A stretch of DNA of 64,000 nucleotides from assembly GCA_022822725.1 (NCBI GenBank), contig JAJEAN010000007.1:626382-690381 (forward strand). The letters are read 5' to 3'. Of the stretch, positions 1 to 64,000 are shown in pieces. The position numbers and the translations under genes are program-made. The DNA is from Candidatus Latescibacterota bacterium (lineage in GTDB: Bacteria > JAAXHH01). The notes beneath the pieces are model-generated. The model worked only from the letters and a program-made list of their open reading frames with translations. It made no database searches and was not told the origin of the DNA. Within the stretch, counting starts at the first letter, position 1. Every line of letters starts with the position of its first letter.

Positions 1-276
1 TGCCGGGTCCAGGACGGCTTCCACCGCGGCCAGGACCACGGGAAACAGCGTGTCGGTACAGCCAGCCATCACCGTGTTGGCCGCGACCAGTTCCGCGGTG
101 ATGGTCCGCTTTCGTTCGGGGACCCGCCCGATTACCCGGCCCGGTTCGAGCCCACAGGCGGCCAGCATCCGGTCGACGCGTTCGCGGGTGGGCGGAACAA
201 CGGGCAGGCCGTCCGACCAGCCCCGGTCATAGGCGTACCCGATGGCATCGGATTCTGAGTCGACCTGGTGGGTCAT
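1..276 (-). CDS. UGSC-like conserved protein, N-terminal fragment (cut by window start)
   Basis: The window holds the first 92 codons of a gene that runs off the left edge. The ATG lies 8 bases after the stop of the membrane cytochrome gene, so the two are probably co-transcribed. The visible part contains WSDGLPVVPPT (about residues 20-30) and a later stretch VAANTVMAGC followed by FPVVLAAVEA. This pattern resembles the N-terminal region of proteins annotated as the UGSC (seleno)protein family, whose function is unknown. The defining UGSC/CGSC motif would lie outside the window, so the family call is tentative. That it is a real coding region is much better supported than its name. Confidence 0.5.
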   Translation of the reverse strand, partial: MTHQVDSESDAIGYAYDRGWSDGLPVVPPTRERVDRMLAACGLEPGRVIGRVPERKRTITAELVAANTVMAGCTDTLFPVVLAAVEAVLDPA

Positions 277-284
277 CGGCACCG

Positions 285-677
285 CTACTTGCCGTAGTAG
301 TTTTCGAGATAGGTCAGGATGGTATCTTCGGTCTGCCTGTCGAATTGCTTCAGGCCCTTTTCCGCCTGCATCCACCGGATGGCGTCCAGCCACTCCTCGC
401 GGTTCGCCCGGTACGAGCGGATGATCTGGGTCGGATGGCACTGCGCGCATTCCCGCTCCACGACGGGGTAGCCGTCGCCCATGATCAGCCGGGTACGTTG
501 GTTCAGTTCCAGTCCGGTCCGGGGATCGAACATCGCCACGGGCTTGGCCGCCTCGGCCCTGGCATTGGCCAGTGCGACTTTCGATCTTTCCGCTTCGTAG
601 TAAATCACGCCGATCACGATGGCATCAAGGACGATCACGAAGGCTATCTGGCCAAGGACGCGCAGAAACTTATTCAT
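285..677 (-). CDS. Membrane-anchored monoheme cytochrome c
   Basis: A 130-residue protein with one N-terminal hydrophobic helix (about residues 7-27, FVIVLDAIVIGVIYY) that serves as membrane anchor. A single heme-binding CAQCH lies near residue 78. The surrounding pattern, with CxxCH followed by an arginine-rich helix and REEWLDAIRWM, recalls small heme domains of quinohemoprotein dehydrogenases. Its likely role is periplasmic electron transfer. It lies on the same strand downstream of a TonB receptor and a PQQ-type dehydrogenase, which fits a role as electron acceptor for a periplasmic oxidation, but that link is inferred from position only. No clear distal Met ligand motif was identified. 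Confidence 0.75.
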   Translation of the reverse strand: MNKFLRVLGQIAFVIVLDAIVIGVIYYEAERSKVALANARAEAAKPVAMFDPRTGLELNQRTRLIMGDGYPVVERECAQCHPTQIIRSYRANREEWLDAIRWMQAEKGLKQFDRQTEDTILTYLENYYGK

Positions 678-715
678 GTGCGGCTCCTGTGTGCGATTCC
701 TGTGGGTTCAGCGAG

Positions 716-803
716 TACGGCTCATCCGGGGGATACGGCTCATCCGGGCCGGCGGGTTGTCATCTCGCATTCTACGCGCCGACGGCGGGTTGTCATCTCG
801 CAT
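716..803. repeat. Two direct duplications at the 3' end of the TonB receptor gene
   Basis: A 15-base word (TACGGCTCATCCGGG) occurs at 716-730 and 734-748, period 18. A 20-base word (GGCGGGTTGTCATCTCGCAT) occurs at 751-770 and 784-803, period 33. The second 20-mer copy spans the receptor stop codon (793-795), so the gene's last codons and stop have a duplicate in the intergenic gap. Confidence 0.85.
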
Positions 804-3000
804 CCGCACCGATGGGGAGGCCGAAACCCACGTACCACGTCCGGCCCGCGGCCGGCTCGAAGAAGCGGTCCCCGAAGGCGTTGGGGACGATGGAACCATT
901 GTAGCGCGTATCGAAGAGGTTGTTGACTCCGGCGAACACGACGCCACCGACCATCTCTCCATTGTAGGTGATTCCCGCTCGCACATCAACGAGGCCGTAA
1001 CCGTCGTTAACGAAGTCGGAAACGGGCTTATCGCTCCCCGGAGCGGGTCCGTTGAAGTCGTTGGCGAAATACTCCGACGTCCACTGCGCGTTCAATTCGA
1101 CGAATGCGCCATTGCCCGGGTGGGTGTAGGTGAATCCGGCGAACAGGTGATGGGACGGCACGCCGGGCACTTCGTTGTCCGACAACTGGAAGCGCGAGGG
1201 GCTTCCGTCGACCGTCCGCTCGACTTCGAAGTCGTCGAACCTGAACTGCATGCCCGTGTAGGCCATCGACAGGTTGACCGGGGCCAGGGGAGACCAGGTC
1301 AGCTTCAGTTCGACGCCCCGGTTCTGCGTTTTGCCCGCGTTGCGGAAAAAGACCTCGTCCGTCTCCGGATTGTCGATCTGGAAGGGCAGGAGCATATTGC
1401 GAATGCCGAAGGTGAAGAGGGCCGCGTCATAGGCGAACCCGGCGTCGGGCACGAATCCCTTTACGCCCGCCTCGAAGCCGCGGATCCGTTCGGGCTCGAG
1501 ATCCGGGTTGAAACCGCCGGCCTGCGTGGGCTGGTTGCTCAGTTCCGTGGTGGTCGGCGTCTGGAAGGCGGTGGAGAAATTGCCGTACACCGCCGTGAGC
1601 GGGGCGGGCCGGAACGCCACACCCAGGTGTGGACTGAACTGCGCCATGTTCCGCGTTCCCGAATCATCGGTCTGGTCACTCAGGAACCGGTCCGTCGCCT
1701 CGTACCGGAACCGGTCGTACCGTCCGCCGGCGGTGACCGAAACTTCGGGTGCAGGTGACCATTCCAGCTCCACGAAGGGGCCGAAGCCGTCGACGCCTTC
1801 CTCCTGGTCCAGCAGTTTGTCGCCGCGCGAGATCTCGTCGAAAACGCGTGCGTCGTCCAGCGTGCCCGCGAGGTCTCCCGGAATGCCGCCATTGCCGTAT
1901 TCACGCCGTTCATCGCGCTGTATCTCCAGATCCACTCCGGCCGTCATCCGCAAACCGCCGTTTCCGATCCCGCCCTCGCGGCTGTACACCCCCCGGATAC
2001 CCCCGGCCATGCGGTCCAGGTCGATGATCCGGCCCGGTATGGGATTGAACAGCGTGCGTCCCATGCCGAATACCGTGATCTCCGCTTCGGACCCGGGCGC
2101 CTCGTAACGCATGGACAGGCCGCCCTGGAACTGTCTGACCTTCTTGGACGCGCCCTGCCGCTGGACGAAGGCCCTTGCACTGGCGGGGTCCGACTCGGTC
2201 GTGGCCTTGTCGAGAGAGCTCGGGTTGTACTGGTACGGCGCGTTGTAGTAGTTGGCCACGGCCGTCACGGTCCAGGCATCGTCGATCATCCGTTTCCCTA
2301 CGGAGTTGATGCCCGTCGACCGCGCGGAGGCGTGATCGCGGAACCCATCGAACCAGAGCGTATTGAAATTAACAAGAAACCGGTTGCCACCCGATGTGCC
2401 GGCTGCCTTGCCCTGCAGGCGCCGAAGGCCATGTGAACCGGTGATGAAACGGGGCGTGACTTCGAACGGCCGGTCCGGAGCGTCTTCGGTGCGGATCAGG
2501 ATGACGCCGCCGGCCGCGTTGCCGTAAAGCGACGAACTGGGACCGCGCAGCACTTCGATCTGCCCCGCCGAGGTGAGATCGAGGTTGTTGAGCTGGGACT
2601 GGCCGTCGGCCATGGTCAGCGGAATGCCGTCCAGCACCAGCTTGACCCCGCGCACGCCGAAGGACGCACGGCTTCCCAGGCCGCGTATGCTGATCCGGTC
2701 GCCCTGCGAGACATTGTTTCGATTGTTAACGATAATCCCCGGAAGCCCACGGACGCTTTCCTCCAGGGACAGCCCCGGTTCGGCGAGCTGGATCTCGTCC
2801 CGGTCGATCCGGTCCACGGCATACGGTATGTCGAGGATCTCCCGGATGTAGCGGGTAGCGGTGACTTCAATGGGTTGAAGGACGTGATCTACGGCAACGT
2901 CGGTGGTGTCGGGTGTGGACTGCGGCCAGGCGTGGGCAAGGTGCGGATGCAATAACAGGTGCAGGAAAAGGACGCCGCAGGCTGGGAGTATCTTTTTCAT
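793..3000 (-). CDS. TonB-dependent outer-membrane receptor
   Basis: A 735-residue precursor. I start it at the ATG at 3000, which gives a signal peptide (MKKILPACGVLFLHLLL, then AHA). An upstream in-frame extension has no signal character. A TonB-box/plug region follows: IEVTATR, then LPGIIVNN, RISIRGLGSR and VLRGPSSSLYGNAAGG, all classic plug-domain motifs. The remainder is aromatic-rich alternating sequence typical of a 22-strand barrel. The barrel appears to end at TWYVGFGLPI, with a five-residue GADAR tail encoded by a sequence duplicated downstream. Such receptors import siderophores, cobalamin or other large nutrients; the substrate here is unknown. It sits 55 bases downstream of the DUF1080 gene. 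Confidence 0.93.
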   Translation of the reverse strand: MKKILPACGVLFLHLLLHPHLAHAWPQSTPDTTDVAVDHVLQPIEVTATRYIREILDIPYAVDRIDRDEIQLAEPGLSLEESVRGLPGIIVNNRNNVSQGDRISIRGLGSRASFGVRGVKLVLDGIPLTMADGQSQLNNLDLTSAGQIEVLRGPSSSLYGNAAGGVILIRTEDAPDRPFEVTPRFITGSHGLRRLQGKAAGTSGGNRFLVNFNTLWFDGFRDHASARSTGINSVGKRMIDDAWTVTAVANYYNAPYQYNPSSLDKATTESDPASARAFVQRQGASKKVRQFQGGLSMRYEAPGSEAEITVFGMGRTLFNPIPGRIIDLDRMAGGIRGVYSREGGIGNGGLRMTAGVDLEIQRDERREYGNGGIPGDLAGTLDDARVFDEISRGDKLLDQEEGVDGFGPFVELEWSPAPEVSVTAGGRYDRFRYEATDRFLSDQTDDSGTRNMAQFSPHLGVAFRPAPLTAVYGNFSTAFQTPTTTELSNQPTQAGGFNPDLEPERIRGFEAGVKGFVPDAGFAYDAALFTFGIRNMLLPFQIDNPETDEVFFRNAGKTQNRGVELKLTWSPLAPVNLSMAYTGMQFRFDDFEVERTVDGSPSRFQLSDNEVPGVPSHHLFAGFTYTHPGNGAFVELNAQWTSEYFANDFNGPAPGSDKPVSDFVNDGYGLVDVRAGITYNGEMVGGVVFAGVNNLFDTRYNGSIVPNAFGDRFFEPAAGRTWYVGFGLPIGADAR

Positions 3001-3055
3001 CGTGAACCGATTCGATGCGGCGGGACGGACGGGTGGGTCCGCCCCGCGGTGTACA

Positions 3056-3685
3056 TTAATCCAATGCACGAATCTTGACGTTCTTGAAGCGGATCTTGCC
3101 CTGGCCGAAGGCCTGCAGGACGACGACGCCGCTGTAGTGGGACGAATCCTGGATCTTCACCGCTTCTTCCCCGTTCAGGTTCACGGTTATGTCCCGGCCG
3201 TCCGCGGTGATGACCATGGTGTTCCACTGGCCTTCGGTAGTCGGTACCGGTTCATACTTGGCCAGCGCCACGATGCTGCCCGTGGTATAACCCGAACTGT
3301 GGGTGTCCGCGATATTGATCTCGTAAAAGGAATACTGGTTCACCCCCGCGCCCGAATCGCGCGGCCCGCGCACGAAGACACCACTGTTGTGGCCGGCGTC
3401 CTGGTTGAACTGCACGCTCAGTTCAAAGTTCCTGAATTCGTCGTAGGTCCCGATGTATCCGGGGCCCCGGCCCGTCACCTCGCCGGTGATCATGCCGTCT
3501 TCCACCGCCCAGGTGGCCGTGCCGCCCCGGTGGGTCCAGCCCAGGAGGGTCTCGCCGTCGAACAGGAGCTTCCATCCCGCCTCTTTCTCGGCGTCGGTCA
3601 GCATGTTGTCCTGCGCGGCGGCCGTGCCCTGCATACAGGCCATGACCAGTACGGCGGCTGCCACGCTCCACATGAAACGTTTCAT
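3056..3685 (-). CDS. Secreted 3-keto-disaccharide hydrolase domain (DUF1080) protein
   Basis: A 209-residue protein with a signal peptide (MKRFMWSVAAAVLVMACM, cleavage near AAAQ). It then has the concanavalin-like DUF1080 fold with the diagnostic WKLLFDGETLLGWTHRGG, a central SGVFVRGPRDSG, and a terminal FGQGKIRFKNVKIR. Many members of this family act on 3-keto-glycosides or are secreted carbohydrate-binding proteins. The catalytic role of this short single-domain member is not established. A good ribosome binding site (AGAGGAG) precedes the ATG. The gene lies between the PQQ dehydrogenase (74-base gap) and the TonB receptor on one strand, consistent with a common periplasmic carbohydrate-handling task. 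Confidence 0.88.
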   Translation of the reverse strand: MKRFMWSVAAAVLVMACMQGTAAAQDNMLTDAEKEAGWKLLFDGETLLGWTHRGGTATWAVEDGMITGEVTGRGPGYIGTYDEFRNFELSVQFNQDAGHNSGVFVRGPRDSGAGVNQYSFYEINIADTHSSGYTTGSIVALAKYEPVPTTEGQWNTMVITADGRDITVNLNGEEAVKIQDSSHYSGVVVLQAFGQGKIRFKNVKIRALD

Positions 3686-3759
3686 TGCGATTCTCCTCTG
3701 GTTACATCCAATTCGGTAGACTCTTCTGCCATCATGCCAGTCGCCGTCCTGACTGCCGG

Positions 3760-5748
3760 CTATTCGCCTTCTCCGGCTTCGGGCTCTTCACCCAGCTTCA
3801 ACGCGACCAGTTCGGCGGGACTGCCGATGCCGCCGATCGTCATGATGATGTACTGCACGTCATTGTGCATGTAGGTCATGGGCATGCCGCTCTGGGAGGC
3901 GGGCAGTTCGATCGAAGCCACCACCTCGCCCGTTTCCTTGTCGTAGGCGTGAAGATAGGGGTCTCCACCGAAACCCTCGCCCGCGAAGAGCAGCGTACTC
4001 GTCACCATGGAACCGATCCGGGTGGCCTTTCCGGTCCTGGGCAGATCGACGCCGGCGAGTTCGGGCAGGTCCTTGATGGACTGCGGCGTATCGCCGTTAG
4101 GCACCATCCAGACGTGGTCGCCGGAGTTCATATCGACCGCGGTGATGCGGCCCCAGGGCGGCCTGACCAGCGGGATCTGGCCGAAGACGCGCGGCGCTCT
4201 CAGGCTGGCCGAGAAGTAATCCATGTCCGACTCCTCGGGATCCGGCGCGCGTAGTGCCAGCTTCGATATACTGGTGTTGGAGGGAATGAAATTCACGCCG
4301 GTGACCGGATCGAGGCAGGTCATGTTCCAGTTGACCCCGCCGTTCGCGCCCGGGATCTGGATCGTACCGACGGTGCCGTCCGGTGCTTCAGCGAGCGAAG
4401 GCGGCTGGAAAAGCGGCCCGTACCGGTGGTTGGCCATCAGGTTGATCGCTTCCTGGCGCACCGCGGGAGTGAAATCGACCAGGTCGTCTTCTGAAATCCC
4501 CTGGTGTTCCCACGGAGCGGGCTTGACCGGTATGGGTTGCGTGGGCGAAGCCCGGTCGCCCGGTACATCCGAAGCAGGCACGTCCGTTTCAGGCATATCC
4601 CAGATGGGCTCGCCGGTCACCCGGTCGAAAACGTAGGAATAGCCCTGCTTGGTGTTCTGGATCACGATCTTCCGTTCCACGCCGTCGATGGTTACGTCGG
4701 CCAGGATCGGCGCGGCGGGATTGTCGTAATCCCAGATGTCGTGATGGACGATCTGGAAGTGCCAGATCTTTTCGCCCGTCGTGTAATCCACGGCCACCAG
4801 GCTGTTCGCGTACAGATTGTCGCCGAGACGGTGGCCGCCGTAATAGTCGTTCGTAGGCGCTTCTACCGGCAGATAGGCATAGCCCAGTTCGGTATCGGCG
4901 GAAATGGAGGTCCACACGCCGGCATTCCCGGTATAGGACCTTGAATTCTGTTCCCAGGTATCGGCGCCTTCTTCGCCTTCGTCCGGAATGACTTTGAACT
5001 TCCAGACAATGGCGCCGGTACGGGCGTCATAGGCAACGACGTCGCCCGGCGAGTTGGTCATCGACCTGGGGCGGAATCCCGCGGCGAGGGCCGGTGGAAC
5101 CAGGATGAGATCCTCTACGACCGTCGCGGGAGAGGTATTCGCCAGGTTGCCCACGGGCGTGACGTTTTCCGAATTGCGCCAGCCTTCCATCATGTCGACC
5201 ACGCCGTTGTTCCCGAATCCCGGTACTGGAATACCGGTGTCGGCGTCAAGGGCCACCAGGTAGAAGCCGCGAGTGATCAGGATGACCCGGTTGTCGCCCT
5301 GCCCGTCGGTCCAGAAGGAGACGCCGCGGCCCGAATTGCGGCGCGGAGCCGTTGCCCAGCGTTCTTCGTCCTCCACGGGCCGGTAGGTCCACATCGTCTC
5401 GCCTGTCTCTGGCTCGATGGCCATGGCGCTGCGCCGCGTACCCGCCGTGGAATACAGCATGCCGTCCACATAGATCGGCACAGGCTGGGCGTAATACTCG
5501 GGCCGGGGACCGAAGTTGTCCTGCTTCCACCGCCAGGCGACTTCGAGACGGCCCACGTTATCCGCGTTGATCTGATCCAGCGGGGAATACCGCGTATAGG
5601 CCAGGTCGCGGCCCAGCGTGCGCCATTCGCCGTCGGACTGTTCTACGGATATGATCTTGCCCGGGGCCCTCTGGGCCGCGGGTTCGCAGGCGGCCATCAC
5701 CATGATCGACATGGCCAGTACGATGGCCGGCGAGGTCCAGAAGTACAT
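3760..5748 (-). CDS. PQQ-dependent dehydrogenase, beta-propeller lipoprotein
   Basis: I use the ATG at 5748 (662 residues). It places a signal sequence at the N-terminus ending in the lipobox-like VMAAC, so the mature protein is probably acylated at Cys21. A longer TTG-initiated form is possible but adds 22 residues with no signal character. The body has repeated tryptophan-docking blades: GEWRTLGRDLAYTRYS, TGETMWTYRP, TGAIVWKFKV, TGEKIWHFQIVHHDIWDYD, TGEPIWDM and SGDHVWMVPNGDTP. These match membrane glucose/quinate-type quinoprotein dehydrogenases, which oxidise alcohols or sugars in the periplasm. No heme motif is present, so electrons would need a separate carrier such as the cytochrome at 285-677. 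The exact substrate is unknown. Confidence 0.9.
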   Translation of the reverse strand: MYFWTSPAIVLAMSIMVMAACEPAAQRAPGKIISVEQSDGEWRTLGRDLAYTRYSPLDQINADNVGRLEVAWRWKQDNFGPRPEYYAQPVPIYVDGMLYSTAGTRRSAMAIEPETGETMWTYRPVEDEERWATAPRRNSGRGVSFWTDGQGDNRVILITRGFYLVALDADTGIPVPGFGNNGVVDMMEGWRNSENVTPVGNLANTSPATVVEDLILVPPALAAGFRPRSMTNSPGDVVAYDARTGAIVWKFKVIPDEGEEGADTWEQNSRSYTGNAGVWTSISADTELGYAYLPVEAPTNDYYGGHRLGDNLYANSLVAVDYTTGEKIWHFQIVHHDIWDYDNPAAPILADVTIDGVERKIVIQNTKQGYSYVFDRVTGEPIWDMPETDVPASDVPGDRASPTQPIPVKPAPWEHQGISEDDLVDFTPAVRQEAINLMANHRYGPLFQPPSLAEAPDGTVGTIQIPGANGGVNWNMTCLDPVTGVNFIPSNTSISKLALRAPDPEESDMDYFSASLRAPRVFGQIPLVRPPWGRITAVDMNSGDHVWMVPNGDTPQSIKDLPELAGVDLPRTGKATRIGSMVTSTLLFAGEGFGGDPYLHAYDKETGEVVASIELPASQSGMPMTYMHNDVQYIIMTIGGIGSPAELVALKLGEEPEAGEGE

Positions 5749-6016
5749 TCTTGAAGATCGACTAATCACACGCTGCCTCCCGTGGTGCGGGTTGGGTGAT
5801 GATGCGGATTGCAAGTACAGTGTTCTGCGTTACAAGGAAATCCCGGAAACGCGGTACGGGGACCGGGCGGGATATCCTGTATACAAATAGAACGATGTTT
5901 GCATTGAATTGAGCGTACCTCGACCAATTTATTGTTCGGGTTTTCCGTTGTAAAGCCCTTTATGAGATGTAGCGCATCTTTCACCGAAATCGCGGGAATC
6001 GCGCGGCTGGGTCTTG

Positions 6017-7741
6017 TCAGTTTCCGCGCGGCCAGGGCGTCTCGGGCGGACCGAAATGCGGCGCGCCCAGCACGGGGGTCGACAGGCAGTAGAACCCATG
6101 GTTGGTGAATAGCCAGACCAGGTTCCGGTCGTATTCGACGTAAATCCCATGGGTCAGATTGCCCAGTGCGTATTCCGGCGTGCGGGACGGGTCGAACTTC
6201 GGTACGAAGTAAGCCGTAATCTTTGGATCGGAAAGATCGGAGACGTCGAAAACCTGTACGCCGGCGTTGTAGAAGGCATAGAGGAGGATGTCCTCCTTCG
6301 GCGTTCCGGGCTGGGTATAGTAGCCGCTTCGTTTCGGCCCGAAGCTCCCGCGCCGCTGCACGAAATCCGTGAAAGGCGCCTCCGCGGGCGGCACCGGCCG
6401 GGGCAGCGTACCGATCAGCCTGGGACTGGCCGGATCGTTCACATCGATCATGAGGATGTCTTTGTAGGGCTCCCAGCCGTCCTCGTTCAGCGGATAACCG
6501 GAGAAGTAGACCACGCCGGTCTTTTCAACCTGCGTCACGTTGATGTAGTCGCCTTCCGTGCCCGCGACGCTGGGTGGAAAGTTGAGATGGCCCAGTGCCT
6601 TGATTCCGGTTGGATCGGATATGTCCACCACGTAGAAACCCAGGCCACCCATGGCGGCGTATCCGTACCTCCCGCCATCCTCCACCGGCCTGGGCATGAA
6701 GATCGACATGCGCGCGCCGAACCAGGAGGTGCGGTTTCCGGCCCTGGGATTGGTCCGGTAGGCGGCCTCGTCGTCCGGGTCGCCCAGTTTCTGTCCCGGC
6801 ACGTTGAACTGGCTGAGAAACACGGGATCGGCCGGGTCGGACATGTCCCAGGCCTGATAGCCGGCCGAATACAGGTCGCTCGGGTATTCGGTCAGGGCAT
6901 ATTCCGCACTCGGCGCTGCGGCGACGAACATGTACCGGCCGCCGTGATAGGCCGGGATGTCCCGCACACCTGAACCCTGTTGCCGTCCGACGGGCGCGCC
7001 GGGGTTTTCGTAGTCCGTGGTTCGCTCGGTGAGCAAGGACCAGTCTTCCGGCAGAGGCCCGTTCATCTCGTATACCTTGAACCCTTTGAGATGATTGGCG
7101 TGGCGTATCGCCTTCACCTTGTCCGGTTCCGTTCGCTTGTCGCTCAGTACGCCGAAACGCCGGATCTCGAAGGCCTGCACCATGATGTACTTGCCCAGGT
7201 CCGCGTTCCACTGGATGGACGCGGCGCCGAACATGTCGTCTTCCGCATAGGGATTGACCTCTTCGCCGGGACCCTCCCCGGTCCACGTGCTGCCCTTTTC
7301 GTGCACGACCTTCAGGTCTCGCGGATCGGTGATGTCATAGATTTTCAGGGCACGCCGCACGTACTGGTACATGTACCTTCGGCCGTCGAAGTCCACGATG
7401 TTCTGCCAGGTATGGAAGGGTTCTACAGTAATCGGGTAGTAGGCCTCGACGGTCATGTCCTTCGCGTATTCGTTCGTATCCCAGTAGTCCAGCTGGCCTT
7501 CGAAGGGTTTCGACTCTTGCTGGTGCGGGGTGGCCGCAGGATAGACGAACCGGCCGGTTTCCGGGTCCATCCCGTAGCTGGCGGGATCGGGTGCGGGGGG
7601 CGTACGATCCTCCACCAGCGCGTCGGCGCGGAGGACATATTCGTCCGTAATGGTGGACTGGGGCGGGGATTCGCTTTCCGTGGAAGATACGCAGCCGGTG
7701 GCGATCGTTCCGCTCAGAAGCGCGGCAACGAGCGTCTTCAT
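6017..7741 (-). CDS. LVIVD-repeat lipoprotein
   Basis: A 574-residue predicted lipoprotein: hydrophobic N-terminus with the lipobox ATGC, Cys17, followed by an acidic Ser-rich stretch. The body carries LVIVD-type propeller repeats recognisable as ALKIYDITDPRDLKVV, FYVVDISDPTGIKALG, ILMIDVNDPASPRLIG and VQVFDVSDLSDPKITA. These repeats form beta-propellers in surface or periplasmic proteins of largely unknown function. Its ATG overlaps the stop of the upstream FAH-family gene by 4 bases, implying translational coupling and a shared task. A 268-base gap separates it from the PQQ dehydrogenase downstream. Confidence 0.85.
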   Translation of the reverse strand: MKTLVAALLSGTIATGCVSSTESESPPQSTITDEYVLRADALVEDRTPPAPDPASYGMDPETGRFVYPAATPHQQESKPFEGQLDYWDTNEYAKDMTVEAYYPITVEPFHTWQNIVDFDGRRYMYQYVRRALKIYDITDPRDLKVVHEKGSTWTGEGPGEEVNPYAEDDMFGAASIQWNADLGKYIMVQAFEIRRFGVLSDKRTEPDKVKAIRHANHLKGFKVYEMNGPLPEDWSLLTERTTDYENPGAPVGRQQGSGVRDIPAYHGGRYMFVAAAPSAEYALTEYPSDLYSAGYQAWDMSDPADPVFLSQFNVPGQKLGDPDDEAAYRTNPRAGNRTSWFGARMSIFMPRPVEDGGRYGYAAMGGLGFYVVDISDPTGIKALGHLNFPPSVAGTEGDYINVTQVEKTGVVYFSGYPLNEDGWEPYKDILMIDVNDPASPRLIGTLPRPVPPAEAPFTDFVQRRGSFGPKRSGYYTQPGTPKEDILLYAFYNAGVQVFDVSDLSDPKITAYFVPKFDPSRTPEYALGNLTHGIYVEYDRNLVWLFTNHGFYCLSTPVLGAPHFGPPETPWPRGN

Positions 7742-8910
7742 GGCTTGGCTTCCATGGGCGTGACGAGCCTGCCGATGCCCTCGATCTCCATTTCCACTAT
7801 GTCGCCCGGCATGAGGTATTCGGGCGGATTCCGGGCGCGGCCTACACCGTCCGGCGTGCCCGTGGCGATCACGTCGCCCGGATAGAGGGTCTGGACCGAG
7901 GTCAGATACCGGATCATGTACGCTTCATTGTAGATCATGTAACTGGTGTTGCTGTCCTGCTTTATCACGCCGTTGACCCAGGTCTTTATGTCGAGGTCGT
8001 CATGCTGGATGAATTCCTTCGGCACGATGTAGGGCCCGAAGGGGGCGGCGCGGTCGCTGCTCTTGCCGTTGAACCAGTTCGGCCCGGGGAACATGCGGTT
8101 GATCGGTTTCAGTCCGTCGCCGCCCCGGCGGCTTACGTCGAACAGTATGCTGTAGCCGAATACATAGTCGTGGGCGTTCTCCAGGGTCAGGTCCAGCGCC
8201 GGCCTGCCGATGATGATGGCCAGTTCGGCTTCCCAGTCGATGTTCACGTCCTTCGGCACGTAGTAGGGTTCGCCCGGATCGATGATGGTGGATCTTGGCG
8301 ACTTGGCGAAGAAATAAGGTTCTTCGGCGTCCACGTCCACTTCCAGGGCGGTGAAACCCGCGCCCCCGATGGCCGATTCTTCCATCTCGTCCGCGTGGGC
8401 CCGGTAATTCGCAGCGGCCGCCAGCAGGTTGTAGGGGTACTTGATCGGCGCCTTGAAGGAGACGTTCTCCGGATCGAATACGAAGGCCAGGTCCGGGTTC
8501 GACAGGCGGTTTTCCGCGCCCATGTAGTTCGCTATCGTGTACATGCGGTTGGAAACGGCGTCGTACTGCTCGATCAGCGCACGCATTTCCTTCGGAATGG
8601 ATACCGTCGGCAATCCAAGCTGACGGGTGACGTAGGCATTCGCCTCGTGCAGGTCCATCAGTCTCTCCTGACCCGGTTGGCCCGTCTGGTCCGGTTGGCC
8701 CGTCCGGACCGGTTGGCCCGCCTGGTCCGGTTGGCCCGTCCGGACCGCCATGCCGATGCGGATGGTTCCCGTGGCCTCGAAGGTTGCCAGTTTGAAGGGC
8801 GTGTCCGGCTGGTCCGAAACCTGGGACCGGGCCGTGCCAGGTGCAGTCAGCCATAGTGCGGCGCCAATCAACAGGACGGCGGCCGGCAGAAATCGTATCC
8901 GGTACGACAT
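7738..8910 (-). CDS. Exported fumarylacetoacetate-hydrolase (FAH) family protein
   Basis: I start at the ATG at 8910 because a strong GAGGAGG lies about 9 bases upstream; this gives 390 residues. Residues 1-30 look like a cleavable signal peptide (MSYRIRFLPAAVLLIGAALW then TARSQ). The C-terminal half is a typical FAH domain: AEEPYFFAKSPRSTI, DWEAELAIIIGRPA, FGYSILFDVSRR and VIATGTPDGVG, a fold that hydrolyses or decarboxylates C-C bonds of 2,4-diketoacids using a divalent metal. Family members are normally cytoplasmic, so export is unusual. Residues about 56-82 are a Gly-Gln-Pro tandem repeat placed where a beta-hairpin turn is expected (RIGMAV before it, RLMDLHEAN after it). The gene overlaps the LVIVD lipoprotein gene by 4 bases. 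Confidence 0.87.
   Translation of the reverse strand: MSYRIRFLPAAVLLIGAALWLTAPGTARSQVSDQPDTPFKLATFEATGTIRIGMAVRTGQPDQAGQPVRTGQPDQTGQPGQERLMDLHEANAYVTRQLGLPTVSIPKEMRALIEQYDAVSNRMYTIANYMGAENRLSNPDLAFVFDPENVSFKAPIKYPYNLLAAAANYRAHADEMEESAIGGAGFTALEVDVDAEEPYFFAKSPRSTIIDPGEPYYVPKDVNIDWEAELAIIIGRPALDLTLENAHDYVFGYSILFDVSRRGGDGLKPINRMFPGPNWFNGKSSDRAAPFGPYIVPKEFIQHDDLDIKTWVNGVIKQDSNTSYMIYNEAYMIRYLTSVQTLYPGDVIATGTPDGVGRARNPPEYLMPGDIVEMEIEGIGRLVTPMEAKP
8673..8744. repeat. 18-bp in-frame tandem array inside the FAH gene
   Basis: Four consecutive 18-base units starting CCGGTTGGCCCG. The last six bases vary alternately (TCTGGT, TCCGGA, CCTGGT, TCCGGA), giving a 36-base higher-order period. Read on the minus strand they encode six-residue units such as GQPVRT and GQPDQA. 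The length preserves the reading frame. Confidence 0.95.
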
Positions 8911-9101
8911 TGCGTCATCCTCCTCGAAAACCGGTCGATCAGGGCGCGTCTGAATCGCCAGGACGAGTCTGCGCACCAGATCGCGGAGTTACGTATTCGG
9001 CGACCCGTCGAAGCATCCGACCGGGAAGTCGCTGGGTAACTGGGTACGGAAGCGAACGGGCAGAATGGATATGCTGATTTTCTGTTGATGGAGAAATCGG
9101 A

Positions 9102-9176
9102 TCGGGGCGGGGAGATTTGAACTCCCGACCTCCTGCTCCCGAAGCAGGCGCGCTGACCGGGCTGCGCTACGCCCCG
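9102..9176 (-). tRNA. tRNA-Pro (anticodon CGG)
   Basis: It folds by hand into a full cloverleaf. The acceptor stem is CGGGGCG paired with CGCCCCG. The D stem is GCGC/GCGC, the anticodon stem CCTGC/GCAGG, and the anticodon loop TTCGGGA, giving anticodon CGG for codon CCG. The T arm is GGGAG-TTCAAAT-CTCCC. CCA is not encoded. It lies 49 bases downstream of a second proline tRNA with the same acceptor stem. Confidence 0.95.
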
Positions 9177-9225
9177 ATGAAAGACCGATCAAGGGACAAG
9201 GGCCCGGTGGGCTGCCTTGCCGGAA

Positions 9226-9299
9226 TCGGGGCGACTGGATTTGAACCAGCGACCACCAGCCCCCCATGCTGGTGCGCTACCTGACTGCGCTACGCCCCG
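9226..9299 (-). tRNA. tRNA-Pro (anticodon GGG)
   Basis: A cloverleaf with acceptor CGGGGCG/CGCCCCG, anticodon stem CCAGC/GCTGG and loop ATGGGGG, so the anticodon is GGG (codons CCC and CCU). The T loop is TTCAAAT. CCA is not encoded. The acceptor and D arm match the neighbouring tRNA-Pro(CGG), which suggests an old duplication with anticodon-arm divergence. Confidence 0.95.
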
Positions 9300-9314
9300 A
9301 AAACTTCGGCGTAT

Positions 9315-9343
9315 AATGTATGCCGGGGAGGGGCTTCGAGCAA
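9315..9343 (-). promoter_or_regulatory. Probable promoter of the tRNA-Pro pair
   Basis: On the minus strand, TTGCTC (9338-9343) is followed after 17 bases by TACATT (9315-9320), 15 bases before the 5' end of tRNA-Pro(GGG). The -35 match is moderate; position and spacing are good. No second promoter was seen before tRNA-Pro(CGG), so both may be one transcript. Confidence 0.4.
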
Positions 9344-9346
9344 GGG

Positions 9347-10294
9347 TTATTTTGTCGGACGATGGGTGCTCACGCACGATCCCATGCGGCCGTGAGCCTG
9401 TTCGACGAACCAGCGATGGTCGGAGCGAATCAGGGATTCGTCCCGTGTTGCAGTCGCGAGAAAGTCGAGTTTGTTTACAACGCGTAACGCCGTGTAGACA
9501 TCCCACCAGGGCAGACAACCGAATTCCACGGGATTCAGGGATTCGTAGTGACCGGTGAAAAGGGACATGGCCTCGGCGCCGAAGAGCATCAGGATTTCGA
9601 AACGGGCGTTCGATACGTCGAAAAGCGGGTCCCCCCGGCGGGTGTCCTCCCAGTCGATGACCGCCGTGAGGCATCCATCCTGCCAGAGGGTGTTCCCCGG
9701 CCAGTAGTCGCCGTGCAGCAGGACCGGTGCATTACCCCGGGGGAGCGGCCACCGCGGCGCAAGTACTTCCAGCAGTTCGCGTTCGCCCGCGGTAACGCCG
9801 GGAGATCCCGACGGCCTTCCAATCGCCGAAGCGCAGTCGTCCTCCACCCGCAGAAGAAAGGAAAGGTCCCGGCTGGCCGTATCCATCCGGTGTATCCTGG
9901 CCAGTTCGCGGGCCATCTCAACCACGTAGGCCGCCGGATCTTCAGGATTCAGATCGGTATCGCCTTTCGCGTATTCCAGCACCAGGGAGGGCGTGGGAAA
10001 AAGGGGATCCGTCGCGTCCAGGTAGACCGGGGCGGGCGTGGCCATCCCCGCAGCGTGGGTCAGTTGCAGCACGCGGAACTCGTCCGCGGCCACGTTCGGG
10101 TTCTGCTGGAGGTCCACGTCACCGTGCAACCGGTGAATGAGTTTTCTCGACGTACCGTCCCCGGCTTCGAGTTCCAGGACGGTCACATCGGCCGAATAGC
10201 CGCCGGGCAGGCGGCGATGGCTTTTCAGCCTGGCGTGCGGATCGAATCGACGTACGAGCTTTTCAAACAGGGTGTGATCGTTGACGGTTTCCAT
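9347..10294 (-). CDS. Aminoglycoside phosphotransferase (APH)-family kinase
   Basis: A 315-residue protein of the APH/choline-kinase-like fold. An N-lobe region (LPGGYSADVTVLEL, with KLIHRLHG as the likely lysine strand) precedes the catalytic VLLHGDYWPGNTLWQ, where HGDxxxxN supplies the catalytic Asp and Asn. The metal-binding VIDWEDTRRGDPLFDV follows. This family phosphorylates small hydroxyl compounds (antibiotics, sugars, choline) with ATP; the substrate here is unknown. Its stop lies 47 bases upstream of the tRNA-Pro pair. The gene follows the sulfatase on the same strand after a 73-base repeat-bearing gap. Context gives no hint of a resistance role. Confidence 0.88.
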   Translation of the reverse strand: METVNDHTLFEKLVRRFDPHARLKSHRRLPGGYSADVTVLELEAGDGTSRKLIHRLHGDVDLQQNPNVAADEFRVLQLTHAAGMATPAPVYLDATDPLFPTPSLVLEYAKGDTDLNPEDPAAYVVEMARELARIHRMDTASRDLSFLLRVEDDCASAIGRPSGSPGVTAGERELLEVLAPRWPLPRGNAPVLLHGDYWPGNTLWQDGCLTAVIDWEDTRRGDPLFDVSNARFEILMLFGAEAMSLFTGHYESLNPVEFGCLPWWDVYTALRVVNKLDFLATATRDESLIRSDHRWFVEQAHGRMGSCVSTHRPTK

Positions 10295-10310
10295 AGATTT
10301 ACGGTCCGTA

Positions 10311-10363
10311 CGGGATACCCGTTACCCGGGATTCCTGTTGCACGGGATTCCGGTTACCCGGGT
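10311..10363. repeat. Imperfect 21-bp duplication between sulfatase and APH-family genes
   Basis: Two similar 21-base words, ACGGGATACCCGTTACCCGGG (first 20 bases at 10311-10330) and a near copy at 10343-10363 differing at two or three positions, period 32. The adjoining sulfatase 3' end also repeats TAGTCTAT. Confidence 0.6.
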
Positions 10364-10367
10364 TAGT

Positions 10368-11816
10368 CTATTCCCCGGGGTAGTCTATGGCCCATTTGCC
10401 CTCGAGGTTCCCGCTGCCGCCCGCCTTGCTCCAGAGGGAGACCACTTCTGCCGGAGCGCGATGATCCGCCAGGTGGGCCAGGAACAGGTTATGCAGGTCA
10501 TCCAGGACAGCCTCGTTGCCGGCGGCGATATTCTGTTGGGCAAGACGGTCGCTTCGCAGGTCGTAAAGCTCGGGCCTGCCGTCGGCTCCGACGGGCGCGT
10601 AGCCCCAGCGGTCCGTCACGAGGAAGGGGGTCGTGGCCCGCCGGGGCAGGCCGCCCGACGGTTCCGCGAGATAGCAGGCGCTGACCGCGTACTCGCGATG
10701 GGCCGCCCGGCCTTCCAGCAACGCGCCGGCGAAGGACATCCCGTCGAAGGGTTTCGGCGGGTCCACGGAGACGCCGGCCAGGTCGCAGAGACTCGGGAAC
10801 AGGTCGATCGTCTGCGTAATCATGGGGAGTTGCGCCCCGCGGGGCACGCCGCCGCCGGCCAGCATCAGCATGACGTGACCGATCTCCGGGTAGATGGGCC
10901 AGAACCTTCCGTCGGTCTCCAGGATGTTGGACTTGCCCGTCCGGTCGTGCTCGCCGATGGACATGCCATGGTCCGACATGACGGTCACGATGGTATCGTC
11001 CCAAAGACCCAGGTCGTCGATCTTCTGCAGGACCTGGCCGATATGGCGGTCCACCAGTTCGGCCTCCGCCGCGTAGTGGGCCCACAGGTTGTGCAGTTCC
11101 TCCGGCGTGTAAGCCGATGACGGTCCGTAGTTCGGGTGCAGCATGGGCGGCCCCGTGTAGTCGGGGTCGTAACGCCGCACCATGTACTCCGGCGGATCCC
11201 AGGGTTCGTGGGGATCGAAGAAGTCCACCCACAGGAAAAACGGGGCGGCTTCGGCGTTTTCCTCGAGCCAGCGAACGGCGGTCTTTGCGGTCTGGGCGGA
11301 GAAGACATCGGATTCGTACCGGTAGTAGTGGTTGACCCAGCGGTGCTGGTTTACGAGCGTATGGCCCCGATAGCGCGGGTGCACACGGGTTTTGTCGTCC
11401 TGGACGACGCGTTCCACGGGGTCGTTGAGGTGGAGCAGCGGCCTGTCGCCCTCCTGGCCCCTGTTCTGGTACGCCGCGTCGAAGCCATCGGTGAAACGGG
11501 CCTTGAACAGGTGGGGACAGTCGCAGATCAGTTGGGTGGCATATCCCAGTTCACCGAGCATCCTGCTCGCATGGTTGGGCCCGCTCAAATCGATGGGCTG
11601 CCAGCCGTAATGCGGCCAACCGGTGACCCCCGTCGCGAAATCGGTGCGATGGGGGATCGTGGGAAAACTGCCCATGTGGGCCTTTGTGATCTCCGTCGCC
11701 CGTTCTGCGGCGAAACGGTCCAGTTCGGGCGTTCGCACGGGCCGCTCCGCGCGGTTTCCCAGGTTGTCGTGGCGGAAGGTATCCGTTATGAGTACGACGA
11801 TGTTTTTCGGCATCAT
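10368..11816 (-). CDS. Sulfatase-superfamily hydrolase with Thr at the formylglycine position
   Basis: A 482-residue alkaline-phosphatase-superfamily hydrolase. The N-terminal metal region is VVLITDTFRHDNLG, and a second metal site is VMSDHGMSIGEHDR. The consensus C/S-x-P-x-R-x4-T-G nucleophile motif appears as TIPHRTDFATG (residues 53-63). Threonine thus occupies the site normally modified to formylglycine, while Arg57 and the TG are kept. Sulfatases proper need Cys or Ser there; the related nucleotide pyrophosphatase/phosphodiesterase branch uses an unmodified Thr. The enzyme may therefore be a phosphoester or phosphonate hydrolase, or a sulfatase paralogue with altered chemistry. No signal peptide is visible, so it is probably cytoplasmic. 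Confidence 0.9.
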   Translation of the reverse strand: MMPKNIVVLITDTFRHDNLGNRAERPVRTPELDRFAAERATEITKAHMGSFPTIPHRTDFATGVTGWPHYGWQPIDLSGPNHASRMLGELGYATQLICDCPHLFKARFTDGFDAAYQNRGQEGDRPLLHLNDPVERVVQDDKTRVHPRYRGHTLVNQHRWVNHYYRYESDVFSAQTAKTAVRWLEENAEAAPFFLWVDFFDPHEPWDPPEYMVRRYDPDYTGPPMLHPNYGPSSAYTPEELHNLWAHYAAEAELVDRHIGQVLQKIDDLGLWDDTIVTVMSDHGMSIGEHDRTGKSNILETDGRFWPIYPEIGHVMLMLAGGGVPRGAQLPMITQTIDLFPSLCDLAGVSVDPPKPFDGMSFAGALLEGRAAHREYAVSACYLAEPSGGLPRRATTPFLVTDRWGYAPVGADGRPELYDLRSDRLAQQNIAAGNEAVLDDLHNLFLAHLADHRAPAEVVSLWSKAGGSGNLEGKWAIDYPGE

Positions 11817-11901
11817 GGTCCTTTCGTTACGGCATGATCGGGTATACGTAGGATTGGCAGCGGAAGATCAGGGCATCGGGATGGATCCATTTGAGACGCG
11901 T

Positions 11902-12909
11902 TCAGCCGTCGATCCCGCAGTCATCCAGGTAACGGTCCACCGACGCCTTCAGCGGTAAATCTCCCCCCATCACCTGTTCTGCATAGTCGCGGTACCAGCC
12001 CGGAATCAGGGACCGGGCCTCACGGAATTCGGCGAGGATGAGCCTTGCGAAGTCCCCGCTGTCCTCCAGGTAGCCGGATTCGTAAAAGTGCGCGATCGCC
12101 CGTTCGCGGTCGTACTCGAGCCGGATGATCTCCGCTTTCCACGCACCGGATTCGAACGTCATCTGTGCGTAGGCTGCACGGGGATCCCGGTCGAATGGCG
12201 CGCCCACCGCGCCCACGTTGACGACAAGGGCATCGTCCACGGTCCGGATCAGGGGCCGGTGCGTGTGACCCACCACCAGCACCTTCGGCGCCGGTGCGAT
12301 TTTCTCGCGCAGCGCAGCTTCGGTATCATCGGGGAAGATCCCCTTGCGGTCTCCCAGCATGGAAGCGTGCACCATGCGGAATTCGTTCCCCGCCTCATCG
12401 GTCATGGACCACTGAAAGGGCAGCGCTTCGAGGCGTTCGACCAGCCCGTCCGGACTATCCGGGCTATCCGGACTATCCGGGCAGTCGGCGCTATCCATGC
12501 GGTCCGGGCTATCCGGGCTATCCGGGCAGCCGGCGCTATCCATGCGGTCCGGGCTATCCGGGCCGGCCTGACCAGTCCGGTCGGCCTGCCCGGCCTGGCC
12601 AGTCTGCCCGGCCAGTTGATCGTACGTCCACTTGGCATGCCGGATGATCTCGAATTCAGGACCGTGGTCGGGCAGGTTACCCTTTCCGTATTTCAGCACG
12701 TACCGCTCGTGGTTCCCACAGATCATGCCCCAGTCTTCCGCCATGGCACGACGCACAACCCGTTCGGTGCACGCCCGGGGATTCGGTCCCCGGTTGATGA
12801 TGTCGCCCGCGCACAGGACCCGGTCTGGTCGCCACCGGTCGATGTGGTCCAGGACGGTTTCCAATGCGTCCAGGTTGCTGTGCACGTCGGCGAAAACGGC
12901 GATCTTCAT
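11902..12909 (-). CDS. Calcineurin-like metallophosphoesterase with a repeat insertion
   Basis: A 335-residue YfcE/MJ0936-like phosphoesterase. Metal motifs are in order: FADVHSN, CAGDIINRGPNP, ICGNHERY and LVVGHTHRP, providing the Asp, His and Asn ligands of a dinuclear centre. Residues about 101-155 are a tandem Gly-Gln/Ser-Pro-Asp repeat that interrupts the fold between TYDQLAG and LVERLEALPFQW. Without it the length would be near 280, normal for the family with a C-terminal extension. Members hydrolyse phosphodiesters or nucleotides; the substrate is unknown. It starts 2 bases after the DMFase-like gene stops and probably shares its transcript. Confidence 0.9.
   Translation of the reverse strand: MKIAVFADVHSNLDALETVLDHIDRWRPDRVLCAGDIINRGPNPRACTERVVRRAMAEDWGMICGNHERYVLKYGKGNLPDHGPEFEIIRHAKWTYDQLAGQTGQAGQADRTGQAGPDSPDRMDSAGCPDSPDSPDRMDSADCPDSPDSPDSPDGLVERLEALPFQWSMTDEAGNEFRMVHASMLGDRKGIFPDDTEAALREKIAPAPKVLVVGHTHRPLIRTVDDALVVNVGAVGAPFDRDPRAAYAQMTFESGAWKAEIIRLEYDRERAIAHFYESGYLEDSGDFARLILAEFREARSLIPGWYRDYAEQVMGGDLPLKASVDRYLDDCGIDG
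12451..12612. repeat. 9-bp and 45-bp in-frame tandem array inside the metallophosphoesterase gene
   Basis: The basic word is CGGGCTATC (9 bases; Ser-Pro-Asp on the minus strand). Two near-identical 45-base units lie at 12460-12504 and 12505-12549, differing at two positions, with a third partial copy from 12550. The right part (12562-12612) shifts to a degenerate GGCCTG/GGCCAGTC pattern encoding Gly-Gln-Ala/Thr. The total keeps the reading frame. Confidence 0.95.
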
Positions 12910-12911
12910 GG

Positions 12912-15239
12912 TTATCGGGTCTGTCCAGTTCGGTCAGGCCGACCAGTCGGTCCAGGCTGGATAGGATGTCCAGGCCGTATGTGATGACCGGACCCGCCGG
13001 ACCGACCTGCCTGATCTGGCCGGTCGGAAGGTTCGTCTGACAGGAACCGGCGAAGCACGTTGGCCACGATCCTGGAAATGTCGCTGTCGGCATCGTTGTG
13101 CAGCAGGCTGCCGCAGAAGGTGATGGATCCCGTGGAGAAAAGCTGGCTGCCGGAGTCCGACTGCTGGTACACCATGTCCGCCCGGACCAGTTTCTCGATC
13201 GGCTCTCCGGACCAGGTCGTGATGTGGGTGAGCAGCTCTTCGGGGACGGGAATGAAGGATTCGTGGTGGTTTTCGGAACTTGCGACGATATGGGTATTTT
13301 CGGGTGTACCCAGCCGGAAGTCCGCCCGGTCGAGTTCGAATCCGGCGGCGCCGTTGCCGCTGTACCCGAAATCTCCCACGGTCTCGCGCTCCACACCCTC
13401 GAATATCCATGCGGTCTCCGGGTTGGCGCGGGCGTCCGGGTCGATGCGATAGTACGATCCATGGAAATTGCCCTGGGCCGAGAATCCCACGGCGGCGAGC
13501 TGCTGCGGGGGACGGTTGTTCCTGCGCCAGAGTCCGCCGTAACCGCCGTCGAAAGCCTGGAAGTACTCACCCGGTTCGGCCGCCCAGGCCCGAATGCCGC
13601 CTTCGTTCCGGCGGATTTCGAGGGTCCCGTCGCCTTCCGGGTGGACGGCGATGCGCCAGTAAAACCCGTTTCCGCCCAGGTACATGAAGTGGCCGCCCCG
13701 GTCCCTGTACTGCTGCAGCGCGTCGAGCGTGCGGGGCGTATGGTATTCCGGATGGGAACCCGTGGTTACGGCGCGGTAGTCTGCAATCGCCTCGATGCCG
13801 TCATCGTGCAGTTCCTGGTCGGTGACGACGTCGAATGGGATGCCCGTTTTCTCGAGCCACGCATACAGGTGCGTGTCCGCCTGCAGGTGCCTGAGTCCAG
13901 AGCAGTCTCCTTCCGTGGCGCCGAATGTGATGTAGCCCGGGCGGAGCGAGAACAGGGGGCGCCTGTGACTGGCGTGGCAAATGCCGCTTCCGTCACGGTG
14001 GAAGTTGTAGGTGGACAGCCCGTATTCCGGGTGAACGGCGGGGTTCCAGGGATAGGCTTTCCACGCTTCGATCCGTTCGAGCCAGGAAGGATGGAAATCC
14101 GGCCGGGCGTGATTGCCGTAGACGGTATAGGTGAAGGTGGACGCGAGGACGCAGAGATCCGCCGTGGGCCTGCCCCGCGGGGCGCAGACGTAGAACGGCA
14201 TCAGGTCCTCGTGTGCGCCGCACCGGATACGGGCCGCATAGAGCCCCGATCGCATCCCGTCCGGGATCGTGAAGGTGAAATCGGTCTCCCAGCCGAAGTC
14301 GTAGATGTCGTCGTCGTGGAAGTGGATGGCGCCGTACTGGTCCGGTGCGTGCTTCCAGGACATTTCCTCGCCGGACCACCGGGAACCGGTCATGGCACGG
14401 GCCGGCATGTTGACCAGGCGGCCGTGCAGATTCTGAGGCCCGATGTCCACGACCTGCGTCGAACTCGTGTCCCGGGCGAAGTCCCACAGGGCCCACACAC
14501 CCTGATGGTCTCTTACGTCGTATTCCCGGTTGTCGATTTCTTCCACCGGCATGTCGACGAGGGAGGGCGCTTCGATTTTTCCGTTGAAGTGGTCCTGGAC
14601 GGGATCGCCGTCCATTCCGCCGATGATGACCCGGGCCAGGACGTCTGAAGGTACGGGGTCGACGGCCGCGACCGTGATATCGGACGGGCCGGGTGTTGCG
14701 TGGACCGCTCGCAGCCCCACGCTCACCGTCCCGCTTCCGGCATCGTAGCTCGCCCACACCCGGTACCATTGCCGGTTCCTGACCGGCGCACTACGACAGG
14801 CAATGCGGTTCACCTGGTCCACCGATGAGCGGACAACGGCGATCAAGGCGCCGCGGTCCAGGCAAAGGCTGAAAACCGGATGCTTCTCGCCGCTGCCACA
14901 ACTGACGATTCCCTGGTCCGCCTTCTCGGGGGTCGTGGGCCATATCGTGGCGGAAAGGGCAACGCCGCCGGCCGGGTGGAAGCGGCCGTCAAGCGGGATG
15001 ACGGCGTGAGAACCCGGGTGGAACGGCTGGGACCTGGAAGGGAATTCGCCCCCGAAGGGCAGGCCGGCTTCCTCGAGCTGAAGCCCGGGGCCGGCGGGAT
15101 TGGGATCGGCGCATATCACGCGAACGAGGCTGGCCCGGTAAGGTGCTTCGGCCGCGCTGCTGACCTTGAAGGCGATCTCGTCGCCGGGCCGGCCGGACAA
15201 CCGGTCGGAGTAACCCAGCAGGGGGATGTCGGCCATCAT
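12912..15239 (-). CDS. N,N-dimethylformamidase beta-subunit-like protein
   Basis: A 775-residue protein. The N-terminal part (MADIPLLGYSDRLSGRPGDE) leads into a LamG-like sandwich with KIEAPSLVDMP and GVWALWDFARD. The C-terminal two-thirds resemble the N,N-dimethylformamidase large subunit: VLASTFTYTVYGNH, SLRPGYITFGA, DVVTDQELHDDG, VTTGSHPEYHTPRTLDAL and MYLGGNGFYWRIA. DMFase is an iron amidohydrolase that also needs a small alpha subunit; none is seen next to this gene, so the substrate is open. The last 35 or so residues are a degenerate Arg-Pro-Gly-rich tail. The ATG overlaps the end of the dioxygenase gene by 4 bases, indicating coupled translation. Confidence 0.85.
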   Translation of the reverse strand: MMADIPLLGYSDRLSGRPGDEIAFKVSSAAEAPYRASLVRVICADPNPAGPGLQLEEAGLPFGGEFPSRSQPFHPGSHAVIPLDGRFHPAGGVALSATIWPTTPEKADQGIVSCGSGEKHPVFSLCLDRGALIAVVRSSVDQVNRIACRSAPVRNRQWYRVWASYDAGSGTVSVGLRAVHATPGPSDITVAAVDPVPSDVLARVIIGGMDGDPVQDHFNGKIEAPSLVDMPVEEIDNREYDVRDHQGVWALWDFARDTSSTQVVDIGPQNLHGRLVNMPARAMTGSRWSGEEMSWKHAPDQYGAIHFHDDDIYDFGWETDFTFTIPDGMRSGLYAARIRCGAHEDLMPFYVCAPRGRPTADLCVLASTFTYTVYGNHARPDFHPSWLERIEAWKAYPWNPAVHPEYGLSTYNFHRDGSGICHASHRRPLFSLRPGYITFGATEGDCSGLRHLQADTHLYAWLEKTGIPFDVVTDQELHDDGIEAIADYRAVTTGSHPEYHTPRTLDALQQYRDRGGHFMYLGGNGFYWRIAVHPEGDGTLEIRRNEGGIRAWAAEPGEYFQAFDGGYGGLWRRNNRPPQQLAAVGFSAQGNFHGSYYRIDPDARANPETAWIFEGVERETVGDFGYSGNGAAGFELDRADFRLGTPENTHIVASSENHHESFIPVPEELLTHITTWSGEPIEKLVRADMVYQQSDSGSQLFSTGSITFCGSLLHNDADSDISRIVANVLRRFLSDEPSDRPDQAGRSGGSGHHIRPGHPIQPGPTGRPDRTGQTR

Positions 15240-16048
15240 TTACCCGGGAGCAGTTCGTCGCCTTCACGCCGTTCGCGGTACCCGCAGACCATGAGGCCCG
15301 GCCGTCCGAAGCTTTGACCGTATTCCTGGCGGTTGTCCGGATTCCGGTAGCCCATGCGCACGAGCCTGCGCGGCCGTTTCGTCTGGTTGATGTAGGATCC
15401 GTGCACGGTGTCGATGCAGAAGATGACCACGTCGCCTGCCCGGGCCGGTACCGCCACCGTGTCTTCCAGCTTGTATTCGTCCGTCGGCAGATGCGGCGCG
15501 CAGGGACCTTCTTCCGATTCGGTGATGTGCTGCAGATGGCCCGATTTGTGGGATCCCGCCAGGAAGCGGATCTCGCCGTTCTCGTGGCAGGTGTCGTCCA
15601 GGTGCACGAGGACGTCGATGTACCGTCCGTCGTGATGGCCGTAGAAGGGGTTGTCCTGGTGCAGGGGAAAAGGATGCCCGGTCTGGGGCGGCTTGATGTG
15701 CAGCGTGGTGTGATGAAGCTCCACGTTCGGCCCCAGCAGCTGCGACAGGGCTTCCACCAACCGCGGATTGGCGACGGCGCGCGACCAGGCCTGGGAATAG
15801 AAATGGAGGTCGTGCATGGCCGTAAGTTTGGACTTTGCCTCCGTTTCCGGATCCATGTAGGCCAGGCGCCAGGGGCCGCCCCATCCCGGGCTCGTGAACG
15901 CCCAGTCCTCGACGAGCCGATCCAGCTGATCCGACAGTTCGGCCGTCTCTTCCGCCGTATATACCTTAGGGATGCGGAGAAACCCATTTTCATGGTAGAA
16001 CGAAATCTGCTCGTCGCTCAGCACGGTTTGTTCCATGACCATGGTCAT
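15236..16048 (-). CDS. Phytanoyl-CoA dioxygenase (PhyH) family oxygenase
   Basis: A 270-residue Fe(II)/2-oxoglutarate-dependent oxygenase. It opens with the family-typical LSDEQISFYHENGFLRIPKV. It has the HxD iron pair in PFPLHQDNPFYGH and the distal His in DTVHGSYINQTKRPRRLV, whose Arg would bind 2-oxoglutarate. EIRFLAGSHKSGHLQ is the usual segment between them. The reaction is likely hydroxylation of a small molecule or lipid; the substrate is unknown. It heads a three-gene unit with the DMFase-like protein (4-base overlap) and the metallophosphoesterase, with a candidate promoter upstream at 16115-16143. An oxygenase next to an amidase would suit stepwise breakdown of an N-alkyl amide, which is inference. 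Confidence 0.93.
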   Translation of the reverse strand: MTMVMEQTVLSDEQISFYHENGFLRIPKVYTAEETAELSDQLDRLVEDWAFTSPGWGGPWRLAYMDPETEAKSKLTAMHDLHFYSQAWSRAVANPRLVEALSQLLGPNVELHHTTLHIKPPQTGHPFPLHQDNPFYGHHDGRYIDVLVHLDDTCHENGEIRFLAGSHKSGHLQHITESEEGPCAPHLPTDEYKLEDTVAVPARAGDVVIFCIDTVHGSYINQTKRPRRLVRMGYRNPDNRQEYGQSFGRPGLMVCGYRERREGDELLPGK

Positions 16049-16114
16049 GTCAGATGCTCCTTCGTTCAGTGGTTTCGTGCGGGGTTGTCGCGTGCGGGGT
16101 GTTTATGCCATTCC

Positions 16115-16143
16115 AATGTAGTCATTATGTTTCCGGCGGGCAA
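16115..16143 (-). promoter_or_regulatory. Candidate promoter of the PhyH/DMFase/phosphoesterase operon
   Basis: Minus-strand TTGCCC (16138-16143), 17-base spacer, TACATT (16115-16120). The start codon at 16048 is about 60 bases downstream. An imperfect 15-base-period duplication (CGTGCGGGG at 16076 and 16091) lies in the leader. Confidence 0.45.
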
Positions 16144-16178
16144 TCCTATTTGAATCGATCTGATGGTATGGAAGCGAC

Positions 16179-17156
16179 CTACCTGTACACTTCGGCCAGG
16201 AGTTCGTAGGACCGCAACCGGGCTTCGAAATCGTGGGTGATGGTTACGGCCATGACCTCATCGGCTCCGAACTGGCCGGCAAGCCGGTCGATGGTGTCCC
16301 GGACCTGGTCCGGACTGCCCACGGCCGCCAGGCGGAACTTGTCGTCCAGAAAGGCTTTCTCGGCTTCACTGAACCGGTGCTTTTCCGCTTCCTCCACGGT
16401 AGGTACCACGTTGCTGGGCTTGCCCGAAGCGAAGCGGGCGAAGAGCAGGTCGCGGCTGAGAGCGAGACGCCTGGCCTCCGCCTCGGTGTCGGCGCAGATG
16501 ACGTTGATCGCGATGCAGGCCTCGGGCTGCGGCGACTGGGTGGAGGGCTCGAAATAGTGCCGGTAATATTCGAGGATGCGCGGGTCGATATTGCTGTTGA
16601 TGAACAGGGCGAAATTGTAGGGCAGTCCCAGCCTGGCGGCGAGCATCGCGCTTTCGGGACTGGACCCGAGCATCCAGACGGGAGGCGGAGACTGGATGGG
16701 CGGTGTGACCCGCGGCTCGAAGTCCCTGTTCTGCAGGATCTCCACCAGCTGGGTGACGAGTTCGGGGAACTGCTCGAAACGGGGTCCCGCGCCTGGCGAC
16801 AGCATCCGCGCCGTCTTCATGTCGCCGCCGGGCGCCCGTCCGACCCCCAGGTCGACCCGGTCCGGGTAGAGATTCGTGAGGACGGCGAAGCTCTCGGCGA
16901 CTTTGAAGGCGCTGTAATAGGGCAGCATGACACCTCCGGATCCGATCCGCATGTCCTCCGTGGCGGCCCCGATGGCTGCGAGCAGCACTTCGGGCGAACT
17001 GCCGGCCAGGCAGTGGGCGTTGTGGTGTTCGGACACCCAGAAACGCCGGTATCCCAGCCGTTCGGCCGACCGGGCGAGGGTGAGCGTCTCCTGGAAGGCC
17101 TGAACGGCCGTTACGCCTTCACGAATTGGAGATTGGTCTAGTATGGAAAGATTCAT
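16179..17156 (-). CDS. LLM-class (luciferase-like) flavin-dependent oxidoreductase
   Basis: A 325-residue bacterial-luciferase-like monooxygenase of the MsnO8/YhbW type. It begins MNLSILDQSPIREG and has the conserved YRRFWVSEHHN, GSGGVMLPYYSAFKVAE, RVDLGVGRAPG and WMLGSSPESAMLAARLG. The TIM-barrel enzyme uses reduced FMN and oxygen; the substrate is unknown. It is downstream of the DUF6785 membrane protein on the same strand, separated by a short gap that contains a 17-base tandem repeat. An AAGGAG ribosome binding site directly follows that repeat and precedes the ATG. Confidence 0.93.
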   Translation of the reverse strand: MNLSILDQSPIREGVTAVQAFQETLTLARSAERLGYRRFWVSEHHNAHCLAGSSPEVLLAAIGAATEDMRIGSGGVMLPYYSAFKVAESFAVLTNLYPDRVDLGVGRAPGGDMKTARMLSPGAGPRFEQFPELVTQLVEILQNRDFEPRVTPPIQSPPPVWMLGSSPESAMLAARLGLPYNFALFINSNIDPRILEYYRHYFEPSTQSPQPEACIAINVICADTEAEARRLALSRDLLFARFASGKPSNVVPTVEEAEKHRFSEAEKAFLDDKFRLAAVGSPDQVRDTIDRLAGQFGADEVMAVTITHDFEARLRSYELLAEVYR

Positions 17157-17178
17157 GATGGTTTGACTGCTCCTTTAC

Positions 17179-17229
17179 CTGCCGTCCACGACTACCTGCT
17201 GTCCACGACTACCAGCCGTCCACGACGTG
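17179..17229. repeat. 17-bp tandem repeat starting at a gene's last codons
   Basis: Three 17-base units (CTGCCGTCCACGACTAC and variants) at 17179-17195, 17196-17212 and 17213-17229. The third unit spans the final codons (VVDGW) and stop of the DUF6785 gene; the other two are copies of that end placed in the intergenic gap before the next ribosome binding site. Confidence 0.92.
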
Positions 17230-19191
17230 TCCGGCACCTGGGAACCAGACCGCGTCCACCAGGTAGGTGACGAATACACCCAGGGCGTAGCCGGCGAGCA
17301 TGCCGATAAACAACGGCTGCCCCTTGCGATAGAGCGACACGCCCCCGAGGCGAAGTATCGCCGATTTCGCAATCCATACGACCAGGATGGATAAGAAGGC
17401 CATGTCCGCCGCATAGGTGGTGACGATCCCGAATCCCACCGGATGAAGGGGCCAGAAGTGAAGACGGTGATGGGCCCAGATCAGGAACGCCGAGATGAAG
17501 ACTCCGCTCATTACCATGGTCAGCTGGGACTGCGTCATGGCCTGCGGATTCGTAAGAAAAGTCTCCAGCTGCGTCCAGTAGCCTTTCGCCCCGGATTCGA
17601 AACCGCCTGCCTTGAGCTGGGACGCCCCCATGTCGTACCCCAGGTAAAGCGTGTACAACAGGGCCGTCGTGAATCCGATGGCCAGCGAAAGCGCGATGGC
17701 GCCGAATACCCCCCTGCCCACTCCGCCGATAACGTCTCCTACCTTTGCGGCGTGCGCCATGGAACACATGCCGAGTGTGCGCCAGTTCCTGGTGAAGGTC
17801 TGGCACAGCCACATCCCCGTGATGGTCCGGGCGTTGATGTGCTCCGATCCGACGAACCTGAGCGTTATCTCATTGGCGCTGTTGTAGGGCAGGTCCAGGG
17901 ACGCCAGGCCGGTCTCCGCCACCACGCGGGTGACGCCGATATACAGCACCAGCAGCACGAACATCATGAGCGCCACGACCCAGAGCGACATCCCCGCGCT
18001 CCACAAGAGGAAAACCATGTAAATCGAACCGCCGGAGAAGGATAGAACGGCCGTACGGTAGGAAAAGAACTCCCGGGAATCATCGATTTCAGGGGCCTTG
18101 CCCAGGGCTTTCCGGACCACGTCGCGGATATGCCTTCGCGCCATCCACAGCCCGAACAGCACGAAGACCAGAAAACCGGACAGGTGCTGGAAATGCATCA
18201 TTTCCTGCGGACCCGGCACGCCGACGCGGGTCATCACGCCCTGCTGCACGATGCGGATGAGGTAGAACAGCCAGACGCTGAGCAGCACTTCCACCCTCGT
18301 GAAGTAGGCCACGCCGATCAGCAGGAAGTTCAGGCGGACCTGGATGGGGTGGAACGCCTCGTACAGGGTGAGGGGAAAGGCGTGTCCCACGCCGATGGGG
18401 ATGGGGGGCATGAGGTCGAAGAAGCTGAACGTGTTCCAGGTCATGATGAACAGCGTGATGCCGAACCCCCACCAGAACAGGCGCACGCGGGCAATCCTCG
18501 GGAAAAGCGACTTGTCCTCCGCGCCGTCGACGAGTGCAAGGGGCACCTGGGCCAGGGGGAAGGCCAGTCGCTCGTGTTCGACCCACTGCTTCCGGAGCAT
18601 GACCATGATCGAGGCGCCGACCATGAACAGGGCGATGTAGAACGTCACCCACCAGAACATGGGTACGAACCAGATCTGCCAGCGTATGTTTCTCGCGGAA
18701 TACACGCCTTCGTAGAACTGGTTCAACCCGCCCAGGTGGTCCCGGACCACCAGCCAGGAAGGCAGATAGTCGAGGAACAGTTCCGCCCACCGGTTTTCGG
18801 GCGTGGCGTGATAGAACGGGCCGCTGATGACCGACACCGCGTAATTGCTGAAGGCCCAGCCGGGTATGACCGATGCCGTGAAGACCAGGAAGAAGATCAC
18901 GATGAGTTCCTGGCTGGTGAAGGGTCGGCTGAAGCCCGAGATCTTCAGAAATGGATTTACCAGGAGGACCATCAGGACGAAGGGCAGCAGTGCCGCCACC
19001 GGCAGATGGGTGACCGTGATGAATGAGCCGCGCGTAACGAATTCGGAGGAGATCGACCAGATGGTCAACAGAATGGTGAAGACGCATCCGGTAACCACGG
19101 CCCGGAGGGTGAGGCCGGCGGAAACGGGCCGCGCCGCGGGAGGCGCGGGGAACTTTTCCCGGTCGGATTGTGTCAATGTGGCTGAGGACAT
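17209..19191 (-). CDS. DUF6785/DUF6784-family polytopic membrane protein
   Basis: A 660-residue integral membrane protein from the ATG at 19191 (MSSATLTQSDREKF). The open frame extends further upstream, but only through low-complexity Arg-rich sequence that is the out-of-frame reading of the next gene's repeat tail, so I exclude it. I count at least 12 hydrophobic segments, for example VVTGCVFTILLTIW, VAALLPFVLMVLLV, ELIVIFFLVFTASVIPGW and FWWVTFYIALFMVGASIMV. Motifs such as WVEHERLAFPLAQVPLAL and RVVAETGLASLDLPYNS are typical of this uncharacterised family, common in Planctomycetes- and Latescibacteria-like genomes and loosely reminiscent of oligopeptide transporters. It sits between a sugar isomerase and an LLM oxidoreductase on one strand, consistent with a transport role. 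Confidence 0.8.
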   Translation of the reverse strand: MSSATLTQSDREKFPAPPAARPVSAGLTLRAVVTGCVFTILLTIWSISSEFVTRGSFITVTHLPVAALLPFVLMVLLVNPFLKISGFSRPFTSQELIVIFFLVFTASVIPGWAFSNYAVSVISGPFYHATPENRWAELFLDYLPSWLVVRDHLGGLNQFYEGVYSARNIRWQIWFVPMFWWVTFYIALFMVGASIMVMLRKQWVEHERLAFPLAQVPLALVDGAEDKSLFPRIARVRLFWWGFGITLFIMTWNTFSFFDLMPPIPIGVGHAFPLTLYEAFHPIQVRLNFLLIGVAYFTRVEVLLSVWLFYLIRIVQQGVMTRVGVPGPQEMMHFQHLSGFLVFVLFGLWMARRHIRDVVRKALGKAPEIDDSREFFSYRTAVLSFSGGSIYMVFLLWSAGMSLWVVALMMFVLLVLYIGVTRVVAETGLASLDLPYNSANEITLRFVGSEHINARTITGMWLCQTFTRNWRTLGMCSMAHAAKVGDVIGGVGRGVFGAIALSLAIGFTTALLYTLYLGYDMGASQLKAGGFESGAKGYWTQLETFLTNPQAMTQSQLTMVMSGVFISAFLIWAHHRLHFWPLHPVGFGIVTTYAADMAFLSILVVWIAKSAILRLGGVSLYRKGQPLFIGMLAGYALGVFVTYLVDAVWFPGAGHVVDGW

Positions 19192-19255
19192 GATAGCAAG
19201 GCGATGTACGTTCGGACCGTGGCACGAGTTGCCTGGTTCACCGGTCAGATCCGTT

Positions 19256-20176
19256 TCACGCGGATTCTGCGCCCGTGGTTTCTGCGCCCTTGGATTCTGC
19301 GCCCGCGCTTTCCGCACCCGTGCTTTCCGCACCCGTGGTTTCCGCACCTGCGCATTCTACGCACGCCCGAAGCTTCGCCAGTCCTTTCTGTGCCGTGGCC
19401 ACCGGGCCTTCGGCCCAGTACGCGGGGTTGAACAGCTCCAGTGACAACATGCCCCGGTAATCCTGCCGTACCAGGCTGGCGACGATCTCGTCCCACGGCG
19501 CTACGCCGTCTCCGGGATAGACCCGGTGCTCGTCTTCGATGTCCGCGCGGGGCGGGTCGGAAGGATAGTCGTTCACGTGGACCAGGCCCAGGCGCCCCGG
19601 ATCGAGGTAGTCCATCCCGCGCTGGTGGCCGCTCCCCTTGTACATGTGAAAGATGTCGGTCAGCAGCCGGGTGTCGCGCACGCCGCTTTCCGCAGCCACG
19701 AGCAGGGCTTCTCCCACCGTGCCCAGCGTCCGGGACACGCCCCAGAACTCCAGCAGGGGTTTAGGGGTGTAATCCGACACGGCGTCCGTCAGTTCGGCGA
19801 ATCTCCGCGCGACGGAAAAAAGGTCTACATCCCGGTCGTGGATCCCCTTCGGGGCCGTGGCTACGAAAGGGCAATCCAGGACCTGCGCCATCCGGAAGCA
19901 ACGTCTGGCCTCTTCCAGGCCCCGGGCATGGCGGTCGGCTTCGGGAACCGCCCATTCGAAGAACGCGATCAGGTTCACGATCCGGATCCCGCGACGCGCG
20001 GCGCGGTCCCGCAACTGTTCCAGCGTCCCGCCGCCTTCGATCCAGGCATCGATCTCCTCGACCCAGGGTTCGATACCGTCATACCCGGCGTCGGCGGCGA
20101 TATCCACGTATTCCAGCACGGAAACGCCAGGTGAACGGATCGTGCTGGTGTTCAGGCAGTATTCAAATAGACCCAT
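19256..20176 (-). CDS. Sugar phosphate isomerase/epimerase-like TIM-barrel protein with repeat tail
   Basis: I choose the ATG at 20176 because AAGGGG lies 8 bases upstream (a GTG 9 bases earlier is possible). The 306-residue protein is an AP-endonuclease-2/xylose-isomerase-like barrel: YVDIAADAGYDGIEPWVEE, PLLEFWGV, RLLTDIFHMYKG, LGLVHVNDYPSDPP and YRGMLSLELFNPAYW. The Glu, Asp, His and Glu residues in these strands form the usual metal site. Members isomerise or epimerise sugars and inositols, with DUF6785 as a possible transporter neighbour downstream. The last 30 residues are six copies of a five-residue GAE(S/T)x unit after the conserved fold ends, probably a disordered tail. Confidence 0.9.
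   Translation of the reverse strand: MGLFEYCLNTSTIRSPGVSVLEYVDIAADAGYDGIEPWVEEIDAWIEGGGTLEQLRDRAARRGIRIVNLIAFFEWAVPEADRHARGLEEARRCFRMAQVLDCPFVATAPKGIHDRDVDLFSVARRFAELTDAVSDYTPKPLLEFWGVSRTLGTVGEALLVAAESGVRDTRLLTDIFHMYKGSGHQRGMDYLDPGRLGLVHVNDYPSDPPRADIEDEHRVYPGDGVAPWDEIVASLVRQDYRGMLSLELFNPAYWAEGPVATAQKGLAKLRACVECAGAETTGAESTGAESAGAESKGAETTGAESA
19259..19348. repeat. 15-bp in-frame tandem array at the 3' end of the TIM-barrel gene
   Basis: Six 15-base units immediately before the stop codon at 19256-19258. On the minus strand each reads GGx GCx GAA (A/T)CC/AGC xxG, encoding Gly-Ala-Glu-(Ser/Thr)-x. Units differ mainly at third positions and in the fifth codon. Confidence 0.95.
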
Positions 20177-20225
20177 CGTATGCACCCCTTCAGCGAGATC
20201 GCCGTACCGGCGTAGTGAGCCATCG

Positions 20226-20281
20226 AAGGACGGCGCGGAAGACGCGTTTGAAAGGACGGCGCGGAAGACGCGTTTGAAAGG
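20226..20281. repeat. Perfect 26-bp tandem duplication in a divergent intergenic region
   Basis: Units 20226-20251 and 20252-20277 are identical (start AAGGACGGCGCGGAAGACGC), followed by AAGG as a third start. It lies about 50 bases before the start of the minus-strand TIM-barrel gene, within its probable leader. The rest of 20177-20399 is A+T-richer and may carry both divergent promoters, but no hexamer pair there is convincing. Confidence 0.95.
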
Positions 20282-20399
20282 TTATTGTTTTCCGTGATTT
20301 AGGCTTCGAACCAATTTAGTGCCAAATATAAAAAAAGGTACTCTTTTAACCGGTTTTGCCTATATTGTATACCGCAAAAACAAGCGTCTCCCGCCCACT

Positions 20400-21341
20400 G
20401 TGATACCCGGAACGAAAGCGAGGTATGTTTCGAGCTTACCGAGGTGTATTCTACTCATTTGCCTTATTCTGATTCCCCGGACCGTTGCCGGCCAGGTGAG
20501 TGTAACCGACGACATCGGGACTACCGTGACAGTCCAGCGTATTCCGGAACGGATCATATCCCTCATCCCGAGCAACACCGAGTTGCTTTTCGCGGTCGGC
20601 GCGGGAAACTCGGTCGTGGGGGTCACGATCTTCTGCGACTATCCTCCGGAAGCCAGGGAAATCGAAAAGGTCGGCGGCGTCACGTCGATGAGCCTCGAGA
20701 AAATAGTCGCACTCGAACCGGACCTCGTGCTGGTCTCCAAGAGCAACAACAAGGAACTGGTATACAGCCTGATGGCGCTGGATGTCACGGTGTTCGTTCT
20801 CGACCCCCAGTCGGTCGAAGAAGTGCTCGAGGCGATCGCCACGGTGGGCAAGCTTGTCGGGCGGGAGGAAGCGGCGCGCGAGCTTAACGACGGCTACCGT
20901 CAAAGGCTGCGCGTGGTTTCGGACCGGATCGACGGACTCTCCGAAAGTGAACGTCCCACTGTATTCGTCGGCAGCCCATTCAGAGACGAGCACTGGACAC
21001 CCGGCCCCGATACCTATACCTCGGATGTTATCCGACGTGCGGGCGGGCGGAACGTCGCCGACGACCTGCCGCCCGACAAATGGTCTGTATACAACATAGA
21101 GAACATCATTTCCAGGAATCCGCAGGTCCTTCTTTCCACCTTGAGTGAAGGGGAGGATCCGGTAGAAACAACGAAGAATTACCTGGAAAGGGCGAAATCG
21201 CTCGATGGCTGGCGGGACCTGGATGCCGTACGCAACGAACGCGTCGTCCTGATTCCCGAAGACTGGCTGATCAGGCCGGCTCCGAGGCTCTTCCTCGCCA
21301 TCGAAGCCCTGGCGGCTGCCTTGCATCCGAATCTGTTCTGA
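20400..21341 (+). CDS. Periplasmic substrate-binding protein, BtuF/FecB-like
   Basis: The start is uncertain. The GTG at 20400 gives a compact signal peptide (basic KARYVSSLPR, then CILLICLILIPRTVAGQ) and 313 residues; a GTG at 20319 would add 27 residues. The mature protein is a class III periplasmic binding protein: VTVQRIPERIISLIPSNTE, YPPEAREIEKVGG, SLEKIVALEPDLVLVS, TYTSDVIRRAGGRNVADD and a final LAIEALAAALHPNLF. This family binds cobalamin, heme or siderophores for ABC importers. No importer permease is adjacent; the downstream ABC protein is exporter-like, so a functional pairing is doubtful. Confidence 0.9.
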   Translation: MIPGTKARYVSSLPRCILLICLILIPRTVAGQVSVTDDIGTTVTVQRIPERIISLIPSNTELLFAVGAGNSVVGVTIFCDYPPEAREIEKVGGVTSMSLEKIVALEPDLVLVSKSNNKELVYSLMALDVTVFVLDPQSVEEVLEAIATVGKLVGREEAARELNDGYRQRLRVVSDRIDGLSESERPTVFVGSPFRDEHWTPGPDTYTSDVIRRAGGRNVADDLPPDKWSVYNIENIISRNPQVLLSTLSEGEDPVETTKNYLERAKSLDGWRDLDAVRNERVVLIPEDWLIRPAPRLFLAIEALAAALHPNLF

Positions 21342-21413
21342 TGTCCTGGCCGGTTCCTGACTCGTCCCTGACTGAAGATACGGAACGTCACTCAACCCAA
21401 CCGCGCACTTTCC

Positions 21414-23606
21414 ATGCCCCTGATCAACAAGATCCCCGCAGAACTCAATGACCTGATACAGTCCGACCCGCTGGCAGGCGATGACAAAGGAGAACTGCTT
21501 TTCGCCTGCAAGACGGACCTGGCGCCGGACGGCCGAATCGATGAATCGATGCTGGTCGTGACCCGGCGACAACTGGTGGTTGCTACCCGATCGGACGAGG
21601 CGTGGACGCTGACCCATACCCTGTCCCTGGCGGCGATTACCGGCCTGACGGTGGAACCCCTGGTCGGCGCAAGTGCGCTCACGGCCGAGGTGGACGGGAG
21701 CAGTATCCGGCTGCTCCGGTATACCCACGCCGTGGCGCAGGACATGTCCGACGCCGTCGAGTCCCTGTTGCACCTGATTGGCCCGGATGGAAGCCCGGAT
21801 CACACGGAGCCCGTAACCGAGGAACCGGTACCGGACTGGTCGAGCCGCGAAGCGCACCTGCGCACGTTCCGGCGGCTGTGGACTTTCTGCCTGCCCCACT
21901 GGCGCACGCTGGTTATCGCGATGGTCGTCACGATCGCCGCGTCGGCCATCGACCTGCTGCCCCCGTATCTGACCATGATCCTCGTCGATCAGGTCCTGGT
22001 GGACCAGAGCACCTTCATTTGGCTACCGATTATCGTCGCCCTCCTGGCCGTGTCCCGCATTGTCCATACCGGGGTGACCATCATAAGCGGGCGGATGATG
22101 GCCGTGCTGGGCGACCGGCTGGCCTACGACGCCCGGTCCGAACTGCTGAACGTCCTGCAGCTCCTGCCCCTCAAGTACTACGATATGCAGCAGACGGGCG
22201 GCCTCATGGCCCGGATCGCCCGGGACGCCAAGTCGATCCACTACTTCTGGATCGATTTCGCGCCGCAGGTGGTACAGCAGGGACTGCTCGTGATCGGCAT
22301 GACCGCGGTGCTCTTCTACCTGAACTGGGAACTGGCCCTCCTCGTCCTGGTCCCCATTCCGGCCATAATCTACGCATCGATCCACATCAAGCGGTACCTG
22401 ATGTGGTTCTACGGCAGGTCGTGGGACAGCTGGGCGACCTTCTTCGAGCGGGTAAACGACGCGCTGTCCGGTATCCGGGTCGTGAAGATCTTCGCCCAGG
22501 AGAAAAGGCAGAGCCGGGACATGCAACTGGAAAACGAAAAGGTGTTTACGGCCGAACGTAACATCCACGTCCGGTCGCGCACCGTGCGCCCCCTGCTCGC
22601 CTTCATCGTGTCCGTGGGCGGACTGCTCGTCTGGTGGTACGGCGGGCTTCAGGTGCAATCGGGAGAAATGACCACCGGCATGCTGATGGCCTTCTTTCTT
22701 TACCTGGCCATGTTCTACAGTCCCGTGCAGCAACTGACCAGCATGGCCGACTGGATTCCCGAGATGATGACGGCCATCACCCGCACCTTCGAGGTCATCG
22801 ACAGCCCCATCGAGGACTATGCCCCGGCGGGGACCGTCGACGTGCCCCGCTTCGAAGGGCGCCTGGAACTGCAGGACGTCAACTTCGGATACGTGGCGCA
22901 CCAGCCCGTGCTGAAGGGGATCAACCTGCACGTCGAACCGGGCGAGATGATCGGACTCGTAGGGCACTCGGGCGCGGGCAAGTCCACCCTGATCAAACTC
23001 ATGTGCCGTTTCTATGACGTGGACGGAGGGCAGATACTCATCGACGGCATCGACGTGCGCCGGATGGACCTGATGCAGCTGCGGAGCCAGATCGGATACG
23101 TGGAGCAGGACCCCTTCCTGTTCTCCGGATCCGTGACCGACAACATCCGTTTCGGCAACCAGGAAGCGTCCCGGGAAGCCATCATCGAGGCCGCCATCAA
23201 CGCGAACGCCCACGAATTCATCGTCAAGCTGCCCGATGGCTACGATACGTCTGTCGGGGAGCGTGGCGGAAGGCTTTCCGGCGGAGAGCGCCAGCGGGTC
23301 GCCATCGCCCGGGCCATCCTCCACGACCCCCGCATCCTGATTCTCGACGAGCCTACCTCGGCCCTCGACCTGGAGACGGAAAAGAAGATCCAGGAAGCCC
23401 TGGGACGGCTCATGGAAGGCCGCACGACACTCGCCATCGCCCACCGCCTGTCCACCCTGAGAGACGCCGACCGCCTGCTCGTCCTCAAGAACGGCGAACC
23501 GGTCGAACTGGGTACTCACGAGGAACTGCTGGACCGGCAGGGCGAGTATTACCGGCTGGTCCAGTTGCACACCAACGTCTCCAGCATCGTGGGCGTGGAG
23601 GGCTAA
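21414..23606 (+). CDS. ABC exporter-type transporter (fused permease and ATPase), DUF1854-associated
   Basis: A 730-residue half-transporter. Residues about 1-140 form an extra N-terminal domain (MPLINKIPAELNDLIQ onward). The six-helix exporter membrane domain follows (AMVVTIAASAIDLLPPYLT to MAFFLYLAMFYSPV). The ATPase domain has Walker A GHSGAGKST near residue 520, signature LSGGERQRVAIARA near 620, and Walker B ILILDEPTSALD near 641. All catalytic motifs look intact. The gene is followed after 3 bases by a DUF1854 protein. This pairing is known in many bacteria and has been annotated as associated with cyanophycin metabolism, but no cyanophycin gene is in the window. The substrate is unknown. 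Confidence 0.92.
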   Translation: MPLINKIPAELNDLIQSDPLAGDDKGELLFACKTDLAPDGRIDESMLVVTRRQLVVATRSDEAWTLTHTLSLAAITGLTVEPLVGASALTAEVDGSSIRLLRYTHAVAQDMSDAVESLLHLIGPDGSPDHTEPVTEEPVPDWSSREAHLRTFRRLWTFCLPHWRTLVIAMVVTIAASAIDLLPPYLTMILVDQVLVDQSTFIWLPIIVALLAVSRIVHTGVTIISGRMMAVLGDRLAYDARSELLNVLQLLPLKYYDMQQTGGLMARIARDAKSIHYFWIDFAPQVVQQGLLVIGMTAVLFYLNWELALLVLVPIPAIIYASIHIKRYLMWFYGRSWDSWATFFERVNDALSGIRVVKIFAQEKRQSRDMQLENEKVFTAERNIHVRSRTVRPLLAFIVSVGGLLVWWYGGLQVQSGEMTTGMLMAFFLYLAMFYSPVQQLTSMADWIPEMMTAITRTFEVIDSPIEDYAPAGTVDVPRFEGRLELQDVNFGYVAHQPVLKGINLHVEPGEMIGLVGHSGAGKSTLIKLMCRFYDVDGGQILIDGIDVRRMDLMQLRSQIGYVEQDPFLFSGSVTDNIRFGNQEASREAIIEAAINANAHEFIVKLPDGYDTSVGERGGRLSGGERQRVAIARAILHDPRILILDEPTSALDLETEKKIQEALGRLMEGRTTLAIAHRLSTLRDADRLLVLKNGEPVELGTHEELLDRQGEYYRLVQLHTNVSSIVGVEG

Positions 23607-23609
23607 GCC

Positions 23610-24089
23610 ATGTCCTTTCTCGATCCATCCGCCATACGCCTAGAACGCCGTGACGATCAGCCGCCCACGCTTTCCATCGCGGGCGACCTGTTCTTCAATG
23701 TCAAGATCCGCCAGGCTTTCCCGCTTTCCTTCGAAAACCGGTACATCACCTTTTTCGACCAGGAAGACGAATACCTGGGCCTCGTGGCCGAACCGTCGTC
23801 CTGCGACGAAAGTACTTTCCGTATCATCCGGGATGAGATCGAATGGCGCTACTTCCGCCCCAGGATAACGCGCGTGGCGGAAATGGAGGGACGGGGAGGG
23901 ACTTCCATATTTTCGGTGGAGACGGACCGCGGCGCGGTAAAGATCCCGATGCGGGACCTCAGGGAAGGCATGATGGAGTTGTCGTCCGGACGTATCCTCA
24001 TCACGGACGAGCATGGCAATCGGTACGAGATCCCCGACCTCGACCGGCTGGACCGGCGCAGCCGGCGCCTGATCCGCCGCTTGATCTGA
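23610..24089 (+). CDS. DUF1854-family protein
   Basis: A 159-residue soluble protein recognisable as DUF1854 by RDDQPPTLSIAG, VKIRQAFPLSFENRYITFFD, EEIEWRYFRP-like text (DEIEWRYFRPRITRV) and the Asp/Arg-rich terminal DRLDRRSRRLIRR. It follows the ABC exporter by only 3 bases, with an expected co-translation. The family has no established biochemical function; its constant pairing with this exporter type suggests an accessory or regulatory subunit. The C-terminal basic cluster is typical for the family. Confidence 0.85.
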   Translation: MSFLDPSAIRLERRDDQPPTLSIAGDLFFNVKIRQAFPLSFENRYITFFDQEDEYLGLVAEPSSCDESTFRIIRDEIEWRYFRPRITRVAEMEGRGGTSIFSVETDRGAVKIPMRDLREGMMELSSGRILITDEHGNRYEIPDLDRLDRRSRRLIRRLI

Positions 24090-24099
24090 CGCTCTTCCG

Positions 24100-24489
24100 C
24101 TAACTCAGCAGGATCGGCACGATCTTCGCGTAGGCCGTCTTGAACCCGAGGACGGCCAGGTAGATGCCCACTCCCAGCAGGATCATCAGGACCGCACCGA
24201 GCGTGACCAGGAGCGGCTTGCTTTCGGCGAATCGCTGTTTGAGCCCTTCCACCTTGGCGTAGATTTCCGGGTACTTGTTCTCCAGCCGCGACAACATTCG
24301 TCTGGCAAATGCGCTGTGCGTTGACAGGATCGTCAGGCCGATGACGATGAACAGCACGCCCTGCAGCAGGGGAAGGAAGATGCCCAGGACCCCGATGACG
24401 ACGAAGGTCCATCCGAATATGGACTGGGCCATGCGTATCAGTAGTTTCTGCTCTATTTGCTTGATTCCAATCGTTGTATAGCCATCCAC
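24100..24489 (-). CDS. Small membrane protein, PGPGW/DUF454-like
   Basis: A 129-residue protein from a GTG with AGGTGG just upstream; an internal ATG at 24432 is an alternative. It has a hydrophobic hairpin (IFGWTFVVIGVLGIFLPLL, then GVLFIVIGLTILS), a charged helix (RMLSRLENKYPEIYAKVE) and a C-terminal hydrophobic segment (LLVTLGAVLMILLGVGIYL). The pattern of two close helices with a central turn is that of PGPGW-type or DUF454-type inner-membrane proteins of unknown function. It converges with the DUF1854 gene, whose stop is 10 bases away, and lies downstream of the TPR gene. Confidence 0.7.
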   Translation of the reverse strand: MDGYTTIGIKQIEQKLLIRMAQSIFGWTFVVIGVLGIFLPLLQGVLFIVIGLTILSTHSAFARRMLSRLENKYPEIYAKVEGLKQRFAESKPLLVTLGAVLMILLGVGIYLAVLGFKTAYAKIVPILLS

Positions 24490-24518
24490 TCCACCTGCGC
24501 AACTACGCCTGCACGATA

Positions 24519-24830
24519 TCAGTCAAGAAAGGCGAGGGCCTCCCGCATTTCGTCCAGGTCCTTGGCGTCTCCCTGGCGCTGCGCCACGACGATGCCCCGC
24601 TCGTAGCATCTTCGGGCCTCATCATCGCGGTCAAGCTTTTCGTATACCCGGCCTGCCTGGTGATAGCCCGCCGTATAGTCCGGCGATGCTTCCATGAGCC
24701 GTTCCAGGATCCCGGCCGCTTCCTCGAGCCGATTAGAGCTCACGTATTCCAGCGCGATCGCGTATTGAACGAATGGATCGCCGGGATCTTTTCTGGCGAG
24801 CAGCTCGAGTTGTTCGAGGCGCGAACTCAT
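24519..24830 (-). CDS. Small TPR-repeat protein
   Basis: A 103-residue protein, started at the ATG at 24830 behind AGAGGAAA. The frame is open further upstream, but that part is an 11-base tandem repeat and unlikely to be coding. Two tetratricopeptide units are visible: DPFVQYAIALEYVSSNRLEE and DYTAGYHQAGRVYEKLDRDD. TPRs mediate protein contacts; no partner is evident. It is 29 bases upstream of the small membrane protein gene and could be co-transcribed with it. Confidence 0.8.
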   Translation of the reverse strand: MSSRLEQLELLARKDPGDPFVQYAIALEYVSSNRLEEAAGILERLMEASPDYTAGYHQAGRVYEKLDRDDEARRCYERGIVVAQRQGDAKDLDEMREALAFLD

Positions 24831-24854
24831 ACCATGTTTCCTCTGCAGTACTTC

Positions 24855-24931
24855 CGTGTATCCTTCACGTATCCTCCGCGTATCTACCGCGATTCCTCCG
24901 CGCATCTACGGTGCATCTACCGTGTATCTAC
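24855..24931. repeat. 11-bp tandem array between SDR and TPR genes
   Basis: Seven imperfect 11-base units of the form CGYGTATCTAC (24855-24865, 24866-24876, and so on to 24931). It fills nearly the whole gap between the SDR stop (24940) and the TPR start (24830). The unit length is not a multiple of 3, fitting a non-coding position. Confidence 0.9.
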
Positions 24932-24939
24932 CTTATTCC

Positions 24940-25710
24940 CTATATCAGCGAACGGGACTGGCATCCGTCCACGTTGATGCAGGCGCCGGTCACCCAGCTT
25001 GCCCGGTCGGATGAGAGGAAAACCACCACGTCCGCGATCTCTTCGGGCTTCCCGAAGCGTCCGGCCGGGAGCTCCTGCTCCACGAACCTGCCGATGCCCT
25101 CCGGATCCGCGTCCAACCGTTTCTGCCAGTTCCCCCCGGGGAATATGATCGAGCCCGGTGCCACCGTGTTCACGCGGATGCCGGTCTTGGCCACTTCCTT
25201 GGCGAGCGTTTTTCCCATGGAGATCTCGGCGGCCTTCGTGGCGTTGTAGGTGGCGGGCCCACCCGCCTCCCGTCCGAAGATCGAGGAGATCGTGATGATC
25301 GACCCGCTTTCCTGCGCGCGCATCGTGGGCAGCACGGCCCGCGTCGCCCGCACGGCGGCGAACATATTCAGGTTGAATACGTGGAGCCACTCGTCATCGG
25401 ACACATCGTCAAAGGGATTCCAGACGCTCCCGCCCACGTTGTTGACCAGGACGTCGATGCGGCCCCAGCGCGCCAGCGTTGCCTCCACGACTCGGCCTAT
25501 GCCCTCGGCCGTGGTCAGGTCCCCGGCCGTCGCCAGCGTTTCGACGCCGCTTTGCGCGACCTCCCGTTCGGTTTCGAGCAGCCGGTCTTCTCCCCGGGCA
25601 CTCAGGCTGACGTGGCATCCCTCGTCCGCAAGGCCCAGGGCGATTGATCGTCCAATGCCCCGGCTCGATCCCGTAACCAGCGCGACTTTGTCTTTTAATC
25701 CCAGATCCAT
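24940..25710 (-). CDS. Short-chain dehydrogenase/reductase (SDR)
   Basis: A 256-residue classical SDR, started at the ATG at 25710 with AAAGGG 6 bases upstream. The cofactor motif is VTGSSRGIGRSIALGLA and the structural motif is VLVNNVGG. The catalytic Ser sits in TISSIFGREAGGPATYNATKAAEIS, supplying Ser, Tyr and Lys of the active site. An Arg a few residues after the first beta-strand (SLSARGEDRL) suggests a preference for NADPH. The C-terminal VVVFLSSDRASWVTGACINVDG is typical. The gene is downstream of a zinc alcohol dehydrogenase on the same strand; together they may process one polyol or sugar, but no substrate can be assigned. Confidence 0.93.
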   Translation of the reverse strand: MDLGLKDKVALVTGSSRGIGRSIALGLADEGCHVSLSARGEDRLLETEREVAQSGVETLATAGDLTTAEGIGRVVEATLARWGRIDVLVNNVGGSVWNPFDDVSDDEWLHVFNLNMFAAVRATRAVLPTMRAQESGSIITISSIFGREAGGPATYNATKAAEISMGKTLAKEVAKTGIRVNTVAPGSIIFPGGNWQKRLDADPEGIGRFVEQELPAGRFGKPEEIADVVVFLSSDRASWVTGACINVDGCQSRSLI

Positions 25711-25780
25711 TTCCATCCCTTTCGTTTATGATCTACGTTAAACGAACGCACCGGCAGGCACCACCAACCGCAGCGTTCGC

Positions 25781-26806
25781 TCAGTCGACCGGTTCGAACA
25801 GAATCTTCATGCCTTCTTTGTTCAACAGCCGGTGGAAAGCGTTCTCCCATTCGGTTAATGGAACCACGTCCGACACGATGGGTTCCAGTTCGATCTTGCG
25901 CTGATCCAGCAGCGCCATGGTCCGGTCCCAGGCGTCCAGGGAACCGGCGAAGGAAGTCTTGATCTCGATCTCCTTCAATTCCGCAGGGAAGAAGTCCACC
26001 TCGAAAGGTCCACCGTGCAGCCCGATCTGCATGATGGTTCCCTGTTTCCTCACGAGTTCGATCGCCGATCGCGTAGCCGCCGCCGAACCGGAACACTCGT
26101 ATACCAGGTCGGCGCCGTAGCCTCCGGTCCGGTCCCGGACGAGTGCGAGCAGGTCGGTTTCCTCGATGTTCACGGTCTCATCCGCCCACCGAGCGCCGGT
26201 TTCAAGTCGTTCCGCATCCGCCGACGTGCCGGTCAGGATGACGTAGGCGCCTTCCGCCTTCGCCACCTGGGTCGTCAGCATGCCGATGGGACCGGGTCCC
26301 GTGACCACCGCCACGTCTCCGGCGGTAACGGGTGCACGGATAGAGACGGCCTTGACGCAGCAGCATAGAGGCTCGCTCAGCGAACCGATGGTGAGTTCCA
26401 GGTGCTCCGGTATCCTGCGCAGCGCCCATGTAGGCATGACCACGTACTTTGCAAATACGCCGTGTACGCCGCTGCCGATGGACTTTCGGCTGTCGCACAG
26501 ACTGTGCTGCCCCGCCGCACAGTACCTGCACATGCCGCAGACCACGGTGGTCGGAATCCCGGTCACCCGATCACCCGGCCGGTAAGCGTCCGTATCGGTC
26601 GCCTCGTCCACGACGCCGGAGAACTCGTGGCCCATGATCACGGGCGGGTCATAGGGGTACTCGTCCTTGTATATGTGGATGTCCGTACCGCAAATACCGG
26701 CGGCGCGTATTTCCACGCGGACCTCCCCGGAACCGGGTTCCGGAACCGGCATTTCTCGGACTTCCATGTTGACCGGACCGCGGTCGTATTTGACCAGACC
26801 CTTCAT
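25781..26806 (-). CDS. Zinc-dependent alcohol dehydrogenase (MDR), sorbitol/threonine dehydrogenase-like
   Basis: A 341-residue medium-chain dehydrogenase. The catalytic zinc region is GICGTDIHIYK and MGHEFSGVV (Cys, His, Glu). The structural zinc loop is CGMCRYCAAGQHSLC with four cysteines. The Rossmann segment VVTGPGPIGMLTTQVAKAEGA binds NAD(P). The overall sequence is closest in pattern to sorbitol/threonine 3-dehydrogenases, so it probably oxidises a secondary alcohol of a polyol or amino acid. It precedes the SDR on the same strand by 70 bases. Confidence 0.93.
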   Translation of the reverse strand: MKGLVKYDRGPVNMEVREMPVPEPGSGEVRVEIRAAGICGTDIHIYKDEYPYDPPVIMGHEFSGVVDEATDTDAYRPGDRVTGIPTTVVCGMCRYCAAGQHSLCDSRKSIGSGVHGVFAKYVVMPTWALRRIPEHLELTIGSLSEPLCCCVKAVSIRAPVTAGDVAVVTGPGPIGMLTTQVAKAEGAYVILTGTSADAERLETGARWADETVNIEETDLLALVRDRTGGYGADLVYECSGSAAATRSAIELVRKQGTIMQIGLHGGPFEVDFFPAELKEIEIKTSFAGSLDAWDRTMALLDQRKIELEPIVSDVVPLTEWENAFHRLLNKEGMKILFEPVD

Positions 26807-26811
26807 CCTAC

Positions 26812-26905
26812 AATCCCCGCTGCGCGTGCTATCGGTTCCCTTTTACGCTAGCTTAATCCCCGCTCCGCGTACTTTCGGTTCCCTTTTTGCAACCGCCAAA
26901 TCCCC
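26812..26905. repeat. About 40-bp imperfect tandem repeat upstream of the alcohol dehydrogenase gene
   Basis: The phrase AATCCCCGCTSCGCGT, followed by TCGGTTCCCTTTT, occurs twice about 40 bases apart, with a third partial copy (AATCCCCGCTGCCCGAC). It starts within 10 bases of the dehydrogenase start codon at 26806 and thus occupies its leader. The remaining bases to 26985 show no gene. Confidence 0.85.
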
Positions 26906-26985
26906 GCTGCCCGACCGCCCTCTGAATGGGCGGTTTGAATATAGGGCGCGGGGTATCTATTGACAAGATCAAACACATTAAGCCG

Positions 26986-27014
26986 TTGACACCCGCCGGG
27001 CGCGTTCATAGGTT
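26986..27014 (+). promoter_or_regulatory. Promoter of tRNA-Arg
   Basis: TTGACA (26986-26991), 17-base spacer, TAGGTT (27009-27014), followed 40 bases later by the tRNA. The same hexamer pair and spacing occurs at 49073-49101. Confidence 0.55.
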
Positions 27015-27053
27015 TAGCACGCAGGTTCAGCACGCACTGGAATACAGTCTCCA

Positions 27054-27126
27054 GCCCCCGTAGCTCAGTGGATAGAGCAACGGTTTCCTAAACCGTTGGT
27101 CGGGTGTTCGACTCACCCCGGGGGTA
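27054..27126 (+). tRNA. tRNA-Arg (anticodon CCT)
   Basis: Cloverleaf: acceptor GCCCCCG/CGGGGGT (the first pair would be G-U), D stem GCTC/GAGC, anticodon stem ACGGT/ACCGT with loop TTCCTAA (anticodon CCT, codon AGG), T arm GGGTG-TTCGACT-CACCC. CCA is not encoded. An 11-base direct repeat (TCTAAAGCCCG / TCTATAGCCCG, 27134-27155) follows it. Confidence 0.93.
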
Positions 27127-27202
27127 TTCCCGGTCTAAAGCCCGTCTATAGCCCGTCTCTCACTTTTTCCCCGCTTCCCCGCACATCAGCAGGAGGGTCC
27201 TC

Positions 27203-28504
27203 ATGTCCGATCTGTCCCGGTACATTCAGGAAACGCCGCTTATCGACACCCACGAGCATCTCCGGTTCGAGGACGATTGGGTCGCGGGCGGCCCGGACGT
27301 GCTGCAGGACCTTTTCGAGAACTACGTCCCGGCCGATCTCGTGGTCGCCGGCGCTTCGCAGGAGGCGGTCAATATCCTGCTGGATCCGGGGAAGGGCGAC
27401 CTGGCGGCACGCTTCGAGCCCGTTCAACCGGCCTGGGAGGCCGTGAAGCACACGGGGTACGGAGAGGCTGTGGGCATCCTGGCGAAGGATGTGTACGGCA
27501 TGGATGAAATCACGATCGACGGTCTGGCCGCGGCGCAGGCCGAGAACGAACGGCTGCGGGCCCCCGGCCAGCGCCTTTCGCTCCTGCGGGATCGCGCGGG
27601 CCTGGACCACGTGCAGATCGACAACTTCGTCTGGGCCTGCGATCCGGACGTCTCCGGTCCGGAGTTCTTTCTCTACGACCTCTCGTGGATGGGGTTCTGC
27701 AACGGCGTGGTACCCCTGGAGCAAATCGCGGAAGAAACGGGGATTACCGTGAACAATCTCGGCAGCCTGCGCGATGCCATGGCCGCGATTTTCGCGAAGC
27801 ACGGCCCCCATGCCATCGCCGTCAAGGCGCAGCACGCCTATGCCAGGACGCTGCGCTGGGAGGAACGGAGCGACGAAGACGCGGCCAGGGCCCTGGAAAT
27901 CGTGCTCCGCGATCCCGGCAATGTGCCGGAGGAGGCCGCGCTTTGCCTGGGGGACTGGGGCTGGGCGCGTGGCGTGGAACTATCCATCGAGCACAATCTC
28001 CCATTCAAGATCCACACCGGCTACTACGCGGGCCACAGCCGCATGCCGGTGGACCGTATCAAAAGCGGAAACCTGTGCGGACTGCTGGCACGGTACCTCG
28101 ACGCCCGGTTCGTGCTGATGCACATCGCCTACCCCTACAGCCACGAGTTGATTGCCCTCGCGAAGCACTACCCCAACGTCTGGGTGGACCTCTGCTGGGC
28201 CTGGTCAATCGACCCGTTCAGCTCCTGCGACTTCGTCCGCCGCTTCATCCACGCCGTGCCCATCAACAAGCTGTTCGCCTTCGGAGGGGACACCGGCTGG
28301 CCCACCAGCGCCTATGCCTACGCCGTGCAGGCGCGGAAGTGGCTCAGTCGCGCCCTGGAAGGCGAAGTGAGCGACGGCCTGCTCACCGAAAAGCAGGCGA
28401 TGGACGTGGCGCTCCGGCTCATGCAGACCAACCAGCGGGACTGTTTCGATATCGCCGGGACGCGGGGGAATATCGCGCGGTCCCTGGAATCCGTCGAGGC
28501 CTAA
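27203..28504 (+). CDS. Amidohydrolase-family (TIM-barrel metal-dependent) hydrolase
   Basis: A 433-residue protein preceded by a strong AGGAGG 9 bases before the ATG. It begins PLIDTHEHLR, where HxH is the first metal pair. Later motifs are FKIHTGYYAGHSRMP, FVLMHIAYPYSHELI, NVWVDLCWAWSIDP and FAFGGDTGWPTSAYAYA, the last supplying the catalytic Asp. The layout is that of the amidohydrolase_2/uronate isomerase-like branch. The reaction (hydrolysis, decarboxylation or isomerisation) cannot be fixed from sequence. It stands alone between two tRNA genes. Confidence 0.88.
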   Translation: MSDLSRYIQETPLIDTHEHLRFEDDWVAGGPDVLQDLFENYVPADLVVAGASQEAVNILLDPGKGDLAARFEPVQPAWEAVKHTGYGEAVGILAKDVYGMDEITIDGLAAAQAENERLRAPGQRLSLLRDRAGLDHVQIDNFVWACDPDVSGPEFFLYDLSWMGFCNGVVPLEQIAEETGITVNNLGSLRDAMAAIFAKHGPHAIAVKAQHAYARTLRWEERSDEDAARALEIVLRDPGNVPEEAALCLGDWGWARGVELSIEHNLPFKIHTGYYAGHSRMPVDRIKSGNLCGLLARYLDARFVLMHIAYPYSHELIALAKHYPNVWVDLCWAWSIDPFSSCDFVRRFIHAVPINKLFAFGGDTGWPTSAYAYAVQARKWLSRALEGEVSDGLLTEKQAMDVALRLMQTNQRDCFDIAGTRGNIARSLESVEA

Positions 28505-28511
28505 AAACGGG

Positions 28512-28540
28512 TTGCGATCAGGCAGGTTGTCCCATATATT
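28512..28540 (+). promoter_or_regulatory. Promoter of tRNA-Thr
   Basis: TTGCGA (28512-28517), 17-base spacer, TATATT (28535-28540), 18 bases before the tRNA 5' end. Confidence 0.55.
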
Positions 28541-28557
28541 GAGCGCGGTTTTTACAA

Positions 28558-28630
28558 GCCACGATAGCTCAGTTGGTAGAGCAATTCATTCGTAATGAAT
28601 AGGTCGTCGGTTCGAGTCCGACTCGTGGCT
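28558..28630 (+). tRNA. tRNA-Thr (anticodon CGT)
   Basis: Acceptor GCCACGA/TCGTGGC, D stem GCTC/GAGC, anticodon stem ATTCA/TGAAT with loop TTCGTAA (anticodon CGT, codon ACG), T arm GTCGG-TTCGAGT-CCGAC, discriminator T. CCA is not encoded. The next 190 bases to 28822 hold no recognised feature. Confidence 0.96.
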
Positions 28631-28822
28631 TTCTGATTCACGTCTGATCCCCTTCCCCCCGAAGATTCCGCTCACCATCCTGTCAGACCAGGGGTACGAA
28701 CTCCTAAGATGCCCAGCCCTGCCGATATGAATGCTCCGCAGCACCCGGTACATTGTGTACTTTAAGTCGAACCGGCCACTTCTCAGTTTCGTGACAAGGT
28801 CAGAGGTATAGTCAGACCGGTC

Positions 28823-29566
28823 CTACGATTGCTCTCTGTCCTGTTCAGCCCTGGCCTTCGATAGCGCCGATGCGATGATGCCCGGCGGAATGGCGATGAC
28901 ACCTATGCCGATCATCAGAAGCAGGAACGTGAATATCCTTCCCCCTCCGGTCACTGGATACGTATCGCCGTAACCCACAGTAGTCAGCGTTACAACCGCC
29001 CACCACAGACCATCCAGAACCGAACCGAATTTATCGGGTTGCACGGCGCTTTCGAAGTACCAGATTCCCGCTGCCGCCAGGTAAATCAGGATCAAGGACA
29101 GCACCGCGAACATGATAATCTCTTCCTTCACGATGACGACGGCACGTTGCAGGCGGTCTACTGCCTGATTGTACCTGAACAGCCTGATAATCCTGAAGAT
29201 CCGCAACACACGAACGACTCGAAGTATCAAGCCGTCGATGTACCCGAAGCCGAACAACATGAGGTAAAATGGCAGGATAGCCAGCAGATCGATGATGCCG
29301 AAGAAACTGAAAACGTATTTCGATCTTTTCAATGCGACAAAGCATCTCAAGCAGTATTCGAATGTGAACAACACAACGGTTATGACTTCCACCCAATGGA
29401 GGAAAGACTGTGTCTGGCCGGATAAGCCAGGGATTGTTCTCAACGTGAATGTGAACAGGGACAACAAGATCATCCCGAATACGAAATCGTCGAACGTACG
29501 GCCCTGCCATGAGTCTCGACGTTCGACCACATACCGGATTCGTTCAATGTATGTTGTGCGGTTCAT
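28823..29566 (-). CDS. Voltage-gated-type potassium channel
   Basis: A 247-residue six-helix ion channel. S1-S3 are hydrophobic (DDFVFGMILLSLFTFT; VEVITVVLFTFEYCLRCF; FFGIIDLLAILPFYLMLF). S4 carries regularly spaced arginines (LRVVRVLRIFRIIRLFR), the voltage-sensor pattern. The pore has the K+ selectivity filter TLTTVGYGDTYP, followed by S6 (IFTFLLLMIGIGVIAIPPGI). It is a compact Kv-like channel with almost no cytoplasmic C-terminus. It lies 53 bases downstream of the polyketide synthase on the same strand, so read-through is possible, but a functional tie is unlikely. Confidence 0.93.
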   Translation of the reverse strand: MNRTTYIERIRYVVERRDSWQGRTFDDFVFGMILLSLFTFTLRTIPGLSGQTQSFLHWVEVITVVLFTFEYCLRCFVALKRSKYVFSFFGIIDLLAILPFYLMLFGFGYIDGLILRVVRVLRIFRIIRLFRYNQAVDRLQRAVVIVKEEIIMFAVLSLILIYLAAAGIWYFESAVQPDKFGSVLDGLWWAVVTLTTVGYGDTYPVTGGGRIFTFLLLMIGIGVIAIPPGIIASALSKARAEQDREQS

Positions 29567-29619
29567 GTGTTTGCCTGTTCAGTGAAAGCTGTTGTTGCGC
29601 TTAGGGTTACGTCCAGATC

Positions 29620-32600
29620 TCAGCCGTGTTCCGTGGATTTCAGCTCCTCAAGCAACGTGTCGACCGTCAGACTGACGGCGGTCGCCGACTGCAACGTCTC
29701 GACCGGAACCGACACGTGCAGCCCCGTCTCGATCCAGTTTCTCAATTCCACGGCCATGAGGGAATCCACGCCCAGGCTGCGCCACGTCTGCACGAGATCC
29801 ACGCTCCCCGGATCCAACTCTACAATCCGGCAGATGGCATCGGTCACGAATTCCTCGATGTAGGCGCGAAGTTTGTCTGTAGGAAGCGCACTCGCATCGG
29901 ACTTCGATAACGGGGGAATCGACCGCGGTGCCAGCGTCTGATCACCGGGATTCGGCTCCAGCAAACGGACCAGAAGCGAATCCGCCGCAGGCGCCGTCGT
30001 GGGGATCACGCCCACGCGATGGATGTTGCGGCGCAATATCCGGTCAAGTGTCTCGCCGGCCGCGTCGGGCGGGATCAGCCGCAGTCCCTGCCGCCTGAGA
30101 CGATCGATGGCGCGCTCATCGGTCATCATCCCCGTACCTTCCCAGGGTCCCCAGTTGATCGTCGTCACAGGCAGGTTTTCTTTGCGCCGGAGATCCGCGA
30201 GTCCGTCAAGAAAGGCGTTCGCGGCGGCATAGGGCGCCTGTCCCGCCGTACCGATCACGGAAGCCGCCGACGAAAAGAGAACGAAGAGATCCAGATCCAG
30301 ATCCCTGGTCAATTCATGCAGATGCCACGCGCCGGTCGTTTTGGGTTCGAGTACCCGGCGGAACCGGCACGCGTCCTGAGTAATCAGAATGCCGTCGTCC
30401 AGCACGCCGGCCGCATGGAAGACGCCCCTAAACTGCGCATCCTCCCTGTCCAGATCCGAAAAGAGCCGCGCCATCGCCTCGTAATCCGCCACATCGGCCT
30501 GAACATACCTTACTTTGCCGGTGGGATCGGCATCAGGCACCGCCTCCTCGCTCTTCCGCCGGCCCGTAACGATTACCTGGCCGGCGCCGCGGTCGAGCAG
30601 CCAGTCCGTCAGATATCGACCGATCCCGCCCGTGCCGCCTGTGACGAGGTAGGTCTCATCCGGCCGGATGACCGGGTCGTCATCGCCCAGAGCCACTGGA
30701 ACGGTCGATCCGTCATCCACGAGCACCAGTTTGCCCGTATGCCGGGCCTGGGACATGAGCCGGAAGGCATCCCGCGCCTCGGCCATCGGATAGGTCCGGT
30801 GCGGCAGAGGACGGATCCTGCCATCCCGGGCCATGTCGACGATCTTACGCAGCAAGTTTCCTGCGCGATCAGGCTGTTCCGCGATGAACTGGGCGAGATC
30901 GATGGGATGAAAGGATCGATTGTGATCGAACTGGTTAAGGTCGATGAGACCGTGGTTCAACACATCGGTTTTGCCGATCTCGATGAAACGCCCGTGGCTT
31001 GCGAGCACGGACAGCGAAGCCGTCATGGCGGGCCCGGACAGCGTGTTGAGGACGATATCCATTCCCTTCCCATCCGTCTTCGCCAGGATCTTTTCTGCAA
31101 AGTCCAGCGTGCGGGAATCCATTACGTGAGCCACACCCATCTCCCGCAGTAAGGCCCGCTTTTCGGGTGATCCCGCCGTCGCGAATATCTCGGCTTCCAC
31201 GTTCAGTGCAAGTTGCAGGGCGGCCAGGCCCACACCGCCGGTCGCGTTATGGATCAGGACGCGGTCCCCAGTGGACATCCCACCCCGTACCACGAGACCC
31301 AGGTATGCCGTCAGGAAGGCCACAGGCAGCGTGGCGGCTTCTTCGATACCCAGGTGATCCGGCTTCTGGACCACCAGGGCGGCCTTCGCGGTCACGCAAC
31401 CCGCCATGGTTGCAGACATCATGCCCATGATCGTATCGCCAATTTCTATCGAGTTCACCTTGTCGCCCCGCGCCGTGACTTCTCCCACACATTCCCAGCC
31501 AAAGGACGGCGGACGCCTCGACGGGTCTCCCAGCATGCCGAGGGCGGTCAGCACATCCCGGAAATTCAATCCTGCCGCCCGCACGCGGATGGCCACCTCA
31601 TCCGGTGCCGGCTGAGGCACCTGTTCCGATACAAAATGGAGATTGTCGATCGAACCCGGCACGGACTGAGAGAGCCTGTAACTTGTTTTGGCATCGGCAG
31701 TTACGGGTACGGTTTTCGCTTCGCATCGCCCCAGGTCGAAGGGAACGAGACGGCGAACGTGGAGGTCAGTTCCCCGTAGCGAGATTTCACCAGGAAGCGT
31801 GTCCATGGCCACGATCGCAGCGAGTCGTTCTACATTGATGTCGGCTATCTCGCCGCTTCTGGCTGTCTCACCGGTCCTCGCCGTCTCACCGGTCCCGGCC
31901 GTCTCACCGATCCCGAGCGTCTCGCCGATCCCGGCCGTCTCGCCGCTTTCGGCCGTCGCGTAGTTTCCGGCCGTCTCGCCGCTTTCGGCAGGAAGGTCTA
32001 TCAATGTGCAGTCGAGTTCAGGATGTTCGCGCATGGCGACTCGTCCGCATCCCCAGATCGTCGCCAGTTCAGGTATCGCCCCGTCACCCGCGACCACAGA
32101 CTGCGCTCCCGCTGTAATCAATCTCAGTCGGCACGGAATCTCCGGACAGTCCAGCACCGCCCGGATCAGCTCAAAGGACTCCAGTGCTGGTCCCGTATGG
32201 CGGCCGGACTTCCGGTTGTCTGCTCCCGTCCAGATACCTGCGACAGCAACTAAATCTCCGGCAGCGGGTTCAACCGATCTCAGTCTTTCGAGGAGCAGAT
32301 CAGTCGCGGGCGACTTGTGATCGCCGGCGTGGTCGATGAATTCACTTTTTCCACCGTGTTGTGACAAGGCATCGACCAGACCGCCGCCGAGTCGTTTGTC
32401 GTCCGAGAGCACGAACCAGTGGGAAATTGTAGTGGGTTCAGCGTGAGTCTCCGGAGATGGTGCGTTTACCCACGTTTCCCGGTACAGTCCGTGTGGGTTA
32501 TGGATGCCGTGCGTGCCCGTGCCTGCCCGACCCAGACCCGCGCCGGCCGGAGACAGGCCAACGCCTTCCAAGGCAACTACGGGAAGACCCGTTTCATCGA

Positions 32601-35600
32601 CGATGCATACGTCGGCCAGCAGGCCGCTGCGTTCTGACGCATCCCGCAACCTGGCATAGCCGACGAGGGCTTCATGCGGTCCCGGAAGCCTGTGCAGCAC
32701 TGTGTTTGCCACGCCCACCGGCAGATAAGGACCGTCATCTGGTACGAGCATGAGCAGGGCCTGCAGGCCGGCATCGAGCACACCGGGGTGCAGGCGGTAA
32801 GAGGCCTGGTCATCATCCCGGACGGCCAGGAAGGCCAGCGCCTCTCGATCGGAGTAAACGAGTTCGTCGATCCGGCGGAACGCAGGCCCGTACTGAAACC
32901 CCAGATCGGCCGCGCGTTCGTAGAACCGGCGGCTTGTGGTCCGGCGGTCGCAACGGGATCTGACGGCTTCCAGATCGACGCGTTCGGCCATCTCATCCAT
33001 GCGGGCACGTTCGGCTCGCAGGTTCAGCAGCCAGCCGGAACCCTTGTCTTGCGATTCCGACCTGGAGGACAGGATGAACCGGTTCTGCCTGCGTACGATC
33101 TGGACGAGATGTGCGCCGGTTTCGGGCAATAACAGCGGGTTCAGGAGTTTAAGATCCTTGAAAGCGACCGGAATGTCCCCCTCGTCGAACGTCTCGAAGA
33201 GCATTTCGATCTGGCCCGCAAGGGGCATGATCGTACGGTTCCGTATGGCGTGATCCGCCAGCATCGGGTGGGTGTCCAGGCCGATCGTCCTTTCCCACAC
33301 GGTGGTATCTGGGTCCACGGACGATTCTACGCCCCTGCCGATCAATGGGTGCGGGTACCGACCGCTCGATTGATCCGCCATCCCGTCCAGCCAGTACCGT
33401 TCCTTCTTCCAGGGATATGCCGGCAATGGGACGGGCGTGCGAGGTCGATCTGCCAGACGTTCCCAGCGAATACCATGGCCTTGGACGTAACATTTCGCCA
33501 CGGCTTCGAGCAGGACTTCCCGCGCTCCGTGATCGCGACGCAACGAGGCGAGCGAGTAGCCCATCCGGTTCAGATGCGCCAGGTTCTCGTAAATGGCCGT
33601 TGACAGCACGGGATGGGGACCGATCTGGAGGAAAAGCGGCGTTGCGCCATCGGGAATCTGCTTGAACGAATGCGCGAAAGTCCGATCGAAGCGGACCGGA
33701 CTCCGGATGTTGCGCCACCAGTGGTCCGCCGTTAATTCCGTCCCTGCCACCGGAGCGCCGGTGACCGTGGACAACAGTGGTACCCGGATCTTAACGGGCG
33801 ACAGATCAGCCAGAGCCGCCAGGAATTCGCCGCGGATACCGTCCATTTGGCCGCTATGATAGGCCATTTCCGTATGTAATTGCTGACAGAAGAGCTGCCG
33901 GCCATCCATCTCGGCCTGCAGCCGATCGATTTCCGCTGTCTCCCCGGATATGGTTACGGAAACCGGGCTATTGACCGCGGCGACTGCCAGGCGGTCTTCG
34001 AAGGGCTCGATGGCCTCTTCCGCATCTTCCGGCGACAGACCCACGGCCAGCATCTCTCCCTGGCCCTGCAATGCCTTCTGCAGCCTGCTGCGCGCCCAGA
34101 TAATGCGAACACCCTCATCCAGGGTGAGTACGCCCGCGACGCAGGCGCCGGTGATTTCTCCGACACTGTGGCCAATGACGTACCGCGGTTCAATACCGAT
34201 GGACTGCCACCAGGATGCCAGGGCCCATTGCAGCGCCATGTTGGCGGGTTGGGCGACTTCGACGTCGGTGATTCGCTCCCCGGTTATGCCGTCCATCGTC
34301 TTTTCTATAATCGACTCTCCGGAAACCTCTGAGAAAAGGCGGTCGAACTCATCCAGCGCCTCGCGAAAAACCGGCTCGTCGTGATACAGTTCCTGGCCCA
34401 TGCCGTACCACTGGGGTCCCATTCCGGTGAAGACAAAGACAACGGGCGCTTGTTCCGCATCGGCCCGCGCAGTCTCGAACCGCTCGGGGAGGCCGCCGCC
34501 GCTGAACTGTTCAAGGCCCTCGGCGGCTTCCCCGGTCTGCCCGAAGACCAGTGCCAGGCGGTGATCGAGATGGGAACGCTGCAGGGCGAGTGCGGACGCA
34601 AGATCGCCGGGAGGCGTGCCGGGGCGGTCACGGAGCAGCGAAGCCGTATCCGATGCCTTTTGGTTCAGAGCGGCGGCGCTGTGGGCGGATAGGACCAGAA
34701 GTTGGGGAGTCCGCTGGGTGGTCACTTCGCGCTGGGCGGTCACTTCGCGCTGGTCGGATGCACTACGCTGACCAGATGCACTGCGCTGACCGGATACACT
34801 GCGCTGCCGGGACGCACCGCGTGAGCTGTGCTCTTCGGCTTCGACCGGGTCGCGATCTGTTCGTGCGCCCGCGGTATACCCGACGGATTCAGCGTCTGGC
34901 GGCGATCCAAGCACGACGTGGGCGTTGGCGCCGCCGAATCCGAAGGAATTCACGCCGGCAAGGGCGGGACCTGGAATGCTGACCGGCTCGGTGGCCACCG
35001 TCAGCCCAAGCGCTTCGAAGGGAATGTCGGGGTTCGGTTGATTGAAGTGCAGGGAGGGCGGCAGGATGCCGTGTTTGAGCGCCAGCGCCGTCTTGATGAG
35101 CCCGGCGACGCCGGCCGCCGCCTCGGTGTGGCCGATATTGGTCTTCACCGAGCCGATCATGCAACCGGTTGCGCCCGTGCCGCGCGTGGCCCGTCCGATG
35201 GCCATCGCTTCAATGGGATCACCCGTGGGCGTTCCCGTTCCATGGGCTTCCACGAAGGCGAGTTGAGCGGCGCTTACGCCCCCGGCGCCGGCCGCCGCCT
35301 CGATGACGGCTTCCTGTGCGCTTTGTCCCGGGACCGTCAAACCTCGGCTGCGCCCGTCCTGGTTAATCGCGGATCCGTGGATGGCCGCGTAGATCGCATC
35401 GCCGTCATCCACCGCTTCGGATAGCCGTTTCAGCACGACGATGCCCGCGCCGTCACTGCGGCCGTAACCGTTCGCCCCCAGGTCGAAGGCCCTGCAGCGC
35501 CCGTCCGGCGACAGCATCCGTGCTTGCTCGAATCCGCGCGTCGTCTGGGGCGTCAGAAGCAGATTGGCGCCACCGGCGAGTGCGGCCGTGCACGTCCCGG

Positions 35601-36159
35601 CCTGGATATCACGGCAGGCCAGGTGTATGGCGGTCAGGGACGAGGAACAGGCCGTGTCCACCGCGATGCTCGGACCCTTCAGATCCAGGAAGTAGGAAAT
35701 GCGGTTGGCCGCGACGCTCAGCGTCCCGCCCGTGTTAGTGTGCATGCCGACCTGCGAAGGCGCCGCATACCGCTGCAGGTCCCAGTATTCGTCCAGGAAG
35801 ATCCCCATGTAAACCCCGACGGGCCGGCCTTCCAGCCTTACCGGGAGGATCCGCGCGTCTTCCAGCGCTTCCCACGCGAGTTCGAGCAGGATGCGCTGCT
35901 GGGGATCGATGTGACGGGCCTCCCGTGGAGAGATGTTGAAGAACGCCGCGTCGAACCGATCGATTTCGTCGACGAAACCGCCCAATTCGGGAAAGGCTCC
36001 GCCGTCCGCCCACGGTTTCCACAGCGATTTCCGTTCATCCGGTACCGGACGAATGGCGTCTCCGCCGTTCAGGACGAATTCCCAGAAAGACTGCGGCGTC
36101 GATATCTTCCCGGGAAACCGGCAGGCGATGCCGATAATGGCAATGGGTTCACCGGACAT
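29620..36159 (-). CDS. Iterative type I polyketide synthase (KS-AT-DH-ER-KR-ACP)
   Basis: A 2179-residue single-module, fully reducing synthase. KS: DTACSSS (Cys171), EAHGTGT (His306), NIGHTEAAAG (His344). AT: GHSVGE (Ser665). DH: His970 in DHAIRNRTIMP, where Asn replaces the usual Gly, and Asp1129 in VLDAGLQ. About 1210-1500: a linker and structural subdomain. ER: LIHNATGGVGLAALQ near 1635. KR: VTGGTGGIGRYL near 1839, with catalytic Tyr1977 in APYAAANAF. ACP: LGVDSLMAVEL, phosphopantetheine Ser2133. No thioesterase is present. The order resembles mycocerosic-acid-synthase-like enzymes that make saturated, possibly branched, acyl chains. Its start overlaps lipM by 11 bases, at the end of the fatty acid synthesis operon. 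Two 18-bp repeat arrays lie in interdomain regions. Confidence 0.95.
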   Translation of the reverse strand: MSGEPIAIIGIACRFPGKISTPQSFWEFVLNGGDAIRPVPDERKSLWKPWADGGAFPELGGFVDEIDRFDAAFFNISPREARHIDPQQRILLELAWEALEDARILPVRLEGRPVGVYMGIFLDEYWDLQRYAAPSQVGMHTNTGGTLSVAANRISYFLDLKGPSIAVDTACSSSLTAIHLACRDIQAGTCTAALAGGANLLLTPQTTRGFEQARMLSPDGRCRAFDLGANGYGRSDGAGIVVLKRLSEAVDDGDAIYAAIHGSAINQDGRSRGLTVPGQSAQEAVIEAAAGAGGVSAAQLAFVEAHGTGTPTGDPIEAMAIGRATRGTGATGCMIGSVKTNIGHTEAAAGVAGLIKTALALKHGILPPSLHFNQPNPDIPFEALGLTVATEPVSIPGPALAGVNSFGFGGANAHVVLGSPPDAESVGYTAGARTDRDPVEAEEHSSRGASRQRSVSGQRSASGQRSASDQREVTAQREVTTQRTPQLLVLSAHSAAALNQKASDTASLLRDRPGTPPGDLASALALQRSHLDHRLALVFGQTGEAAEGLEQFSGGGLPERFETARADAEQAPVVFVFTGMGPQWYGMGQELYHDEPVFREALDEFDRLFSEVSGESIIEKTMDGITGERITDVEVAQPANMALQWALASWWQSIGIEPRYVIGHSVGEITGACVAGVLTLDEGVRIIWARSRLQKALQGQGEMLAVGLSPEDAEEAIEPFEDRLAVAAVNSPVSVTISGETAEIDRLQAEMDGRQLFCQQLHTEMAYHSGQMDGIRGEFLAALADLSPVKIRVPLLSTVTGAPVAGTELTADHWWRNIRSPVRFDRTFAHSFKQIPDGATPLFLQIGPHPVLSTAIYENLAHLNRMGYSLASLRRDHGAREVLLEAVAKCYVQGHGIRWERLADRPRTPVPLPAYPWKKERYWLDGMADQSSGRYPHPLIGRGVESSVDPDTTVWERTIGLDTHPMLADHAIRNRTIMPLAGQIEMLFETFDEGDIPVAFKDLKLLNPLLLPETGAHLVQIVRRQNRFILSSRSESQDKGSGWLLNLRAERARMDEMAERVDLEAVRSRCDRRTTSRRFYERAADLGFQYGPAFRRIDELVYSDREALAFLAVRDDDQASYRLHPGVLDAGLQALLMLVPDDGPYLPVGVANTVLHRLPGPHEALVGYARLRDASERSGLLADVCIVDETGLPVVALEGVGLSPAGAGLGRAGTGTHGIHNPHGLYRETWVNAPSPETHAEPTTISHWFVLSDDKRLGGGLVDALSQHGGKSEFIDHAGDHKSPATDLLLERLRSVEPAAGDLVAVAGIWTGADNRKSGRHTGPALESFELIRAVLDCPEIPCRLRLITAGAQSVVAGDGAIPELATIWGCGRVAMREHPELDCTLIDLPAESGETAGNYATAESGETAGIGETLGIGETAGTGETARTGETARSGEIADINVERLAAIVAMDTLPGEISLRGTDLHVRRLVPFDLGRCEAKTVPVTADAKTSYRLSQSVPGSIDNLHFVSEQVPQPAPDEVAIRVRAAGLNFRDVLTALGMLGDPSRRPPSFGWECVGEVTARGDKVNSIEIGDTIMGMMSATMAGCVTAKAALVVQKPDHLGIEEAATLPVAFLTAYLGLVVRGGMSTGDRVLIHNATGGVGLAALQLALNVEAEIFATAGSPEKRALLREMGVAHVMDSRTLDFAEKILAKTDGKGMDIVLNTLSGPAMTASLSVLASHGRFIEIGKTDVLNHGLIDLNQFDHNRSFHPIDLAQFIAEQPDRAGNLLRKIVDMARDGRIRPLPHRTYPMAEARDAFRLMSQARHTGKLVLVDDGSTVPVALGDDDPVIRPDETYLVTGGTGGIGRYLTDWLLDRGAGQVIVTGRRKSEEAVPDADPTGKVRYVQADVADYEAMARLFSDLDREDAQFRGVFHAAGVLDDGILITQDACRFRRVLEPKTTGAWHLHELTRDLDLDLFVLFSSAASVIGTAGQAPYAAANAFLDGLADLRRKENLPVTTINWGPWEGTGMMTDERAIDRLRRQGLRLIPPDAAGETLDRILRRNIHRVGVIPTTAPAADSLLVRLLEPNPGDQTLAPRSIPPLSKSDASALPTDKLRAYIEEFVTDAICRIVELDPGSVDLVQTWRSLGVDSLMAVELRNWIETGLHVSVPVETLQSATAVSLTVDTLLEELKSTEHG
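31849..31990. repeat. 18-bp in-frame array in the PKS region before ER
   Basis: Eight 18-base units (type CTCGCCGATCCCGGCCGT), the last shortened to 16 bases. They encode six-residue units such as ESGETA, GIGETA and GTGETA at residues about 1391-1438, in the structural subdomain before the enoylreductase. Confidence 0.95.
34712..34819. repeat. 18-bp in-frame array in the PKS KS-AT linker
   Basis: Six 18-base units beginning CGCTG, encoding six-residue units such as SGQRSA and TAQREV at residues about 447-482. They fall exactly between the KS domain (ending near 420) and the start of the AT domain linker. Confidence 0.95.
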
Positions 36160-37066
36160 GGCTCGCGGTCCTTCGATAGGTCCAGTGGGCGTTTGCGTAC
36201 CGGGTGCGGACCAACGACTCGGCTGCGCGCCGCTCGTCGGCGTCCAGCACGTCCGTTCGGCCTTCCACGTTCAGGCGATCAAGCATCGAACGGGTCAGGC
36301 GGTCGGTCCATTCCTCGAAGGATGGCAGATCGGGGATCAATTCGGCAACGGAGACAGTCCGCTGGTCCAGCAGCCGGGCGATGGTCTCCCGGCGTTCCGG
36401 ATCACGGGCGGGCATCAGCAGGGGGAGCCGGCGGTGTCCCGGTCCCAGAAGCAGGGATCCATGTTGCAGCACAACCCCGCGGGAGCGGCGCTGGGCGCTG
36501 CCGGCCAGCTTCCTGCCGCCCGCAGTGATCTCGTAACGTCCGATGGCCGTGAAGCATACGTCGTCATTGTTTCCCGCGCCGCAATGTGCTTCCAACGACA
36601 TCTCGGCCGGTATACCGAATTGCTTCAGCGTTTCGACCAGTGCTTCGCTCACCGCGCGGAGCATCACGCCGGAACGGCTGCCCAGCGCGGGATGGGATTC
36701 CGGCGCCACCAGGCTGTAGGCTAATTCCTGGTCGTGCAGCACCGCGCGCCCCCCGGTGATCCGACGGACCAGTTCGATGCCGTAACGTTCGCATTGGCCG
36801 GGATCGATCTCGCTGTCCAACTGCTGCCCGTATCCGATGGACACAGCGGGCGGGCGCCACGAATAGATGCGCAGCGTCATCATCTCCGCATCCCGCCGGC
36901 TCGCGTCCCGCCGACCCGCATCCCGCCGGCTCGCGTCCCGCCGACCTGCATCACGTCGGCTCCTGTCCCGTCGGCTCCCGTTCCGCCGGCAAGCGTCCAG
37001 CAGCGCTTCGTCCACGGCCATGTTGTACGCGGCGGAACATCCGGGCGTGGAAAGTACGCGAATCAT
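36149..37066 (-). CDS. Lipoate/octanoyl transferase-family protein, LipM-like
   Basis: A 305-residue protein of the biotin/lipoyl ligase fold. The N-terminal AAYNMAVDEALLDA is interrupted by a 35-residue Arg-Arg-Asp-Ala-Ser repeat (about 27-61), after which the conserved LRIYSWRPPAVSIGYGQ resumes. RRITGGRAVLHDQELAYSLV and VCFTAIGRYEITAGGRKLAGSAQRR follow; Cys171 and Lys186 match the positions used by LipM octanoyltransferases, which transfer octanoate from acyl-ACP to lipoyl domains. Lipoate-protein ligase is the alternative. Its start overlaps the rnc stop by 4 bases, and its end overlaps the PKS start by 11, so the three genes are translationally linked. Confidence 0.85.
   Translation of the reverse strand: MIRVLSTPGCSAAYNMAVDEALLDACRRNGSRRDRSRRDAGRRDASRRDAGRRDASRRDAEMMTLRIYSWRPPAVSIGYGQQLDSEIDPGQCERYGIELVRRITGGRAVLHDQELAYSLVAPESHPALGSRSGVMLRAVSEALVETLKQFGIPAEMSLEAHCGAGNNDDVCFTAIGRYEITAGGRKLAGSAQRRSRGVVLQHGSLLLGPGHRRLPLLMPARDPERRETIARLLDQRTVSVAELIPDLPSFEEWTDRLTRSMLDRLNVEGRTDVLDADERRAAESLVRTRYANAHWTYRRTASHVR
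36891..36995. repeat. 15-bp in-frame array near the 5' end of lipM-like gene
   Basis: Seven 15-base units (TCCCGCCGGCTCGCG / TCCCGCCGACCCGCA and variants). The first four alternate, giving a 30-base higher-order period. On the minus strand they encode Arg-Arg-Asp-Ala-(Ser/Gly). Confidence 0.95.
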
Positions 37067-37890
37067 GACTGGTCGATGTCGCGCTCGGACTGCAATTGCT
37101 CCACGGCCTGTCGCGCGGCGTCCTGTTCCGCGTTCTTCTTGCTGGTTCCCGTGCCTTTGCTGACGGGATTGCCGGCGACGAAGACTTCGATGGTGAAGAC
37201 CTTTTCGTGGTCGGGACCCACGGCGGAATCAACGCGGTATTCCGGCTGCCCGATGCCTTCGCCCTGCGTGAATTCCAGCAGCGCGCTCTTGTAGTTCCGC
37301 GAGTGATCGATCTCTGACGGGCGTTCCGCGGTCAACTCCTGCAGCAGGGTACGGTGCAGGAATCGCCTGACCGGCTCAAGCCCGCCGTCCAGGTAGATGG
37401 CGCCGATGATGGATTCGTAGGCATCGGAAAGGATCGAGTGGCGGAACCGACCGCCGGACCGGGCTTCACTGGTACTCAGCAGCACGTAGCGGCCGAGCTT
37501 CATTGTCCGGGCCTGGCGAGCAAGCGCCTTCCGGTTGACCAGCGTGGACCGGAGCTGGGTCAGCTGGCCCTCGCGGCGCGCGGGATACTTCTGGTATATG
37601 AACTCGCCGACTACGAGATCCAGTACCGCGTCACCCAGGAACTCCAGCCGTTCGTTGGAGTGGACGCCCGACTGCTCCCGGGAATATACGTAGGAACGGT
37701 GCTTGAGCGCCGTGATCAGGTAGTCGAGGTTCTTGAAACGGTAGTTGATGTATCGCTGTACCTGGCGTGCGTTCTCCTGCTCAGCGGCCGTACGGTTCGC
37801 GGATTGGCCGGACGCGCCGCCTTTCAGGCCCGTCAGTAATGCTTTGGCCGCGCGCCGCAGCTTGTGCAGAATGGAATGCCGTTTTGGCAC
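37063..37890 (-). CDS. rnc: Ribonuclease III
   Basis: A 275-residue endonuclease that cleaves double-stranded RNA in rRNA and mRNA processing. The RNase III signature is NERLEFLGDAVLDLVVGEF, and the second acidic motif is SDAYESIIGAIYLDGG; together these supply the Mg2+-binding Glu/Asp set. The C-terminal dsRNA-binding domain runs from YKSALLEFTQGEG to SKKNAEQDAARQAVEQL. The basic N-terminal 45 residues are an extension. The position after fabF is the common bacterial order (acpP-fabF-rnc). Its TGA overlaps the next ATG. Confidence 0.97.
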   Translation of the reverse strand: MPKRHSILHKLRRAAKALLTGLKGGASGQSANRTAAEQENARQVQRYINYRFKNLDYLITALKHRSYVYSREQSGVHSNERLEFLGDAVLDLVVGEFIYQKYPARREGQLTQLRSTLVNRKALARQARTMKLGRYVLLSTSEARSGGRFRHSILSDAYESIIGAIYLDGGLEPVRRFLHRTLLQELTAERPSEIDHSRNYKSALLEFTQGEGIGQPEYRVDSAVGPDHEKVFTIEVFVAGNPVSKGTGTSKKNAEQDAARQAVEQLQSERDIDQS

Positions 37891-37930
37891 GGTAGTCCCC
37901 GAAGCACGTCCGAGGCTTTTCGGAAAGATG

Positions 37931-39172
37931 CTACGCCGTGTATTTCTTAACCACGAGCGTCACGTTATGCCCTCCGAAACCGAACGAATTGGTTATGGCC
38001 GCCCTTACTTCACGTTCCCGGCCTGCGTTGGGGACGTAGTCCAGGTCGCAATCGGGATCGGGCTCCTCGTAATTGATGGTGGGATGGACATAGTCACGGG
38101 CGACGGACAGCGTGGTCGCGATAAACTCGACCCCCCCGGACGCTCCCAGGAGATGGCCGACGAGCGACTTGGTGGAGCTGATCGCCAGGTTGCGCGCGTG
38201 ATCTCCGAAGACCTTCTTGATGGCCAGAGTTTCGATGCGGTCGTTAAATGGCGTGGACGTGCCATGGGCGTTGATGTAATCGATTTCGTCCACGGCCAGT
38301 CCGGCGTTCCCAAGCGCCAGGCGCATGGATCGCATAGCGCCTTCGCCCGATTCGTGGGGCTGGGTGATATGGAAGGCGTCCGCCGTCGCGGCATAACCCG
38401 CCAGTTCGGCGTAGATCGTCGCACCGCGCTGCTTCGCGTGGGACAGGGTCTCGAGGACGACCATGCCGGCGCCTTCGCCGAGTACGAAACCGTCACGATG
38501 TGCATCGAAAGGCCTGCTGGCCCTTTCCGGTTCGTCGTTCCGGAAGGAGAGGGCCCGCATGTTGCTGAACCCGGCCACGGCCATCGGGGAAATACTGGCT
38601 TCCGTTCCTCCGGTGACCATCACGTCCGCGTCACCGTACTGCAGGATCCTGAAGGCGTCGCCGATACCGTGGGCGCCGCTGGAACAGGCCGATACCGTGG
38701 TGTAGTTGGGTCCTTTCAATCCGTGTATCATGGAGATATGGCCGGGGGCCATGTCCGCGATCATCATGGGAATGAAAAAGGGACTCACGCGTCCCGGACC
38801 CTTGTGTACCAGGTTGGCATGCTGGTTCTCGAAAGTCCATATCCCGCCGACACCCGTACCCAACACTACCCCGATGCGTTCTGCGTCTTCGGCTTCGAGA
38901 TCCAGCCCGGAGTCTTCGATCGCCATCTGCGCCGCGATCACGGCGTACTGCACGTTCTCGTCCATTCGCCGCACTTCTTTCCGATCGATGTAATCCGCCG
39001 CGCTAAAGTCCTTCAATTCGGCGGCGATTTTCGCCGGAAAGTCGCTCACGTCGAACTTGGTGATGGTGCCAACGCCGCTTTGACCGCTGCAAAGAGCCTT
39101 CCAGTATGTATCGAGCTCGAGCCCCACGGGACTCAGCACGCCCATACCGGTGACGACAACGCGCTCTGCCAC
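37931..39172 (-). CDS. fabF: Beta-ketoacyl-ACP synthase II
   Basis: A 413-residue condensing enzyme of fatty acid elongation. It starts RVVVTGMGVLSPVG. The active-site Cys lies in TVSACSSGAHGIGDA, and the two catalytic His are in NAHGTSTPFNDRIE and KSLVGHLLGASGG. The C-terminal ITNSFGFGGHNVTLVVKKY is typical. It adds malonyl-ACP units to acyl-ACP. No fabH or fabB is in the window. It is 76 bases downstream of acpP on the same strand. Confidence 0.97.
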   Translation of the reverse strand: MAERVVVTGMGVLSPVGLELDTYWKALCSGQSGVGTITKFDVSDFPAKIAAELKDFSAADYIDRKEVRRMDENVQYAVIAAQMAIEDSGLDLEAEDAERIGVVLGTGVGGIWTFENQHANLVHKGPGRVSPFFIPMMIADMAPGHISMIHGLKGPNYTTVSACSSGAHGIGDAFRILQYGDADVMVTGGTEASISPMAVAGFSNMRALSFRNDEPERASRPFDAHRDGFVLGEGAGMVVLETLSHAKQRGATIYAELAGYAATADAFHITQPHESGEGAMRSMRLALGNAGLAVDEIDYINAHGTSTPFNDRIETLAIKKVFGDHARNLAISSTKSLVGHLLGASGGVEFIATTLSVARDYVHPTINYEEPDPDCDLDYVPNAGREREVRAAITNSFGFGGHNVTLVVKKYTA

Positions 39173-39248
39173 GCCGATGCCTCCAGAAATCTACCGGCCG
39201 CGTTACCCGGGACTGCATGGGACCGCGGAAGCCGGGCCTTGAGATGAA

Positions 39249-39479
39249 TCAGCTGTCTATATTGGCCTGGAGATACTTGATCGCGTCTCCTACCGTGACG
39301 ATCTTCTCGGCGTCCTCGTCGGGAATCTCGAGATCGAATTCCTCCTCGAGCGCCATGACGAGTTCGACCGTATCGAGCGAGTCGGCGCCCAGGTCGTCAG
39401 TAAACGAGGCATTGTCGGTAACCTGGTCACCGTCCACACCAAGCTGCTCGGCGATGATCTCCTTTACGCGATCTTCCAT
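39249..39479 (-). CDS. acpP: Acyl carrier protein
   Basis: A 76-residue acidic four-helix protein with the phosphopantetheine site [20 protein letters not shown] (Ser in DSL). It carries the growing acyl chain as a thioester. The length and sequence are standard. It lies between fabG and fabF, the classical order, and could in principle also supply substrate to the LipM-like protein encoded downstream. Confidence 0.98.
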
Positions 39480-39550
39480 CTTCTTTCCTCCTGTACGAAT
39501 GAAATGTTGGTTTCTTCAATTGCTTGCTGAAATCAGATATACTGCTTCGC

Positions 39551-40294
39551 TCACATGCCCATTCCGCCGTCGACGCGCACCACCTGTCCGGTGACGAATG
39601 CGGCGTCGTCGGACGCCAGAAAGGCCGCGATGGCGGCGACGTCGTCGGGTTGTCCGGCCCGAGAAAGCGGTGTGGCCTCCAGGAACGCGGACCGCACGGC
39701 CTCGGGGAGCGCCTCCGTCATGGCCGTTTCGATATATCCCGGGGCGATTGCGTTGACCGTGATGCCCCTGCTGCCCACCTCTTTCGCCACCGACTTGGTG
39801 AAACCGATGATCCCGGCCTTGGATGCGGCGTAGTTGGCCTGTCCCGGGTTGCCCGAAAGGCCCACGATCGAGGTCATGTTGATGATACTGCCGCTTCGCT
39901 GCCGCATCATCTGGCGGATTACGGCCTGCGTGCAGGCAAACACGCCGCCCAGGTTCACGTGGATGACCTCGTCCCAGTCATCCTGTTTCATGCGCATCAG
40001 GAGCGTATCCCTGACCATCCCGGCATTGTTGATGAGGACGTCGATGGACCCGTACGCCTCGACCACGCTGTCGACCAGGTTCTTCACGCTGTCCCGGTCA
40101 TCGATGTTCAAGGAAACGCCCCTGGCATCGCCGCCCTTGCGGTTCAGCGCGTCGGCGGCTTCCTGCGCCTTGATCCCGTCGCGGCTGGTCAGGACGACCC
40201 GGGCGCCTTCCGCGGCGAAGCGTTCGGCGACGGCGGATCCGATGCCCTGCGCTCCGCCCGTTACGATGGTGACTTTGTCTTTTAAGCCCCGCAA
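39551..40294 (-). CDS. fabG: 3-oxoacyl-ACP reductase
   Basis: A 247-residue SDR that reduces beta-ketoacyl-ACP with NADPH. It begins LKDKVTIVTGGAQGIGSAVA, with VLINNAGMVRDTLLMRM and the catalytic Ser, Tyr and Lys in NMTSIVGLSGNPGQANYAASKAG. The C-terminal FVTGQVVRVDGGMGM is diagnostic for FabG. The start is a TTG at 40294 with GGAGAA about 9 bases upstream; no better ATG is in frame nearby. It sits between fabD and acpP. Confidence 0.96.
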   Translation of the reverse strand: MRGLKDKVTIVTGGAQGIGSAVAERFAAEGARVVLTSRDGIKAQEAADALNRKGGDARGVSLNIDDRDSVKNLVDSVVEAYGSIDVLINNAGMVRDTLLMRMKQDDWDEVIHVNLGGVFACTQAVIRQMMRQRSGSIINMTSIVGLSGNPGQANYAASKAGIIGFTKSVAKEVGSRGITVNAIAPGYIETAMTEALPEAVRSAFLEATPLSRAGQPDDVAAIAAFLASDDAAFVTGQVVRVDGGMGM

Positions 40295-40344
40295 TGCTCA
40301 AATTCTCCGCGTGTACGTGCTGTAAGCTGTGAAATCAAACCGGA

Positions 40345-41316
40345 TTACCGCGATTCCAACCGTTCTGCCATGGGCCGGCCGATCGATTCCGCCACGGCGA
40401 AGACGTCCGCGAGCCGGTCCGCGTTCAGGACGCCGATGCCGCGGTGCATCCTCTTCATCAGCCCGGTGAGCACGTTGCCCGGACCTGCTTCCACCACGGT
40501 GTCCACGCCGTGATCAGCCAGCGTCTGCATAGATTCCGACCAGCGCACGGGGCGGGTCAGCTGTTCGATCAGCAGGCGGCGGATTTCATCGGGCTCCGTT
40601 ACGGCCCGGGCGGTCACGTTGGCCACCACCGGCGTTTGAGCGCGGGCTAAGGGGGTCTTTTCGATCACCTCGGCGAGGCCGTGCCGTGCGTATTCCATGA
40701 GTTCGGAATGGAAGGCGCCGCTGACCTTGAGCGGGATGACCCGCTTTGCGCCCGCTTCCCGGGCGCCGTCCATGGCCCGTTCCACCGCAGGAACCGCCCC
40801 TGCGATGACCGTCTGTGCCGGGGCGTTGTAGTTGGCGGGTTGAACGGGTTCGTCTTCTTCGCTCGCCACTCGGCAGATTTCGTCGATTTCCCGGGGTGCG
40901 AGGCCGATCACGGCTGCCATGGTGCCCGGTTGCCTCCCCCCGGCCTCGTGCATCAGTTCACCGCGCAGGCGAACCAGACGCAGTGAATCCTCGAACCCGA
41001 GCGAGCCCGACGCGACCAGCGCCGCGTATTCCCCCACGCTGTGTCCGGCGACGTAATCCGGATGGATCCCCTGTTCGTTGAGCAGGGACGCCACCGCCAC
41101 GCTGTGTACCAGGATAGCCAATTGCGTGAAATTCGTTTGCTTCAGGGTCTCGGCGGGGCCGACAAAGGAGACCTCGGCGATATCGGCGCCGGTGATCTCG
41201 CGAGCCTGCCGGTACAGCGTACGTATTCGCGGATACCGGTCGTGCAGGTCCCGTCCCATGCCCACGTACTGGGAAGCCTGCCCCGGAAACAAGAAAGCGA
41301 TCCTGGCCTGGGTCAT
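40345..41316 (-). CDS. fabD: Malonyl-CoA:ACP transacylase
   Basis: A 323-residue acyltransferase. The N-terminal IAFLFPGQASQYVGMGRDL contains the oxyanion Gln. The nucleophile Ser is in YVAGHSVGEYAAL, and the substrate Arg is in RLVRLRGELM. SGAFHSELM and VVEAGPGNVLTGLMKR complete the fold, with His in AFHS. It loads malonyl groups onto ACP for fabF. It starts only 18 bases after rpmF stops; the plsX and fabH genes often found at this spot are absent. Confidence 0.96.
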   Translation of the reverse strand: MTQARIAFLFPGQASQYVGMGRDLHDRYPRIRTLYRQAREITGADIAEVSFVGPAETLKQTNFTQLAILVHSVAVASLLNEQGIHPDYVAGHSVGEYAALVASGSLGFEDSLRLVRLRGELMHEAGGRQPGTMAAVIGLAPREIDEICRVASEEDEPVQPANYNAPAQTVIAGAVPAVERAMDGAREAGAKRVIPLKVSGAFHSELMEYARHGLAEVIEKTPLARAQTPVVANVTARAVTEPDEIRRLLIEQLTRPVRWSESMQTLADHGVDTVVEAGPGNVLTGLMKRMHRGIGVLNADRLADVFAVAESIGRPMAERLESR

Positions 41317-41334
41317 GGATTGGCGGCGCCGAAC

Positions 41335-41517
41335 CTAGATTGCTTCGACTTCCTGTACTTCCCTTCCCTTGTAGTATCCACAATGGGGGCAAACCCGATG
41401 CGCGAGTTTCATCGCTCCGCAATTCGAGCATTCCACCAGCGCCGGTTTCGGCAGTACCCAGTGCGTCCGGCGCTTACGACTCCGTGCCCGGGATTGACGT
41501 CGCTTGGGCAGGGCCAT
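41335..41517 (-). CDS. rpmF: Ribosomal protein L32
   Basis: A 60-residue protein of the large ribosomal subunit. It opens [20 protein letters not shown] and keeps the zinc-ribbon cysteines (CSNC and CPHC), so it is the zinc-binding form. It follows yceD by 3 bases, the usual arrangement at the head of a fatty acid operon. Confidence 0.97.
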
Positions 41518-41520
41518 GTG

Positions 41521-42042
41521 CTATTCCTCCTTCAACAACGATTTCAGTGTGTGCCAGCGATGATCCATCTGCCGCGTACCACAGCCGCAGACGCTCTTGT
41601 TCAGGTTCCTGCCGCATTCGGGACAGAGGCCCTCGCATGCTTCGCTGCACAGCGGTTTCATGGGGATATTCAGGTTGACGAGCTCGGCGATGCGCCGACT
41701 GAGGTCGATCGACTTCGCGCTGTAGTCCAGGATTTCCACGTCGTCCGATTCGGTCAGCTCCTCGCCCTCGGGTATGGCCCGGTCGGTCTTCTCGTAATAG
41801 GTCGCGATTTCGCCGCTGATATGTTCTTCGACCTCTTCGAGGCACCTGCTGCAGGAAAAGGTCATGGCGACCGCTATGTCGGCCTGCAGCACGAGTGAAT
41901 TCTCGGAGACCGTCAGTGTCCCTTCTACCTTGACGGGAGAAGCGAAACGGCCGTCCACGTCCGGAATGAAATCGGCGGCGGGCATGTCTTCCAGGTGGAT
42001 GGGATGCAGTCCTTCGGCCAGATGCTCGATCGCTATTTGCAT
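41521..42042 (-). CDS. yceD: DUF177 (YceD) family protein
   Basis: A 173-residue member of the DUF177 family, linked in other bacteria to 23S rRNA accumulation. It shows the family signature in VAMTFSCSRCLEEVEEHI, the acidic centre, and a C-terminal cysteine set (CSEACEGLCPECGRNLN, then VCGCG) likely to bind zinc. It is the first gene of the inferred fab/PKS operon, about 110 bases downstream of a strong promoter. Confidence 0.93.
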   Translation of the reverse strand: MQIAIEHLAEGLHPIHLEDMPAADFIPDVDGRFASPVKVEGTLTVSENSLVLQADIAVAMTFSCSRCLEEVEEHISGEIATYYEKTDRAIPEGEELTESDDVEILDYSAKSIDLSRRIAELVNLNIPMKPLCSEACEGLCPECGRNLNKSVCGCGTRQMDHRWHTLKSLLKEE

Positions 42043-42154
42043 ATTGACGGCTTGTTCAGGGGGCTACGACCACGCTCCACACAAACTCTACACACGCTTC
42101 ACTCACCACATGCCGGATATACCGGGCTTTACTCCGATCGGCCGGAAACCACTA

Positions 42155-42184
42155 ATAATAGGGAAGTTACCCCGGTAATGTCAA
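42155..42184 (-). promoter_or_regulatory. Strong promoter for the yceD-rpmF-fab-rnc-lipM-PKS operon
   Basis: Minus-strand TTGACA (42179-42184), 18-base spacer, TATTAT (42155-42160), immediately after the sucD stop at 42201. Downstream genes to 29620 are all on this strand with gaps of 76 bases or less. Confidence 0.7.
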
Positions 42185-42200
42185 GAGGAAAATCCCCGGA

Positions 42201-43070
42201 TCAGGCAAGTGCGGATCGGATCAAATCCACCACGTCGGCCGACCGGTCGGCCACCGGGATGCCCGCCGCGTTCAGCGCGCTCACTTTCTCCTCGGCACCG
42301 CCCGTCCCACCCGATATGATTGCGCCTGCGTGCCCCATGCGCTTGCCGGGAGGCGCCGTGCGTCCCGCGATGAAACCGACCACCGGTTTCGTCATATGCT
42401 GTTGCACGAACTCGGCCGCCCGTTCCTCGTCGGACCCGCCGATCTCGCCGATCATGACCACAGCGTGCGTATCGGCGTCCGCTTCGAAGGCCTCGAGCGC
42501 GTCGATGAATCCTGTGCCGATGATCGGATCGCCGCCGATGCCCAGGCAGGTCGACTGGCCGATGCCCGCGGACGTAAGCTGGTGGACGATCTCGTAGGTC
42601 AGCGTGCCGCTGCGGGAGACCACGCCCACGTGTCCGGGCCGGTGAATGTGGCCGGGCATGATGCCCACCTTGGTCACCCCCGGCGTGATGGCGCCGGGAC
42701 AGTTCGGCCCCAGGAGCCTTACGCCCGAGTGCTGCAGGACGGCGTAGACCCGGGCCATGTCCAGTGTGGGAATGCCTTCTGTGATGCAGATTACCAGGTC
42801 CATCCGGGCGTCGATGGCCTCGTGGATCGCGTCGGCCGCGAAGGCGGGGCGGACGTAGATGATGGACGTATTGGCACCGGTCGCCGAGGCGGCTTCCCCG
42901 AGGGTATCGAACACCGGGATGCCGTCCAGATCCTGGCCCCCCTTTCCCGGGGTGACCCCTGCTACGATGTTCGTGCCGTAGGCGGCCATCTGGCGCGTGT
43001 GGAAGGAACCGTCCCTTCCGGTGATCCCCTGCACGACGACGCGGGTGTTTGCGTCAACCAGGATGCTCAT
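42201..43070 (-). CDS. sucD: Succinyl-CoA synthetase alpha subunit
   Basis: A 289-residue subunit with the CoA-binding [19 protein letters not shown] and GVTPGKGGQ. It has [24 protein letters not shown] and the active-site His loop [17 protein letters not shown], which is phosphorylated during the succinyl-CoA to succinate step of the TCA cycle. Its ATG overlaps the sucC stop by 4 bases, so the two subunits are co-translated. Confidence 0.97.
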
Positions 43071-44224
43071 TTCGACTCCTTCCCGAGCGCTACGGCCTTC
43101 TGAACGGCTTCCGCCATGGTGTCGACGGCAACGAGCCCCACGGATTCAAGTATTTTCCGGCCTTCCGCTTCATTGGTACCGGTGAGCCGGATCACGATGG
43201 GCAGCGTGAGCGGTCCGCCGGGACCGTCGGCGATGCGGCGCAGGGCGGTCACGATGCCGTTGGCCACGTCGTCGCAGCGCGTGATTCCGCCGAATATGTT
43301 GAAGAGCACGGCCTTGACCCGGTGGTCGGACGTGATGATGTTCATGGCGGTGACGACCTTGTCCGGGTTCGAACTCCCGCCGATATCCAGAAAGTTGGCG
43401 GGCGTGCCCCCGTAGAACTTCACCATGTCCATCGTCGCCATGGCCAGTCCGGCGCCGTTGACGATGCAGCCGATGTCGCCGTCGAGCTTGACGAAGCTGA
43501 GATCCGCGTCTCGTGCCTCGGCCTCGGTGGGCTCTTCGGACTCGGGATCGCGCATGGCCTCGATTTCCTCGTGCCTGAACAGGGCGTTGTCGTCGATGTT
43601 CATCTTGCCGTCCAGTGCCCACAACTTGCCTTCCGGCGTGGTCACGAGGGGGTTGATCTCCGCCAGGGACGCGTCGCTTTCCATAAAGGCGTCGTACAGC
43701 CGGGCGAGCATGCCGGCGGCCTGGTTGACCTGTGCGGGATCGGAATAGAGCTTGTAGGCCAGGGACCGGGCCTGGAACGGGAGCAGGCCGAGCAGGGGAT
43801 CGACGGCCAGTTTGTGGATCTTCTCCGGGGTATCCCGGGCGACTTCCTCGATATCGACGCCGCCCGCCGCGCTGACCATGAACACCGGCCGTCGGGTCTG
43901 CCGGTCGAGGATGATGCCCACGTAGGCTTCGTGGCCGATCTCCACCGCTTCGGCCACGAGGACCTGCCGGACCGTCAGCCCTTTGATGTCCATGCCCAGG
44001 ATCCGCCCTGCGACATCGAAGGCTTCATCGGGCGTCGAGGCAAGTTTCACGCCGCCCGCCTTGCCCCGGCCTCCGACGTGCACCTGGGCCTTGACCACCA
44101 CCCGCGTGTCCAGTTCCTCGGCGATGCGCCGGGCTTCTTCGGGCGTCCGGGCCACCTGTTCCCGCGGGATCGCCATCCCGTGCCTCGCGAAGATGCCCTT
44201 CGCCTGGAATTCGTGTATGTTCAA
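43067..44224 (-). CDS. sucC: Succinyl-CoA synthetase beta subunit
   Basis: A 385-residue subunit with an ATP-grasp domain: [55 protein letters not shown] and [12 protein letters not shown]. The start is a TTG at 44224 with AAGGAG about 9 bases upstream, matching the usual N-terminus M-N-I-H-E-(F/Y); the open frame upstream is not conserved-looking. It pairs with SucD downstream. Confidence 0.96.
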
Positions 44225-44309
44225 ATCCTGCTCCTTGTGTGTACTGGTTGCCTTTGCGTCTATTACACTCGTAACGGGACCCTTTGTTCCATCGGCCGTC
44301 CCGCCGGTC

Positions 44310-45848
44310 TCAGGCCTGCCTTCCCACCATGCCGCCCAGGGCGTCAAAGCCCGGTTTGAGAGCCGGATACATGGATCTGAAGATCCCGTAGCACTCTTCG
44401 TAGCGTTCCGAAGCTTCCGGGTCCGGTTCCGTCCGGGACACGACCTCGACCAGGTCGTCCGCTGCGTCTTCTACCGTGTCGTACACGCCGGTACCGACAG
44501 CGGCCAGGATGGCGGCGCCAAAGGCGGGGCCTTCCTCGGCGTTCACGGTGACGACCTCCGCCCCGTAGACGTCCGCCTGGATCTGCCGCCAGAGGCCGCT
44601 CCGCGCGCCGCCGCCCGTGGAACGGACCTGACCGACGGACAGTCCGAGTTCCCGCATGATTTCGATGGAATCCCGCAGGGCGAAGGTCACGCCCTCCATC
44701 ACGGAGCGGATCATGTGGGGCCGGCCGTGCCGTCCCGTGATGCCGATGAACGCGCCCCGCGCGTTGGCGTCCTTGTGCGGGGTGCGCTCGCCCATGAGGT
44801 AGGGGAGAAACACCAGGCCCTCGCTGCCCGCCGGTGCACGGGCCGCCTGGGCCGTGAGCAGCTCGTAGGGGTCGGTGTCCAGCATCCGGGCCGCACTGAC
44901 CTCGACTTCACCCAGCGTATTGCGCAGCCACTGGAAGGCGCCGCCGGCGAAAAGTGTGACTCCCATGAGATACCACTTGTCGGGGACGCTGTGGCAGAAG
45001 GTATGGACGCGCAGTTGCGGATCCACGCGGACATCGTCGGTGTGGGCGAAGACGACGCCCGACGTACCCAGGCTGGCCAGGATCCGGCCGGAACGGACGA
45101 TGCCTGCGCCCACGGCGCCACAGGTGTTGTCGGCCCCGCCGCCGACGACGGGCGTGCCGGGCTTCAGTCCCATATCCGCGGCTGCTTCCTCCGTCACGCG
45201 GCCGCAGACGTCGATGGATTCGAAGGTGGGCGGCAGGAACTCCGCGGGCAGGCCGATGGCGTCCAGCATGGCGCCGGACCACCTACGCGCGCGAACGTCG
45301 AACAGCAGCGTGCCCGCGGCGTCGGAGACTTCCATGGCGTATTCGCCGGTCATGCGGAACCGGATGTAGTCCTTCGGCAGCATGACCTTTCGGATGCGGC
45401 CATAGACTTCCGGCTCGTGGTCGCGGACCCAGACCAGCTTGGGCGCGGTGAAGCCTTCGAGGGCCGGATTGGACACCCAGTCCACCAGGTTTTCCTCGCC
45501 CGCCTGTTCCGTGATCCAGCGGCACTGCTCCGTGGTCCGCGTGTCGCACCACAGGATGGAAGGCCGGAGCACCTCGTCCCGCTCATCCAGCAGGACCGAA
45601 CTGTGCATCTGCCCGGACAGGCCGATCCCGGCGATGGATTCGGCCGGTACGTCCGCGGCGCTCATCGCTTCGCGCACCGTATTCGACGCCGCGCGCCACC
45701 AGTCCGCCGGATCCTGTTCGGCCCAGTTGGGTCGGGGCGTGTGCAGGGGGATCTCCTCGAAGGCCCGGGCCGCCAGCTCGCCCCGTTCGTCGACGACGAT
45801 CGTCTTGATGCCCGAGGTGCCGATATCGATGCCGATCAGGTGTCTCAT
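44310..45848 (-). CDS. xylB: Xylulokinase (FGGY family carbohydrate kinase)
   Basis: A 512-residue kinase from the ATG at 45848. Motifs: HLIGIDIGTSGIKTIVVDE (phosphate-1), GIGLSGQMHSSVLLDE (substrate loop typical of xylulokinases), GGGADNTCGAVGAGIV, and RSTGGGARSGLWRQIQADV (adenosine loop). It phosphorylates D-xylulose or a similar ketose. No xylose isomerase is adjacent, so the exact sugar is inferred. It lies 85 bases upstream of sucC and follows the sigma-factor terminator. Confidence 0.9.
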   Translation of the reverse strand: MRHLIGIDIGTSGIKTIVVDERGELAARAFEEIPLHTPRPNWAEQDPADWWRAASNTVREAMSAADVPAESIAGIGLSGQMHSSVLLDERDEVLRPSILWCDTRTTEQCRWITEQAGEENLVDWVSNPALEGFTAPKLVWVRDHEPEVYGRIRKVMLPKDYIRFRMTGEYAMEVSDAAGTLLFDVRARRWSGAMLDAIGLPAEFLPPTFESIDVCGRVTEEAAADMGLKPGTPVVGGGADNTCGAVGAGIVRSGRILASLGTSGVVFAHTDDVRVDPQLRVHTFCHSVPDKWYLMGVTLFAGGAFQWLRNTLGEVEVSAARMLDTDPYELLTAQAARAPAGSEGLVFLPYLMGERTPHKDANARGAFIGITGRHGRPHMIRSVMEGVTFALRDSIEIMRELGLSVGQVRSTGGGARSGLWRQIQADVYGAEVVTVNAEEGPAFGAAILAAVGTGVYDTVEDAADDLVEVVSRTEPDPEASERYEECYGIFRSMYPALKPGFDALGGMVGRQA

Positions 45849-45888
45849 AGGTGAGCCAATTTCTGTCTGAACCGTGCCTCTCCGGCAC

Positions 45889-45913
45889 AAAAAAACCTGC
45901 GCAATACCGCAGG
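45889..45913 (-). terminator. Intrinsic terminator of the sigma factor gene
   Basis: On the minus strand a 6-bp stem CCTGCG/CGCAGG with a 6-base loop is followed directly by seven T residues. It lies 30 bases after the sigma-factor stop codon. Confidence 0.85.
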
Positions 45914-45942
45914 AGCGAGATGATTGGGACCGGAAGCCGGAT

Positions 45943-46827
45943 TCAACTCATATAAGCGTTCAGCCGGACGCTGCGGGAAGTATGGCGCAATCGGCGGATC
46001 GCCCGTTCCTTAATCTGGCGCACGCGTTCTCGGGTCAGGCCGAACTGCTTCCCGATTTCATCCAGGGTCATCGGCTTTTCCCGGTTGATCCCGAAATAGA
46101 AACGGATCACGGCGGCTTCGCGGTCCGTGAGCGTATTGAGGGCCCAGACCACTTCCTCTTTCAGCGACTTCTCCATGACCGGCGTTTCCGGCGACTCGAT
46201 GGTCGTGTCTTCGATTACGTCGAGCAGGCGCCCCTCCTCGCCCGGAGAAAAAGGCGCGTCGAGCGACAGGTGGGGGCTGAACGTCCGCATGATGTTGACC
46301 ACATCCTTGTGATCCAGCGACAGCTTCCCGGCGATTTCATGGGTCGTGGGTTCCCGGCCCAGTTCCTGCTTGAGGCCCCGTACTGTCTTGTTGATCCGTC
46401 GCAGTTCCTCGGCCCGGTTCAACGGCAGTCGGAAGATCCGGGACTGTTCGGCCAGGGCCTGCATGATCGCCTGCCGCACCCACCAGACCGCGTAGGAAAT
46501 GAACTTGAACCCCTTGTGTTCGTCGTAGCGCTGGGCGGCCTTGATCAGGCCGATGTTACCCTCGTTGATCAGGTCGGACAGCGGCAGGCCCTGGTTCTGG
46601 TACTGCCTGGCCACCACGACGACGAACCGCAGGTTGGCCTGGATCAGCTTGTTGATGGCGCCGTTTACCCCGTTGCGCGCGTCGCGCGCCAGCGCCATTT
46701 CCTCCTGCAGGTTCAATACCGGTATGGTCCTGATTTCTTTCAGGTAGGTATCGAGCGACCGGTCATCACCGGAATTCCGTGATCCAACCCGGGAAATGTT
46801 GACATCCGACTGGGCGGACTTGGGCAT
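45943..46827 (-). CDS. rpoD: Primary-type RNA polymerase sigma-70 factor
   Basis: A 294-residue sigma factor, started at the ATG at 46827 with GGAGA 6 bases upstream. Region 1.2 is DDRSLDTYLKEI. Region 2 is NLRFVVVVARQYQNQGLPLSDLINEGNIGLI and RYDEHKGFKFISYAVWWVRQAI (core binding and -10 recognition). Region 3 is RLPLNRAEELRRI. Region 4 is MTLDEIGKQFGLTRERVRQIKERAIRRLRH (-35 recognition). Region 1.1 is missing, as in the short primary sigma factors of Bacteroidetes and other FCB bacteria. It has its own promoter (46991-47019) and terminator, forming a single-gene unit. Confidence 0.92.
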   Translation of the reverse strand: MPKSAQSDVNISRVGSRNSGDDRSLDTYLKEIRTIPVLNLQEEMALARDARNGVNGAINKLIQANLRFVVVVARQYQNQGLPLSDLINEGNIGLIKAAQRYDEHKGFKFISYAVWWVRQAIMQALAEQSRIFRLPLNRAEELRRINKTVRGLKQELGREPTTHEIAGKLSLDHKDVVNIMRTFSPHLSLDAPFSPGEEGRLLDVIEDTTIESPETPVMEKSLKEEVVWALNTLTDREAAVIRFYFGINREKPMTLDEIGKQFGLTRERVRQIKERAIRRLRHTSRSVRLNAYMS

Positions 46828-46990
46828 GAACATTCTCCGGCACCGATTGCAGACCGGTTGGAGACAGCCGAACGCTGTCCCGCCGAACTGTTTGTGGCAG
46901 CGTTAGTTGCGGATTTCGATCGGTTCAGGGCGAACCGGGGTCTGCGCGACCGCCTGCGCGACAATTCCGTTTCTCCTGAAACTTACGAAA

Positions 46991-47019
46991 CTATAATAAT
47001 GGCCCGGTCGGGGCGTCAA
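46991..47019 (-). promoter_or_regulatory. Promoter of the sigma factor gene
   Basis: Minus-strand TTGACG (47014-47019), 17-base spacer, TTATAG (46991-46996). The leader to the start codon is about 155 bases; no other gene lies in 46834-47058. Confidence 0.65.
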
Positions 47020-47058
47020 GATAAATCAAACCAAATTTCACCGTGAGACAACCCCGGT

Positions 47059-48774
47059 TCAAAACACCCGTTCCTCGACGTTGTTGCCGATATAGATGTC
47101 CATCATCGTGGTCCGGTTGCCCCAGAAATGGTCCTGCCCCCACGAATTGGGATCCAGGCCTTTGAACCAGGGCTTGCGCAGGTCCAGCACGTGGGTGTGA
47201 TAGATGAAGACGCCACCCGCCTCTTCCACCAGGATGCGTTCGGCCTGCGCGTAGTAATCCATGCGTTTCGCTTCGTCCATCGTCGTCCCCCCGGCCTGCA
47301 GCAACCGGTCGAAGGCGTCATTTTTCCAGTCATGCCGTCCGTGGCCGACCGGCTGGGAATGCCAGACCTGGGACAGCATGTTGTGGGGATCGGGATAGTC
47401 GTACTGATAGGGGATCAGTCCGAAGGGAATGGAATACTGGTACATGTTGTCCATGTAGAGGCCGATTTCCTGGTTCCGGATCTCGACGCGCATGCCCAGG
47501 GTCTCCAGCAGCATGCCCTGGATCGCCTGTGCGATGCCCATCTGGGTCGGGTCCGCCTGTCGAAGCCAGAACTCGATATCGGGCAGGCCCTTGCCGCCCG
47601 GATAGCCGGCTTCCGAAAGCAGGCGCCGTGCCTCGGACGGGTCGTAACGCTGGACATCCTTCAGCAGATCGCCCGTGTATCCCGGGAAGTTGGGCGGCAG
47701 CATCGTGTAGGCGGGCGTGCCGTGGCCCTGCAGGATGACCCGGCAGATGGTCTCGCGGTCGAGGGCGTGGCTGACGGCCCGCCGGACCCGTGCGTCGTCG
47801 AAGGGAGGTATCGCGGTCCGGAAGAAGAGGTACCAGGTCTGGAAATGGGCGTTGGAGGTCAGGTCCCGGGTCAGTTCGGGGCTGTTCTCGATCTCGCCCA
47901 GGAATTGGGCAAAAACGCCCTGGCGGTCGACCTCGTTGTTCTCGTAGGGCGTGATGCCGGGATGGGTGCCGGCGATGATGAACTTCAGCTTGATCTTCTC
48001 CAGGTAGCCCGGGTAGGGCCCGTTGTAGTAGGGATTCAGGTCATAGGAAATAAATCGGTCGGTGATCCATTCATCCAGCCTGTAACTGTAGTTGCTGACC
48101 ATGTTGCCCGGCTCGGTCCAGCGTCGACCGTATTTCCGCACCTGCCAGGGCGGCACGGGCGCCGCGGAATTATAGGCCATGATGTGGGGGAGGAAGGGGC
48201 AGGGGGCCTCGGCCTCGATTTCCAGGGTCAGCTCGTCGATGGCGCGCACGCCCACCGAGTCCGGATCGCTGATATGGCCGTGGTTGAAGTCCCGCGCGTT
48301 CTTGATATTGTAGAATAGAAAAGCAAAGACATTGCCCTCGTCCGGGTCCAGGAAGCGCTTGAAGGTGTACTCGAAATCGTGGGCGGTCACGTCCCGTCCG
48401 TCGCTCCAGCGGGCGCCTTCCCGCAGATGGAAGGTCCAGGTGCGCCCGTCCTCGGAAGGTTCCCAGCGGTCGGCGGCCCCGGGAATGAGGACATCGTCGG
48501 CATCGAACATGGTAAGCCGTTCGAACAGAAAGGGATCCGCGCCTTTGACGCCGTAGTTGTCCATGCTCACGTCCAGTGTCTTGGGCTCTTCGATGAAGTA
48601 CATCAGGATCTGTTCGTGGAGCGGTGCGGCGTCGGGCGGCAACTGCTTCCCCAGGCTGTTGACCACGGGACCTTCGGCGATCTGGACCTGGGCGCTTTCG
48701 TCGTCGCCGCAAGCCGATGCGCAGAAGAAAGCGAGGAGGAGGGCTCGGACCGTGAAGGCGTGGGAGAAGTTCAT
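47059..48774 (-). CDS. ABC transporter substrate-binding lipoprotein, peptide type (SBP_bac_5)
   Basis: A 571-residue lipoprotein from the ATG at 48774: hydrophobic leader ending FFCASAC, acylated at Cys22, followed by GDDES. The frame is open upstream, but only through a 19-base repeat, so it is excluded. DppA/OppA-like motifs include FEYTFKRFLDPDEGNVFAF, DARVRRAVSHALDRETICR and AAPVPPWQVRKYGRRW. The family captures peptides, nickel or oligosaccharides. No permease or ATPase gene is adjacent, so it may be an orphan binding protein. Confidence 0.92.
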   Translation of the reverse strand: MNFSHAFTVRALLLAFFCASACGDDESAQVQIAEGPVVNSLGKQLPPDAAPLHEQILMYFIEEPKTLDVSMDNYGVKGADPFLFERLTMFDADDVLIPGAADRWEPSEDGRTWTFHLREGARWSDGRDVTAHDFEYTFKRFLDPDEGNVFAFLFYNIKNARDFNHGHISDPDSVGVRAIDELTLEIEAEAPCPFLPHIMAYNSAAPVPPWQVRKYGRRWTEPGNMVSNYSYRLDEWITDRFISYDLNPYYNGPYPGYLEKIKLKFIIAGTHPGITPYENNEVDRQGVFAQFLGEIENSPELTRDLTSNAHFQTWYLFFRTAIPPFDDARVRRAVSHALDRETICRVILQGHGTPAYTMLPPNFPGYTGDLLKDVQRYDPSEARRLLSEAGYPGGKGLPDIEFWLRQADPTQMGIAQAIQGMLLETLGMRVEIRNQEIGLYMDNMYQYSIPFGLIPYQYDYPDPHNMLSQVWHSQPVGHGRHDWKNDAFDRLLQAGGTTMDEAKRMDYYAQAERILVEEAGGVFIYHTHVLDLRKPWFKGLDPNSWGQDHFWGNRTTMMDIYIGNNVEERVF

Positions 48775-48796
48775 GCGAGCTACCTTTGATCGTATT

Positions 48797-48881
48797 CGGA
48801 CCGGATGACTGGATACGGACCGGATAACCGGTTTCGGACCGGTTGATCGAATTCGGACCGGTTGACCGGATTCGGACCGGA
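48797..48881. repeat. 19-bp tandem array in the leader of the binding-protein gene
   Basis: Four 19-base units each beginning CGGACCGG (48797, 48816, 48835, 48854) plus a partial fifth at 48873. They start 22 bases upstream of the start codon. The unit is not a multiple of 3. Confidence 0.93.
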
Positions 48882-48999
48882 CATCGAGACACTGGCGCCG
48901 CGATGGGTTAAAGGAACGGCTACGCGGCAGCTTGCGTGCTCGAACTATGCCGGATATGCGGTTTTGCGTGTTTCCTGTAAAATGACCACCTGCCCTTGC

Positions 49000-49062
49000 C
49001 CGGGTCAATAGAAAAGCGCAGGGCGGTCAGGCCGGGTCAATAGAAAAGCGCAGGGCGGTCAG
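49000..49062. repeat. 32-bp tandem duplication in the divergent promoter region
   Basis: A 31-base word starting CCGGGTCAATAGAAAAGCGC occurs at 49000 and 49032 without differences. On the minus strand each copy contains TATTGACC, a possible -35 element. Confidence 0.92.
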
Positions 49063-49072
49063 ACCGCGTCTC

Positions 49073-49101
49073 TTGACACCGGGGATGGGGGTGGCTAGGT
49101 T
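49073..49101 (+). promoter_or_regulatory. Candidate promoter of the APC permease gene
   Basis: TTGACA (49073-49078), 17-base spacer, TAGGTT (49096-49101). Same hexamers and spacing as the tRNA-Arg promoter. The permease ATG is 90 bases downstream. Confidence 0.55.
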
Positions 49102-49145
49102 AGTGGCGATCCCTCCCGCTCACGCAAGCCATTGCTTGAACCACG

Positions 49146-49190
49146 CCAGGCAGTCCCGAGCCAGGCATTCCCGAGCCAGGCAGTCCAGAC
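49146..49190. repeat. 15-bp tandem repeat abutting the permease start codon
   Basis: Three 15-base units (CCAGGCAGTCCCGAG, CCAGGCATTCCCGAG, CCAGGCAGTCCAGAC) end one base before the ATG at 49192. They occupy the place where a ribosome binding site would be; no Shine-Dalgarno sequence is visible. Confidence 0.93.
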
Positions 49191-49191
49191 C

Positions 49192-50541
49192 ATGTCCGAT
49201 CCACAGGCGAAACCTGCCCGTCCCACGCTGCGCAAATCCCTCGGGCTTTTCGACGGCATCACCATCCTTGTAGGCATAACCATCGGAGCCGGTATCTTCT
49301 CGGCGCCCCAGATCATCGCGGGCTTTACCGGTTCCTTCACGCCCATCCTCTGGCTCTGGATCGCGGGCGGGGCCTTCATTTTCATCGGCGGCCTGGTCTA
49401 CGCGGAACTGGGCAGCCGGATGCCGGACACGGGCGGCGAGTACATGTACATCAGCCGCGCCTTCGGCCCCTTTGCCGGGTTCATGTTCGGCTGGTCCCAG
49501 CTATTCATCATCCGTACCAGTCCCCTCGCCGGCCTGGCCATCGTGACGGTCAATTACTTCACCTATTTCGTCGAACTGACGCACGTGGAACGGATCGCCG
49601 CCGCCCTGTTCATCATCCTGCTGCTGGCCATCCTGAACTATGTGGGCGTGCACCGGGCCGGCTTCTACCAGCGCCTGACCACGGTGCTCAAGGTCGCCGG
49701 CCTGATGGTCCTCGTGCTGCTTGGATTCACCCTGGATTACGGGGGTGAAAACCTGCTGGGGACCGCCGCGGCGCCAACCGGCACGCTGGGGCCCGTCGGC
49801 AATATCATCGCCGCGGCCTTCATGGTGGTCTTCGCCTATATGGGTTTCGAACGGGTGGGCTATTCGGCGGGCGAGATGAAAGACCCCCGGCGTACCATAC
49901 CCCTGACCATGTTCGTGGGGATTACCGCGATCGTCGTGATCTATGTGCTGGCGAATCTCCTCTATCACCAGACCCTGGGCATGGAAGGCGTCCGGTCGAG
50001 CCGCATCGTGGCCTCGGACACGGCCGTCCTGCTGCTGGGACCCCTCGGCGCGGGGTTCATCGCCGTCACCGTCATGATCTCCACGACCGGGAGCATGAAC
50101 GGGACCTTCATGACCGCCACGCGGGTCTATTACGCCATGGCGCGGGACGGACTCTTCTTCAAGTGGCTGGACTACATCCACCCCGTGTACCGTACGCCTT
50201 CGCGGGCCATCATCGCCCATGCCGTGTGGGGAACGGTCATTCTGCTGTTCCGGGGGACCTTCGAGACCATCATGGCGGGGATGGTGTTCGCGGTGCTCAT
50301 CTTCTTCGGGGCCAATACCCTGGCCCTGTTCAGGCTTCGCCGGATGGGCGTTGGTGCAGAAGGCGGTTACAGGGTGCCGCTTTATCCATGGACGCCGGCC
50401 CTCTTCCTGGCGGGCATCCTCGTCCTCGTCGTCCTGCGCGCCGCCTTCGAATGGTACAACTCGCTGATCGACCTCGCCTTCATCGTCACCGGCCTGCCGT
50501 TCTGGTTGATCTGGCGCGGGAGGAGGGGCCGTTCCGGCTGA
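49192..50541 (+). CDS. Amino acid permease (APC superfamily)
   Basis: A 449-residue transporter from the ATG at 49192 (MSDPQAKPARPTLRKSLGL). TM1 has FDGITILVGITIGAGIFSAPQII, the conserved unwound GAGIF substrate site of the APC fold. Further helices include LWIAGGAFIFIGGLVYAELG and FMVVFAYMGFERVGYSAGEMKDPRRTIP, giving about 12 in all. It resembles the L-type (LAT/YkbA) serine or neutral amino acid exchangers. A TTG at 49132 would extend the frame through the 15-base repeat. It has its own candidate promoter. Confidence 0.92.
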   Translation: MSDPQAKPARPTLRKSLGLFDGITILVGITIGAGIFSAPQIIAGFTGSFTPILWLWIAGGAFIFIGGLVYAELGSRMPDTGGEYMYISRAFGPFAGFMFGWSQLFIIRTSPLAGLAIVTVNYFTYFVELTHVERIAAALFIILLLAILNYVGVHRAGFYQRLTTVLKVAGLMVLVLLGFTLDYGGENLLGTAAAPTGTLGPVGNIIAAAFMVVFAYMGFERVGYSAGEMKDPRRTIPLTMFVGITAIVVIYVLANLLYHQTLGMEGVRSSRIVASDTAVLLLGPLGAGFIAVTVMISTTGSMNGTFMTATRVYYAMARDGLFFKWLDYIHPVYRTPSRAIIAHAVWGTVILLFRGTFETIMAGMVFAVLIFFGANTLALFRLRRMGVGAEGGYRVPLYPWTPALFLAGILVLVVLRAAFEWYNSLIDLAFIVTGLPFWLIWRGRRGRSG

Positions 50542-50668
50542 TCCGGCGCGAGACGCAGGTCGGCGGCCGGGTCCGGTGGCCAGTTCACCACATAGAAGCC
50601 CCCTCCCACAACGCGGCAGAGCAACCGCGATGCGTCGCGAACGCGGCCGGTCAACGGTCAGTTTTCCC

Positions 50669-50697
50669 TTTACGGAATCGCTTGTGCCGTGTATATT
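50669..50697 (+). promoter_or_regulatory. Candidate promoter for moaA-moeB
   Basis: TTTACG (50669-50674), 17-base spacer, TATATT (50692-50697), about 65 bases before the moaA ATG. Confidence 0.5.
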
Positions 50698-50763
50698 TAA
50701 CCGTTCCATTCAGGCAGATATTCGAGCGTAACCAGGCCGGACCTGACAGGCCGGAGATCATCC

Positions 50764-51756
50764 ATGAGCTACCAGCTGACGGACAGTTTCGGTCGAACGA
50801 TCAACAACCTGCGGATATCCGTAACGGACCAGTGCAATTTCCGTTGTATCTACTGCATGCCCGAAGAGGGGATGATCTTCCAGCCGCGTGCAGAGATCCT
50901 GACTTTCGAGGAAATCACACGTTTCGTCGGGATCGTTACCGGGCTGGGCATCTCCAAGCTGCGGCTGACCGGCGGTGAACCGACCGTTCGCAAGGATCTT
51001 CCCGTGCTGGTTCGCATGCTGGCCGATCTTCCCGGCGTCCGGGACATGGCCATGACGACCAACGGGTTCCTGCTCAAGAAGATGTCCCGCGGCCTGCGTG
51101 AGGCGGGACTGCCCCGGATCAACGTCAGCCTGGATACGCTGGACCAGGAGAAGTTCAAGCAGATGACCCGTCGCGACGTCCTGCGCAAGGTACTCGACGG
51201 GCTGGAGGAGGCGACCGGGCATTTCAAGCTTCCGATCAAGATCAACGTGGTCGCCATGAAGGGTTATACCGAGGACGAACTCCTCGATTTCGCGAAACTG
51301 GCGCGTACGGGTCCGTACCAGGTGCGTTTCATCGAGTTCATGCCGCTGGACGCGGACCGTTCCTGGACTCGAGACCAGGTGCTGGACGGCGCCGAGATCA
51401 TCGAACGGATCGGCGCGCAGTGGCCCCTGGACGCCGTGAAGCGGCCCGACCAGCGGGAACCTGCCGACCTGTTCCGGTTCCGGGACGGCCAGGGCGAGAT
51501 CGGCCTCATCGCGTCGGTCAGCGAACCCTTTTGCGGCAGTTGCAACCGGATCCGCATCACGGCCGACGGAAAGCTTCGGACCTGCCTGTTCTCCATCAAC
51601 GAAACCGATATCAAGGCCCTGCTGCGGGGCGGTGCCTCGGACGCCGAGATCGCCGAGACGGTCATCGAGGCGGTGCGGAACAAGGAACCGGGACATCACA
51701 TCAACGAACCTGATTTCGTCCAGCCGGAACGGACCATGTCCTCCATCGGCGGATAG
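50764..51756 (+). CDS. moaA: GTP 3',8-cyclase
   Basis: A 330-residue radical SAM enzyme for the first step of molybdenum cofactor synthesis. The N-terminal cluster is CNFRCIYCMPEEG (CxxxCxxC). The C-terminal substrate cluster is PFCGSCNRIRITADGKLRTC. The chain ends in GG (RTMSSIGG), the pair needed for SAM-dependent activity in MoaA. KLRLTGGEPTVRKDL binds SAM. It is followed after 12 bases by the MoeB-like gene. Other mo-cofactor genes (moaC, moaD, moaE) are not in the window. Confidence 0.96.
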   Translation: MSYQLTDSFGRTINNLRISVTDQCNFRCIYCMPEEGMIFQPRAEILTFEEITRFVGIVTGLGISKLRLTGGEPTVRKDLPVLVRMLADLPGVRDMAMTTNGFLLKKMSRGLREAGLPRINVSLDTLDQEKFKQMTRRDVLRKVLDGLEEATGHFKLPIKINVVAMKGYTEDELLDFAKLARTGPYQVRFIEFMPLDADRSWTRDQVLDGAEIIERIGAQWPLDAVKRPDQREPADLFRFRDGQGEIGLIASVSEPFCGSCNRIRITADGKLRTCLFSINETDIKALLRGGASDAEIAETVIEAVRNKEPGHHINEPDFVQPERTMSSIGG

Positions 51757-51768
51757 CAGGAGATCATC

Positions 51769-52950
51769 ATGAGCCAGCGGTTGTCATCTCAGGAGCTGCT
51801 CGCCCAGGTCAAGGGCGAAGTGAAAGAGATGTCCATGGAAGAACTCAAGTATAAGCTCGACCGGAACGACGACCTTGTCCTGATCGACGTGCGCGAGCAG
51901 GACGAAGTCGACCAGGGCGTGATCGTCGGGGCGACCCATATCCCGAGGGGCTTTCTCGAACTCAGGATCGAAAGCACCGAGAGCGACCGGAACCGGGAAA
52001 TCGTGCTGTACTGCGCGGGCGGCAACCGCTCGGCGCTGGCGGCGCAGTCGCTGGAAGCCATGGGCTACACCAACGTCATCTCCATGCGGGAAGGCTACAC
52101 GGGCTGGAGCGCGGCCGGCTTTCCGACGGTCCAGGAGCGCGGATTGAGCAAGGAAGAACGCCTTCGGTATTCCCGGCATCTGATCGTGCCCGAGATCGGA
52201 GAGAAGGGCCAGGTAAAGATCCTCGATTCGAAGGTGTTGCTGGTGGGCTCGGGCGGACTCGGTTCGCCGTCGGCCTACTATCTCGCGGCCGCCGGAGTGG
52301 GCACCATCGGGCTCGTCGACTTCGACGTGGTGGACGTGACGAACCTTCAGCGGCAGATCATCCACGGCACGTCCGACATCGGCCGTCCAAAGGTGGTGTC
52401 CGCCCAGGAGACGATCAACGACCTGAACCCCGACTGCAACGTGATCCTGCATGAAACCCGGCTCATGGCCGAGAACATCATGGACATCATCAAGGATTAC
52501 GACATCGTCGTCGACGGCTGCGACAATTTTCCCACGCGGTACCTGGTGAACGACGCTTGCGTGCTGGCCGGCAAGCCGAACGTGCACGGCAGCATCTACC
52601 AGTTCGACGGATACGCCACGGTGTTTCATCCGGACAAAGGACCGTGTTACCGCTGTCTCTATCCCGAACCGCCGCCACCCGGCGCCGTACCCAGTTGCGA
52701 CGAGGCGGGCGTACTCGGCGTCCTTCCCGGGACGGTGGGACTCATTCAGGCCACCGAGACCCTCAAGCTCATACTCGACGTGGGCGATCCGCTCATCGGC
52801 AGGATCTTGATGTATGACGCGCTGGACATGACCTTCCAGACCTTCAACGTCCAGAAGGACCCGTCCTGTCCCCTGTGCGGCACAAATCCCACGATAACCG
52901 AGTTAATCGACTACGAAGCCTTCTGCGGCTTTGCGCCGGCCGCCGGTTGA
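51769..52950 (+). CDS. moeB: Rhodanese-MoeB/ThiF fusion (sulfur-carrier adenylyltransferase)
   Basis: A 393-residue two-domain protein. Residues about 20-122 are a rhodanese domain (LVLIDVREQDEVDQG; active Cys82 in LYCAGGNRSAL). Residues about 125-393 are the E1-like adenylyltransferase: LLVGSGGLGSPSAYYLAAAG for ATP, DFDVVDVTNLQRQIIH, and zinc cysteines CYRC and CPLC. It would activate the C-terminus of MoaD or a similar sulfur carrier and deliver sulfur. Domain order is rhodanese first, the reverse of eukaryotic MOCS3. It is coupled to moaA by a 12-base gap containing an AGGAGA site. Confidence 0.94.
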   Translation: MSQRLSSQELLAQVKGEVKEMSMEELKYKLDRNDDLVLIDVREQDEVDQGVIVGATHIPRGFLELRIESTESDRNREIVLYCAGGNRSALAAQSLEAMGYTNVISMREGYTGWSAAGFPTVQERGLSKEERLRYSRHLIVPEIGEKGQVKILDSKVLLVGSGGLGSPSAYYLAAAGVGTIGLVDFDVVDVTNLQRQIIHGTSDIGRPKVVSAQETINDLNPDCNVILHETRLMAENIMDIIKDYDIVVDGCDNFPTRYLVNDACVLAGKPNVHGSIYQFDGYATVFHPDKGPCYRCLYPEPPPPGAVPSCDEAGVLGVLPGTVGLIQATETLKLILDVGDPLIGRILMYDALDMTFQTFNVQKDPSCPLCGTNPTITELIDYEAFCGFAPAAG

Positions 52951-53069
52951 CGGCGGATCGGAGCGTTGCTACCCGGCTGAGCGTAAGCCCGGACCCGTGA
53001 AGGGACTTTCAAGCGGGCGGCCGCGCGGCAAGGGGATTTTCATGTTCATCGACGACTGATCCCATTTTG

Positions 53070-53100
53070 TCCGTTAACCCAGTAATCCGTTAACCCATAA
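53070..53100. repeat. 16-bp duplication in the leader of the hydroxyacid dehydrogenase gene
   Basis: TCCGTTAACCCAGTAA (53070-53085) is followed by TCCGTTAACCCATAA (53086-53100), then AAGGA and the ATG at 53113. Confidence 0.88.
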
Positions 53101-53112
53101 GGAATCCTCACC

Positions 53113-54003
53113 ATGGCGGAAAGAATCGGTTTCATCGGCCTCGGCATCATGGGCGAGCCGATGTGTCGCAACCTCATGAAGGCGGGTTATGCCTGCACCG
53201 TGCATACCCGGACCAAATCGCGGGCCGGAAAGCTGCTGTCGGAAGGCGCGGTCTGGGCCGGCAGCCCGAAAGAAACGGCAGGCAAGTCGGACGTGATCAT
53301 CACGATCGTGACCGACACGCCGGACGTGGAGAAGGTGATCCTGGGTGAAGGCGGGATCGTCGAGGGCATCAGTCCGGGTTCGGTGGTCATCGACATGAGC
53401 ACCATCTCCCCCTCGGCCACGCAGAACATGGCCGCCGCGCTCAAGGACAAAGGCGCAGATATGCTTGACGCGCCGGTCAGCGGCGGCGACACCGGGGCGA
53501 TCGCGGGTACCCTTTCCATCATGGTGGGCGGCCGGCAGGAGGTGTTCGACCGCTGCCTGCCGGTCTTCGAAGCCATGGGCAAGAGCATCAACCTGATCGG
53601 CGATCACGGCGCGGGACAGATGACCAAGTTGTGCAACCAGGTGGCGGTCAGCGTAACAAACCTTGCCATGGCGGAAGCGCTTATCCTGGCCGCCAAAGCC
53701 GGCCTGAACATGGAGAAGATGCTCGCCGCGATCAGCGGGGGCGCCGCGGGTTCCTGGCAGCTGTCCAACCTGGCGCCGCGCATCGTCAAGCGGGACTTCG
53801 ATCCGGGATTCATGGTGAAACTGCAGCAGAAGGACCTGCGGCTCGTGCTTGGCGCCGCCTCGGAACTCGGACTGGGTTTACCCGGCACAAGCCTGGCCCA
53901 CCAGTTGTTCAATGCCGTCGAAGCGGCCGGTGAGGGTGACGAAGGTACGCAGGCGCTGGTGAAATCCCTGGAACGCATGAGCGGTGTGGAAGTACGCGGC
54001 TAG
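53113..54003 (+). CDS. Beta-hydroxyacid dehydrogenase (GarR / 3-hydroxyisobutyrate dehydrogenase family)
   Basis: A 296-residue NAD(P)-dependent enzyme. The Rossmann motif is IGFIGLGIMGEPMCRNLMKAG, and the substrate motif is LDAPVSGGDTGAIAGTLSIM. The catalytic Lys is in GAGQMTKLCNQVAVSVTN, and KDLRLVLGAASELG is typical. The Arg in VHTRTKSRA suggests NADPH. Likely substrates are tartronate semialdehyde or related C3-C4 hydroxyacids. A cytochrome c gene and ilvD follow on the same strand but with 99- and 70-base gaps. Confidence 0.93.
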   Translation: MAERIGFIGLGIMGEPMCRNLMKAGYACTVHTRTKSRAGKLLSEGAVWAGSPKETAGKSDVIITIVTDTPDVEKVILGEGGIVEGISPGSVVIDMSTISPSATQNMAAALKDKGADMLDAPVSGGDTGAIAGTLSIMVGGRQEVFDRCLPVFEAMGKSINLIGDHGAGQMTKLCNQVAVSVTNLAMAEALILAAKAGLNMEKMLAAISGGAAGSWQLSNLAPRIVKRDFDPGFMVKLQQKDLRLVLGAASELGLGLPGTSLAHQLFNAVEAAGEGDEGTQALVKSLERMSGVEVRG

Positions 54004-54102
54004 ACCGGGACGATGCGCGCGGTTCTACGGCGTGGTTGTATGCGGCAAGGCTGCCAGGTAGCGTGCGGTTCGACAGGTAACCGGGTACCTTGAAGGAGAT
54101 CG

Positions 54103-54576
54103 ATGCGTTTTAGCCTGCTGGTGACCTTCTTCGGCATCGGCGCGGTCCTGATGGCGGTCGCCGTGGTCTTCATGTACGGGACGGATGGATCGGGCGAACC
54201 CCGGACACCGGCCGAACACGGCCGAAGGCTGTTTCGCCTCCAGGGCTGCGCTTCCTGCCACGCCATCGGCGGGGGGATCTCCCGGGGACCCGACTTGGCC
54301 GGGCTGATACCCCGGCTTTCCGCTCGCTTGACCGACACGGCCTACCGAAGTCACCTGGATTCGCTTCGGGTGGCCAGACCGGATGCGCACGCCTTTTTCG
54401 CGCCGAGGTACGAGCGGGTACTGGGCACGCAGGGCGAAGAGCGGATCAAGGTCTGGTTCGCGGAGCATCTTCGGAATCCCCGGTTCGATCACTTCACGGG
54501 ACTGATGCCCGACTACGATCATTTGACGGAAGAACAGGTGGATCGGCTGACGGCCTTCATACTTACGCTCAAGTAG
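54103..54576 (+). CDS. Membrane-anchored class I cytochrome c
   Basis: A 157-residue monoheme cytochrome. It has an N-terminal hydrophobic anchor ([21 protein letters not shown]), the heme motif [11 protein letters not shown] near residue 47, and a likely distal Met in [18 protein letters not shown], followed by the usual C-terminal helix (TAFILTLK). It transfers electrons at the outer face of the inner membrane. Its gene neighbours give no clear partner. AAGGAG lies 7 bases before the ATG. Confidence 0.9.
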
Positions 54577-54646
54577 TAACCGGCCGAGACGGACCGATGC
54601 CCAAGACGGACGGTATAAATCATCACTCGCGGAACGGAGACCGAAC

Positions 54647-56323
54647 ATGACAGACGATGGAAAAAGACACAGCAGGACGATCACCGACGGACCCTCCCGG
54701 GCCCCGGCCCGGGCCATGCTCAAGGCTTCGGGGTTCACCGACGCGGACCTGTCCCGGCCGATCATCGGGATCGCCAACACCTGGATCGAAATCGGCCCGT
54801 GCACTTACCACCTGCGCGACCTGGCCGAATACGTGAAGGAGGGCGTGCGGGAGGCCGGCGGCACGCCCATGGAGTTCAACACCGTCTCCATCTCCGACGG
54901 GATCACCATGGGCAGTCAGGGCATGAAGGCCTCGCTGGTAAGCCGCGAGGTGATCGCCGATTCCATCGAGCTGGTCACGATCGGGAACATGTTCGACGGG
55001 CTCATCGCCCTGTCCGGCTGCGACAAGACGATACCGGGCACCGTCATGGCCCTCGGACGGGTGAACGTGCCGTCCCTGATGCTCTACGGCGGCTCGATCA
55101 TGCCCGGCAGCTTTCAGCAGCACGACGTCACCATCCAGGACGTCTTCGAGGCGGTCGGCGCCCACGCCTCGGGCAAGATGACCGACCTGGAACTCAAGGA
55201 CATGGAAGATCACGCCTGTCCGGGCGCCGGCGCCTGCGGCGGCCAGTTCACGGCCAACACCATGGCCATCGCCTTCGAGATGCTGGGGATCTCGCCCATC
55301 GGCAGCGCAAGCGTTCCCGCCACCCACCCGGACAAGCCGGAGGTGGGCCGTGAGTGCGGACGCCAGGTCATGGAACTGGTGCGCAGGAACCTCTGCCCGC
55401 GGGACATCATGACCCGGGAGGCCTTTGAAAACGCCATCGCCGCCGTGCTCACCACCGGCGGATCGACCAATAGCGTGCTGCACCTGCTGGCCGTCGCCCA
55501 GGAGTCGGGCGTGGACCTTCAGATCGAGGATTTCGACCGGATCAGCGAGAAGACGCCGCTGCTCGCCGACCTGAAACCGGGCGGCCGTTTCGTCGCCAAT
55601 GACCTGTTCGCGGCGGGCGGCAACCGGCTCGTGGCCAAGCGCATGCTGGAGGGCGGCATGCTGCACGAGAATGCGATCACCGTATCGGGCCGGACCATCG
55701 CGGAAGAAGCCGCCGACGCGTCCGAGACGCCGGGCCAGGTGGTCGTTCGGGATCTCGGGGATCCGCTCAAATCCACCGGCGGTTACGTGATCCTCAAGGG
55801 GAACCTGGCTCCCGAAGGCTGCGTTTTGAAGGTCGCGGGCCACGAGAAGACCCATCACCGCGGACTGGCGCGGGTCTTCGACTGCGAGGAAGACGCCATG
55901 GCGGAGGTGATGAACGGGGGGATCCGGCCCAATGACGTGGTGGTCATCCGCTACGAGGGACCGAAGGGCGGACCGGGCATGCGGGAAATGCTGGCCGTCA
56001 CGGGCGCCCTCGTCGGCCGGGGCCTGGGAGAATCGGTTGCCCTGATGACCGATGGCCGTTTTTCCGGCGCAACCCACGGATTCATGGTCGGGCACGTGGC
56101 GCCCGAAGCCGCGGTGCGCGGCCCCATCGCCGCGCTGCGAGACGGCGATATCGTAGTATTCGACGTGGCGTCCCGGCGCCTGGACGTGGAGCTGTCCGAC
56201 GAGGCCATCGATGAACGGCTGGCCGACTGGTCCGAGCGGGCCTCCCTTTTCGGAGACGGCGTCATGACCAAGTACGCCCGGCTCGTCTCATCGGCGGCCA
56301 GGGGTGCGGTCACCAGAGCCTGA
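54647..56323 (+). CDS. ilvD: Dihydroxy-acid dehydratase
   Basis: A 558-residue Fe-S enzyme of branched-chain amino acid synthesis that converts dihydroxyisovalerate and dihydroxymethylvalerate to the 2-keto acids. Family motifs: [36 protein letters not shown] (cluster Cys), [17 protein letters not shown] (cluster Cys), [12 protein letters not shown] and [22 protein letters not shown]. The length is normal. It stands apart from other ilv genes; none is in the window. Confidence 0.97.
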
Positions 56324-56394
56324 CCGACGCCAGTTCCGTTCGCCGGCCTGTTGTGTTGGATGCAGCTGCCGACTGAAAGTGTAGCCGGCAAGAA

Positions 56395-56426
56395 CCTGAT
56401 CACCTGATCACAGGATCACAGGATCC
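56395..56426. repeat. 8-bp tandem repeat beginning at the arginase stop codon
   Basis: Four 8-base units, CCTGATCA, CCTGATCA, CAGGATCA and CAGGATCC. The last two include the final codons and stop (56416-56418) of the minus-strand arginase gene; the first two extend into the gap before ilvD. Confidence 0.85.
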
Positions 56427-57324
56427 CGCGGCCGAGTGCGGACAGCAGGAGTTCCACACCCAGTTCGGACGTGGTGTTGCGCGTGTCCATGATCGGGTTC
56501 AGTTCGACCAGGTCCAGTGCGCGTAGCAGTCCGCTGTCGGCCACCGTTTCCATGAGCAGGTGGGCCTCCCGGTAGCTCAGGCCGCCCTTGACCGGCGTGC
56601 CCACGCCCGGCGCGATGCCCGGATCGCACACGTCGAGGTCGAAGGACACGTGCACGCCCGTCGTACCGTCCCCCGCAAGCTCCAGCGCTTTCTGGGCCAC
56701 CCGGGCCATCCCGAGTTGATCCACGTCTTTCATCGTGTATACATGGATGCCGGACTCGAGCACCAGGTTGCGCTCGGCGGGATCGAGATTGCGTACGCCG
56801 ACGAGGACAGTGTTCTCCGCTTCGACGGCCGGTCCGGCCGGACCGAAACCCGACAGTTCGGCAGGTTCGCTTCCCACCAGCGCGGACAGGGCCATCCCGT
56901 GGACATTGCCGCTCGCGCTGATGCCGGGCGTATTCATGTCTCCGTGGGCGTCCACCCACAGCAGGCCGATGCGCTCTCCGTCGTCCCGGGCGCGCGTGGC
57001 CGTGGCCACCACCGAACCGGCGGCAAGACTGTGATCGCCGCCCAGGACGATGGGCACCGCGCCGCCTCTGTGCACGGCAAGTGCCGTATCGTACAGGGCG
57101 AGGCAGACTTCCGCGATGTCTTCTATGTACTTTCGGGAGGGATCGCCCGGACTGCACATTTCACGGATGGGCGCGGACAGATCACCCCGGTCCGTCACCG
57201 TTCTCCCCAGGGCGGAGACCCGTTCGCCCACGCCGGCGATACGCATGGCGGACGGCCCCATGTCGACGCCGCGCCGTCCCGCGCCGAGGTCGAGGGGCAC
57301 TCCGATGATGTGGATCGGATGCAT
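56416..57324 (-). CDS. rocF: Arginase
   Basis: A 302-residue ureohydrolase with all manganese motifs: VPIVLGGDHSLAAGSV (His), LLWVDAHGDMNTP (DAHxD), and VSFDLDVCDPGIAPGVGTP (DxD plus substrate loop). The N-terminal IIGVPLDLGAGRRGVDMGP is typical of RocF arginase rather than agmatinase. It splits arginine into ornithine and urea. It follows the cupin gene by 7 bases. The C-terminal tail is short, ending RGIL at a tandem repeat. Confidence 0.95.
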   Translation of the reverse strand: MHPIHIIGVPLDLGAGRRGVDMGPSAMRIAGVGERVSALGRTVTDRGDLSAPIREMCSPGDPSRKYIEDIAEVCLALYDTALAVHRGGAVPIVLGGDHSLAAGSVVATATRARDDGERIGLLWVDAHGDMNTPGISASGNVHGMALSALVGSEPAELSGFGPAGPAVEAENTVLVGVRNLDPAERNLVLESGIHVYTMKDVDQLGMARVAQKALELAGDGTTGVHVSFDLDVCDPGIAPGVGTPVKGGLSYREAHLLMETVADSGLLRALDLVELNPIMDTRNTTSELGVELLLSALGRGIL

Positions 57325-57331
57325 TGGCGAA

Positions 57332-57760
57332 TCAGTCCCGTACGGGCAGTTCTCCTGCCGGAGCGATGCGGCATCCGGGCAGGGTGCGCAGGAAGGCCTC
57401 GGGTCCGGGCGGACAGTAGATGGCGATGATGCGCATGGGCTCCCAGCCCGTGTTGATCGTTTCGTGGTACATGTCGGCGGGGATGTGGCACATCATGCCG
57501 GGACCGACCTTGCGGCGTATCTCCTTCCCGTCCTCCTCCACCATCTGTTCGCCTTCTCCTGAAATGTAGTAGAGGATTTCCTCCACGCCGGGGTGGTTGT
57601 GCCGTTCGTGCCCCTTGCCGGGTTCGAGCACGACCAGCCCCATGCTGAAGCGTTCCGTCTCGGTCACCCGGGGCTCGCTGAACCACTTGATGTTGCCCCA
57701 GTCGAACATCATGGTTTCCACGTCGTCCGGCTCTACGAATCGAAGGCCCGGTTCAGGCAT
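57332..57760 (-). CDS. Single-domain cupin protein
   Basis: A 142-residue protein, started at the ATG at 57760 with AGGGAG 6 bases upstream. The cupin motif 1 is GKGHERHNHPGVEEILYYISGEGE (metal ligands His, His, Glu), and motif 2 is MCHIPADMYHETINTG (His). It may be a small metal-binding enzyme or a ligand sensor. It sits between a PEP-hydrolase-family gene and arginase on one strand, so it could act on a related small acid, but no substrate is known. The upstream leader has two similar GTGCTGTGT words. Confidence 0.88.
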   Translation of the reverse strand: MPEPGLRFVEPDDVETMMFDWGNIKWFSEPRVTETERFSMGLVVLEPGKGHERHNHPGVEEILYYISGEGEQMVEEDGKEIRRKVGPGMMCHIPADMYHETINTGWEPMRIIAIYCPPGPEAFLRTLPGCRIAPAGELPVRD

Positions 57761-57893
57761 GGTTGTCTCCCTGATCTGTGCTACGTGCTGTGTACTGAGT
57801 GCTGTGTGAGTCAGCACGGCGCGATTCTGTGTAGCGCCGTATTTGTGCTGCGATGGGCGGCCGATTCACTGAATCAGCCGCCTCGCTGGTCTT

Positions 57894-58721
57894 CTATATG
57901 GCCAGTTCCTTGAAGTGACGGACCTGTTCGGTAAGCGCCCGTTCCACGGGAAGACGCTCGATGCTCGACGCACCGAAGAAACCCACCACCCCGGTCGTGT
58001 TGCTCAGCACGTACTCGGCGTCATCGGGTTCGGCGATCGGCCCGCCGTGGCAGAGGACCAGGATGTCCTCCCTCACCCCGACCGCCGCGTCCCGGATGGC
58101 TTGTACCCGCGCTGCGGCCTCCTCGATTGTCATGGCCGTCTGGGCGCCGATCGTACCGCTGGTGGTCAGGCCCATGTGGGGCACGAGCACGTCCGCGCCT
58201 GCCTCGGCCATCTTCACCGATTCTTCCTCGTTGAAGACATAGGGGCAGGTGAGCAACCCGGCCTGGTGGGCCTCGGCGATCATCTCGACTTCCAGGTCGT
58301 ATCCCATGTTCGTTTCTTCCAGGTTCTGGCGGAACTGGCCGTCGATGAGTCCGACCGTGGGAAAGTTCTGCACGCCCGAGAAGCCCTGGTCCTTGAGTTG
58401 TCTTACAAAGACGCTCATGATGCGGAAGGGATCCGTGCCGCATACGCCCGCCAGCACGGGGGTGTCCTCCACGATGGTCAGGACCTCCTGTCCCATCTCT
58501 ACCACCACCTGGTTGGCGTCGCCGTAGGGCATCATGCCCGATAGCGAACCGCGCCCGCCCATGCGGTACCGGCCGGAGTTGTAGATGATGATGATGTCGG
58601 CGCCTCCTGCTTCCGCGCACTTGGCGGAAAGCCCCGTACCGGCGCCGGTGCCGACGATGGGTCTGCCTTCAGATACCTGCGCCCGAAACCGCCGCAGGCA
58701 TTCGTCATAGGGTATGGCCAT
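57894..58721 (-). CDS. Phosphoenolpyruvate hydrolase-family TIM-barrel protein
   Basis: A 275-residue protein matching the PEP hydrolase-like/TIM-barrel signal-protein family: [67 protein letters not shown] and [37 protein letters not shown] closes the barrel. Relatives hydrolyse C-C bonds of acylated PEP-type acids or occur as domains of regulators; the true substrate is unknown. A strong promoter lies about 110 bases upstream. The cupin and arginase genes follow on the same strand. Confidence 0.9.
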
Positions 58722-58828
58722 GTTTTACTCCGAAGCTGGGACCAGGTGATGCGTGATGAGATTTGCGCAAAGCGAGGTCTGATTTTATGATTCTGACTTG
58801 GAGACTACCGGCCCCGCCGTATGATTCG

Positions 58829-58857
58829 AGTATAGGAATCTGCGGAACCAGCGTCAA
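58829..58857 (-). promoter_or_regulatory. Promoter for the PEP-hydrolase/cupin/arginase genes
   Basis: Minus-strand TTGACG (58852-58857), 17-base spacer, TATACT (58829-58834). It leaves a leader of about 100 bases. The rest of 58722-58988 shows no gene. Confidence 0.7.
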
Positions 58858-58988
58858 CGAAATTGGCGCGCGACAATGGCGTGCATGAACCAGCGATCGG
58901 TAATCTGATTGAGCCGGCCCTGGCCACGCCGTATTTTAGCGAATGGAAGCCATCTTTTCCTATACGTATCGACGTCATTCAAGAGGGG

Positions 58989-59837
58989 ATGTCTGTGAAA
59001 CTGTCATTGTCGCAGCTCGAAGCATATCACCGGGACGGATATGTCATCGTCGATTGCCCCTTTCCGCAGACCTATATCCTGCACTGCCAGAATGCCGTGG
59101 AAAAAGTCGCCATTGATCCTGCGTTGATTACCGCGGACACGCGGAGGAATCACTTTCGGCTGACGCCACAGATACCCGGCTCGTACTGGAGTTCGCTCGA
59201 CCATTCCCTACCGTTCCTGAAGATCATGCTCCATCCGGAAATCCTCGAATTGGCCAGGCAACTGGCCGGCGACGACGATGTCTATCTCCGCAACGGCGGT
59301 ATCAACGAACTGGCGCCAGGCAAATCGTTCTGGTGGCATCGCGACAGTGAAATGGTCTATACCGAGTTCATGCACTACTTCTCGGGGGCTTCGGTGGAGC
59401 ACGGTTGCCTGCGGGTCATTCCCGGTAGTCACATCGGGTCTGCCGTCCCGCTCAAGGAGGAAGCGGAACGGAGACGGCGCGCACAGGGATATCCCGAGGA
59501 ATACTGGGTCGATGGCCTGGCGGACGTAGTTCTGCCCGGAGAAATACCGCTGGAAGTCCGACCGGACCAGCTCATCGTCCGCGATTCACGGATCTTTCAC
59601 GCGACCGGTCTCAATGCCTCGCAGGAAGGTCGATTGATGAGCCACTGGCTCTTTCGCGCCGGGTCGTCCGACGACCACCGGTTTCGTTTCGAGGAAGTGC
59701 TGACCGATGATCTGATCGAGGCGCTTTCACCTGAACAGCGGGATGCGCTGTGGCTGGGGAGGGCGTTCGAGATTGCCGAAGCGTACAAGGAAGAACGGGA
59801 ACGGGAGAAAGGGAAGGTGATGTGGGGAGTGGTGTAG
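58989..59837 (+). CDS. Phytanoyl-CoA dioxygenase family oxygenase (second copy)
   Basis: A protein of about 282 residues. GAGGGG directly abuts the ATG at 58989, so the GTG at 58995, six bases after it, may be the real start. It begins LSLSQLEAYHRDGYVIVDCP. The HxD is in SFWWHRDSEMVYTEF, then GCLRVIPGSHIGSAVP, and the distal His is in RDSRIFHATGLNASQEGRLM, whose Arg would bind 2-oxoglutarate. It is clearly a different subfamily from the copy at 15236-16048, with a long charged C-terminus. It is a lone plus-strand gene between opposing units; the substrate is unknown. Confidence 0.9.
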   Translation: MSVKLSLSQLEAYHRDGYVIVDCPFPQTYILHCQNAVEKVAIDPALITADTRRNHFRLTPQIPGSYWSSLDHSLPFLKIMLHPEILELARQLAGDDDVYLRNGGINELAPGKSFWWHRDSEMVYTEFMHYFSGASVEHGCLRVIPGSHIGSAVPLKEEAERRRRAQGYPEEYWVDGLADVVLPGEIPLEVRPDQLIVRDSRIFHATGLNASQEGRLMSHWLFRAGSSDDHRFRFEEVLTDDLIEALSPEQRDALWLGRAFEIAEAYKEEREREKGKVMWGVV

Positions 59838-59850
59838 GACGCTTGTCAGC

Positions 59851-60699
59851 TCACAACGCATATCGCAACGACAGCAGGAGTCCGTGACCGGACAGCTTCG
59901 CTCTCGTTTCGGCTAGTTCTAATTCCAGCGGGTCCCGGCGGCCGTCACGCCAGATCACGCGTCCGGTGTCTACGCCCGTCGTGACGAATCCCCAATACGT
60001 ATAGCGCCAGCCGACATCAAGCGTCATATTGGCCCACAGGGTCGTCGCGAAACCGGCCGTCATCATCACGGCGAAATCAGCGCGGCGTCCACTCGGTACG
60101 ATGGTGTTCGTATTCGGGAATGTCATGTGCGTTTCGTCGATGTCGACGACGTTGAGGCCGCCACCGCTGCCCAGGAAAGGCCTGAAGGGACCGAAGCCGG
60201 GCAGGTCCAGGTAGGCAGCCAGCATGCCGGATACGGAGGAAAGCTCCGCCGTGACTTCCTGGTCTCCCGTGGTCTGCACGAAATTGGCGTTGCCCTGGTA
60301 GGTAAAGCCCGGACGGTATTGAAGGAGGGCTTCAAAGCGGAGCAGGGGTGTCGCGGCGTACCCGATCCCGAGTTCGCCGCCGGTCAACGTTCCGAAATCT
60401 CCCGTCGATCCCAGGGGCGAACCGTCAATACCCTTGCCGCAGCCGTAGAGGGCGGCCGGCGAGACGCTCAGGCAGTCGTCGTCCCCGAACCGGGTGTTAG
60501 AGGACAGATCCAGGTTCACCCCGCCCCGAAGGTAAAATCTGTTCCGTTGTTCGGTGAGACCGTTTGTCGGCCGGGCAGTTTCGATCTGGCCTGTCGGATT
60601 TCCCCCTGAACCAGAGACCGCAGTCGCCTGCGCGCCCGCCTGCTTGACATTTACAGTGGCCATGACTAGAGCCAGGGTAATGGCCGTTCTAATCCCCAT
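59851..60699 (-). CDS. Outer-membrane beta-barrel protein (OmpA/OmpW-like)
   Basis: A 282-residue precursor if started at the ATG at 60699, which gives a clean signal peptide (MGIRTAITLALVMATV then AGAQ). The body alternates hydrophobic and polar residues: RFYLRGGVNLDLSSNTRFG, GGELGIGYAATPLLRFEALLQYRP, LAAYLDLPGFGPFRPFLGSGGGL and a final LSGHGLLLSLRYAL, whose aromatic-containing last strand is usual for barrels. It looks like an 8-stranded porin-like surface protein. No ribosome binding site precedes 60699, and the frame is open upstream through an antitoxin-like segment beginning at 60900, which does have one. Confidence 0.8.
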   Translation of the reverse strand: MGIRTAITLALVMATVNVKQAGAQATAVSGSGGNPTGQIETARPTNGLTEQRNRFYLRGGVNLDLSSNTRFGDDDCLSVSPAALYGCGKGIDGSPLGSTGDFGTLTGGELGIGYAATPLLRFEALLQYRPGFTYQGNANFVQTTGDQEVTAELSSVSGMLAAYLDLPGFGPFRPFLGSGGGLNVVDIDETHMTFPNTNTIVPSGRRADFAVMMTAGFATTLWANMTLDVGWRYTYWGFVTTGVDTGRVIWRDGRRDPLELELAETRAKLSGHGLLLSLRYAL

Positions 60700-60900
60700 G
60701 GTTATCCATCGGTCGCAGGTCAAGTTCCTCTCCCGTTTTGGTCTCATATTGACGGGCCAGAAGAACAAACCGCGCCTTGCATCTGCCCATTCGGTCGTTT
60801 CCGGAATGTCATCGGTGTTGATGTAACTGTCTGGCATGTTCGCCAAGTCGCGAATCTCGCTCTGCCTTTCGGGTGAAAGATCAGCCTTGTCCTTGCTCAT
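60700..60900 (-). pseudogene. BrnA-type antitoxin-like segment fused in frame to the outer-membrane protein
   Basis: An ATG at 60900 preceded by GAGAGGAGAG opens a 67-codon stretch (MSKDKADLSPERQSEIRDLA, then MPDSYINTDDIPETTEWADA and RRGLFFWPV). This resembles the N-terminal part of short BrnA/CopG-like antitoxins. It has no stop and continues into the barrel protein's signal peptide. The usual C-terminal antitoxin part is missing, so it is probably a decayed or truncated antitoxin. Recognition is by pattern only. Confidence 0.45.
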
Positions 60901-61183
60901 AGGCTCTCCTCTCAAGCCTGGTTGCCGCAAGTGCACTAATGTTCCATTGGCTTTCACTCGTGATAAACGGAGGGATGTCGTTACAAATCAAGCACTTAAC
61001 AATCTGTGCTGCTTCGGGTTTTACCAAGGTATCCTCGTGCCACAGTACATCCTTTTCGAGTTTCCTGGCGATTGACCGAGTAATCCGGTCGGACTGCTGT
61101 GCATTGTCGTCGAAGGCGACTCGCGCATTGTCGTCACCAATGCGTCCTGCGACGATTTGGACACATGCGCTATTCGTAGCCAA
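60881..61183 (-). CDS. Small uncharacterised protein downstream of HigA
   Basis: A 100-residue frame with a TTG start, lying 17 bases after the higA stop and overlapping the antitoxin-like start at 60900 by 20 bases. I do not recognise the sequence. It is polar and mixed, with SDRITRSIARKLEKDV and a C-terminal NISALAATRLERRAYEQGQ, and no membrane segment. Tight packing between higA and the antitoxin-like segment suggests it belongs to the toxin-antitoxin locus. The non-ATG start and lack of a clear ribosome site leave real doubt that it is expressed. Confidence 0.4.
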   Translation of the reverse strand: MATNSACVQIVAGRIGDDNARVAFDDNAQQSDRITRSIARKLEKDVLWHEDTLVKPEAAQIVKCLICNDIPPFITSESQWNISALAATRLERRAYEQGQG

Positions 61184-61200
61184 TGCGGTTCAGCTACTAC

Positions 61201-61506
61201 CTACCGTGTCATTCCCGAGGTGCTGCCGGACGCCGTTGGAAGTCGCCGAACCACCTCACCGATTCTCCGGTGGGCGGCTGCGAGATCGAACTGCGACTGG
61301 AGGTTGATCCAGAACTGTGGTTCGACGCCGAACCAGTGTCCGAAGCGCAGGGCAGTATCGGCCGTAATTGATCGCTTACCAGCTATGATCTGGCTGACCC
61401 GGTTTGGCGGAACGTCTATCTGGCGCGCGAACTCTGATGGCACTATCCCCAACTCAAGTAGTTCGTCATGAAGGACTTCACCGGGATGGACCGCACGCTG
61501 CAACAT
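61201..61506 (-). CDS. higA: HigA-family antitoxin (HTH)
   Basis: A 101-residue XRE-type DNA-binding antitoxin: HPGEVLHDELLELGIVPSEF, then the helix-turn-helix FARQIDVPPNRVSQIIAGKRS, then TADTALRFGHWFGVEPQFW, all hallmarks of the HigA/VapI family. It neutralises HigB and probably represses the operon. It follows higB after 19 bases, the reverse of the usual antitoxin-first order and typical of hig loci. The last 15 residues are a Ser/Thr-rich tail. Confidence 0.93.
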   Translation of the reverse strand: MLQRAVHPGEVLHDELLELGIVPSEFARQIDVPPNRVSQIIAGKRSITADTALRFGHWFGVEPQFWINLQSQFDLAAAHRRIGEVVRRLPTASGSTSGMTR

Positions 61507-61525
61507 TTAATGACTCCCATGGTGT

Positions 61526-61810
61526 CTAGTGATAGTCAACGATCTCGACGTCGACGGGACCGGGAATGTCACTCGGCCATCGGAAGCAGATGCGCCATCG
61601 TCGGTTGATTCTAATCGAATGCTGTCCCGCTCTGTCACCTCGTAGCAACTCGAGTCGATTGCTGGATAACGCTTTCAAGGTACCAAGCGATGGTGCTGCA
61701 TCCAGAATTGAAAGCCTTCGAGCGGCCTGCCGTTCAATCCCTTGAAACGCTGGGACGAATTCTCCCCTTGCGAATCTTTCGGTTTTGCGATCCCTGTATC
61801 CGAGAATCAT
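61526..61810 (-). CDS. higB: HigB-type toxin (RelE superfamily)
   Basis: A 94-residue toxin from the ATG at 61810 (MILGYRDRKTERFARGEFVP). It has the HigB pattern: IERQAARRLSILDAA, LKALSSNRLELLRGDRAGQH and SIRINRRWRICFRW, the basic RxxxR-W segment that binds mRNA at the ribosome. It is expected to be a ribosome-dependent mRNA interferase. It pairs with the antitoxin just downstream. The upstream 118 bases to the DUF4432 gene look A+T-richer than the surroundings. Confidence 0.92.
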   Translation of the reverse strand: MILGYRDRKTERFARGEFVPAFQGIERQAARRLSILDAAPSLGTLKALSSNRLELLRGDRAGQHSIRINRRWRICFRWPSDIPGPVDVEIVDYH

Positions 61811-61928
61811 GACTGAAACAATGTACAGAATTAGACGAAGTACGTCAAACGTCAATTCCCATACAAATGCCGTCGGGACAGCGAGTACAAATGCTAAAGG
61901 AGATTGCGAGTGTTAGGTAGTAGTCTTG

Positions 61929-63005
61929 TCACCCACCCACCTTCGCCTCGAACGCCGCAATCTCCTCCGCCCCTTCCAACACGCCAATCTCCAGGTGGAA
62001 ATCCCGCACTTCGTCGGGCTCGATGTGCTGCAGGTAGCCGTTCTTGCGGTTCCAGTCCCGTCCCAGCATGCTGACGTTGCCCGGTTCGATGCCGGTGACG
62101 TAGGTGCCCCGGTGGAAGTGCTGCCAGTGGGAGACGATGGGAATTTCCGCCTTGGGGAAGGACCAGTACAGGCCGAGGCCGAGGCTGTCGTTGATAAGTC
62201 CTACGTGGCATAGCCCGGCAGCATCGGCCCGGGGACGAATGACGTAGACGTCGTCGTGCGCTTCGTCTTTCGGTGCGGAGACCGTGGTAAAGGTCTCTGG
62301 ATCGACCTCCCGGTCTTCGAGCCATTCGGTCGCCTTCTCGATGTCGACGACGACGCGCGTCCCCTCGTCGAGGACGGGGAACCCGGGGTTGCAGTGGTAG
62401 ACGAACATCAGGGGCGAGCGGTCGACCGACTGGTTGTGTATACGGTCGTGGATGTGCAGTGATTTCTCGCCCAGAACCGTCGAGATCTCCCGGGTGAGTT
62501 CCAGGTTGGTGCCGAATACGACGGCTTCCCTGACCTTCCCGCGTACCTTGACGATATAGTCGTCGCCGTCCCACTGGCCGTCGGTATGGACCTGCCGGGC
62601 AGGAAGGAAGGAAAGGCGTCCGTGGAGACCCAGCTCTTCGTTTTCTTCTTCCGGATCGGTCTCCGGATGGCCCGTGAAGGTCATCCCGCAGCTCAGGACC
62701 AGGCCGCCGTAAAACCCGCGCATCCAGCCGTAACCCTGCGGTTCGTAGAAGGAAGGTCCCACGTCGCCCGTGTTGCCTCGGAAGCAGAGCGACATGCCCT
62801 TGTAGTGGGCCGAGGCCACGTCCAGCGCCCGTCCGGGCAGCAGGGAGAAGCACAGTCCCGAGGCGTTGAATACTTCGATGAGATCGGCGCCCCGGTCGCT
62901 GCCCTCCTTCAGCTCGCCGTACCGTGCGTGGGCCACCTGGCTCATGTCTCCGATGACATCAAGCAGTTCCCTCCGGGTATAGTCTCTTCCAAATAGACGC
63001 GCCAT
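61929..63005 (-). CDS. DUF4432 / aldose 1-epimerase-like protein
   Basis: A 358-residue protein started at the ATG at 63005 with AGGAAGG 5 bases upstream. It is a galactose-mutarotase-like sandwich of the DUF4432 type: LCFSLLPGRALDVASAHYKG, YGWMRGFYGGLVLSCGM, GLHGRLSFLPA, MFVYHCNPGFPVLDEGT and IEPGNVSMLGR. Catalytic-type His and Glu residues are present in these strands. These proteins probably mutarotate or bind an unusual sugar; the substrate is unknown. It follows glnS on the same strand after 103 bases. Confidence 0.88.
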   Translation of the reverse strand: MARLFGRDYTRRELLDVIGDMSQVAHARYGELKEGSDRGADLIEVFNASGLCFSLLPGRALDVASAHYKGMSLCFRGNTGDVGPSFYEPQGYGWMRGFYGGLVLSCGMTFTGHPETDPEEENEELGLHGRLSFLPARQVHTDGQWDGDDYIVKVRGKVREAVVFGTNLELTREISTVLGEKSLHIHDRIHNQSVDRSPLMFVYHCNPGFPVLDEGTRVVVDIEKATEWLEDREVDPETFTTVSAPKDEAHDDVYVIRPRADAAGLCHVGLINDSLGLGLYWSFPKAEIPIVSHWQHFHRGTYVTGIEPGNVSMLGRDWNRKNGYLQHIEPDEVRDFHLEIGVLEGAEEIAAFEAKVGG

Positions 63006-63108
63006 ATTCACCTTCCTGGATGGAAATTGGTTACGTCAGACCGGTGGTCTTCCAATGTACCGATAGTATTTCGATTTCTTGCGACTTCTTCTGAATGAGT
63101 ACGCCGGA

Positions 63109-64000
63109 CTACTTCCGCTGAATCTTCGCCCAGGTATCGCGCAAGGCGATGGTCCGGTTGAACACCGGGCCGGTCTCGCCGGACGCCGGTTCGCCAGTTT
63201 TCGAATCTACTGAATCGACACAAAAGTACCCCAGCCGCTCGAACTGGTAGTTCACACCGGGCACAGCGTCCGCCAGTCCGGGTTCGACCTTGCAGTCCGT
63301 GACGGTCTTGAGCGAATCGGGATTCAGCAACGACTGGTCATCGCATGATTCGCCCGGACGGGGTTCCGGGTCGCTGAAGAGCCGGTCGTACAGGCGCACG
63401 GTGGCGTTCAGGGCGTGCGCGGCCGATACCCAGTGGATGGTGCCCCGTACTTTCCTACCGTCGGGCGTGCTGCCCCCCCGGGATTCCGGATCGTAGGTGC
63501 AGTGCAGTTCGACGACCCGTCCATCGTCATCCTTGATCACGTCCGTACAGGTGAGGTAGTAGCCGTAGCGCAGGCGGACTTCCCGACCCGGCGCCAGCCG
63601 GAAGAACTTCCGCGGCGGATCTTCCATGAAATCGTTCCGCTCGATGTAGATCTCCCGGGTAAAGGGCACCTGCCGCGTCCCCATGCCCTCGTCCTCTGGG
63701 TTGTTCACAGCCTCCATCTGCTCCGTGCGGTCGGTGGGGTAATTGGTAATCACGACCTTCAGCGGGTCCAATACGCCCATGACCCGTGGCGCCCGCTTGT
63801 TCAGGTCTTCCCGGATGATGAAATCCGACAGGGCCATGTCGATGAGATTGTGGTTCTTGGCCACGCCGACGCGGTCGCAGAGGGTCCGGATGGCCTCGGG
63901 CGTATATCCCCGGCGGCGCAGGCCGGACAGCGTGGGCATGCGCGGATCGTCCCACCCGGACAGCACGCCCTCCTCAATCAAGGGCCGGTAGAAGCGCTTC
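63109..64000 (-). CDS. glnS: Glutaminyl-tRNA synthetase, C-terminal part (cut by window end)
   Basis: The frame stays open to the right edge and holds 296 codons. It enters with the end of the class I KMSK-type motif region ([11 protein letters not shown], then [24 protein letters not shown]), which is diagnostic for GlnRS. The anticodon-binding barrels follow: [32 protein letters not shown] and [37 protein letters not shown]. It charges tRNA-Gln directly, so the organism need not rely only on the transamidation route. The N-terminal catalytic domain is outside the window. Confidence 0.96.

Follow-up and report, generated by a model that had tools for sequence, protein, structure and literature searches.

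Short local tandem duplications dotted over the chromosome of a sponge-associated Latescibacterota bacterium: probable products of microhomology-mediated slippage

How does a bacterial chromosome come to be strewn with short tandem arrays, each with a unit of its own, and which of these arrays can persist within genes? The question is raised by a 64-kb stretch of DNA (the window) in the genome of a sponge-associated Candidatus Latescibacterota bacterium, where it forms part of a 2.54-Mb contig that also carries the genes for MutS, MutL, RecJ and PolA. A first-pass annotation, made from the window's letters, had counted about 16 arrays with individual units and had attributed them to a lineage-wide process of local tandem duplication that steadily inserts new peptide segments into enzymes. 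Nearly every item that it listed was recovered (table 1), and the units are indeed unrelated.

Table 1. Tandem arrays and duplications of the window, with their state in related genomes
Positions	Feature	Strand or setting	Remarks
677-803	three adjacent two-copy duplications, 13-, 18- and 33-bp spacing	intergenic	18- and 33-bp duplications (716-803) missed by TRF
8673-8747	18/36-bp array, N-terminal part of FAA-hydrolase-family gene, TGQPDQ-type repeat	-	linker of 6-30 residues across six genomes
10311-10362	16-bp x 3.2 array	intergenic	five congeners 4-26 bp vs 58-74 bp
12458-12563	9/45-bp array inserted in calcineurin-like phosphoesterase gene	-	congeners with unrelated or no array, 6-42 residues vs 60 here
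17176-17226	17-bp x 3 array between genes, at the end of one		single copy in G005
19262-19362	15/30-bp array, C-terminal tail of AP-endonuclease/xylose-isomerase-like TIM-barrel gene, past the Pfam domain	-	
20226-20281	perfect 26-bp duplication, 2.15 copies, 4 extra matching bases	intergenic	not in congeners
24868-24932	11-bp array	intergenic	
26812-26913	43/44-bp three-copy array	intergenic	missed by TRF
27133-27158	11-bp duplication directly past tRNA-Arg gene	intergenic	four congeners single-copy, GTCT flanks at 11-bp spacing
31848-31983	18-bp x 7.6 array, polyketide-synthase linker ahead of enoylreductase	-	five congeners 7-32 bp
34712-34821	two adjoining 18-bp arrays, polyketide-synthase linker between ketosynthase and acyltransferase	-	
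36886-36998	15/30-bp array, open N-terminal extension (5' end) of lipoyl-ligase-type gene	-	four congeners share unit period, copy number differs
48794-48881	19-bp x 4.6 array	intergenic	
49000-49070	32-bp duplication of conserved upstream element	intergenic	G005 and G008 single-copy, CCGGGTC repeated at exactly 32-bp spacing
49145-49186	15-bp array directly ahead of next gene	intergenic	
51346-51388	weak 17-bp in-gene match, score 51	+	
56394-56425	8-bp array	intergenic	congeners with 9-bp arrays there

With an array defined by a TRF score of at least 50, the window holds 15, far more than its shuffled versions (mean 0.75, maximum 3, in 20 shuffles that kept codons in genes and dinucleotides between them); at the stricter cut-off of at least 80, the numbers are ten and none. 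A 464-kb sample, taken in stretches from the same genome, contains 130 arrays (28 per 100 kb), 70 of which score at least 80. It is confirmed that short local tandem repeats are dotted over the chromosome, about 20-30 times above chance, and the activity that the annotation had extended to the whole chromosome is seen across its sampled part. Within the sample their density is 87 per 100 kb between genes against 13 per 100 kb in genes; periods range from 7 to 81 bp and peak broadly at 15-21, and the arrays are short (median 59 bp, 87% below 100 bp) and mostly degenerate (median match 85%), while perfect young duplications number 7.8 per 100 kb. Since only 3 of 8385 unit pairs are alike and, of 99 units, a single one recurs at another place in the sample, a dispersed element is rejected. 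The sequence was assembled from a metagenome, and repeats are known to cause assembly errors (PMC6868369; PMC9879509); nonetheless, the unrelated units, the shortness of the arrays, the genes that remain open through them and the separately assembled congeners, which have arrays at the same sites in other copy numbers, make an assembly artefact unlikely, and, taken as a whole, an origin either in such errors or in a repeat family that is mobile or dispersed is very improbable.

Within genes, the annotation had proposed, copies are kept only when frame-neutral. When the arrays of the sample are divided into those in genes, in the open 5' extension of a gene, strictly intergenic and spanning a stop codon, the period is a multiple of three in 49/53, 18/27, 14/39 and 4/11, respectively. 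The strictly intergenic value is the chance level, an apparent excess there having vanished in this genome when the arrays of open 5' extensions were set apart; the pooled congeners give 59/64 in genes, 22/47 between them and 4/19 across stop codons. Frame-neutral copies thus survive in genes and the rule is real, but it is not special, because the same is found elsewhere: all six in-gene arrays of S. meliloti pSymB have such a period, as do 100% of the ORF repeats of the archaeal Borg elements, against 14-38% of those between genes (PMC9879509). Purifying selection gives this result in any genome. The weak in-gene 17-bp match of the window was rejected both as a recent duplication and as a true exception to the frame, being of equal length in all five congeners. 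The placement of the in-gene arrays at linkers, loops and termini was likewise borne out: all but about 2 of about 35, counted by eye, lie outside Pfam domains or form inserts within them. Their peptides are rich in Q, D, G, T, S, A and E and poor in W, Y, F, M, I and L, with more disorder-promoting residues (84% in arrays versus 63%).

Five congeners, 91-97% colinear with this genome at about 83-85% DNA identity (~84.5%), reveal how such sites change. Array densities among congeners (G003, G006 and G009 excluded) run from 8 to 30 per 100 kb, whereas a genome of the same family, G021, has 0.9 and one of the same order, G012, is nearly without such arrays; lineage-wide is therefore to be read as genus-wide. 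Between this genome and the five congeners, 31-43% of the clustered length changes of at least 9 bp fall at arrays, against 3% by chance, or 11-13% when intergenic positions only are drawn. Compared with adjacent sequence of equal length, 7-16% of the inserts are simple duplications, a low share that arises because others are masked where inserts have several copies or where gaps are forced in diverged DNA. Repeats at a given linker differ across the six genomes in number or in unit, in keeping with the expected copy-number variation between relatives. Steady insertion in the sense of net growth is not supported; there is turnover instead, and the 45 six-way orthologous proteins sum to 17,489 aa here and to 17,113-17,568 aa in the congeners. 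The repeated occupation of the same linkers in different species, together with the disorder-promoting residues, would fit selection for the repeats themselves, with disordered linkers or regulatory arrays favoured and the proteome of a symbiont diversified; for the Borgs, recurrent linker repeats have been reported and selection argued (PMC9879509). However, tolerated sites alone predict such recurrence, density peaks in intergenic DNA, where sequence is not shared by most arrays, the summed length of the proteins stays flat, and units differ freely among species, so that selection for the repeats is improbable.

The junctions of the youngest copies suggest how duplication begins. Perfect two-copy duplications with a period of at least 12 have on average 4.4 additional matching bases in this genome and 3.9 in the congeners, against 0.76 under a simulated blunt-duplication null, and 23 of 34 have at least three (null 6.7%), a count inflated by some perfect runs that sit in longer degenerate arrays. 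At two window loci, the 32-bp and the 11-bp duplication, congeners retain a single copy with a direct repeat, of 7 and 4 bp respectively, at exactly the duplicated spacing. We consider it probable that the arrays stem from a diffuse mutational process with no element involved, namely replication slippage at microhomologies, the products of which then pass through ordinary purifying selection. Where direct repeats of about 3-9 bp happen to lie 9-50 bp from each other, slippage from one to the other during replication or repair would first duplicate in tandem the unique sequence that they enclose; after the second copy had arisen, further slippage in unit register could expand or contract the array, which point mutations would later degrade. 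Most copies would arise everywhere, those in genes lasting only with a unit that is a multiple of three and at a loop, linker or tail, and the outcome would be disordered peptide inserts that differ between species. We infer that the repeats are joined by slippage and not by recombination.

Mutants of the flap nuclease (Rad27/FEN1) show duplications of tens of base pairs with short direct-repeat flanks. Multi-base duplications are cited for rad27 strains (PMC7817679). The present signature resembles that of these mutants, but the PolA 5' nuclease domain, the bacterial counterpart, is present in every genome tested (12/12), and a flap-nuclease-deficient mutator is accordingly rejected. The same is true of a mutator lacking mismatch repair, as MutS and MutL are both there (in G000 each has an open frame and lies above the family cut-off), and of Ku end-joining as the duplication maker, the Ku gene being found in 0/11 genomes. 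The genome also has RecJ, and a PolA that includes the 5' nuclease domain; among MutS, MutL, RecJ and PolA, nothing defective was found to account for a raised rate. That no loss of a repair gene was found accords with relaxed selection, under which duplication would proceed at an ordinary bacterial rate and copies would persist because a host-associated lineage has a small effective population size or because excess DNA is tolerated. The mostly degenerate, and therefore long-lived, state of the arrays and an intergenic density six times the genic one agree with it, but purifying selection on frame is strong, the genes of the sampled genome are intact (coding density 85%), the related G021 is nearly free of arrays, though its lifestyle is not established, and young perfect duplications are common, pointing to an ongoing supply. 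Relaxed selection could give part of the array pattern; we find it doubtful as the explanation. The annotation had suggested a high rate of local tandem duplication; we, too, would presume a raised rate in this genus, and not just a weaker removal of copies. Only tentatively would we suggest that a heritable replication or repair trait of one sponge-associated Latescibacterota genus may make microhomology duplications of 9-50 bp at such a raised rate on a bacterial chromosome, continually rewriting the disordered linkers of core enzymes (MutS, a multi-S1-domain protein, a UvrD-type helicase, a BacA-family protein and LpxB), without mismatch repair, RecJ or the flap nuclease of PolA having been lost.

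The closest precedent is provided by the tandem repeats of the archaeal Borg elements, and what we describe is a new case of a known phenomenon, on a bacterial chromosome. Borg repeats have locus-unique units of about 18-21 bp within and between genes, encode disorder-promoting amino acids, have flanking partial repeats and turn over rapidly between relatives that are about 83% identical; the arrays are perfect and A-rich and lie on linear extrachromosomal elements, the host chromosomes being without them (PMC9879509). The arrays studied here share the locus-unique units, periods that are multiples of three in genes but mostly not between them, the disorder-promoting repeats, the flanking partial repeats and the fast turnover. 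Unlike those of the Borgs, they are chromosomal and degenerate; by the Borg criterion (perfect, at least 3 units, at least 50 nt) there is one array in 464 kb, or 2.2 per Mb, against about 56 per Mb in the Borg table. Their intergenic units are GC-rich rather than A-rich (GC fraction 0.652 versus 0.525 in the background, A alone not being counted). CCGG-type words occur 26 times in these intergenic units, against 10.5 expected, a figure uncorrected for the overall GC-richness of the units; because of this confounding, we make no claim of a sequence motif that drives duplication.

Species-specific short local satellites, many in genes and with units that are multiples of three, were found in prokaryotes by Subirana and Messeguer, with a median of 0-3 per Mb and about 23 in the top bacterial chromosomes (PMC6749651). 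When their criterion is applied to the present genome in a rough approximation, 21.6 per Mb are counted, above the limit of >4 per Mb for repeat-rich genomes; that survey reports neither orthologous-site turnover nor microhomology, and the table consulted has no Latescibacterota. Constant-length tandem repeats of Bacillus, with units of 52 or 20-21 nt (PMC8161180), share the variable unit sequence and the many arrays per genome, but their unit length is fixed, unlike that of the arrays described here. Repeat-rich controls, the C. metallidurans megaplasmid (18 arrays per 100 kb) and an R. jostii plasmid (16; 50 kb each), come near congener levels, their arrays being almost all in genes; gene calls in the small control sets are rough (coding fractions 0.4-0.6), and total densities alone were used.

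A bacterial chromosomal counterpart of the Borg repeats is thus at hand with several colinear congeners at 83-85% DNA identity, and therefore the birth of repeats from a single copy, the need for microhomology and selection on frame and site become directly countable. Where enzymes of this group differ in length or contain low-complexity inserts, such features should be regarded as mutational by-products before they are taken for functional ones; from one related species to the next, the same enzymes have loops built from different repeats.

Almost every repeat listed by the first-pass annotation was recovered in the window, which spans G000:C9:626382-690381 of G000, a 3.8-Mb metagenome-assembled genome, and carries 49 genes (88% coding) according to a purpose-written codon-model gene finder. 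With TRF (score of at least 50, period of at least 6), 15 arrays were counted in the window against 0.75 in 20 shuffles, and 115 against 5.25 after shuffling in 400 kb of G000 outside it. The combined 464-kb sample holds 130 arrays, or 28 per 100 kb, covering 1.96% of bases. Those relatives that carry a name in GenBank are MAGs of Candidatus Latescibacterota or 'Gemmatimonadetes'; a sponge source for G000 is suggested by how these isolates are named and by published work on sponge-associated Latescibacterota (PMC12993501).

Array density per 100 kb within the genus runs from 8.1 (G007) up to 30 (G001, 80 kb only). Among genomes of the same family or order it was 0.9 in G021, 1.9 in G012, 12.5 in G019 (chiefly 7-8-bp units) and 25.9 in G011 (chiefly 7/14/21-bp units, few scoring at least 80). 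The intergenic arrays of G011, with their heptad periods (L124-L127, L158-L160), form a class distinct from those of G000. Control densities were 2 in E. coli, 4 in S. meliloti pSymB, 6 in C. necator pHG1, 16 in R. jostii pRHL1 and 18 in the C. metallidurans megaplasmid, and the arrays of these last four replicons are mainly genic where gene calls permit judging. It is the intergenic density that distinguishes the genus: 25-96 per 100 kb, as against 0-28 in controls and domain-level genomes.

Perfect duplications with a period of at least 12 carry a mean extra match of 4.4 bases in the G000 sample and 3.9 in congeners, whereas simulated blunt duplications gave 0.76; the extra match reached at least 3 bases in 23 of 34, against 6.7% under this null. 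Such an excess is the signature of short direct repeats slipping against or annealing to one another, and not that of fill-in at blunt or staggered ends. Judged from the aligned sequences, a slip between CCGGGTC 7-mers of the G008 type would give exactly the 32-bp unit of G000, and a GTCT-to-GTCT slip would give the 11-bp unit (see table). Replication slippage is probably the underlying process.

Coordinates of selected arrays and genes (plain numbers, window; L handles, sampled stretches)
Location	Feature	Observation
17209-19347	DUF6785/DUF6784 membrane-type protein	17 paralogues in G000, 13-16 in congeners searched
27133-27158	Site of 11-bp unit	GTCT, seven bases, GTCT (spacing read straight off alignment)
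29620-36159	Single-module polyketide synthase, KS-AT-DH-ER-KR-ACP, 2179 aa	Inter-domain linkers hold most in-gene length variation of the window
49000-49070	Site of 32-bp unit	Single copy retained in two congeners; in G008 CCGGGTC, 25 bases, CCGGGTC
49000-49110	Duplicated 32-bp element	Directly upstream of promoter-like TTGACA ... TAGGTT; seemingly independent expansion in G002
51346-51388	In-gene array, period not a multiple of 3	Length identical in five congeners
L055:13222-14574	TPP-enzyme/POR two-domain oxidoreductase gene	Interrupted by collagen-like GANGATG repeat
L059:14495-15469	BacA-family membrane protein gene	Two repeat inserts within domain, one a histidine/threonine/aspartate run (HTDHTDHTD)
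L078 (G000:C9:2431000-2437500)	MutS	Gly/Asp/Ala-rich repeat linker between ATPase core and QLSLF motif

Five congeners were aligned to the window (91-97% covered, identity 83.0-84.7%). Length changes of 9 bp or more numbered 45-50 per comparison, and 31-43% of them touch an array, against 3% for random positions and 11-13% for random intergenic ones. Copy number at the same loci was expected to differ between relatives, and lengths do vary among the six genomes at shared linkers: 30, 18, 18, 24, 12 and 6 residues in the FAA-hydrolase linker, and 60, 42, 21, 24, 33 and 6 in the phosphoesterase insert. A polyketide-synthase linker measures 51 residues in G000 and 6-10 in the other genomes compared. 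Added together, 45 six-way orthologues nevertheless come to a near-equal total (17,489 aa in G000 vs 17,113-17,568 in congeners), and therefore gain is roughly offset by loss, or is restricted to few proteins. Intergenic DNA of G000 exceeds that of every compared congener, with 19-24 sites longer in G000 vs 5-9 longer in the congener.

The first-pass annotation had also observed that units within genes are multiples of three, and this largely held: such periods make up 49/53 in genes and 14/39 in strictly intergenic DNA of G000 (congeners, 59/64 and 22/47). They account for 4/11 of stop-codon-spanning arrays in G000 and 4/19 in congeners, and for 18/27 and 24/38 within open 5' gene extensions, where some arrays lie in genuine N-termini and others in DNA that is not translated. 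Of the four exceptions within genes, the one at 51346-51388 is equally long in all five congeners and is not a recent duplication. Net in-gene length changes relative to congeners were multiples of three in 62/67 comparisons. Purifying selection predicts this frame rule, and a special device is unnecessary.

Pfam scans covered 30 array-bearing proteins and those of the window. Arrays lie in tails or between domains in a multi-S1-domain protein, ScpB, LpxB, the PKS linkers and a PdxA fusion; as inserts inside a domain envelope whose length exceeds that of the profile, they occur in the BacA family, the UvrD C-domain, aldose epimerase, amidase, phosphoesterase and mannitol dehydrogenase. Two short arrays, one in an oligo_HPY region and one in the helix of an amino-acid permease, have the look of natural sequence.

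The same set of traits has been described for archaeal Borg elements (PMC9879509): units are unique to each locus and are multiples of three only within ORFs, the amino-acid repeats are disordered, partial repeats flank the arrays, and turnover is fast. The G000 arrays work like Borg repeats, yet they lie in a bacterial chromosome and are degenerate and GC-rich; because they lack three defining Borg features, they are not classed with them, and G000 is filed as one more repeat-rich prokaryotic genome. Surveys of repeat-rich bacterial genomes have been published (PMC6749651, PMC8161180).

As to the cause of abundance, the obvious repair defects are ruled out only at the level of gene content, because all genomes tested have mismatch repair, RecJ and the PolA flap nuclease, and Ku is absent from the 11 genomes searched for it. 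Raised rate and relaxed removal may both contribute; we favour a mixture that includes a raised rate. The MutS linker (L078-L091 compared) is longer in the subclade G000, G001, G002, G005, G008 and G010 than in G007, G020, G009 and G003; MutS is otherwise intact, and we note the expansion without claiming that it causes the repeat density.

Follow-up and report, generated by a model that had tools for sequence, protein, structure and literature searches.

An in-frame minisatellite insertion in a metallophosphoesterase gene of a repeat-rich Latescibacterota genome

The window, by which we mean the whole 64-kb stretch of DNA that was analyzed, encodes a calcineurin-like metallophosphoesterase with a repeat-encoded insertion in its catalytic domain. 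The host is probably a sponge symbiont, as isolate labels and reports of Latescibacterota living with sponges suggest. The gene and three of its metal-binding sites are located as follows:

11902..12909, minus strand: calcineurin-like metallophosphoesterase gene, 335 aa (open reading frame; Pfam PF12850/PF00149), with orthologs in 11 genomes of the same genus and in one sister genus
12706..12717, minus strand: GNHE metal-binding motif, residues 65-68
12367..12369, minus strand: metal-ligand His181 (MVHAS), invariant in the homologue alignment
12259..12270, minus strand: GHTH metal-binding motif, residues 214-217

The 335-aa protein matches the Pfam profiles Metallophos_2 (PF12850; 75.5 bits in two stretches, against a gathering score of 27) and Metallophos (PF00149; 60.0 bits against 21.5), and its motifs D8xH10, GD35-36, GNHE 65-68, H181, and GHTH 214-217 are all intact. 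The metal ligands D8, H10, D36, N66, H181, H215, and H217 are invariant in an alignment of 17 homologues, in agreement with an earlier note on this DNA, which had described all ligands as kept. The profile scores, the DxH/GDx/GN(H/D)/H/GHxH motifs, and the fold, the latter seen on an insert-less ortholog, place the window gene in the calcineurin-like superfamily; its score for the YfcE-family phosphodiesterases (TIGR00040), 44.2 bits, lies below the curated NCBIfam cut-off of 56.25. The closest solved folds identified by Foldseek for the model of the insert-less ortholog are SapH (PDB 3QFM; E 4.6e-17) and 3RQZ (E 3.3e-16), with TM values normalized to the query of 0.66-0.74, and 3RQZ, a Sphaerobacter metallophosphoesterase, is also the top sequence match (E 5e-15). 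Identity to 3QFM and 3RQZ is, however, just 21-26%, and a helical extension at the C-terminus and the minisatellite loop set the window protein apart from them. SapH is a streptococcal asymmetric Ap4A hydrolase/phosphodiesterase, and its modeled likeness to the window enzyme appears to be one of fold alone (21-23% identity).

The insertion is located between the GNHE motif and the strand that carries H181, and is composed of segments of different age:

12451..12612, minus strand: in-frame insertion of 54 codons, 162 bp = 18 x 9 bp, delimited by ortholog alignment and missing from the 281-aa orthologs; its edges are ambiguous by a codon or two
12449..12563, minus strand: tandem array of 9-bp units (TCCGGGCTA on the plus strand; Pro-Asp-Ser in frame), detected by TRF
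12458..12502, minus strand: 45-bp higher-order unit, copy 1, detected by TRF
12503..12547, minus strand: 45-bp higher-order unit, copy 2, 43/45 identical to copy 1
12564..12612, minus strand: older degenerate nonamers (CAGGCCGGG-like; Gly-Gln-Ala), recognized by nonamer-spaced ortholog comparison

At the protein level, the insertion comprises residues 100-153, the net gain of a 335-aa protein over its 281-aa insert-less orthologs. The earlier note had given the exact coordinates of the 162-bp net insertion, 12451-12612, but its count of 55 residues was one too long and its residue range, 101-155, was shifted by one or two; the interval that it named, from GNHE to GHTH, does contain the insertion but is wider than the true one. 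TRF reports 9-bp and 45-bp periods within the intact 335-aa frame (score 198), the latter with 2.4 copies at 96% match over 12458-12563, which bears out the reading of the locus as an in-frame minisatellite, and the two 45-bp units are identical except for two bases, as had been stated. This score is far above chance, as the best of the 4-5 arrays found in 400 kb of Markov-simulated sequence reached 64-68. The array has the attributes of an intragenic minisatellite: it lies within an open reading frame, its unit lengths (9 and 45 bp) are divisible by 3, and its copy number varies between species (net length 0, or 45-162 bp in 9-bp increments). No inverted repeats were found in the insert region.

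We compared the window's own gene with its orthologs from all 11 same-genus genomes searched and from one sister genus. Six orthologs, five from the same genus and the one from the sister genus, have no insert and show a clean QL-DG-LVE-type junction, whose DNA reads CTGGACGGC CTGGTCGAA in genome G011 and is identical in G007 except for TTGGACGGC. The seven insert-bearing species, including that of the window, carry net insertions of 162, 108, 108, 81, 81, 54, and 45 bp; each length is a multiple of 9, and most of the nonamers are CNGGNCNGN-like. A tree built from the 281 shared codons unites these species in one clade with bootstrap 100, and thus the insert most simply arose once. The degenerate segment 12564..12612 is the part common to the other insert-bearing species (AGQ(T/A)GQAG), whereas beyond this AGQ..GQ head the inserts are not convincingly alignable, except in the close pair G002/G006, a sign of array turnover from one lineage to the next. 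The window's genome alone has the 45-bp duplication; the absence of this duplication from every sampled relative supports the earlier proposal of a recent expansion. The inserts range from 17 to 56 residues when measured from the flanking QL to the flanking LVE, and have net charges from -10 to +1, with 79-89% Gly/Ser/Thr/Pro/Gln/Ala/Asp/Asn in all seven species. The acidic Ser-Pro-Asp character noted before is private to the window's species.

Between insert-bearing species, dN/dS over the 281 shared codons is 0.07-0.19, and between insert-less ones 0.11-0.14; the enzyme is thus under purifying selection, and there is no sign in dN/dS of relaxed selection in the core of the insert-bearing enzymes. 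Decay into a pseudogene, which the earlier note had considered as a way of dismissing the insert, is rejected on the basis of these values and of the intact ligands. The AlphaFold2 model of the window protein has a mean pLDDT of 81.9, and that of the insert-less G007 ortholog 90.0. A comparison of the two models shows the core elements in the same order with and without the insert, and residues 105-150, between the helices 84-99 and 153-162, have pLDDT <50. The insert is thus predicted to encode a disordered surface loop in an inter-helix turn, in line with the unstructured loop foreseen from the letters of the DNA. Distant homologues have a short variable turn at the same position.

The insert is not special in its genome. 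Our array counts come from sampled regions of the 3.8-Mb host genome. TRF detects 108 arrays in a contiguous 400 kb of the same contig (2.7 per 10 kb), as compared with 4-5 per 400 kb of simulated sequence and one in 50 kb of E. coli K-12. A larger sample of 864 kb contains 247 arrays, 140 of them in predicted genes and 107 elsewhere, which extrapolates to ~600 in-gene arrays per genome; as this sample was partly picked around pattern hits, the count from 400 kb is the less biased of the two. The period is divisible by 3 in 122 of the 140 in-gene arrays, as opposed to 46 of the 107 outside genes (Fisher p=1.5e-13), a contrast that is inflated because frame-breaking arrays would be scored as outside genes; the gene calls were heuristic. 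The units are diverse in sequence and in period (6-96 bp); nevertheless, those containing CCGG are moderately over-represented (106 vs 64 expected), so the choice of unit is not fully random. In a comparison of 294 orthologous pairs, insertions of 5 aa and more number 45 in the window's genome, adding up to 718 aa, and 14 in the insert-less G007 (160 aa); in the window's genome, 15 of the 19 that measure at least 15 aa overlap TRF arrays. The metallophosphoesterase insert, 54 aa in this comparison, is the largest of the 45, followed by insertions of 52 and 45 aa. Given such a load, insertions that seem unique in proteins of this lineage are to be taken as background unless they are conserved.

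Several further repeats lie in the window, which contains 15 non-overlapping TRF arrays; about half of the arrays in the window and samples fall within genes, and their periods peak at 18 bp. In comparison with the G007 orthologs, an FAA-hydrolase-like gene (7738-8976, minus strand) has a 24-aa in-frame repeat insert (RTGQPDQAGQPVRTGQPDQTGQPG), a 2179-aa open reading frame (29620-36159, minus strand) has one repeat insert of 45 aa, of the TAG/GET type, and two inserts of 15 aa, and a lipoyl/octanoyl-ligase-like gene with an LplA/B catalytic domain (36149-37066, minus strand) has a 30-aa Arg-rich repeat insert near its N-terminus. The C-terminal tail of the DMFA2_C-domain gene adjoining the phosphoesterase (12912-13030, minus strand; SDRPDQAGRSGG...TGRPDRTGQTR) seemingly consists of the same CCGG-rich nonamer material. 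Elsewhere in the genome, MutS (G000:C9:2431000-2437000) carries a variable Gly/Asp-rich linker insertion, of which the insert-bearing clade has a longer version than G003, G007, and G009.

We consider it highly probable that the insert stems from the expansion of a minisatellite in this lineage, neutral or almost so, through slippage or unequal recombination, with the reading frame and the tolerance of the loop acting as filters. The process would have started from a 9-bp unit in the short inter-helix turn, on the branch leading to the seven-species clade, where the ancestral junction CTGGACGGC CTGGTCGAA may already have offered two similar nonamers as a seed; their 6/9 matches are suggestive. 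Replication slippage or unequal recombination would then have expanded the nonamer, with survival of only those changes that stayed in frame, in multiples of 9 bp, and the array would later have turned over in each species, gaining in the window's genome a 45-bp higher-order unit that was recently duplicated. The enzyme presumably tolerates the resulting disordered surface loop, while its catalytic core stays under purifying selection. On/off phase variation of the gene is unlikely, since 9-bp steps cannot shift the frame.

The single-clade distribution, the 9-bp steps, the fast turnover, the intact core, the predicted disorder, and the similar arrays elsewhere in the genome are direct results, from which slippage or recombination as the driving process, the seeding by the nonamer pair, and neutrality are inferred. 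The common AGQ..GQ head, the steady composition, and the lack of any loss in seven species may mean that a hydrophilic spacer is weakly selected for, although the repeat unit alone could also account for this. A functional loop that tunes substrate access, oligomerization, or partner binding and is selected for rapid variation appears unlikely to us. The retention of the insert in 7/7 species of the clade, its maintained hydrophilic composition, and its place in the catalytic domain, after the GNHE segment and before the His181 strand, would fit such a function; however, length (45-162 bp), sequence, and charge are all unconserved, enzymes of the same genus do without the insert, the core bears no mark of relaxed selection, and similar inserts occur in many unrelated genes, including mutS. 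The suggestion in the earlier note that the loop might alter specificity or partner binding finds no support, as the seven closely related species differ in both the length and the sequence of the insert, the site is variable in distant homologues too, and comparable inserts are common genome-wide.

Another possible source of the insert, a dispersed mobile or template-copied repeat family similar to the Rickettsia palindromic elements that entered the gene and then degenerated, is in our estimate very unlikely. It would be consistent with the enrichment of CCGG-containing units, with 15 genome matches to a nonamer-triple pattern (0 for the reversed control), and with GQ/PDQ-type stretches in the neighboring DMFA2_C-domain and FAA-hydrolase-like genes, and template spread between loci may occur, given the CCGG enrichment. 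A single dispersed element is nevertheless rejected, because array units with periods of 6-96 bp are too diverse for one family, inverted repeats are absent from the region, and length differences among the seven inserts come in complete 9-bp steps, the pattern expected from slippage. Finally, gene decay or an assembly artefact is scarcely credible as the origin of the insert: repeats are described as prone to misassembly in one source (PMC6868369) and metagenome assemblies may misjudge copy number, but the array is short (about 115 bp), the frame is open and the inserts are in frame in the separate genomes of seven species, no ligand is missing, and dN/dS is well below 1.

The repeat load of the lineage is of more interest than the insert itself. 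Arrays occur at 1.0-2.9 per 10 kb over most of the genus and at 0-0.5 in two outgroup samples (40 kb each and of lower GC). A rise of the load exactly with the insert clade is not clean, as the insert-less G003 also has 2.89 arrays per 10 kb, although G007 has 1.01, and loss of mismatch repair was rejected as the cause, with MutS domain I present in 16/16 relatives searched. We tentatively raise the possibility, itself rather doubtful, that GC-rich minisatellites are born at an unusually high rate in the genus and repeatedly add disordered loops to housekeeping proteins, including MutS, with a peculiarity of replication or repair behind it; if true, the genus would be a natural system for studying the origin of disordered loops in bacteria. 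A limited literature search found no report tying Latescibacterota or sponge symbionts to tandem-repeat load, and the array density in this lineage may be new to science.

Two known systems are instructive for comparison. Rickettsia palindromic elements are mobile palindromic families inserted in protein genes, selfish or neutral DNA that is tolerated as in-frame insertions at protein surfaces. In contrast, the arrays described here are tandem and diverse, and without inverted repeats the insert region does not resemble such an element. In-frame intragenic minisatellites, on the other hand, are already well described, and the window insert belongs among them. In Legionella pneumophila, 26 intragenic tandem repeats were found genome-wide with conservative criteria, all with lengths divisible by 3; these arrays are in frame, include 9-bp and 30-bp units, and differ in copy number between strains (PMC2639597). 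The array of the window gene is likewise in frame, inside a coding gene, and built of units divisible by 3, but the variation seen in its copy number is between species, and under roughly similar, though not identical, criteria the present genome has 42 in-gene arrays in 864 kb, or ~185 per genome, against the 26 of L. pneumophila. As a single case the insert is an ordinary repeat-grown loop tolerated by an enzyme. Its usefulness lies in the clean series formed by a dozen related genomes, which display the origin of the array, its growth in steps of 9 bp, its turnover, and the selection for reading frame.

Follow-up and report, generated by a model that had tools for sequence, protein, structure and literature searches.

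The two arrays of 18-bp units found in one polyketide synthase (PKS) gene of the window, the 64,000-nucleotide stretch of DNA from an uncultured Latescibacterota bacterium analyzed here, are ordinary examples of repeats common across the genome, and the PKS itself is not special in carrying them. Both arrays are coding minisatellites: their tandem copies exceed chance, their copy number differs between species and their unit keeps the reading frame. Very probably they are young and lineage-specific, having grown by a process such as slippage and then been filtered for frame and position.

Two arrays in one polyketide synthase gene

The host gene has an open frame with no internal stops and lies among ion-channel-, lipoate-ligase-, RNase III- and FabF-like genes according to a survey of Pfam matches and ORFs (Table 1). 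A plasmid search with the gene returned 4 records, with matches of 58–59 bases only. The first-pass annotation had described two 18-bp arrays of six and eight units in this gene, unrelated in sequence and both avoiding catalytic domains, one in the KS-AT linker and the other in the structural subdomain before ER. This description was borne out. The arrays were recovered from the sequence by TRF and in unit register, with scores of 125 for array A and of 87 and 78 (two overlapping rows) for array B, all exceeding every one of 300 codon-shuffled versions of the gene (top score 66, 95th percentile 50). The units of array A read PAESGE, TAGNYA, TAESGE, TAGIGE, TLGIGE, TAGTGE, TARTGE and TARSGE, and those of array B SRQRSV, SGQRSA, SGQRSA, SDQREV, TAQREV and TTQRTP; by eye, the two sets are unrelated. 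Pfam matches place array A between DH (ending at residue 1207) and ER (starting at 1519), and array B between KAsynt_C_assoc (375–425) and CurL-like_PKS_C (486–549), both outside catalytic domains. In the predicted structure, each region coincides with a low-confidence stretch of pLDDT <50, at residues 1394–1439 for array A, between a strand (1385–1389) and a helix (1443–1450), and at residues 424–482 for array B, though low pLDDT may stem in part from an insert without homologues in the alignment.

Table 1. Positions in the window of the host gene and of the repeat arrays.
Feature	Position	Strand	Description	Basis
Host gene	29620..36159	minus	type I PKS/FAS, 2179 aa; domain order KS-AT-DH-psiKR-ER-KR-ACP	Pfam matches
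Array A	31849..31992	minus	eight 18-bp units (Gly-Glu-Thr type); aa 1390-1437; psiKR structural-subdomain loop before ER	TRF, unit register
Array B	34705..34812	minus	six 18-bp units (Gln-Arg-Ser type); aa 450-485; KS-AT linker	TRF, unit register
Third array	36886..36998	minus	15-bp units; N-terminal part of lipoate/biotin-ligase-like ORF (36149-37066)	TRF, ORF and Pfam

It had also been proposed that linker length in this synthase may change rapidly, and that fixed, identical linkers in orthologues would speak against this. We compared the array host genome (G000) with 11 congeneric orthologues and three outgroups, one genome per species, so that changes in copy number were observed between species only. 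The two sites behaved differently. Over the aligned reference positions 415–500, the KS-AT linker spans 56–99 residues in the 12 genus members compared to 33–34 in the outgroups, both its text and its repeat-unit length vary among species, and TRF-detectable duplications occur there in three of them (G000, G004 and G005), the last two each carrying a 33-bp duplication of its own. Fixed linkers are thus absent at this site, in line with the proposal. The psiKR site, in contrast, is nearly fixed, with 0–4 residues in the 11 orthologues against 45 in G000, which indicates that only G000 expanded there. Array A is missing from all 11 orthologues, each of which has one copy of a 15-base core from the array unit (judged by eye, exact in 3 and with 1–4 differences in 8). 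In 7/7 relatives the nucleotide alignment is interrupted at array A, with both flanks aligning and synteny otherwise continuous.

A linker longer in every genus member than in the outgroups is also what might be seen if the arrays were adaptive functional linkers, their growth kept because selection tunes the spacing of parts for an altered product or ACP reach. The G005 duplication holds an SGQR segment resembling array B, and QR-rich text is alike in G002 and G008, suggesting that one segment may be reused. The divergence of linker text and unit length among species argues against such tuning, as do the two genome-wide patterns described below, and we consider it unlikely.

Arrays across the genome and the genus

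The reading of linker change as a property of the megasynthase was not supported: only G000 expanded at the psiKR site, and such arrays occur all over the genome sample. TRF detected 140 arrays in a 484-kb sample of G000, compared to 2 in Markov shuffles and 0 in a second shuffle set. Arrays with units of at least 9 bp reach 28.9 per 100 kb in G000 and 0.9 in one genome from each of two sister genera; a single TRF array was detected in each of two 50-kb stretches, one from a Rhizobium plasmid (GC 0.60) and one from E. coli K-12, few controls for a contrast with bacteria at large. TRF is heuristic and strand-dependent, and it missed the G005 duplication when given the opposite strand of that locus, so array counts are lower bounds.

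Within G000, arrays are sparser in coding sequence (14.8 per 100 kb) than in the rest (120 per 100 kb), and those in genes keep the frame: the period is divisible by 3 in 59/62 coding arrays compared to 30/78 non-coding or mixed ones (Fisher P 4.6e-13). The commonest in-frame size is 18 bp (22 of the 62 coding arrays), and the chance of two coding arrays sharing a period is 0.17. A pair of 18-bp arrays within a single gene of 6.5 kb therefore calls for no particular explanation. A third array, in the neighboring ligase-like gene, was scored as non-coding because the gene caller started that gene at 36844. The corresponding stretch is shorter in six relatives by 30, 60, 75 or 90 bp, or 2, 4, 5 or 6 units.

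Coding arrays also lie mostly outside Pfam domains, as did 39 of the 46 testable ones compared to 18.8 expected, with none of 100,000 simulations as high. Of the 62 coding arrays, 16 did not enter this test, because their genes had no Pfam match (11) or a split domain match (5); counting the latter as inside gives 39/51 outside. One of the 7 overlapping arrays belongs to a hexapeptide-repeat protein, whose fold itself would give an 18-bp period. No trace of selection on the peptide was seen in the pooled arrays, where the differences between neighboring units are spread evenly over codon positions 1, 2 and 3 (0.210, 0.211 and 0.220; 1107 comparisons each), as expected if frame and place, rather than peptide, are selected; between G000 and G003, the PKS genes differ by 0.123, 0.109 and 0.288. 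The two PKS arrays alone were too small a set to judge. This lack of codon-position bias, together with the same array pattern in ribosomal protein S6, nucleoside diphosphate kinase and other housekeeping genes, supplies the genome-wide evidence against adaptive linkers.

The number of arrays and their turnover between species recall contingency loci, which provide rapid, reversible variation in host-adapting bacteria. That the PKS arrays serve this role is very unlikely. Coding arrays nearly all in frame are unable to switch genes on or off, several sit in housekeeping enzymes, and the median unit match in G000 is a moderate 86 percent, which would suggest slow turnover. Error in assembly or binning deserves mention as well, since the named relatives are metagenome assemblies, tandem repeats are a known source of assembly error (PMC6868369), and array counts peak in the two genomes with the fewest contigs (G000 and G005), so that assembly affects the counts. 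We nevertheless give an artefact hardly any credence: arrays are present in 12/12 sampled genus genomes, the frame is kept by nearly all G000 coding arrays, and all seven relatives align with G000 on either side of array A.

Possible origin of the arrays

These observations are best accommodated by in-place growth of minisatellites. An array would begin from a single recognizable unit copy, like that seen in relatives at the array A site. The unit would then be copied by replication slippage or by a comparable tandem duplication over short range, and once two copies were present further ones could be gained or lost. The process probably acts genome-wide on unrelated sequences, with units mostly of about 9–30 bp. 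Genic arrays persist, as the statistics above indicate, almost only where the unit length is divisible by 3 and chiefly away from folded domains. Because in-frame units in the favored range are most often 18 bp long, two such arrays would result. Their peptides may act as flexible spacers, lengthening enzyme loops with little effect on catalysis.

Several sequence features were examined as a cause. A mobile or dispersed repeat family was rejected, as no similar pair of units was found among 98 arrays with 14–30-bp units, a test that rules out clear repeat families only, given that its control also gave 0. Hairpin-forming units were a weak and inconsistent candidate: compared to doubled random units, folding is slightly more favorable for the 58 non-coding or mixed arrays (P 0.014) but not for the 40 coding ones (P 0.97). 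Composition was likewise rejected, GC skew being equal in arrays and controls (0.225 vs 0.227); purine skew was slightly higher in arrays (0.218 vs 0.194).

Among repair genes, XseA and RecJ were matched in 12/12 genus genomes, and MutL, MutS and a Y-family polymerase in 10/10 searched, with a weak Y-family match in G009 and a partial MutS match in G004. SbcD was above the family cut-off in 0/12 genus genomes compared to 2/2 sister-genus genomes, and was also found in G014 and G015, of the same order. Near-full-length SbcC matches were found, among 14 genomes, only in the two from sister genera, though the curated SbcC cut-off was passed by none of the 14 and by just one control genome. These matches weakly suggest that the array-rich genus lacks SbcCD and that sister genera have it. 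Loss of this nuclease might have lifted a check on slipped or hairpin intermediates, leading to genome-wide birth of minisatellites of which the PKS arrays are two readouts; in-frame arrays would then now be lengthening linkers and tails of housekeeping enzymes. We regard this causal role as doubtful. G014 has SbcD and yet 11.4 arrays (units of at least 9 bp) per 100 kb, G006 carries adjacent SbcD- and SbcC-like genes that match weakly, below the cut-off, and SbcD was not found in the control genome of Caulobacter or in the far genomes G016 and G019.

Significance and comparison with known systems

For the PKS itself a minisatellite explanation is ordinary. More broadly, in-frame arrays in these genomes mark sites where proteins tolerate added length, and so provide a natural map of loops open to insertion, such as those of PKSs and E2 acyltransferases. 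A genetic cause of minisatellite growth could also be sought in this genus. Among the literature matches listed, titles and opening lines of abstracts describe neither arrays like these nor an array-rich Latescibacterota; the word "tandem" is absent from PMC12993501.

The host enzyme fits a MAS-like reducing type I PKS by domain order, sequence and modeled psiKR-ER-KR fold, with mycocerosic acid synthase (MAS) as its nearest solved relative. MAS shares its domain order and provides both the best solved sequence match (9d2z, E 6.1e-277) and, for the psiKR-ER-KR part only, the best match to the predicted fold (5bp4, TMq 0.65, 31 percent identity). MAS-like reducing PKSs use methylmalonyl units to make methyl-branched acids. 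The KS-AT-DH-ER-KR-ACP order is common to our enzyme and SwfA, a mono-modular PKS/FAS of sponge symbionts, as described in PMC3908369. Identity with SwfA was rejected on the KS motifs, which are DPQQR and HGTGT here and DPQ(I/V)R and HATGT in SwfA as given there. The operon of SwfA also includes swfB (reductase-sulphotransferase) and, in many cases, swfC (radical SAM). The comparison here extended to the direct neighbors of our gene, which are ion-channel-like and lipoate-ligase-like.

The six-residue period of the arrays is shared with hexapeptide and other structural protein repeats, but the PKS arrays are predicted low-confidence loops, and in orthologues array A is absent and array B different. 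They resemble bacterial coding minisatellites and VNTRs in their short in-frame units, between-species differences in copy number, in-place growth and location in tolerant protein regions, and stand out in how densely such arrays occur in the host genome compared to the two sister genera.

Two arrays in one polyketide synthase gene

The first-pass annotation had described two 18-bp arrays at interdomain regions of the polyketide synthase (PKS), and sequence, TRF and domain positions confirmed this description, including the placement. TRF scored array A at 125 and array B at 87 and 78 (two overlapping rows), while the highest score among 300 codon-shuffled versions of the gene was 66. By Pfam, array B is flanked by two segments of the KS-AT linker (375–425 and 486–549) and array A is placed between DH and ER. 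AlphaFold2 models were built for residues 1–935, from an alignment of the window protein and 19 relatives, and for residues 1205–2060, from the window protein and 14 relatives, five of the 19 being dropped for partial coverage. The pLDDT fell under 50 at residues 424–482 in the array B region and at residues 1394–1439 in the array A region. As the latter stretch is flanked by a strand and a helix, array A is predicted to extend a loop inside the psiKR subdomain, not to link two domains. Low pLDDT at the insert may come partly from the absence of insert homologues.

Positions of the PKS gene and of arrays in the window
Feature	Position	Strand	Basis or assignment
PKS gene, 2179 residues, KS-AT-DH-psiKR-ER-KR-ACP	29620-36159	minus	type I polyketide synthase
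Array A, eight 18-bp units, aa 1390-1437	31849-31992	minus	TRF
Array B, six 18-bp units, aa 450-485	34705-34812	minus	TRF
15-bp array, N-terminal part of lipoate/biotin-ligase-like ORF adjoining PKS	36886-36998		TRF
In-frame array, FAA-hydrolase-like protein gene	8673-8747		
In-frame array, metallophosphoesterase gene	12449-12563		
In-frame array, AP-endonuclease-2-like TIM-barrel protein gene	19262-19362		
In-frame array, amino acid permease gene	49145-49186		

The PKS gene was found in all 11 congeners searched (G001–G011), and the 12 genus members were aligned with three outgroups. Because the gene is split over two contigs in G001 and cut by contig ends in G004 and G009, lengths were tabulated for the nine complete genus genes; both array sites were readable in all 12. 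The array A site holds 45 residues in the window genome (G000) compared to 0–4 in the other 11 members. In the DNA of each of these 11, a single recognisable match to the core GCC-GGG-ACC-GGC-GAG was seen by eye, identical in G002, G007 and G010 and with 1–4 differences in the other eight. The KS-AT linker (reference 415–500) spans 56–99 residues in the genus compared to 33–34 in the three outgroups. Separate 33-bp duplications occur in this linker in G004 and G005, that of G004 unlike the array B unit and that of G005 with an SGQR segment resembling it. Since similar QR-rich text also occurs in the linker of G002 and G008, array B may have arisen from a segment pre-existing in several relatives; against this, the segment is not seen in the closest relatives, G003 and G009. 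A second KS-AT-bearing PKS gene of G000 (L074:5324-7213) carries a weak array of 18-bp units (2.5 copies, 74% match) near the end of its own KS-AT linker.

Synteny covers the window between ~20.5 and 47.2 kb in G002, G005, G007 and G008 and is limited to shorter parts in G003, G004 and G009, at nucleotide identities of ~84–91% outside the PKS and ~74–85% inside it. Alignments to all seven relatives are interrupted at array A, and those to four of the seven also at array B. In the six relatives compared for length (G009 was dropped as short), the array A stretch was always shorter, by 123–135 bp, and the 15-bp array of the ligase-like ORF was shorter by 30, 60, 75 or 90 bp, always whole units; TRF lists a 15-bp array there in G002, G005 and G008 too. 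Across the seven compared sequences TRF gave 26 arrays, five positions being common to at least two genomes by eye, and these counts are lower bounds since TRF, being strand-dependent, missed the known KS-AT duplication of G005. Two different, closely spaced arrays with 19-bp and 32-bp units, non-coding according to our in-house gene caller, lie between divergent genes at 48794-49070.

Array density across the genus

The PKS arrays are ordinary, young coding minisatellites; what is unusual is the array density across the genus. We found 140 arrays in 484 kb of G000 (28.9 per 100 kb), compared to 2 and 0 in two sets of Markov shuffles. At this density a PKS-sized gene is expected to hold 0.97 arrays, with a probability of 0.25 for two or more, and the chance of two coding arrays having equal periods is 0.17, so no special cause is needed for the PKS. 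In samples of 33–160 kb from the other 11 genus genomes, array density ranged from 10 to 34 per 100 kb, and part of this spread may be due to assembly since the top densities belong to the genomes with the fewest contigs, G000 and G005. For units of at least 9 bp, densities per 100 kb were 0.9 in the sister-genus genomes (G012 and G013, one per genus), 11.4 and 1.5 in the order-mates G014 and G015, and 4.3 in three far genomes combined. Units of 7–8 bp made up 9/10 arrays in G013 (L098-L099, L135-L136, L145-L147) and 20/35 in G014 (L137-L138, L148-L153), where the classes AAAATCC and ACGAGTG recurred 7 and 5 times.

SbcD exceeded the cut-off in both sister-genus genomes but in none of the 12 genomes of the genus. 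Nearly full-length SbcC matches were likewise confined to the sister-genus pair, though they fell below the strict curated cut-off. MutS, MutL, a Y-family polymerase, XseA and RecJ are present in the genus. SbcCD absence as a correlate of the arrays is no more than a lead: causation cannot be established from a single loss in a single genus, and G014, with SbcD present and many arrays, argues against a simple link. A weak adjacent SbcD/SbcC-like pair, below cut-off, was seen on contig C39 of G006.

Frame, position and a proposed origin

Using a simple in-house hexamer gene caller, we divided the G000 arrays into 62 coding (spread over 48 genes), 62 non-coding and 16 mixed. The period was divisible by 3 in 59/62 coding arrays compared to 30/78 others, and 18 bp was the most frequent coding period (22/62). 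Clear Pfam intervals were available for the genes of 46 of the 62 coding arrays, and 39 of these arrays lay mostly outside domains, where random placement expects 18.8. Examples are found in the tail of ribosomal protein S6, N-terminally in nucleoside diphosphate kinase and, in two 2-oxoacid dehydrogenase acyltransferases (E2; L079:2724-4121 and L076:11428-12789), in the linkers that separate the lipoyl, E3-binding and catalytic domains. Adjacent units differed equally at codon positions 1, 2 and 3 (0.210, 0.211 and 0.220), whereas the third position dominated between the G000 and G003 PKS genes (0.123, 0.109 and 0.288); this suggests selection on the frame and place of arrays and not on the peptides themselves. 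Four arrays occur in a UvrD-helicase/PDDEXK gene with a PDDEXK gene next to follow (L061:8943-15231), a pair resembling AddAB.

The same frame filter is seen in exact adjacent duplications of 10–60 bp in the genus, whose period is divisible by 3 in 36/39 coding cases compared to 18/46 others. We counted 39 coding duplications across 1342 kb from the genus, compared to 2 across 568 kb from the seven genomes sampled outside it. Outside genes the rates differ less, at ~28 per 100 kb for the genus and 19, 36, 0 and 11 for the four remaining sets. As the best reading, we infer that local sequence would be duplicated in place and in tandem, probably by slippage, and that the duplicates would then pass a filter on frame and position.

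The synthase and its relatives

By sequence, the top solved relative of the PKS is mycocerosic acid synthase, and the top structure match of the psiKR-ER-KR model is the MAS-like 5bp4, a fold match that bears out our reading of the DH-to-ER stretch as psiKR. Identity as SwfA was ruled out, as the KS motifs differ. Among 22 public loci with a PKS relative, the seven closest (69–78% identity, best segment) are metagenome assemblies labelled Latescibacterota (4) or Gemmatimonadetes (3), and the remaining, more distant loci include Paenibacillus and Bacteroidota. Judging by isolate names, several of the close assemblies presumably come from sponges. One study describes type I PKS clusters in sponge-associated Latescibacterota (PMC12993501).
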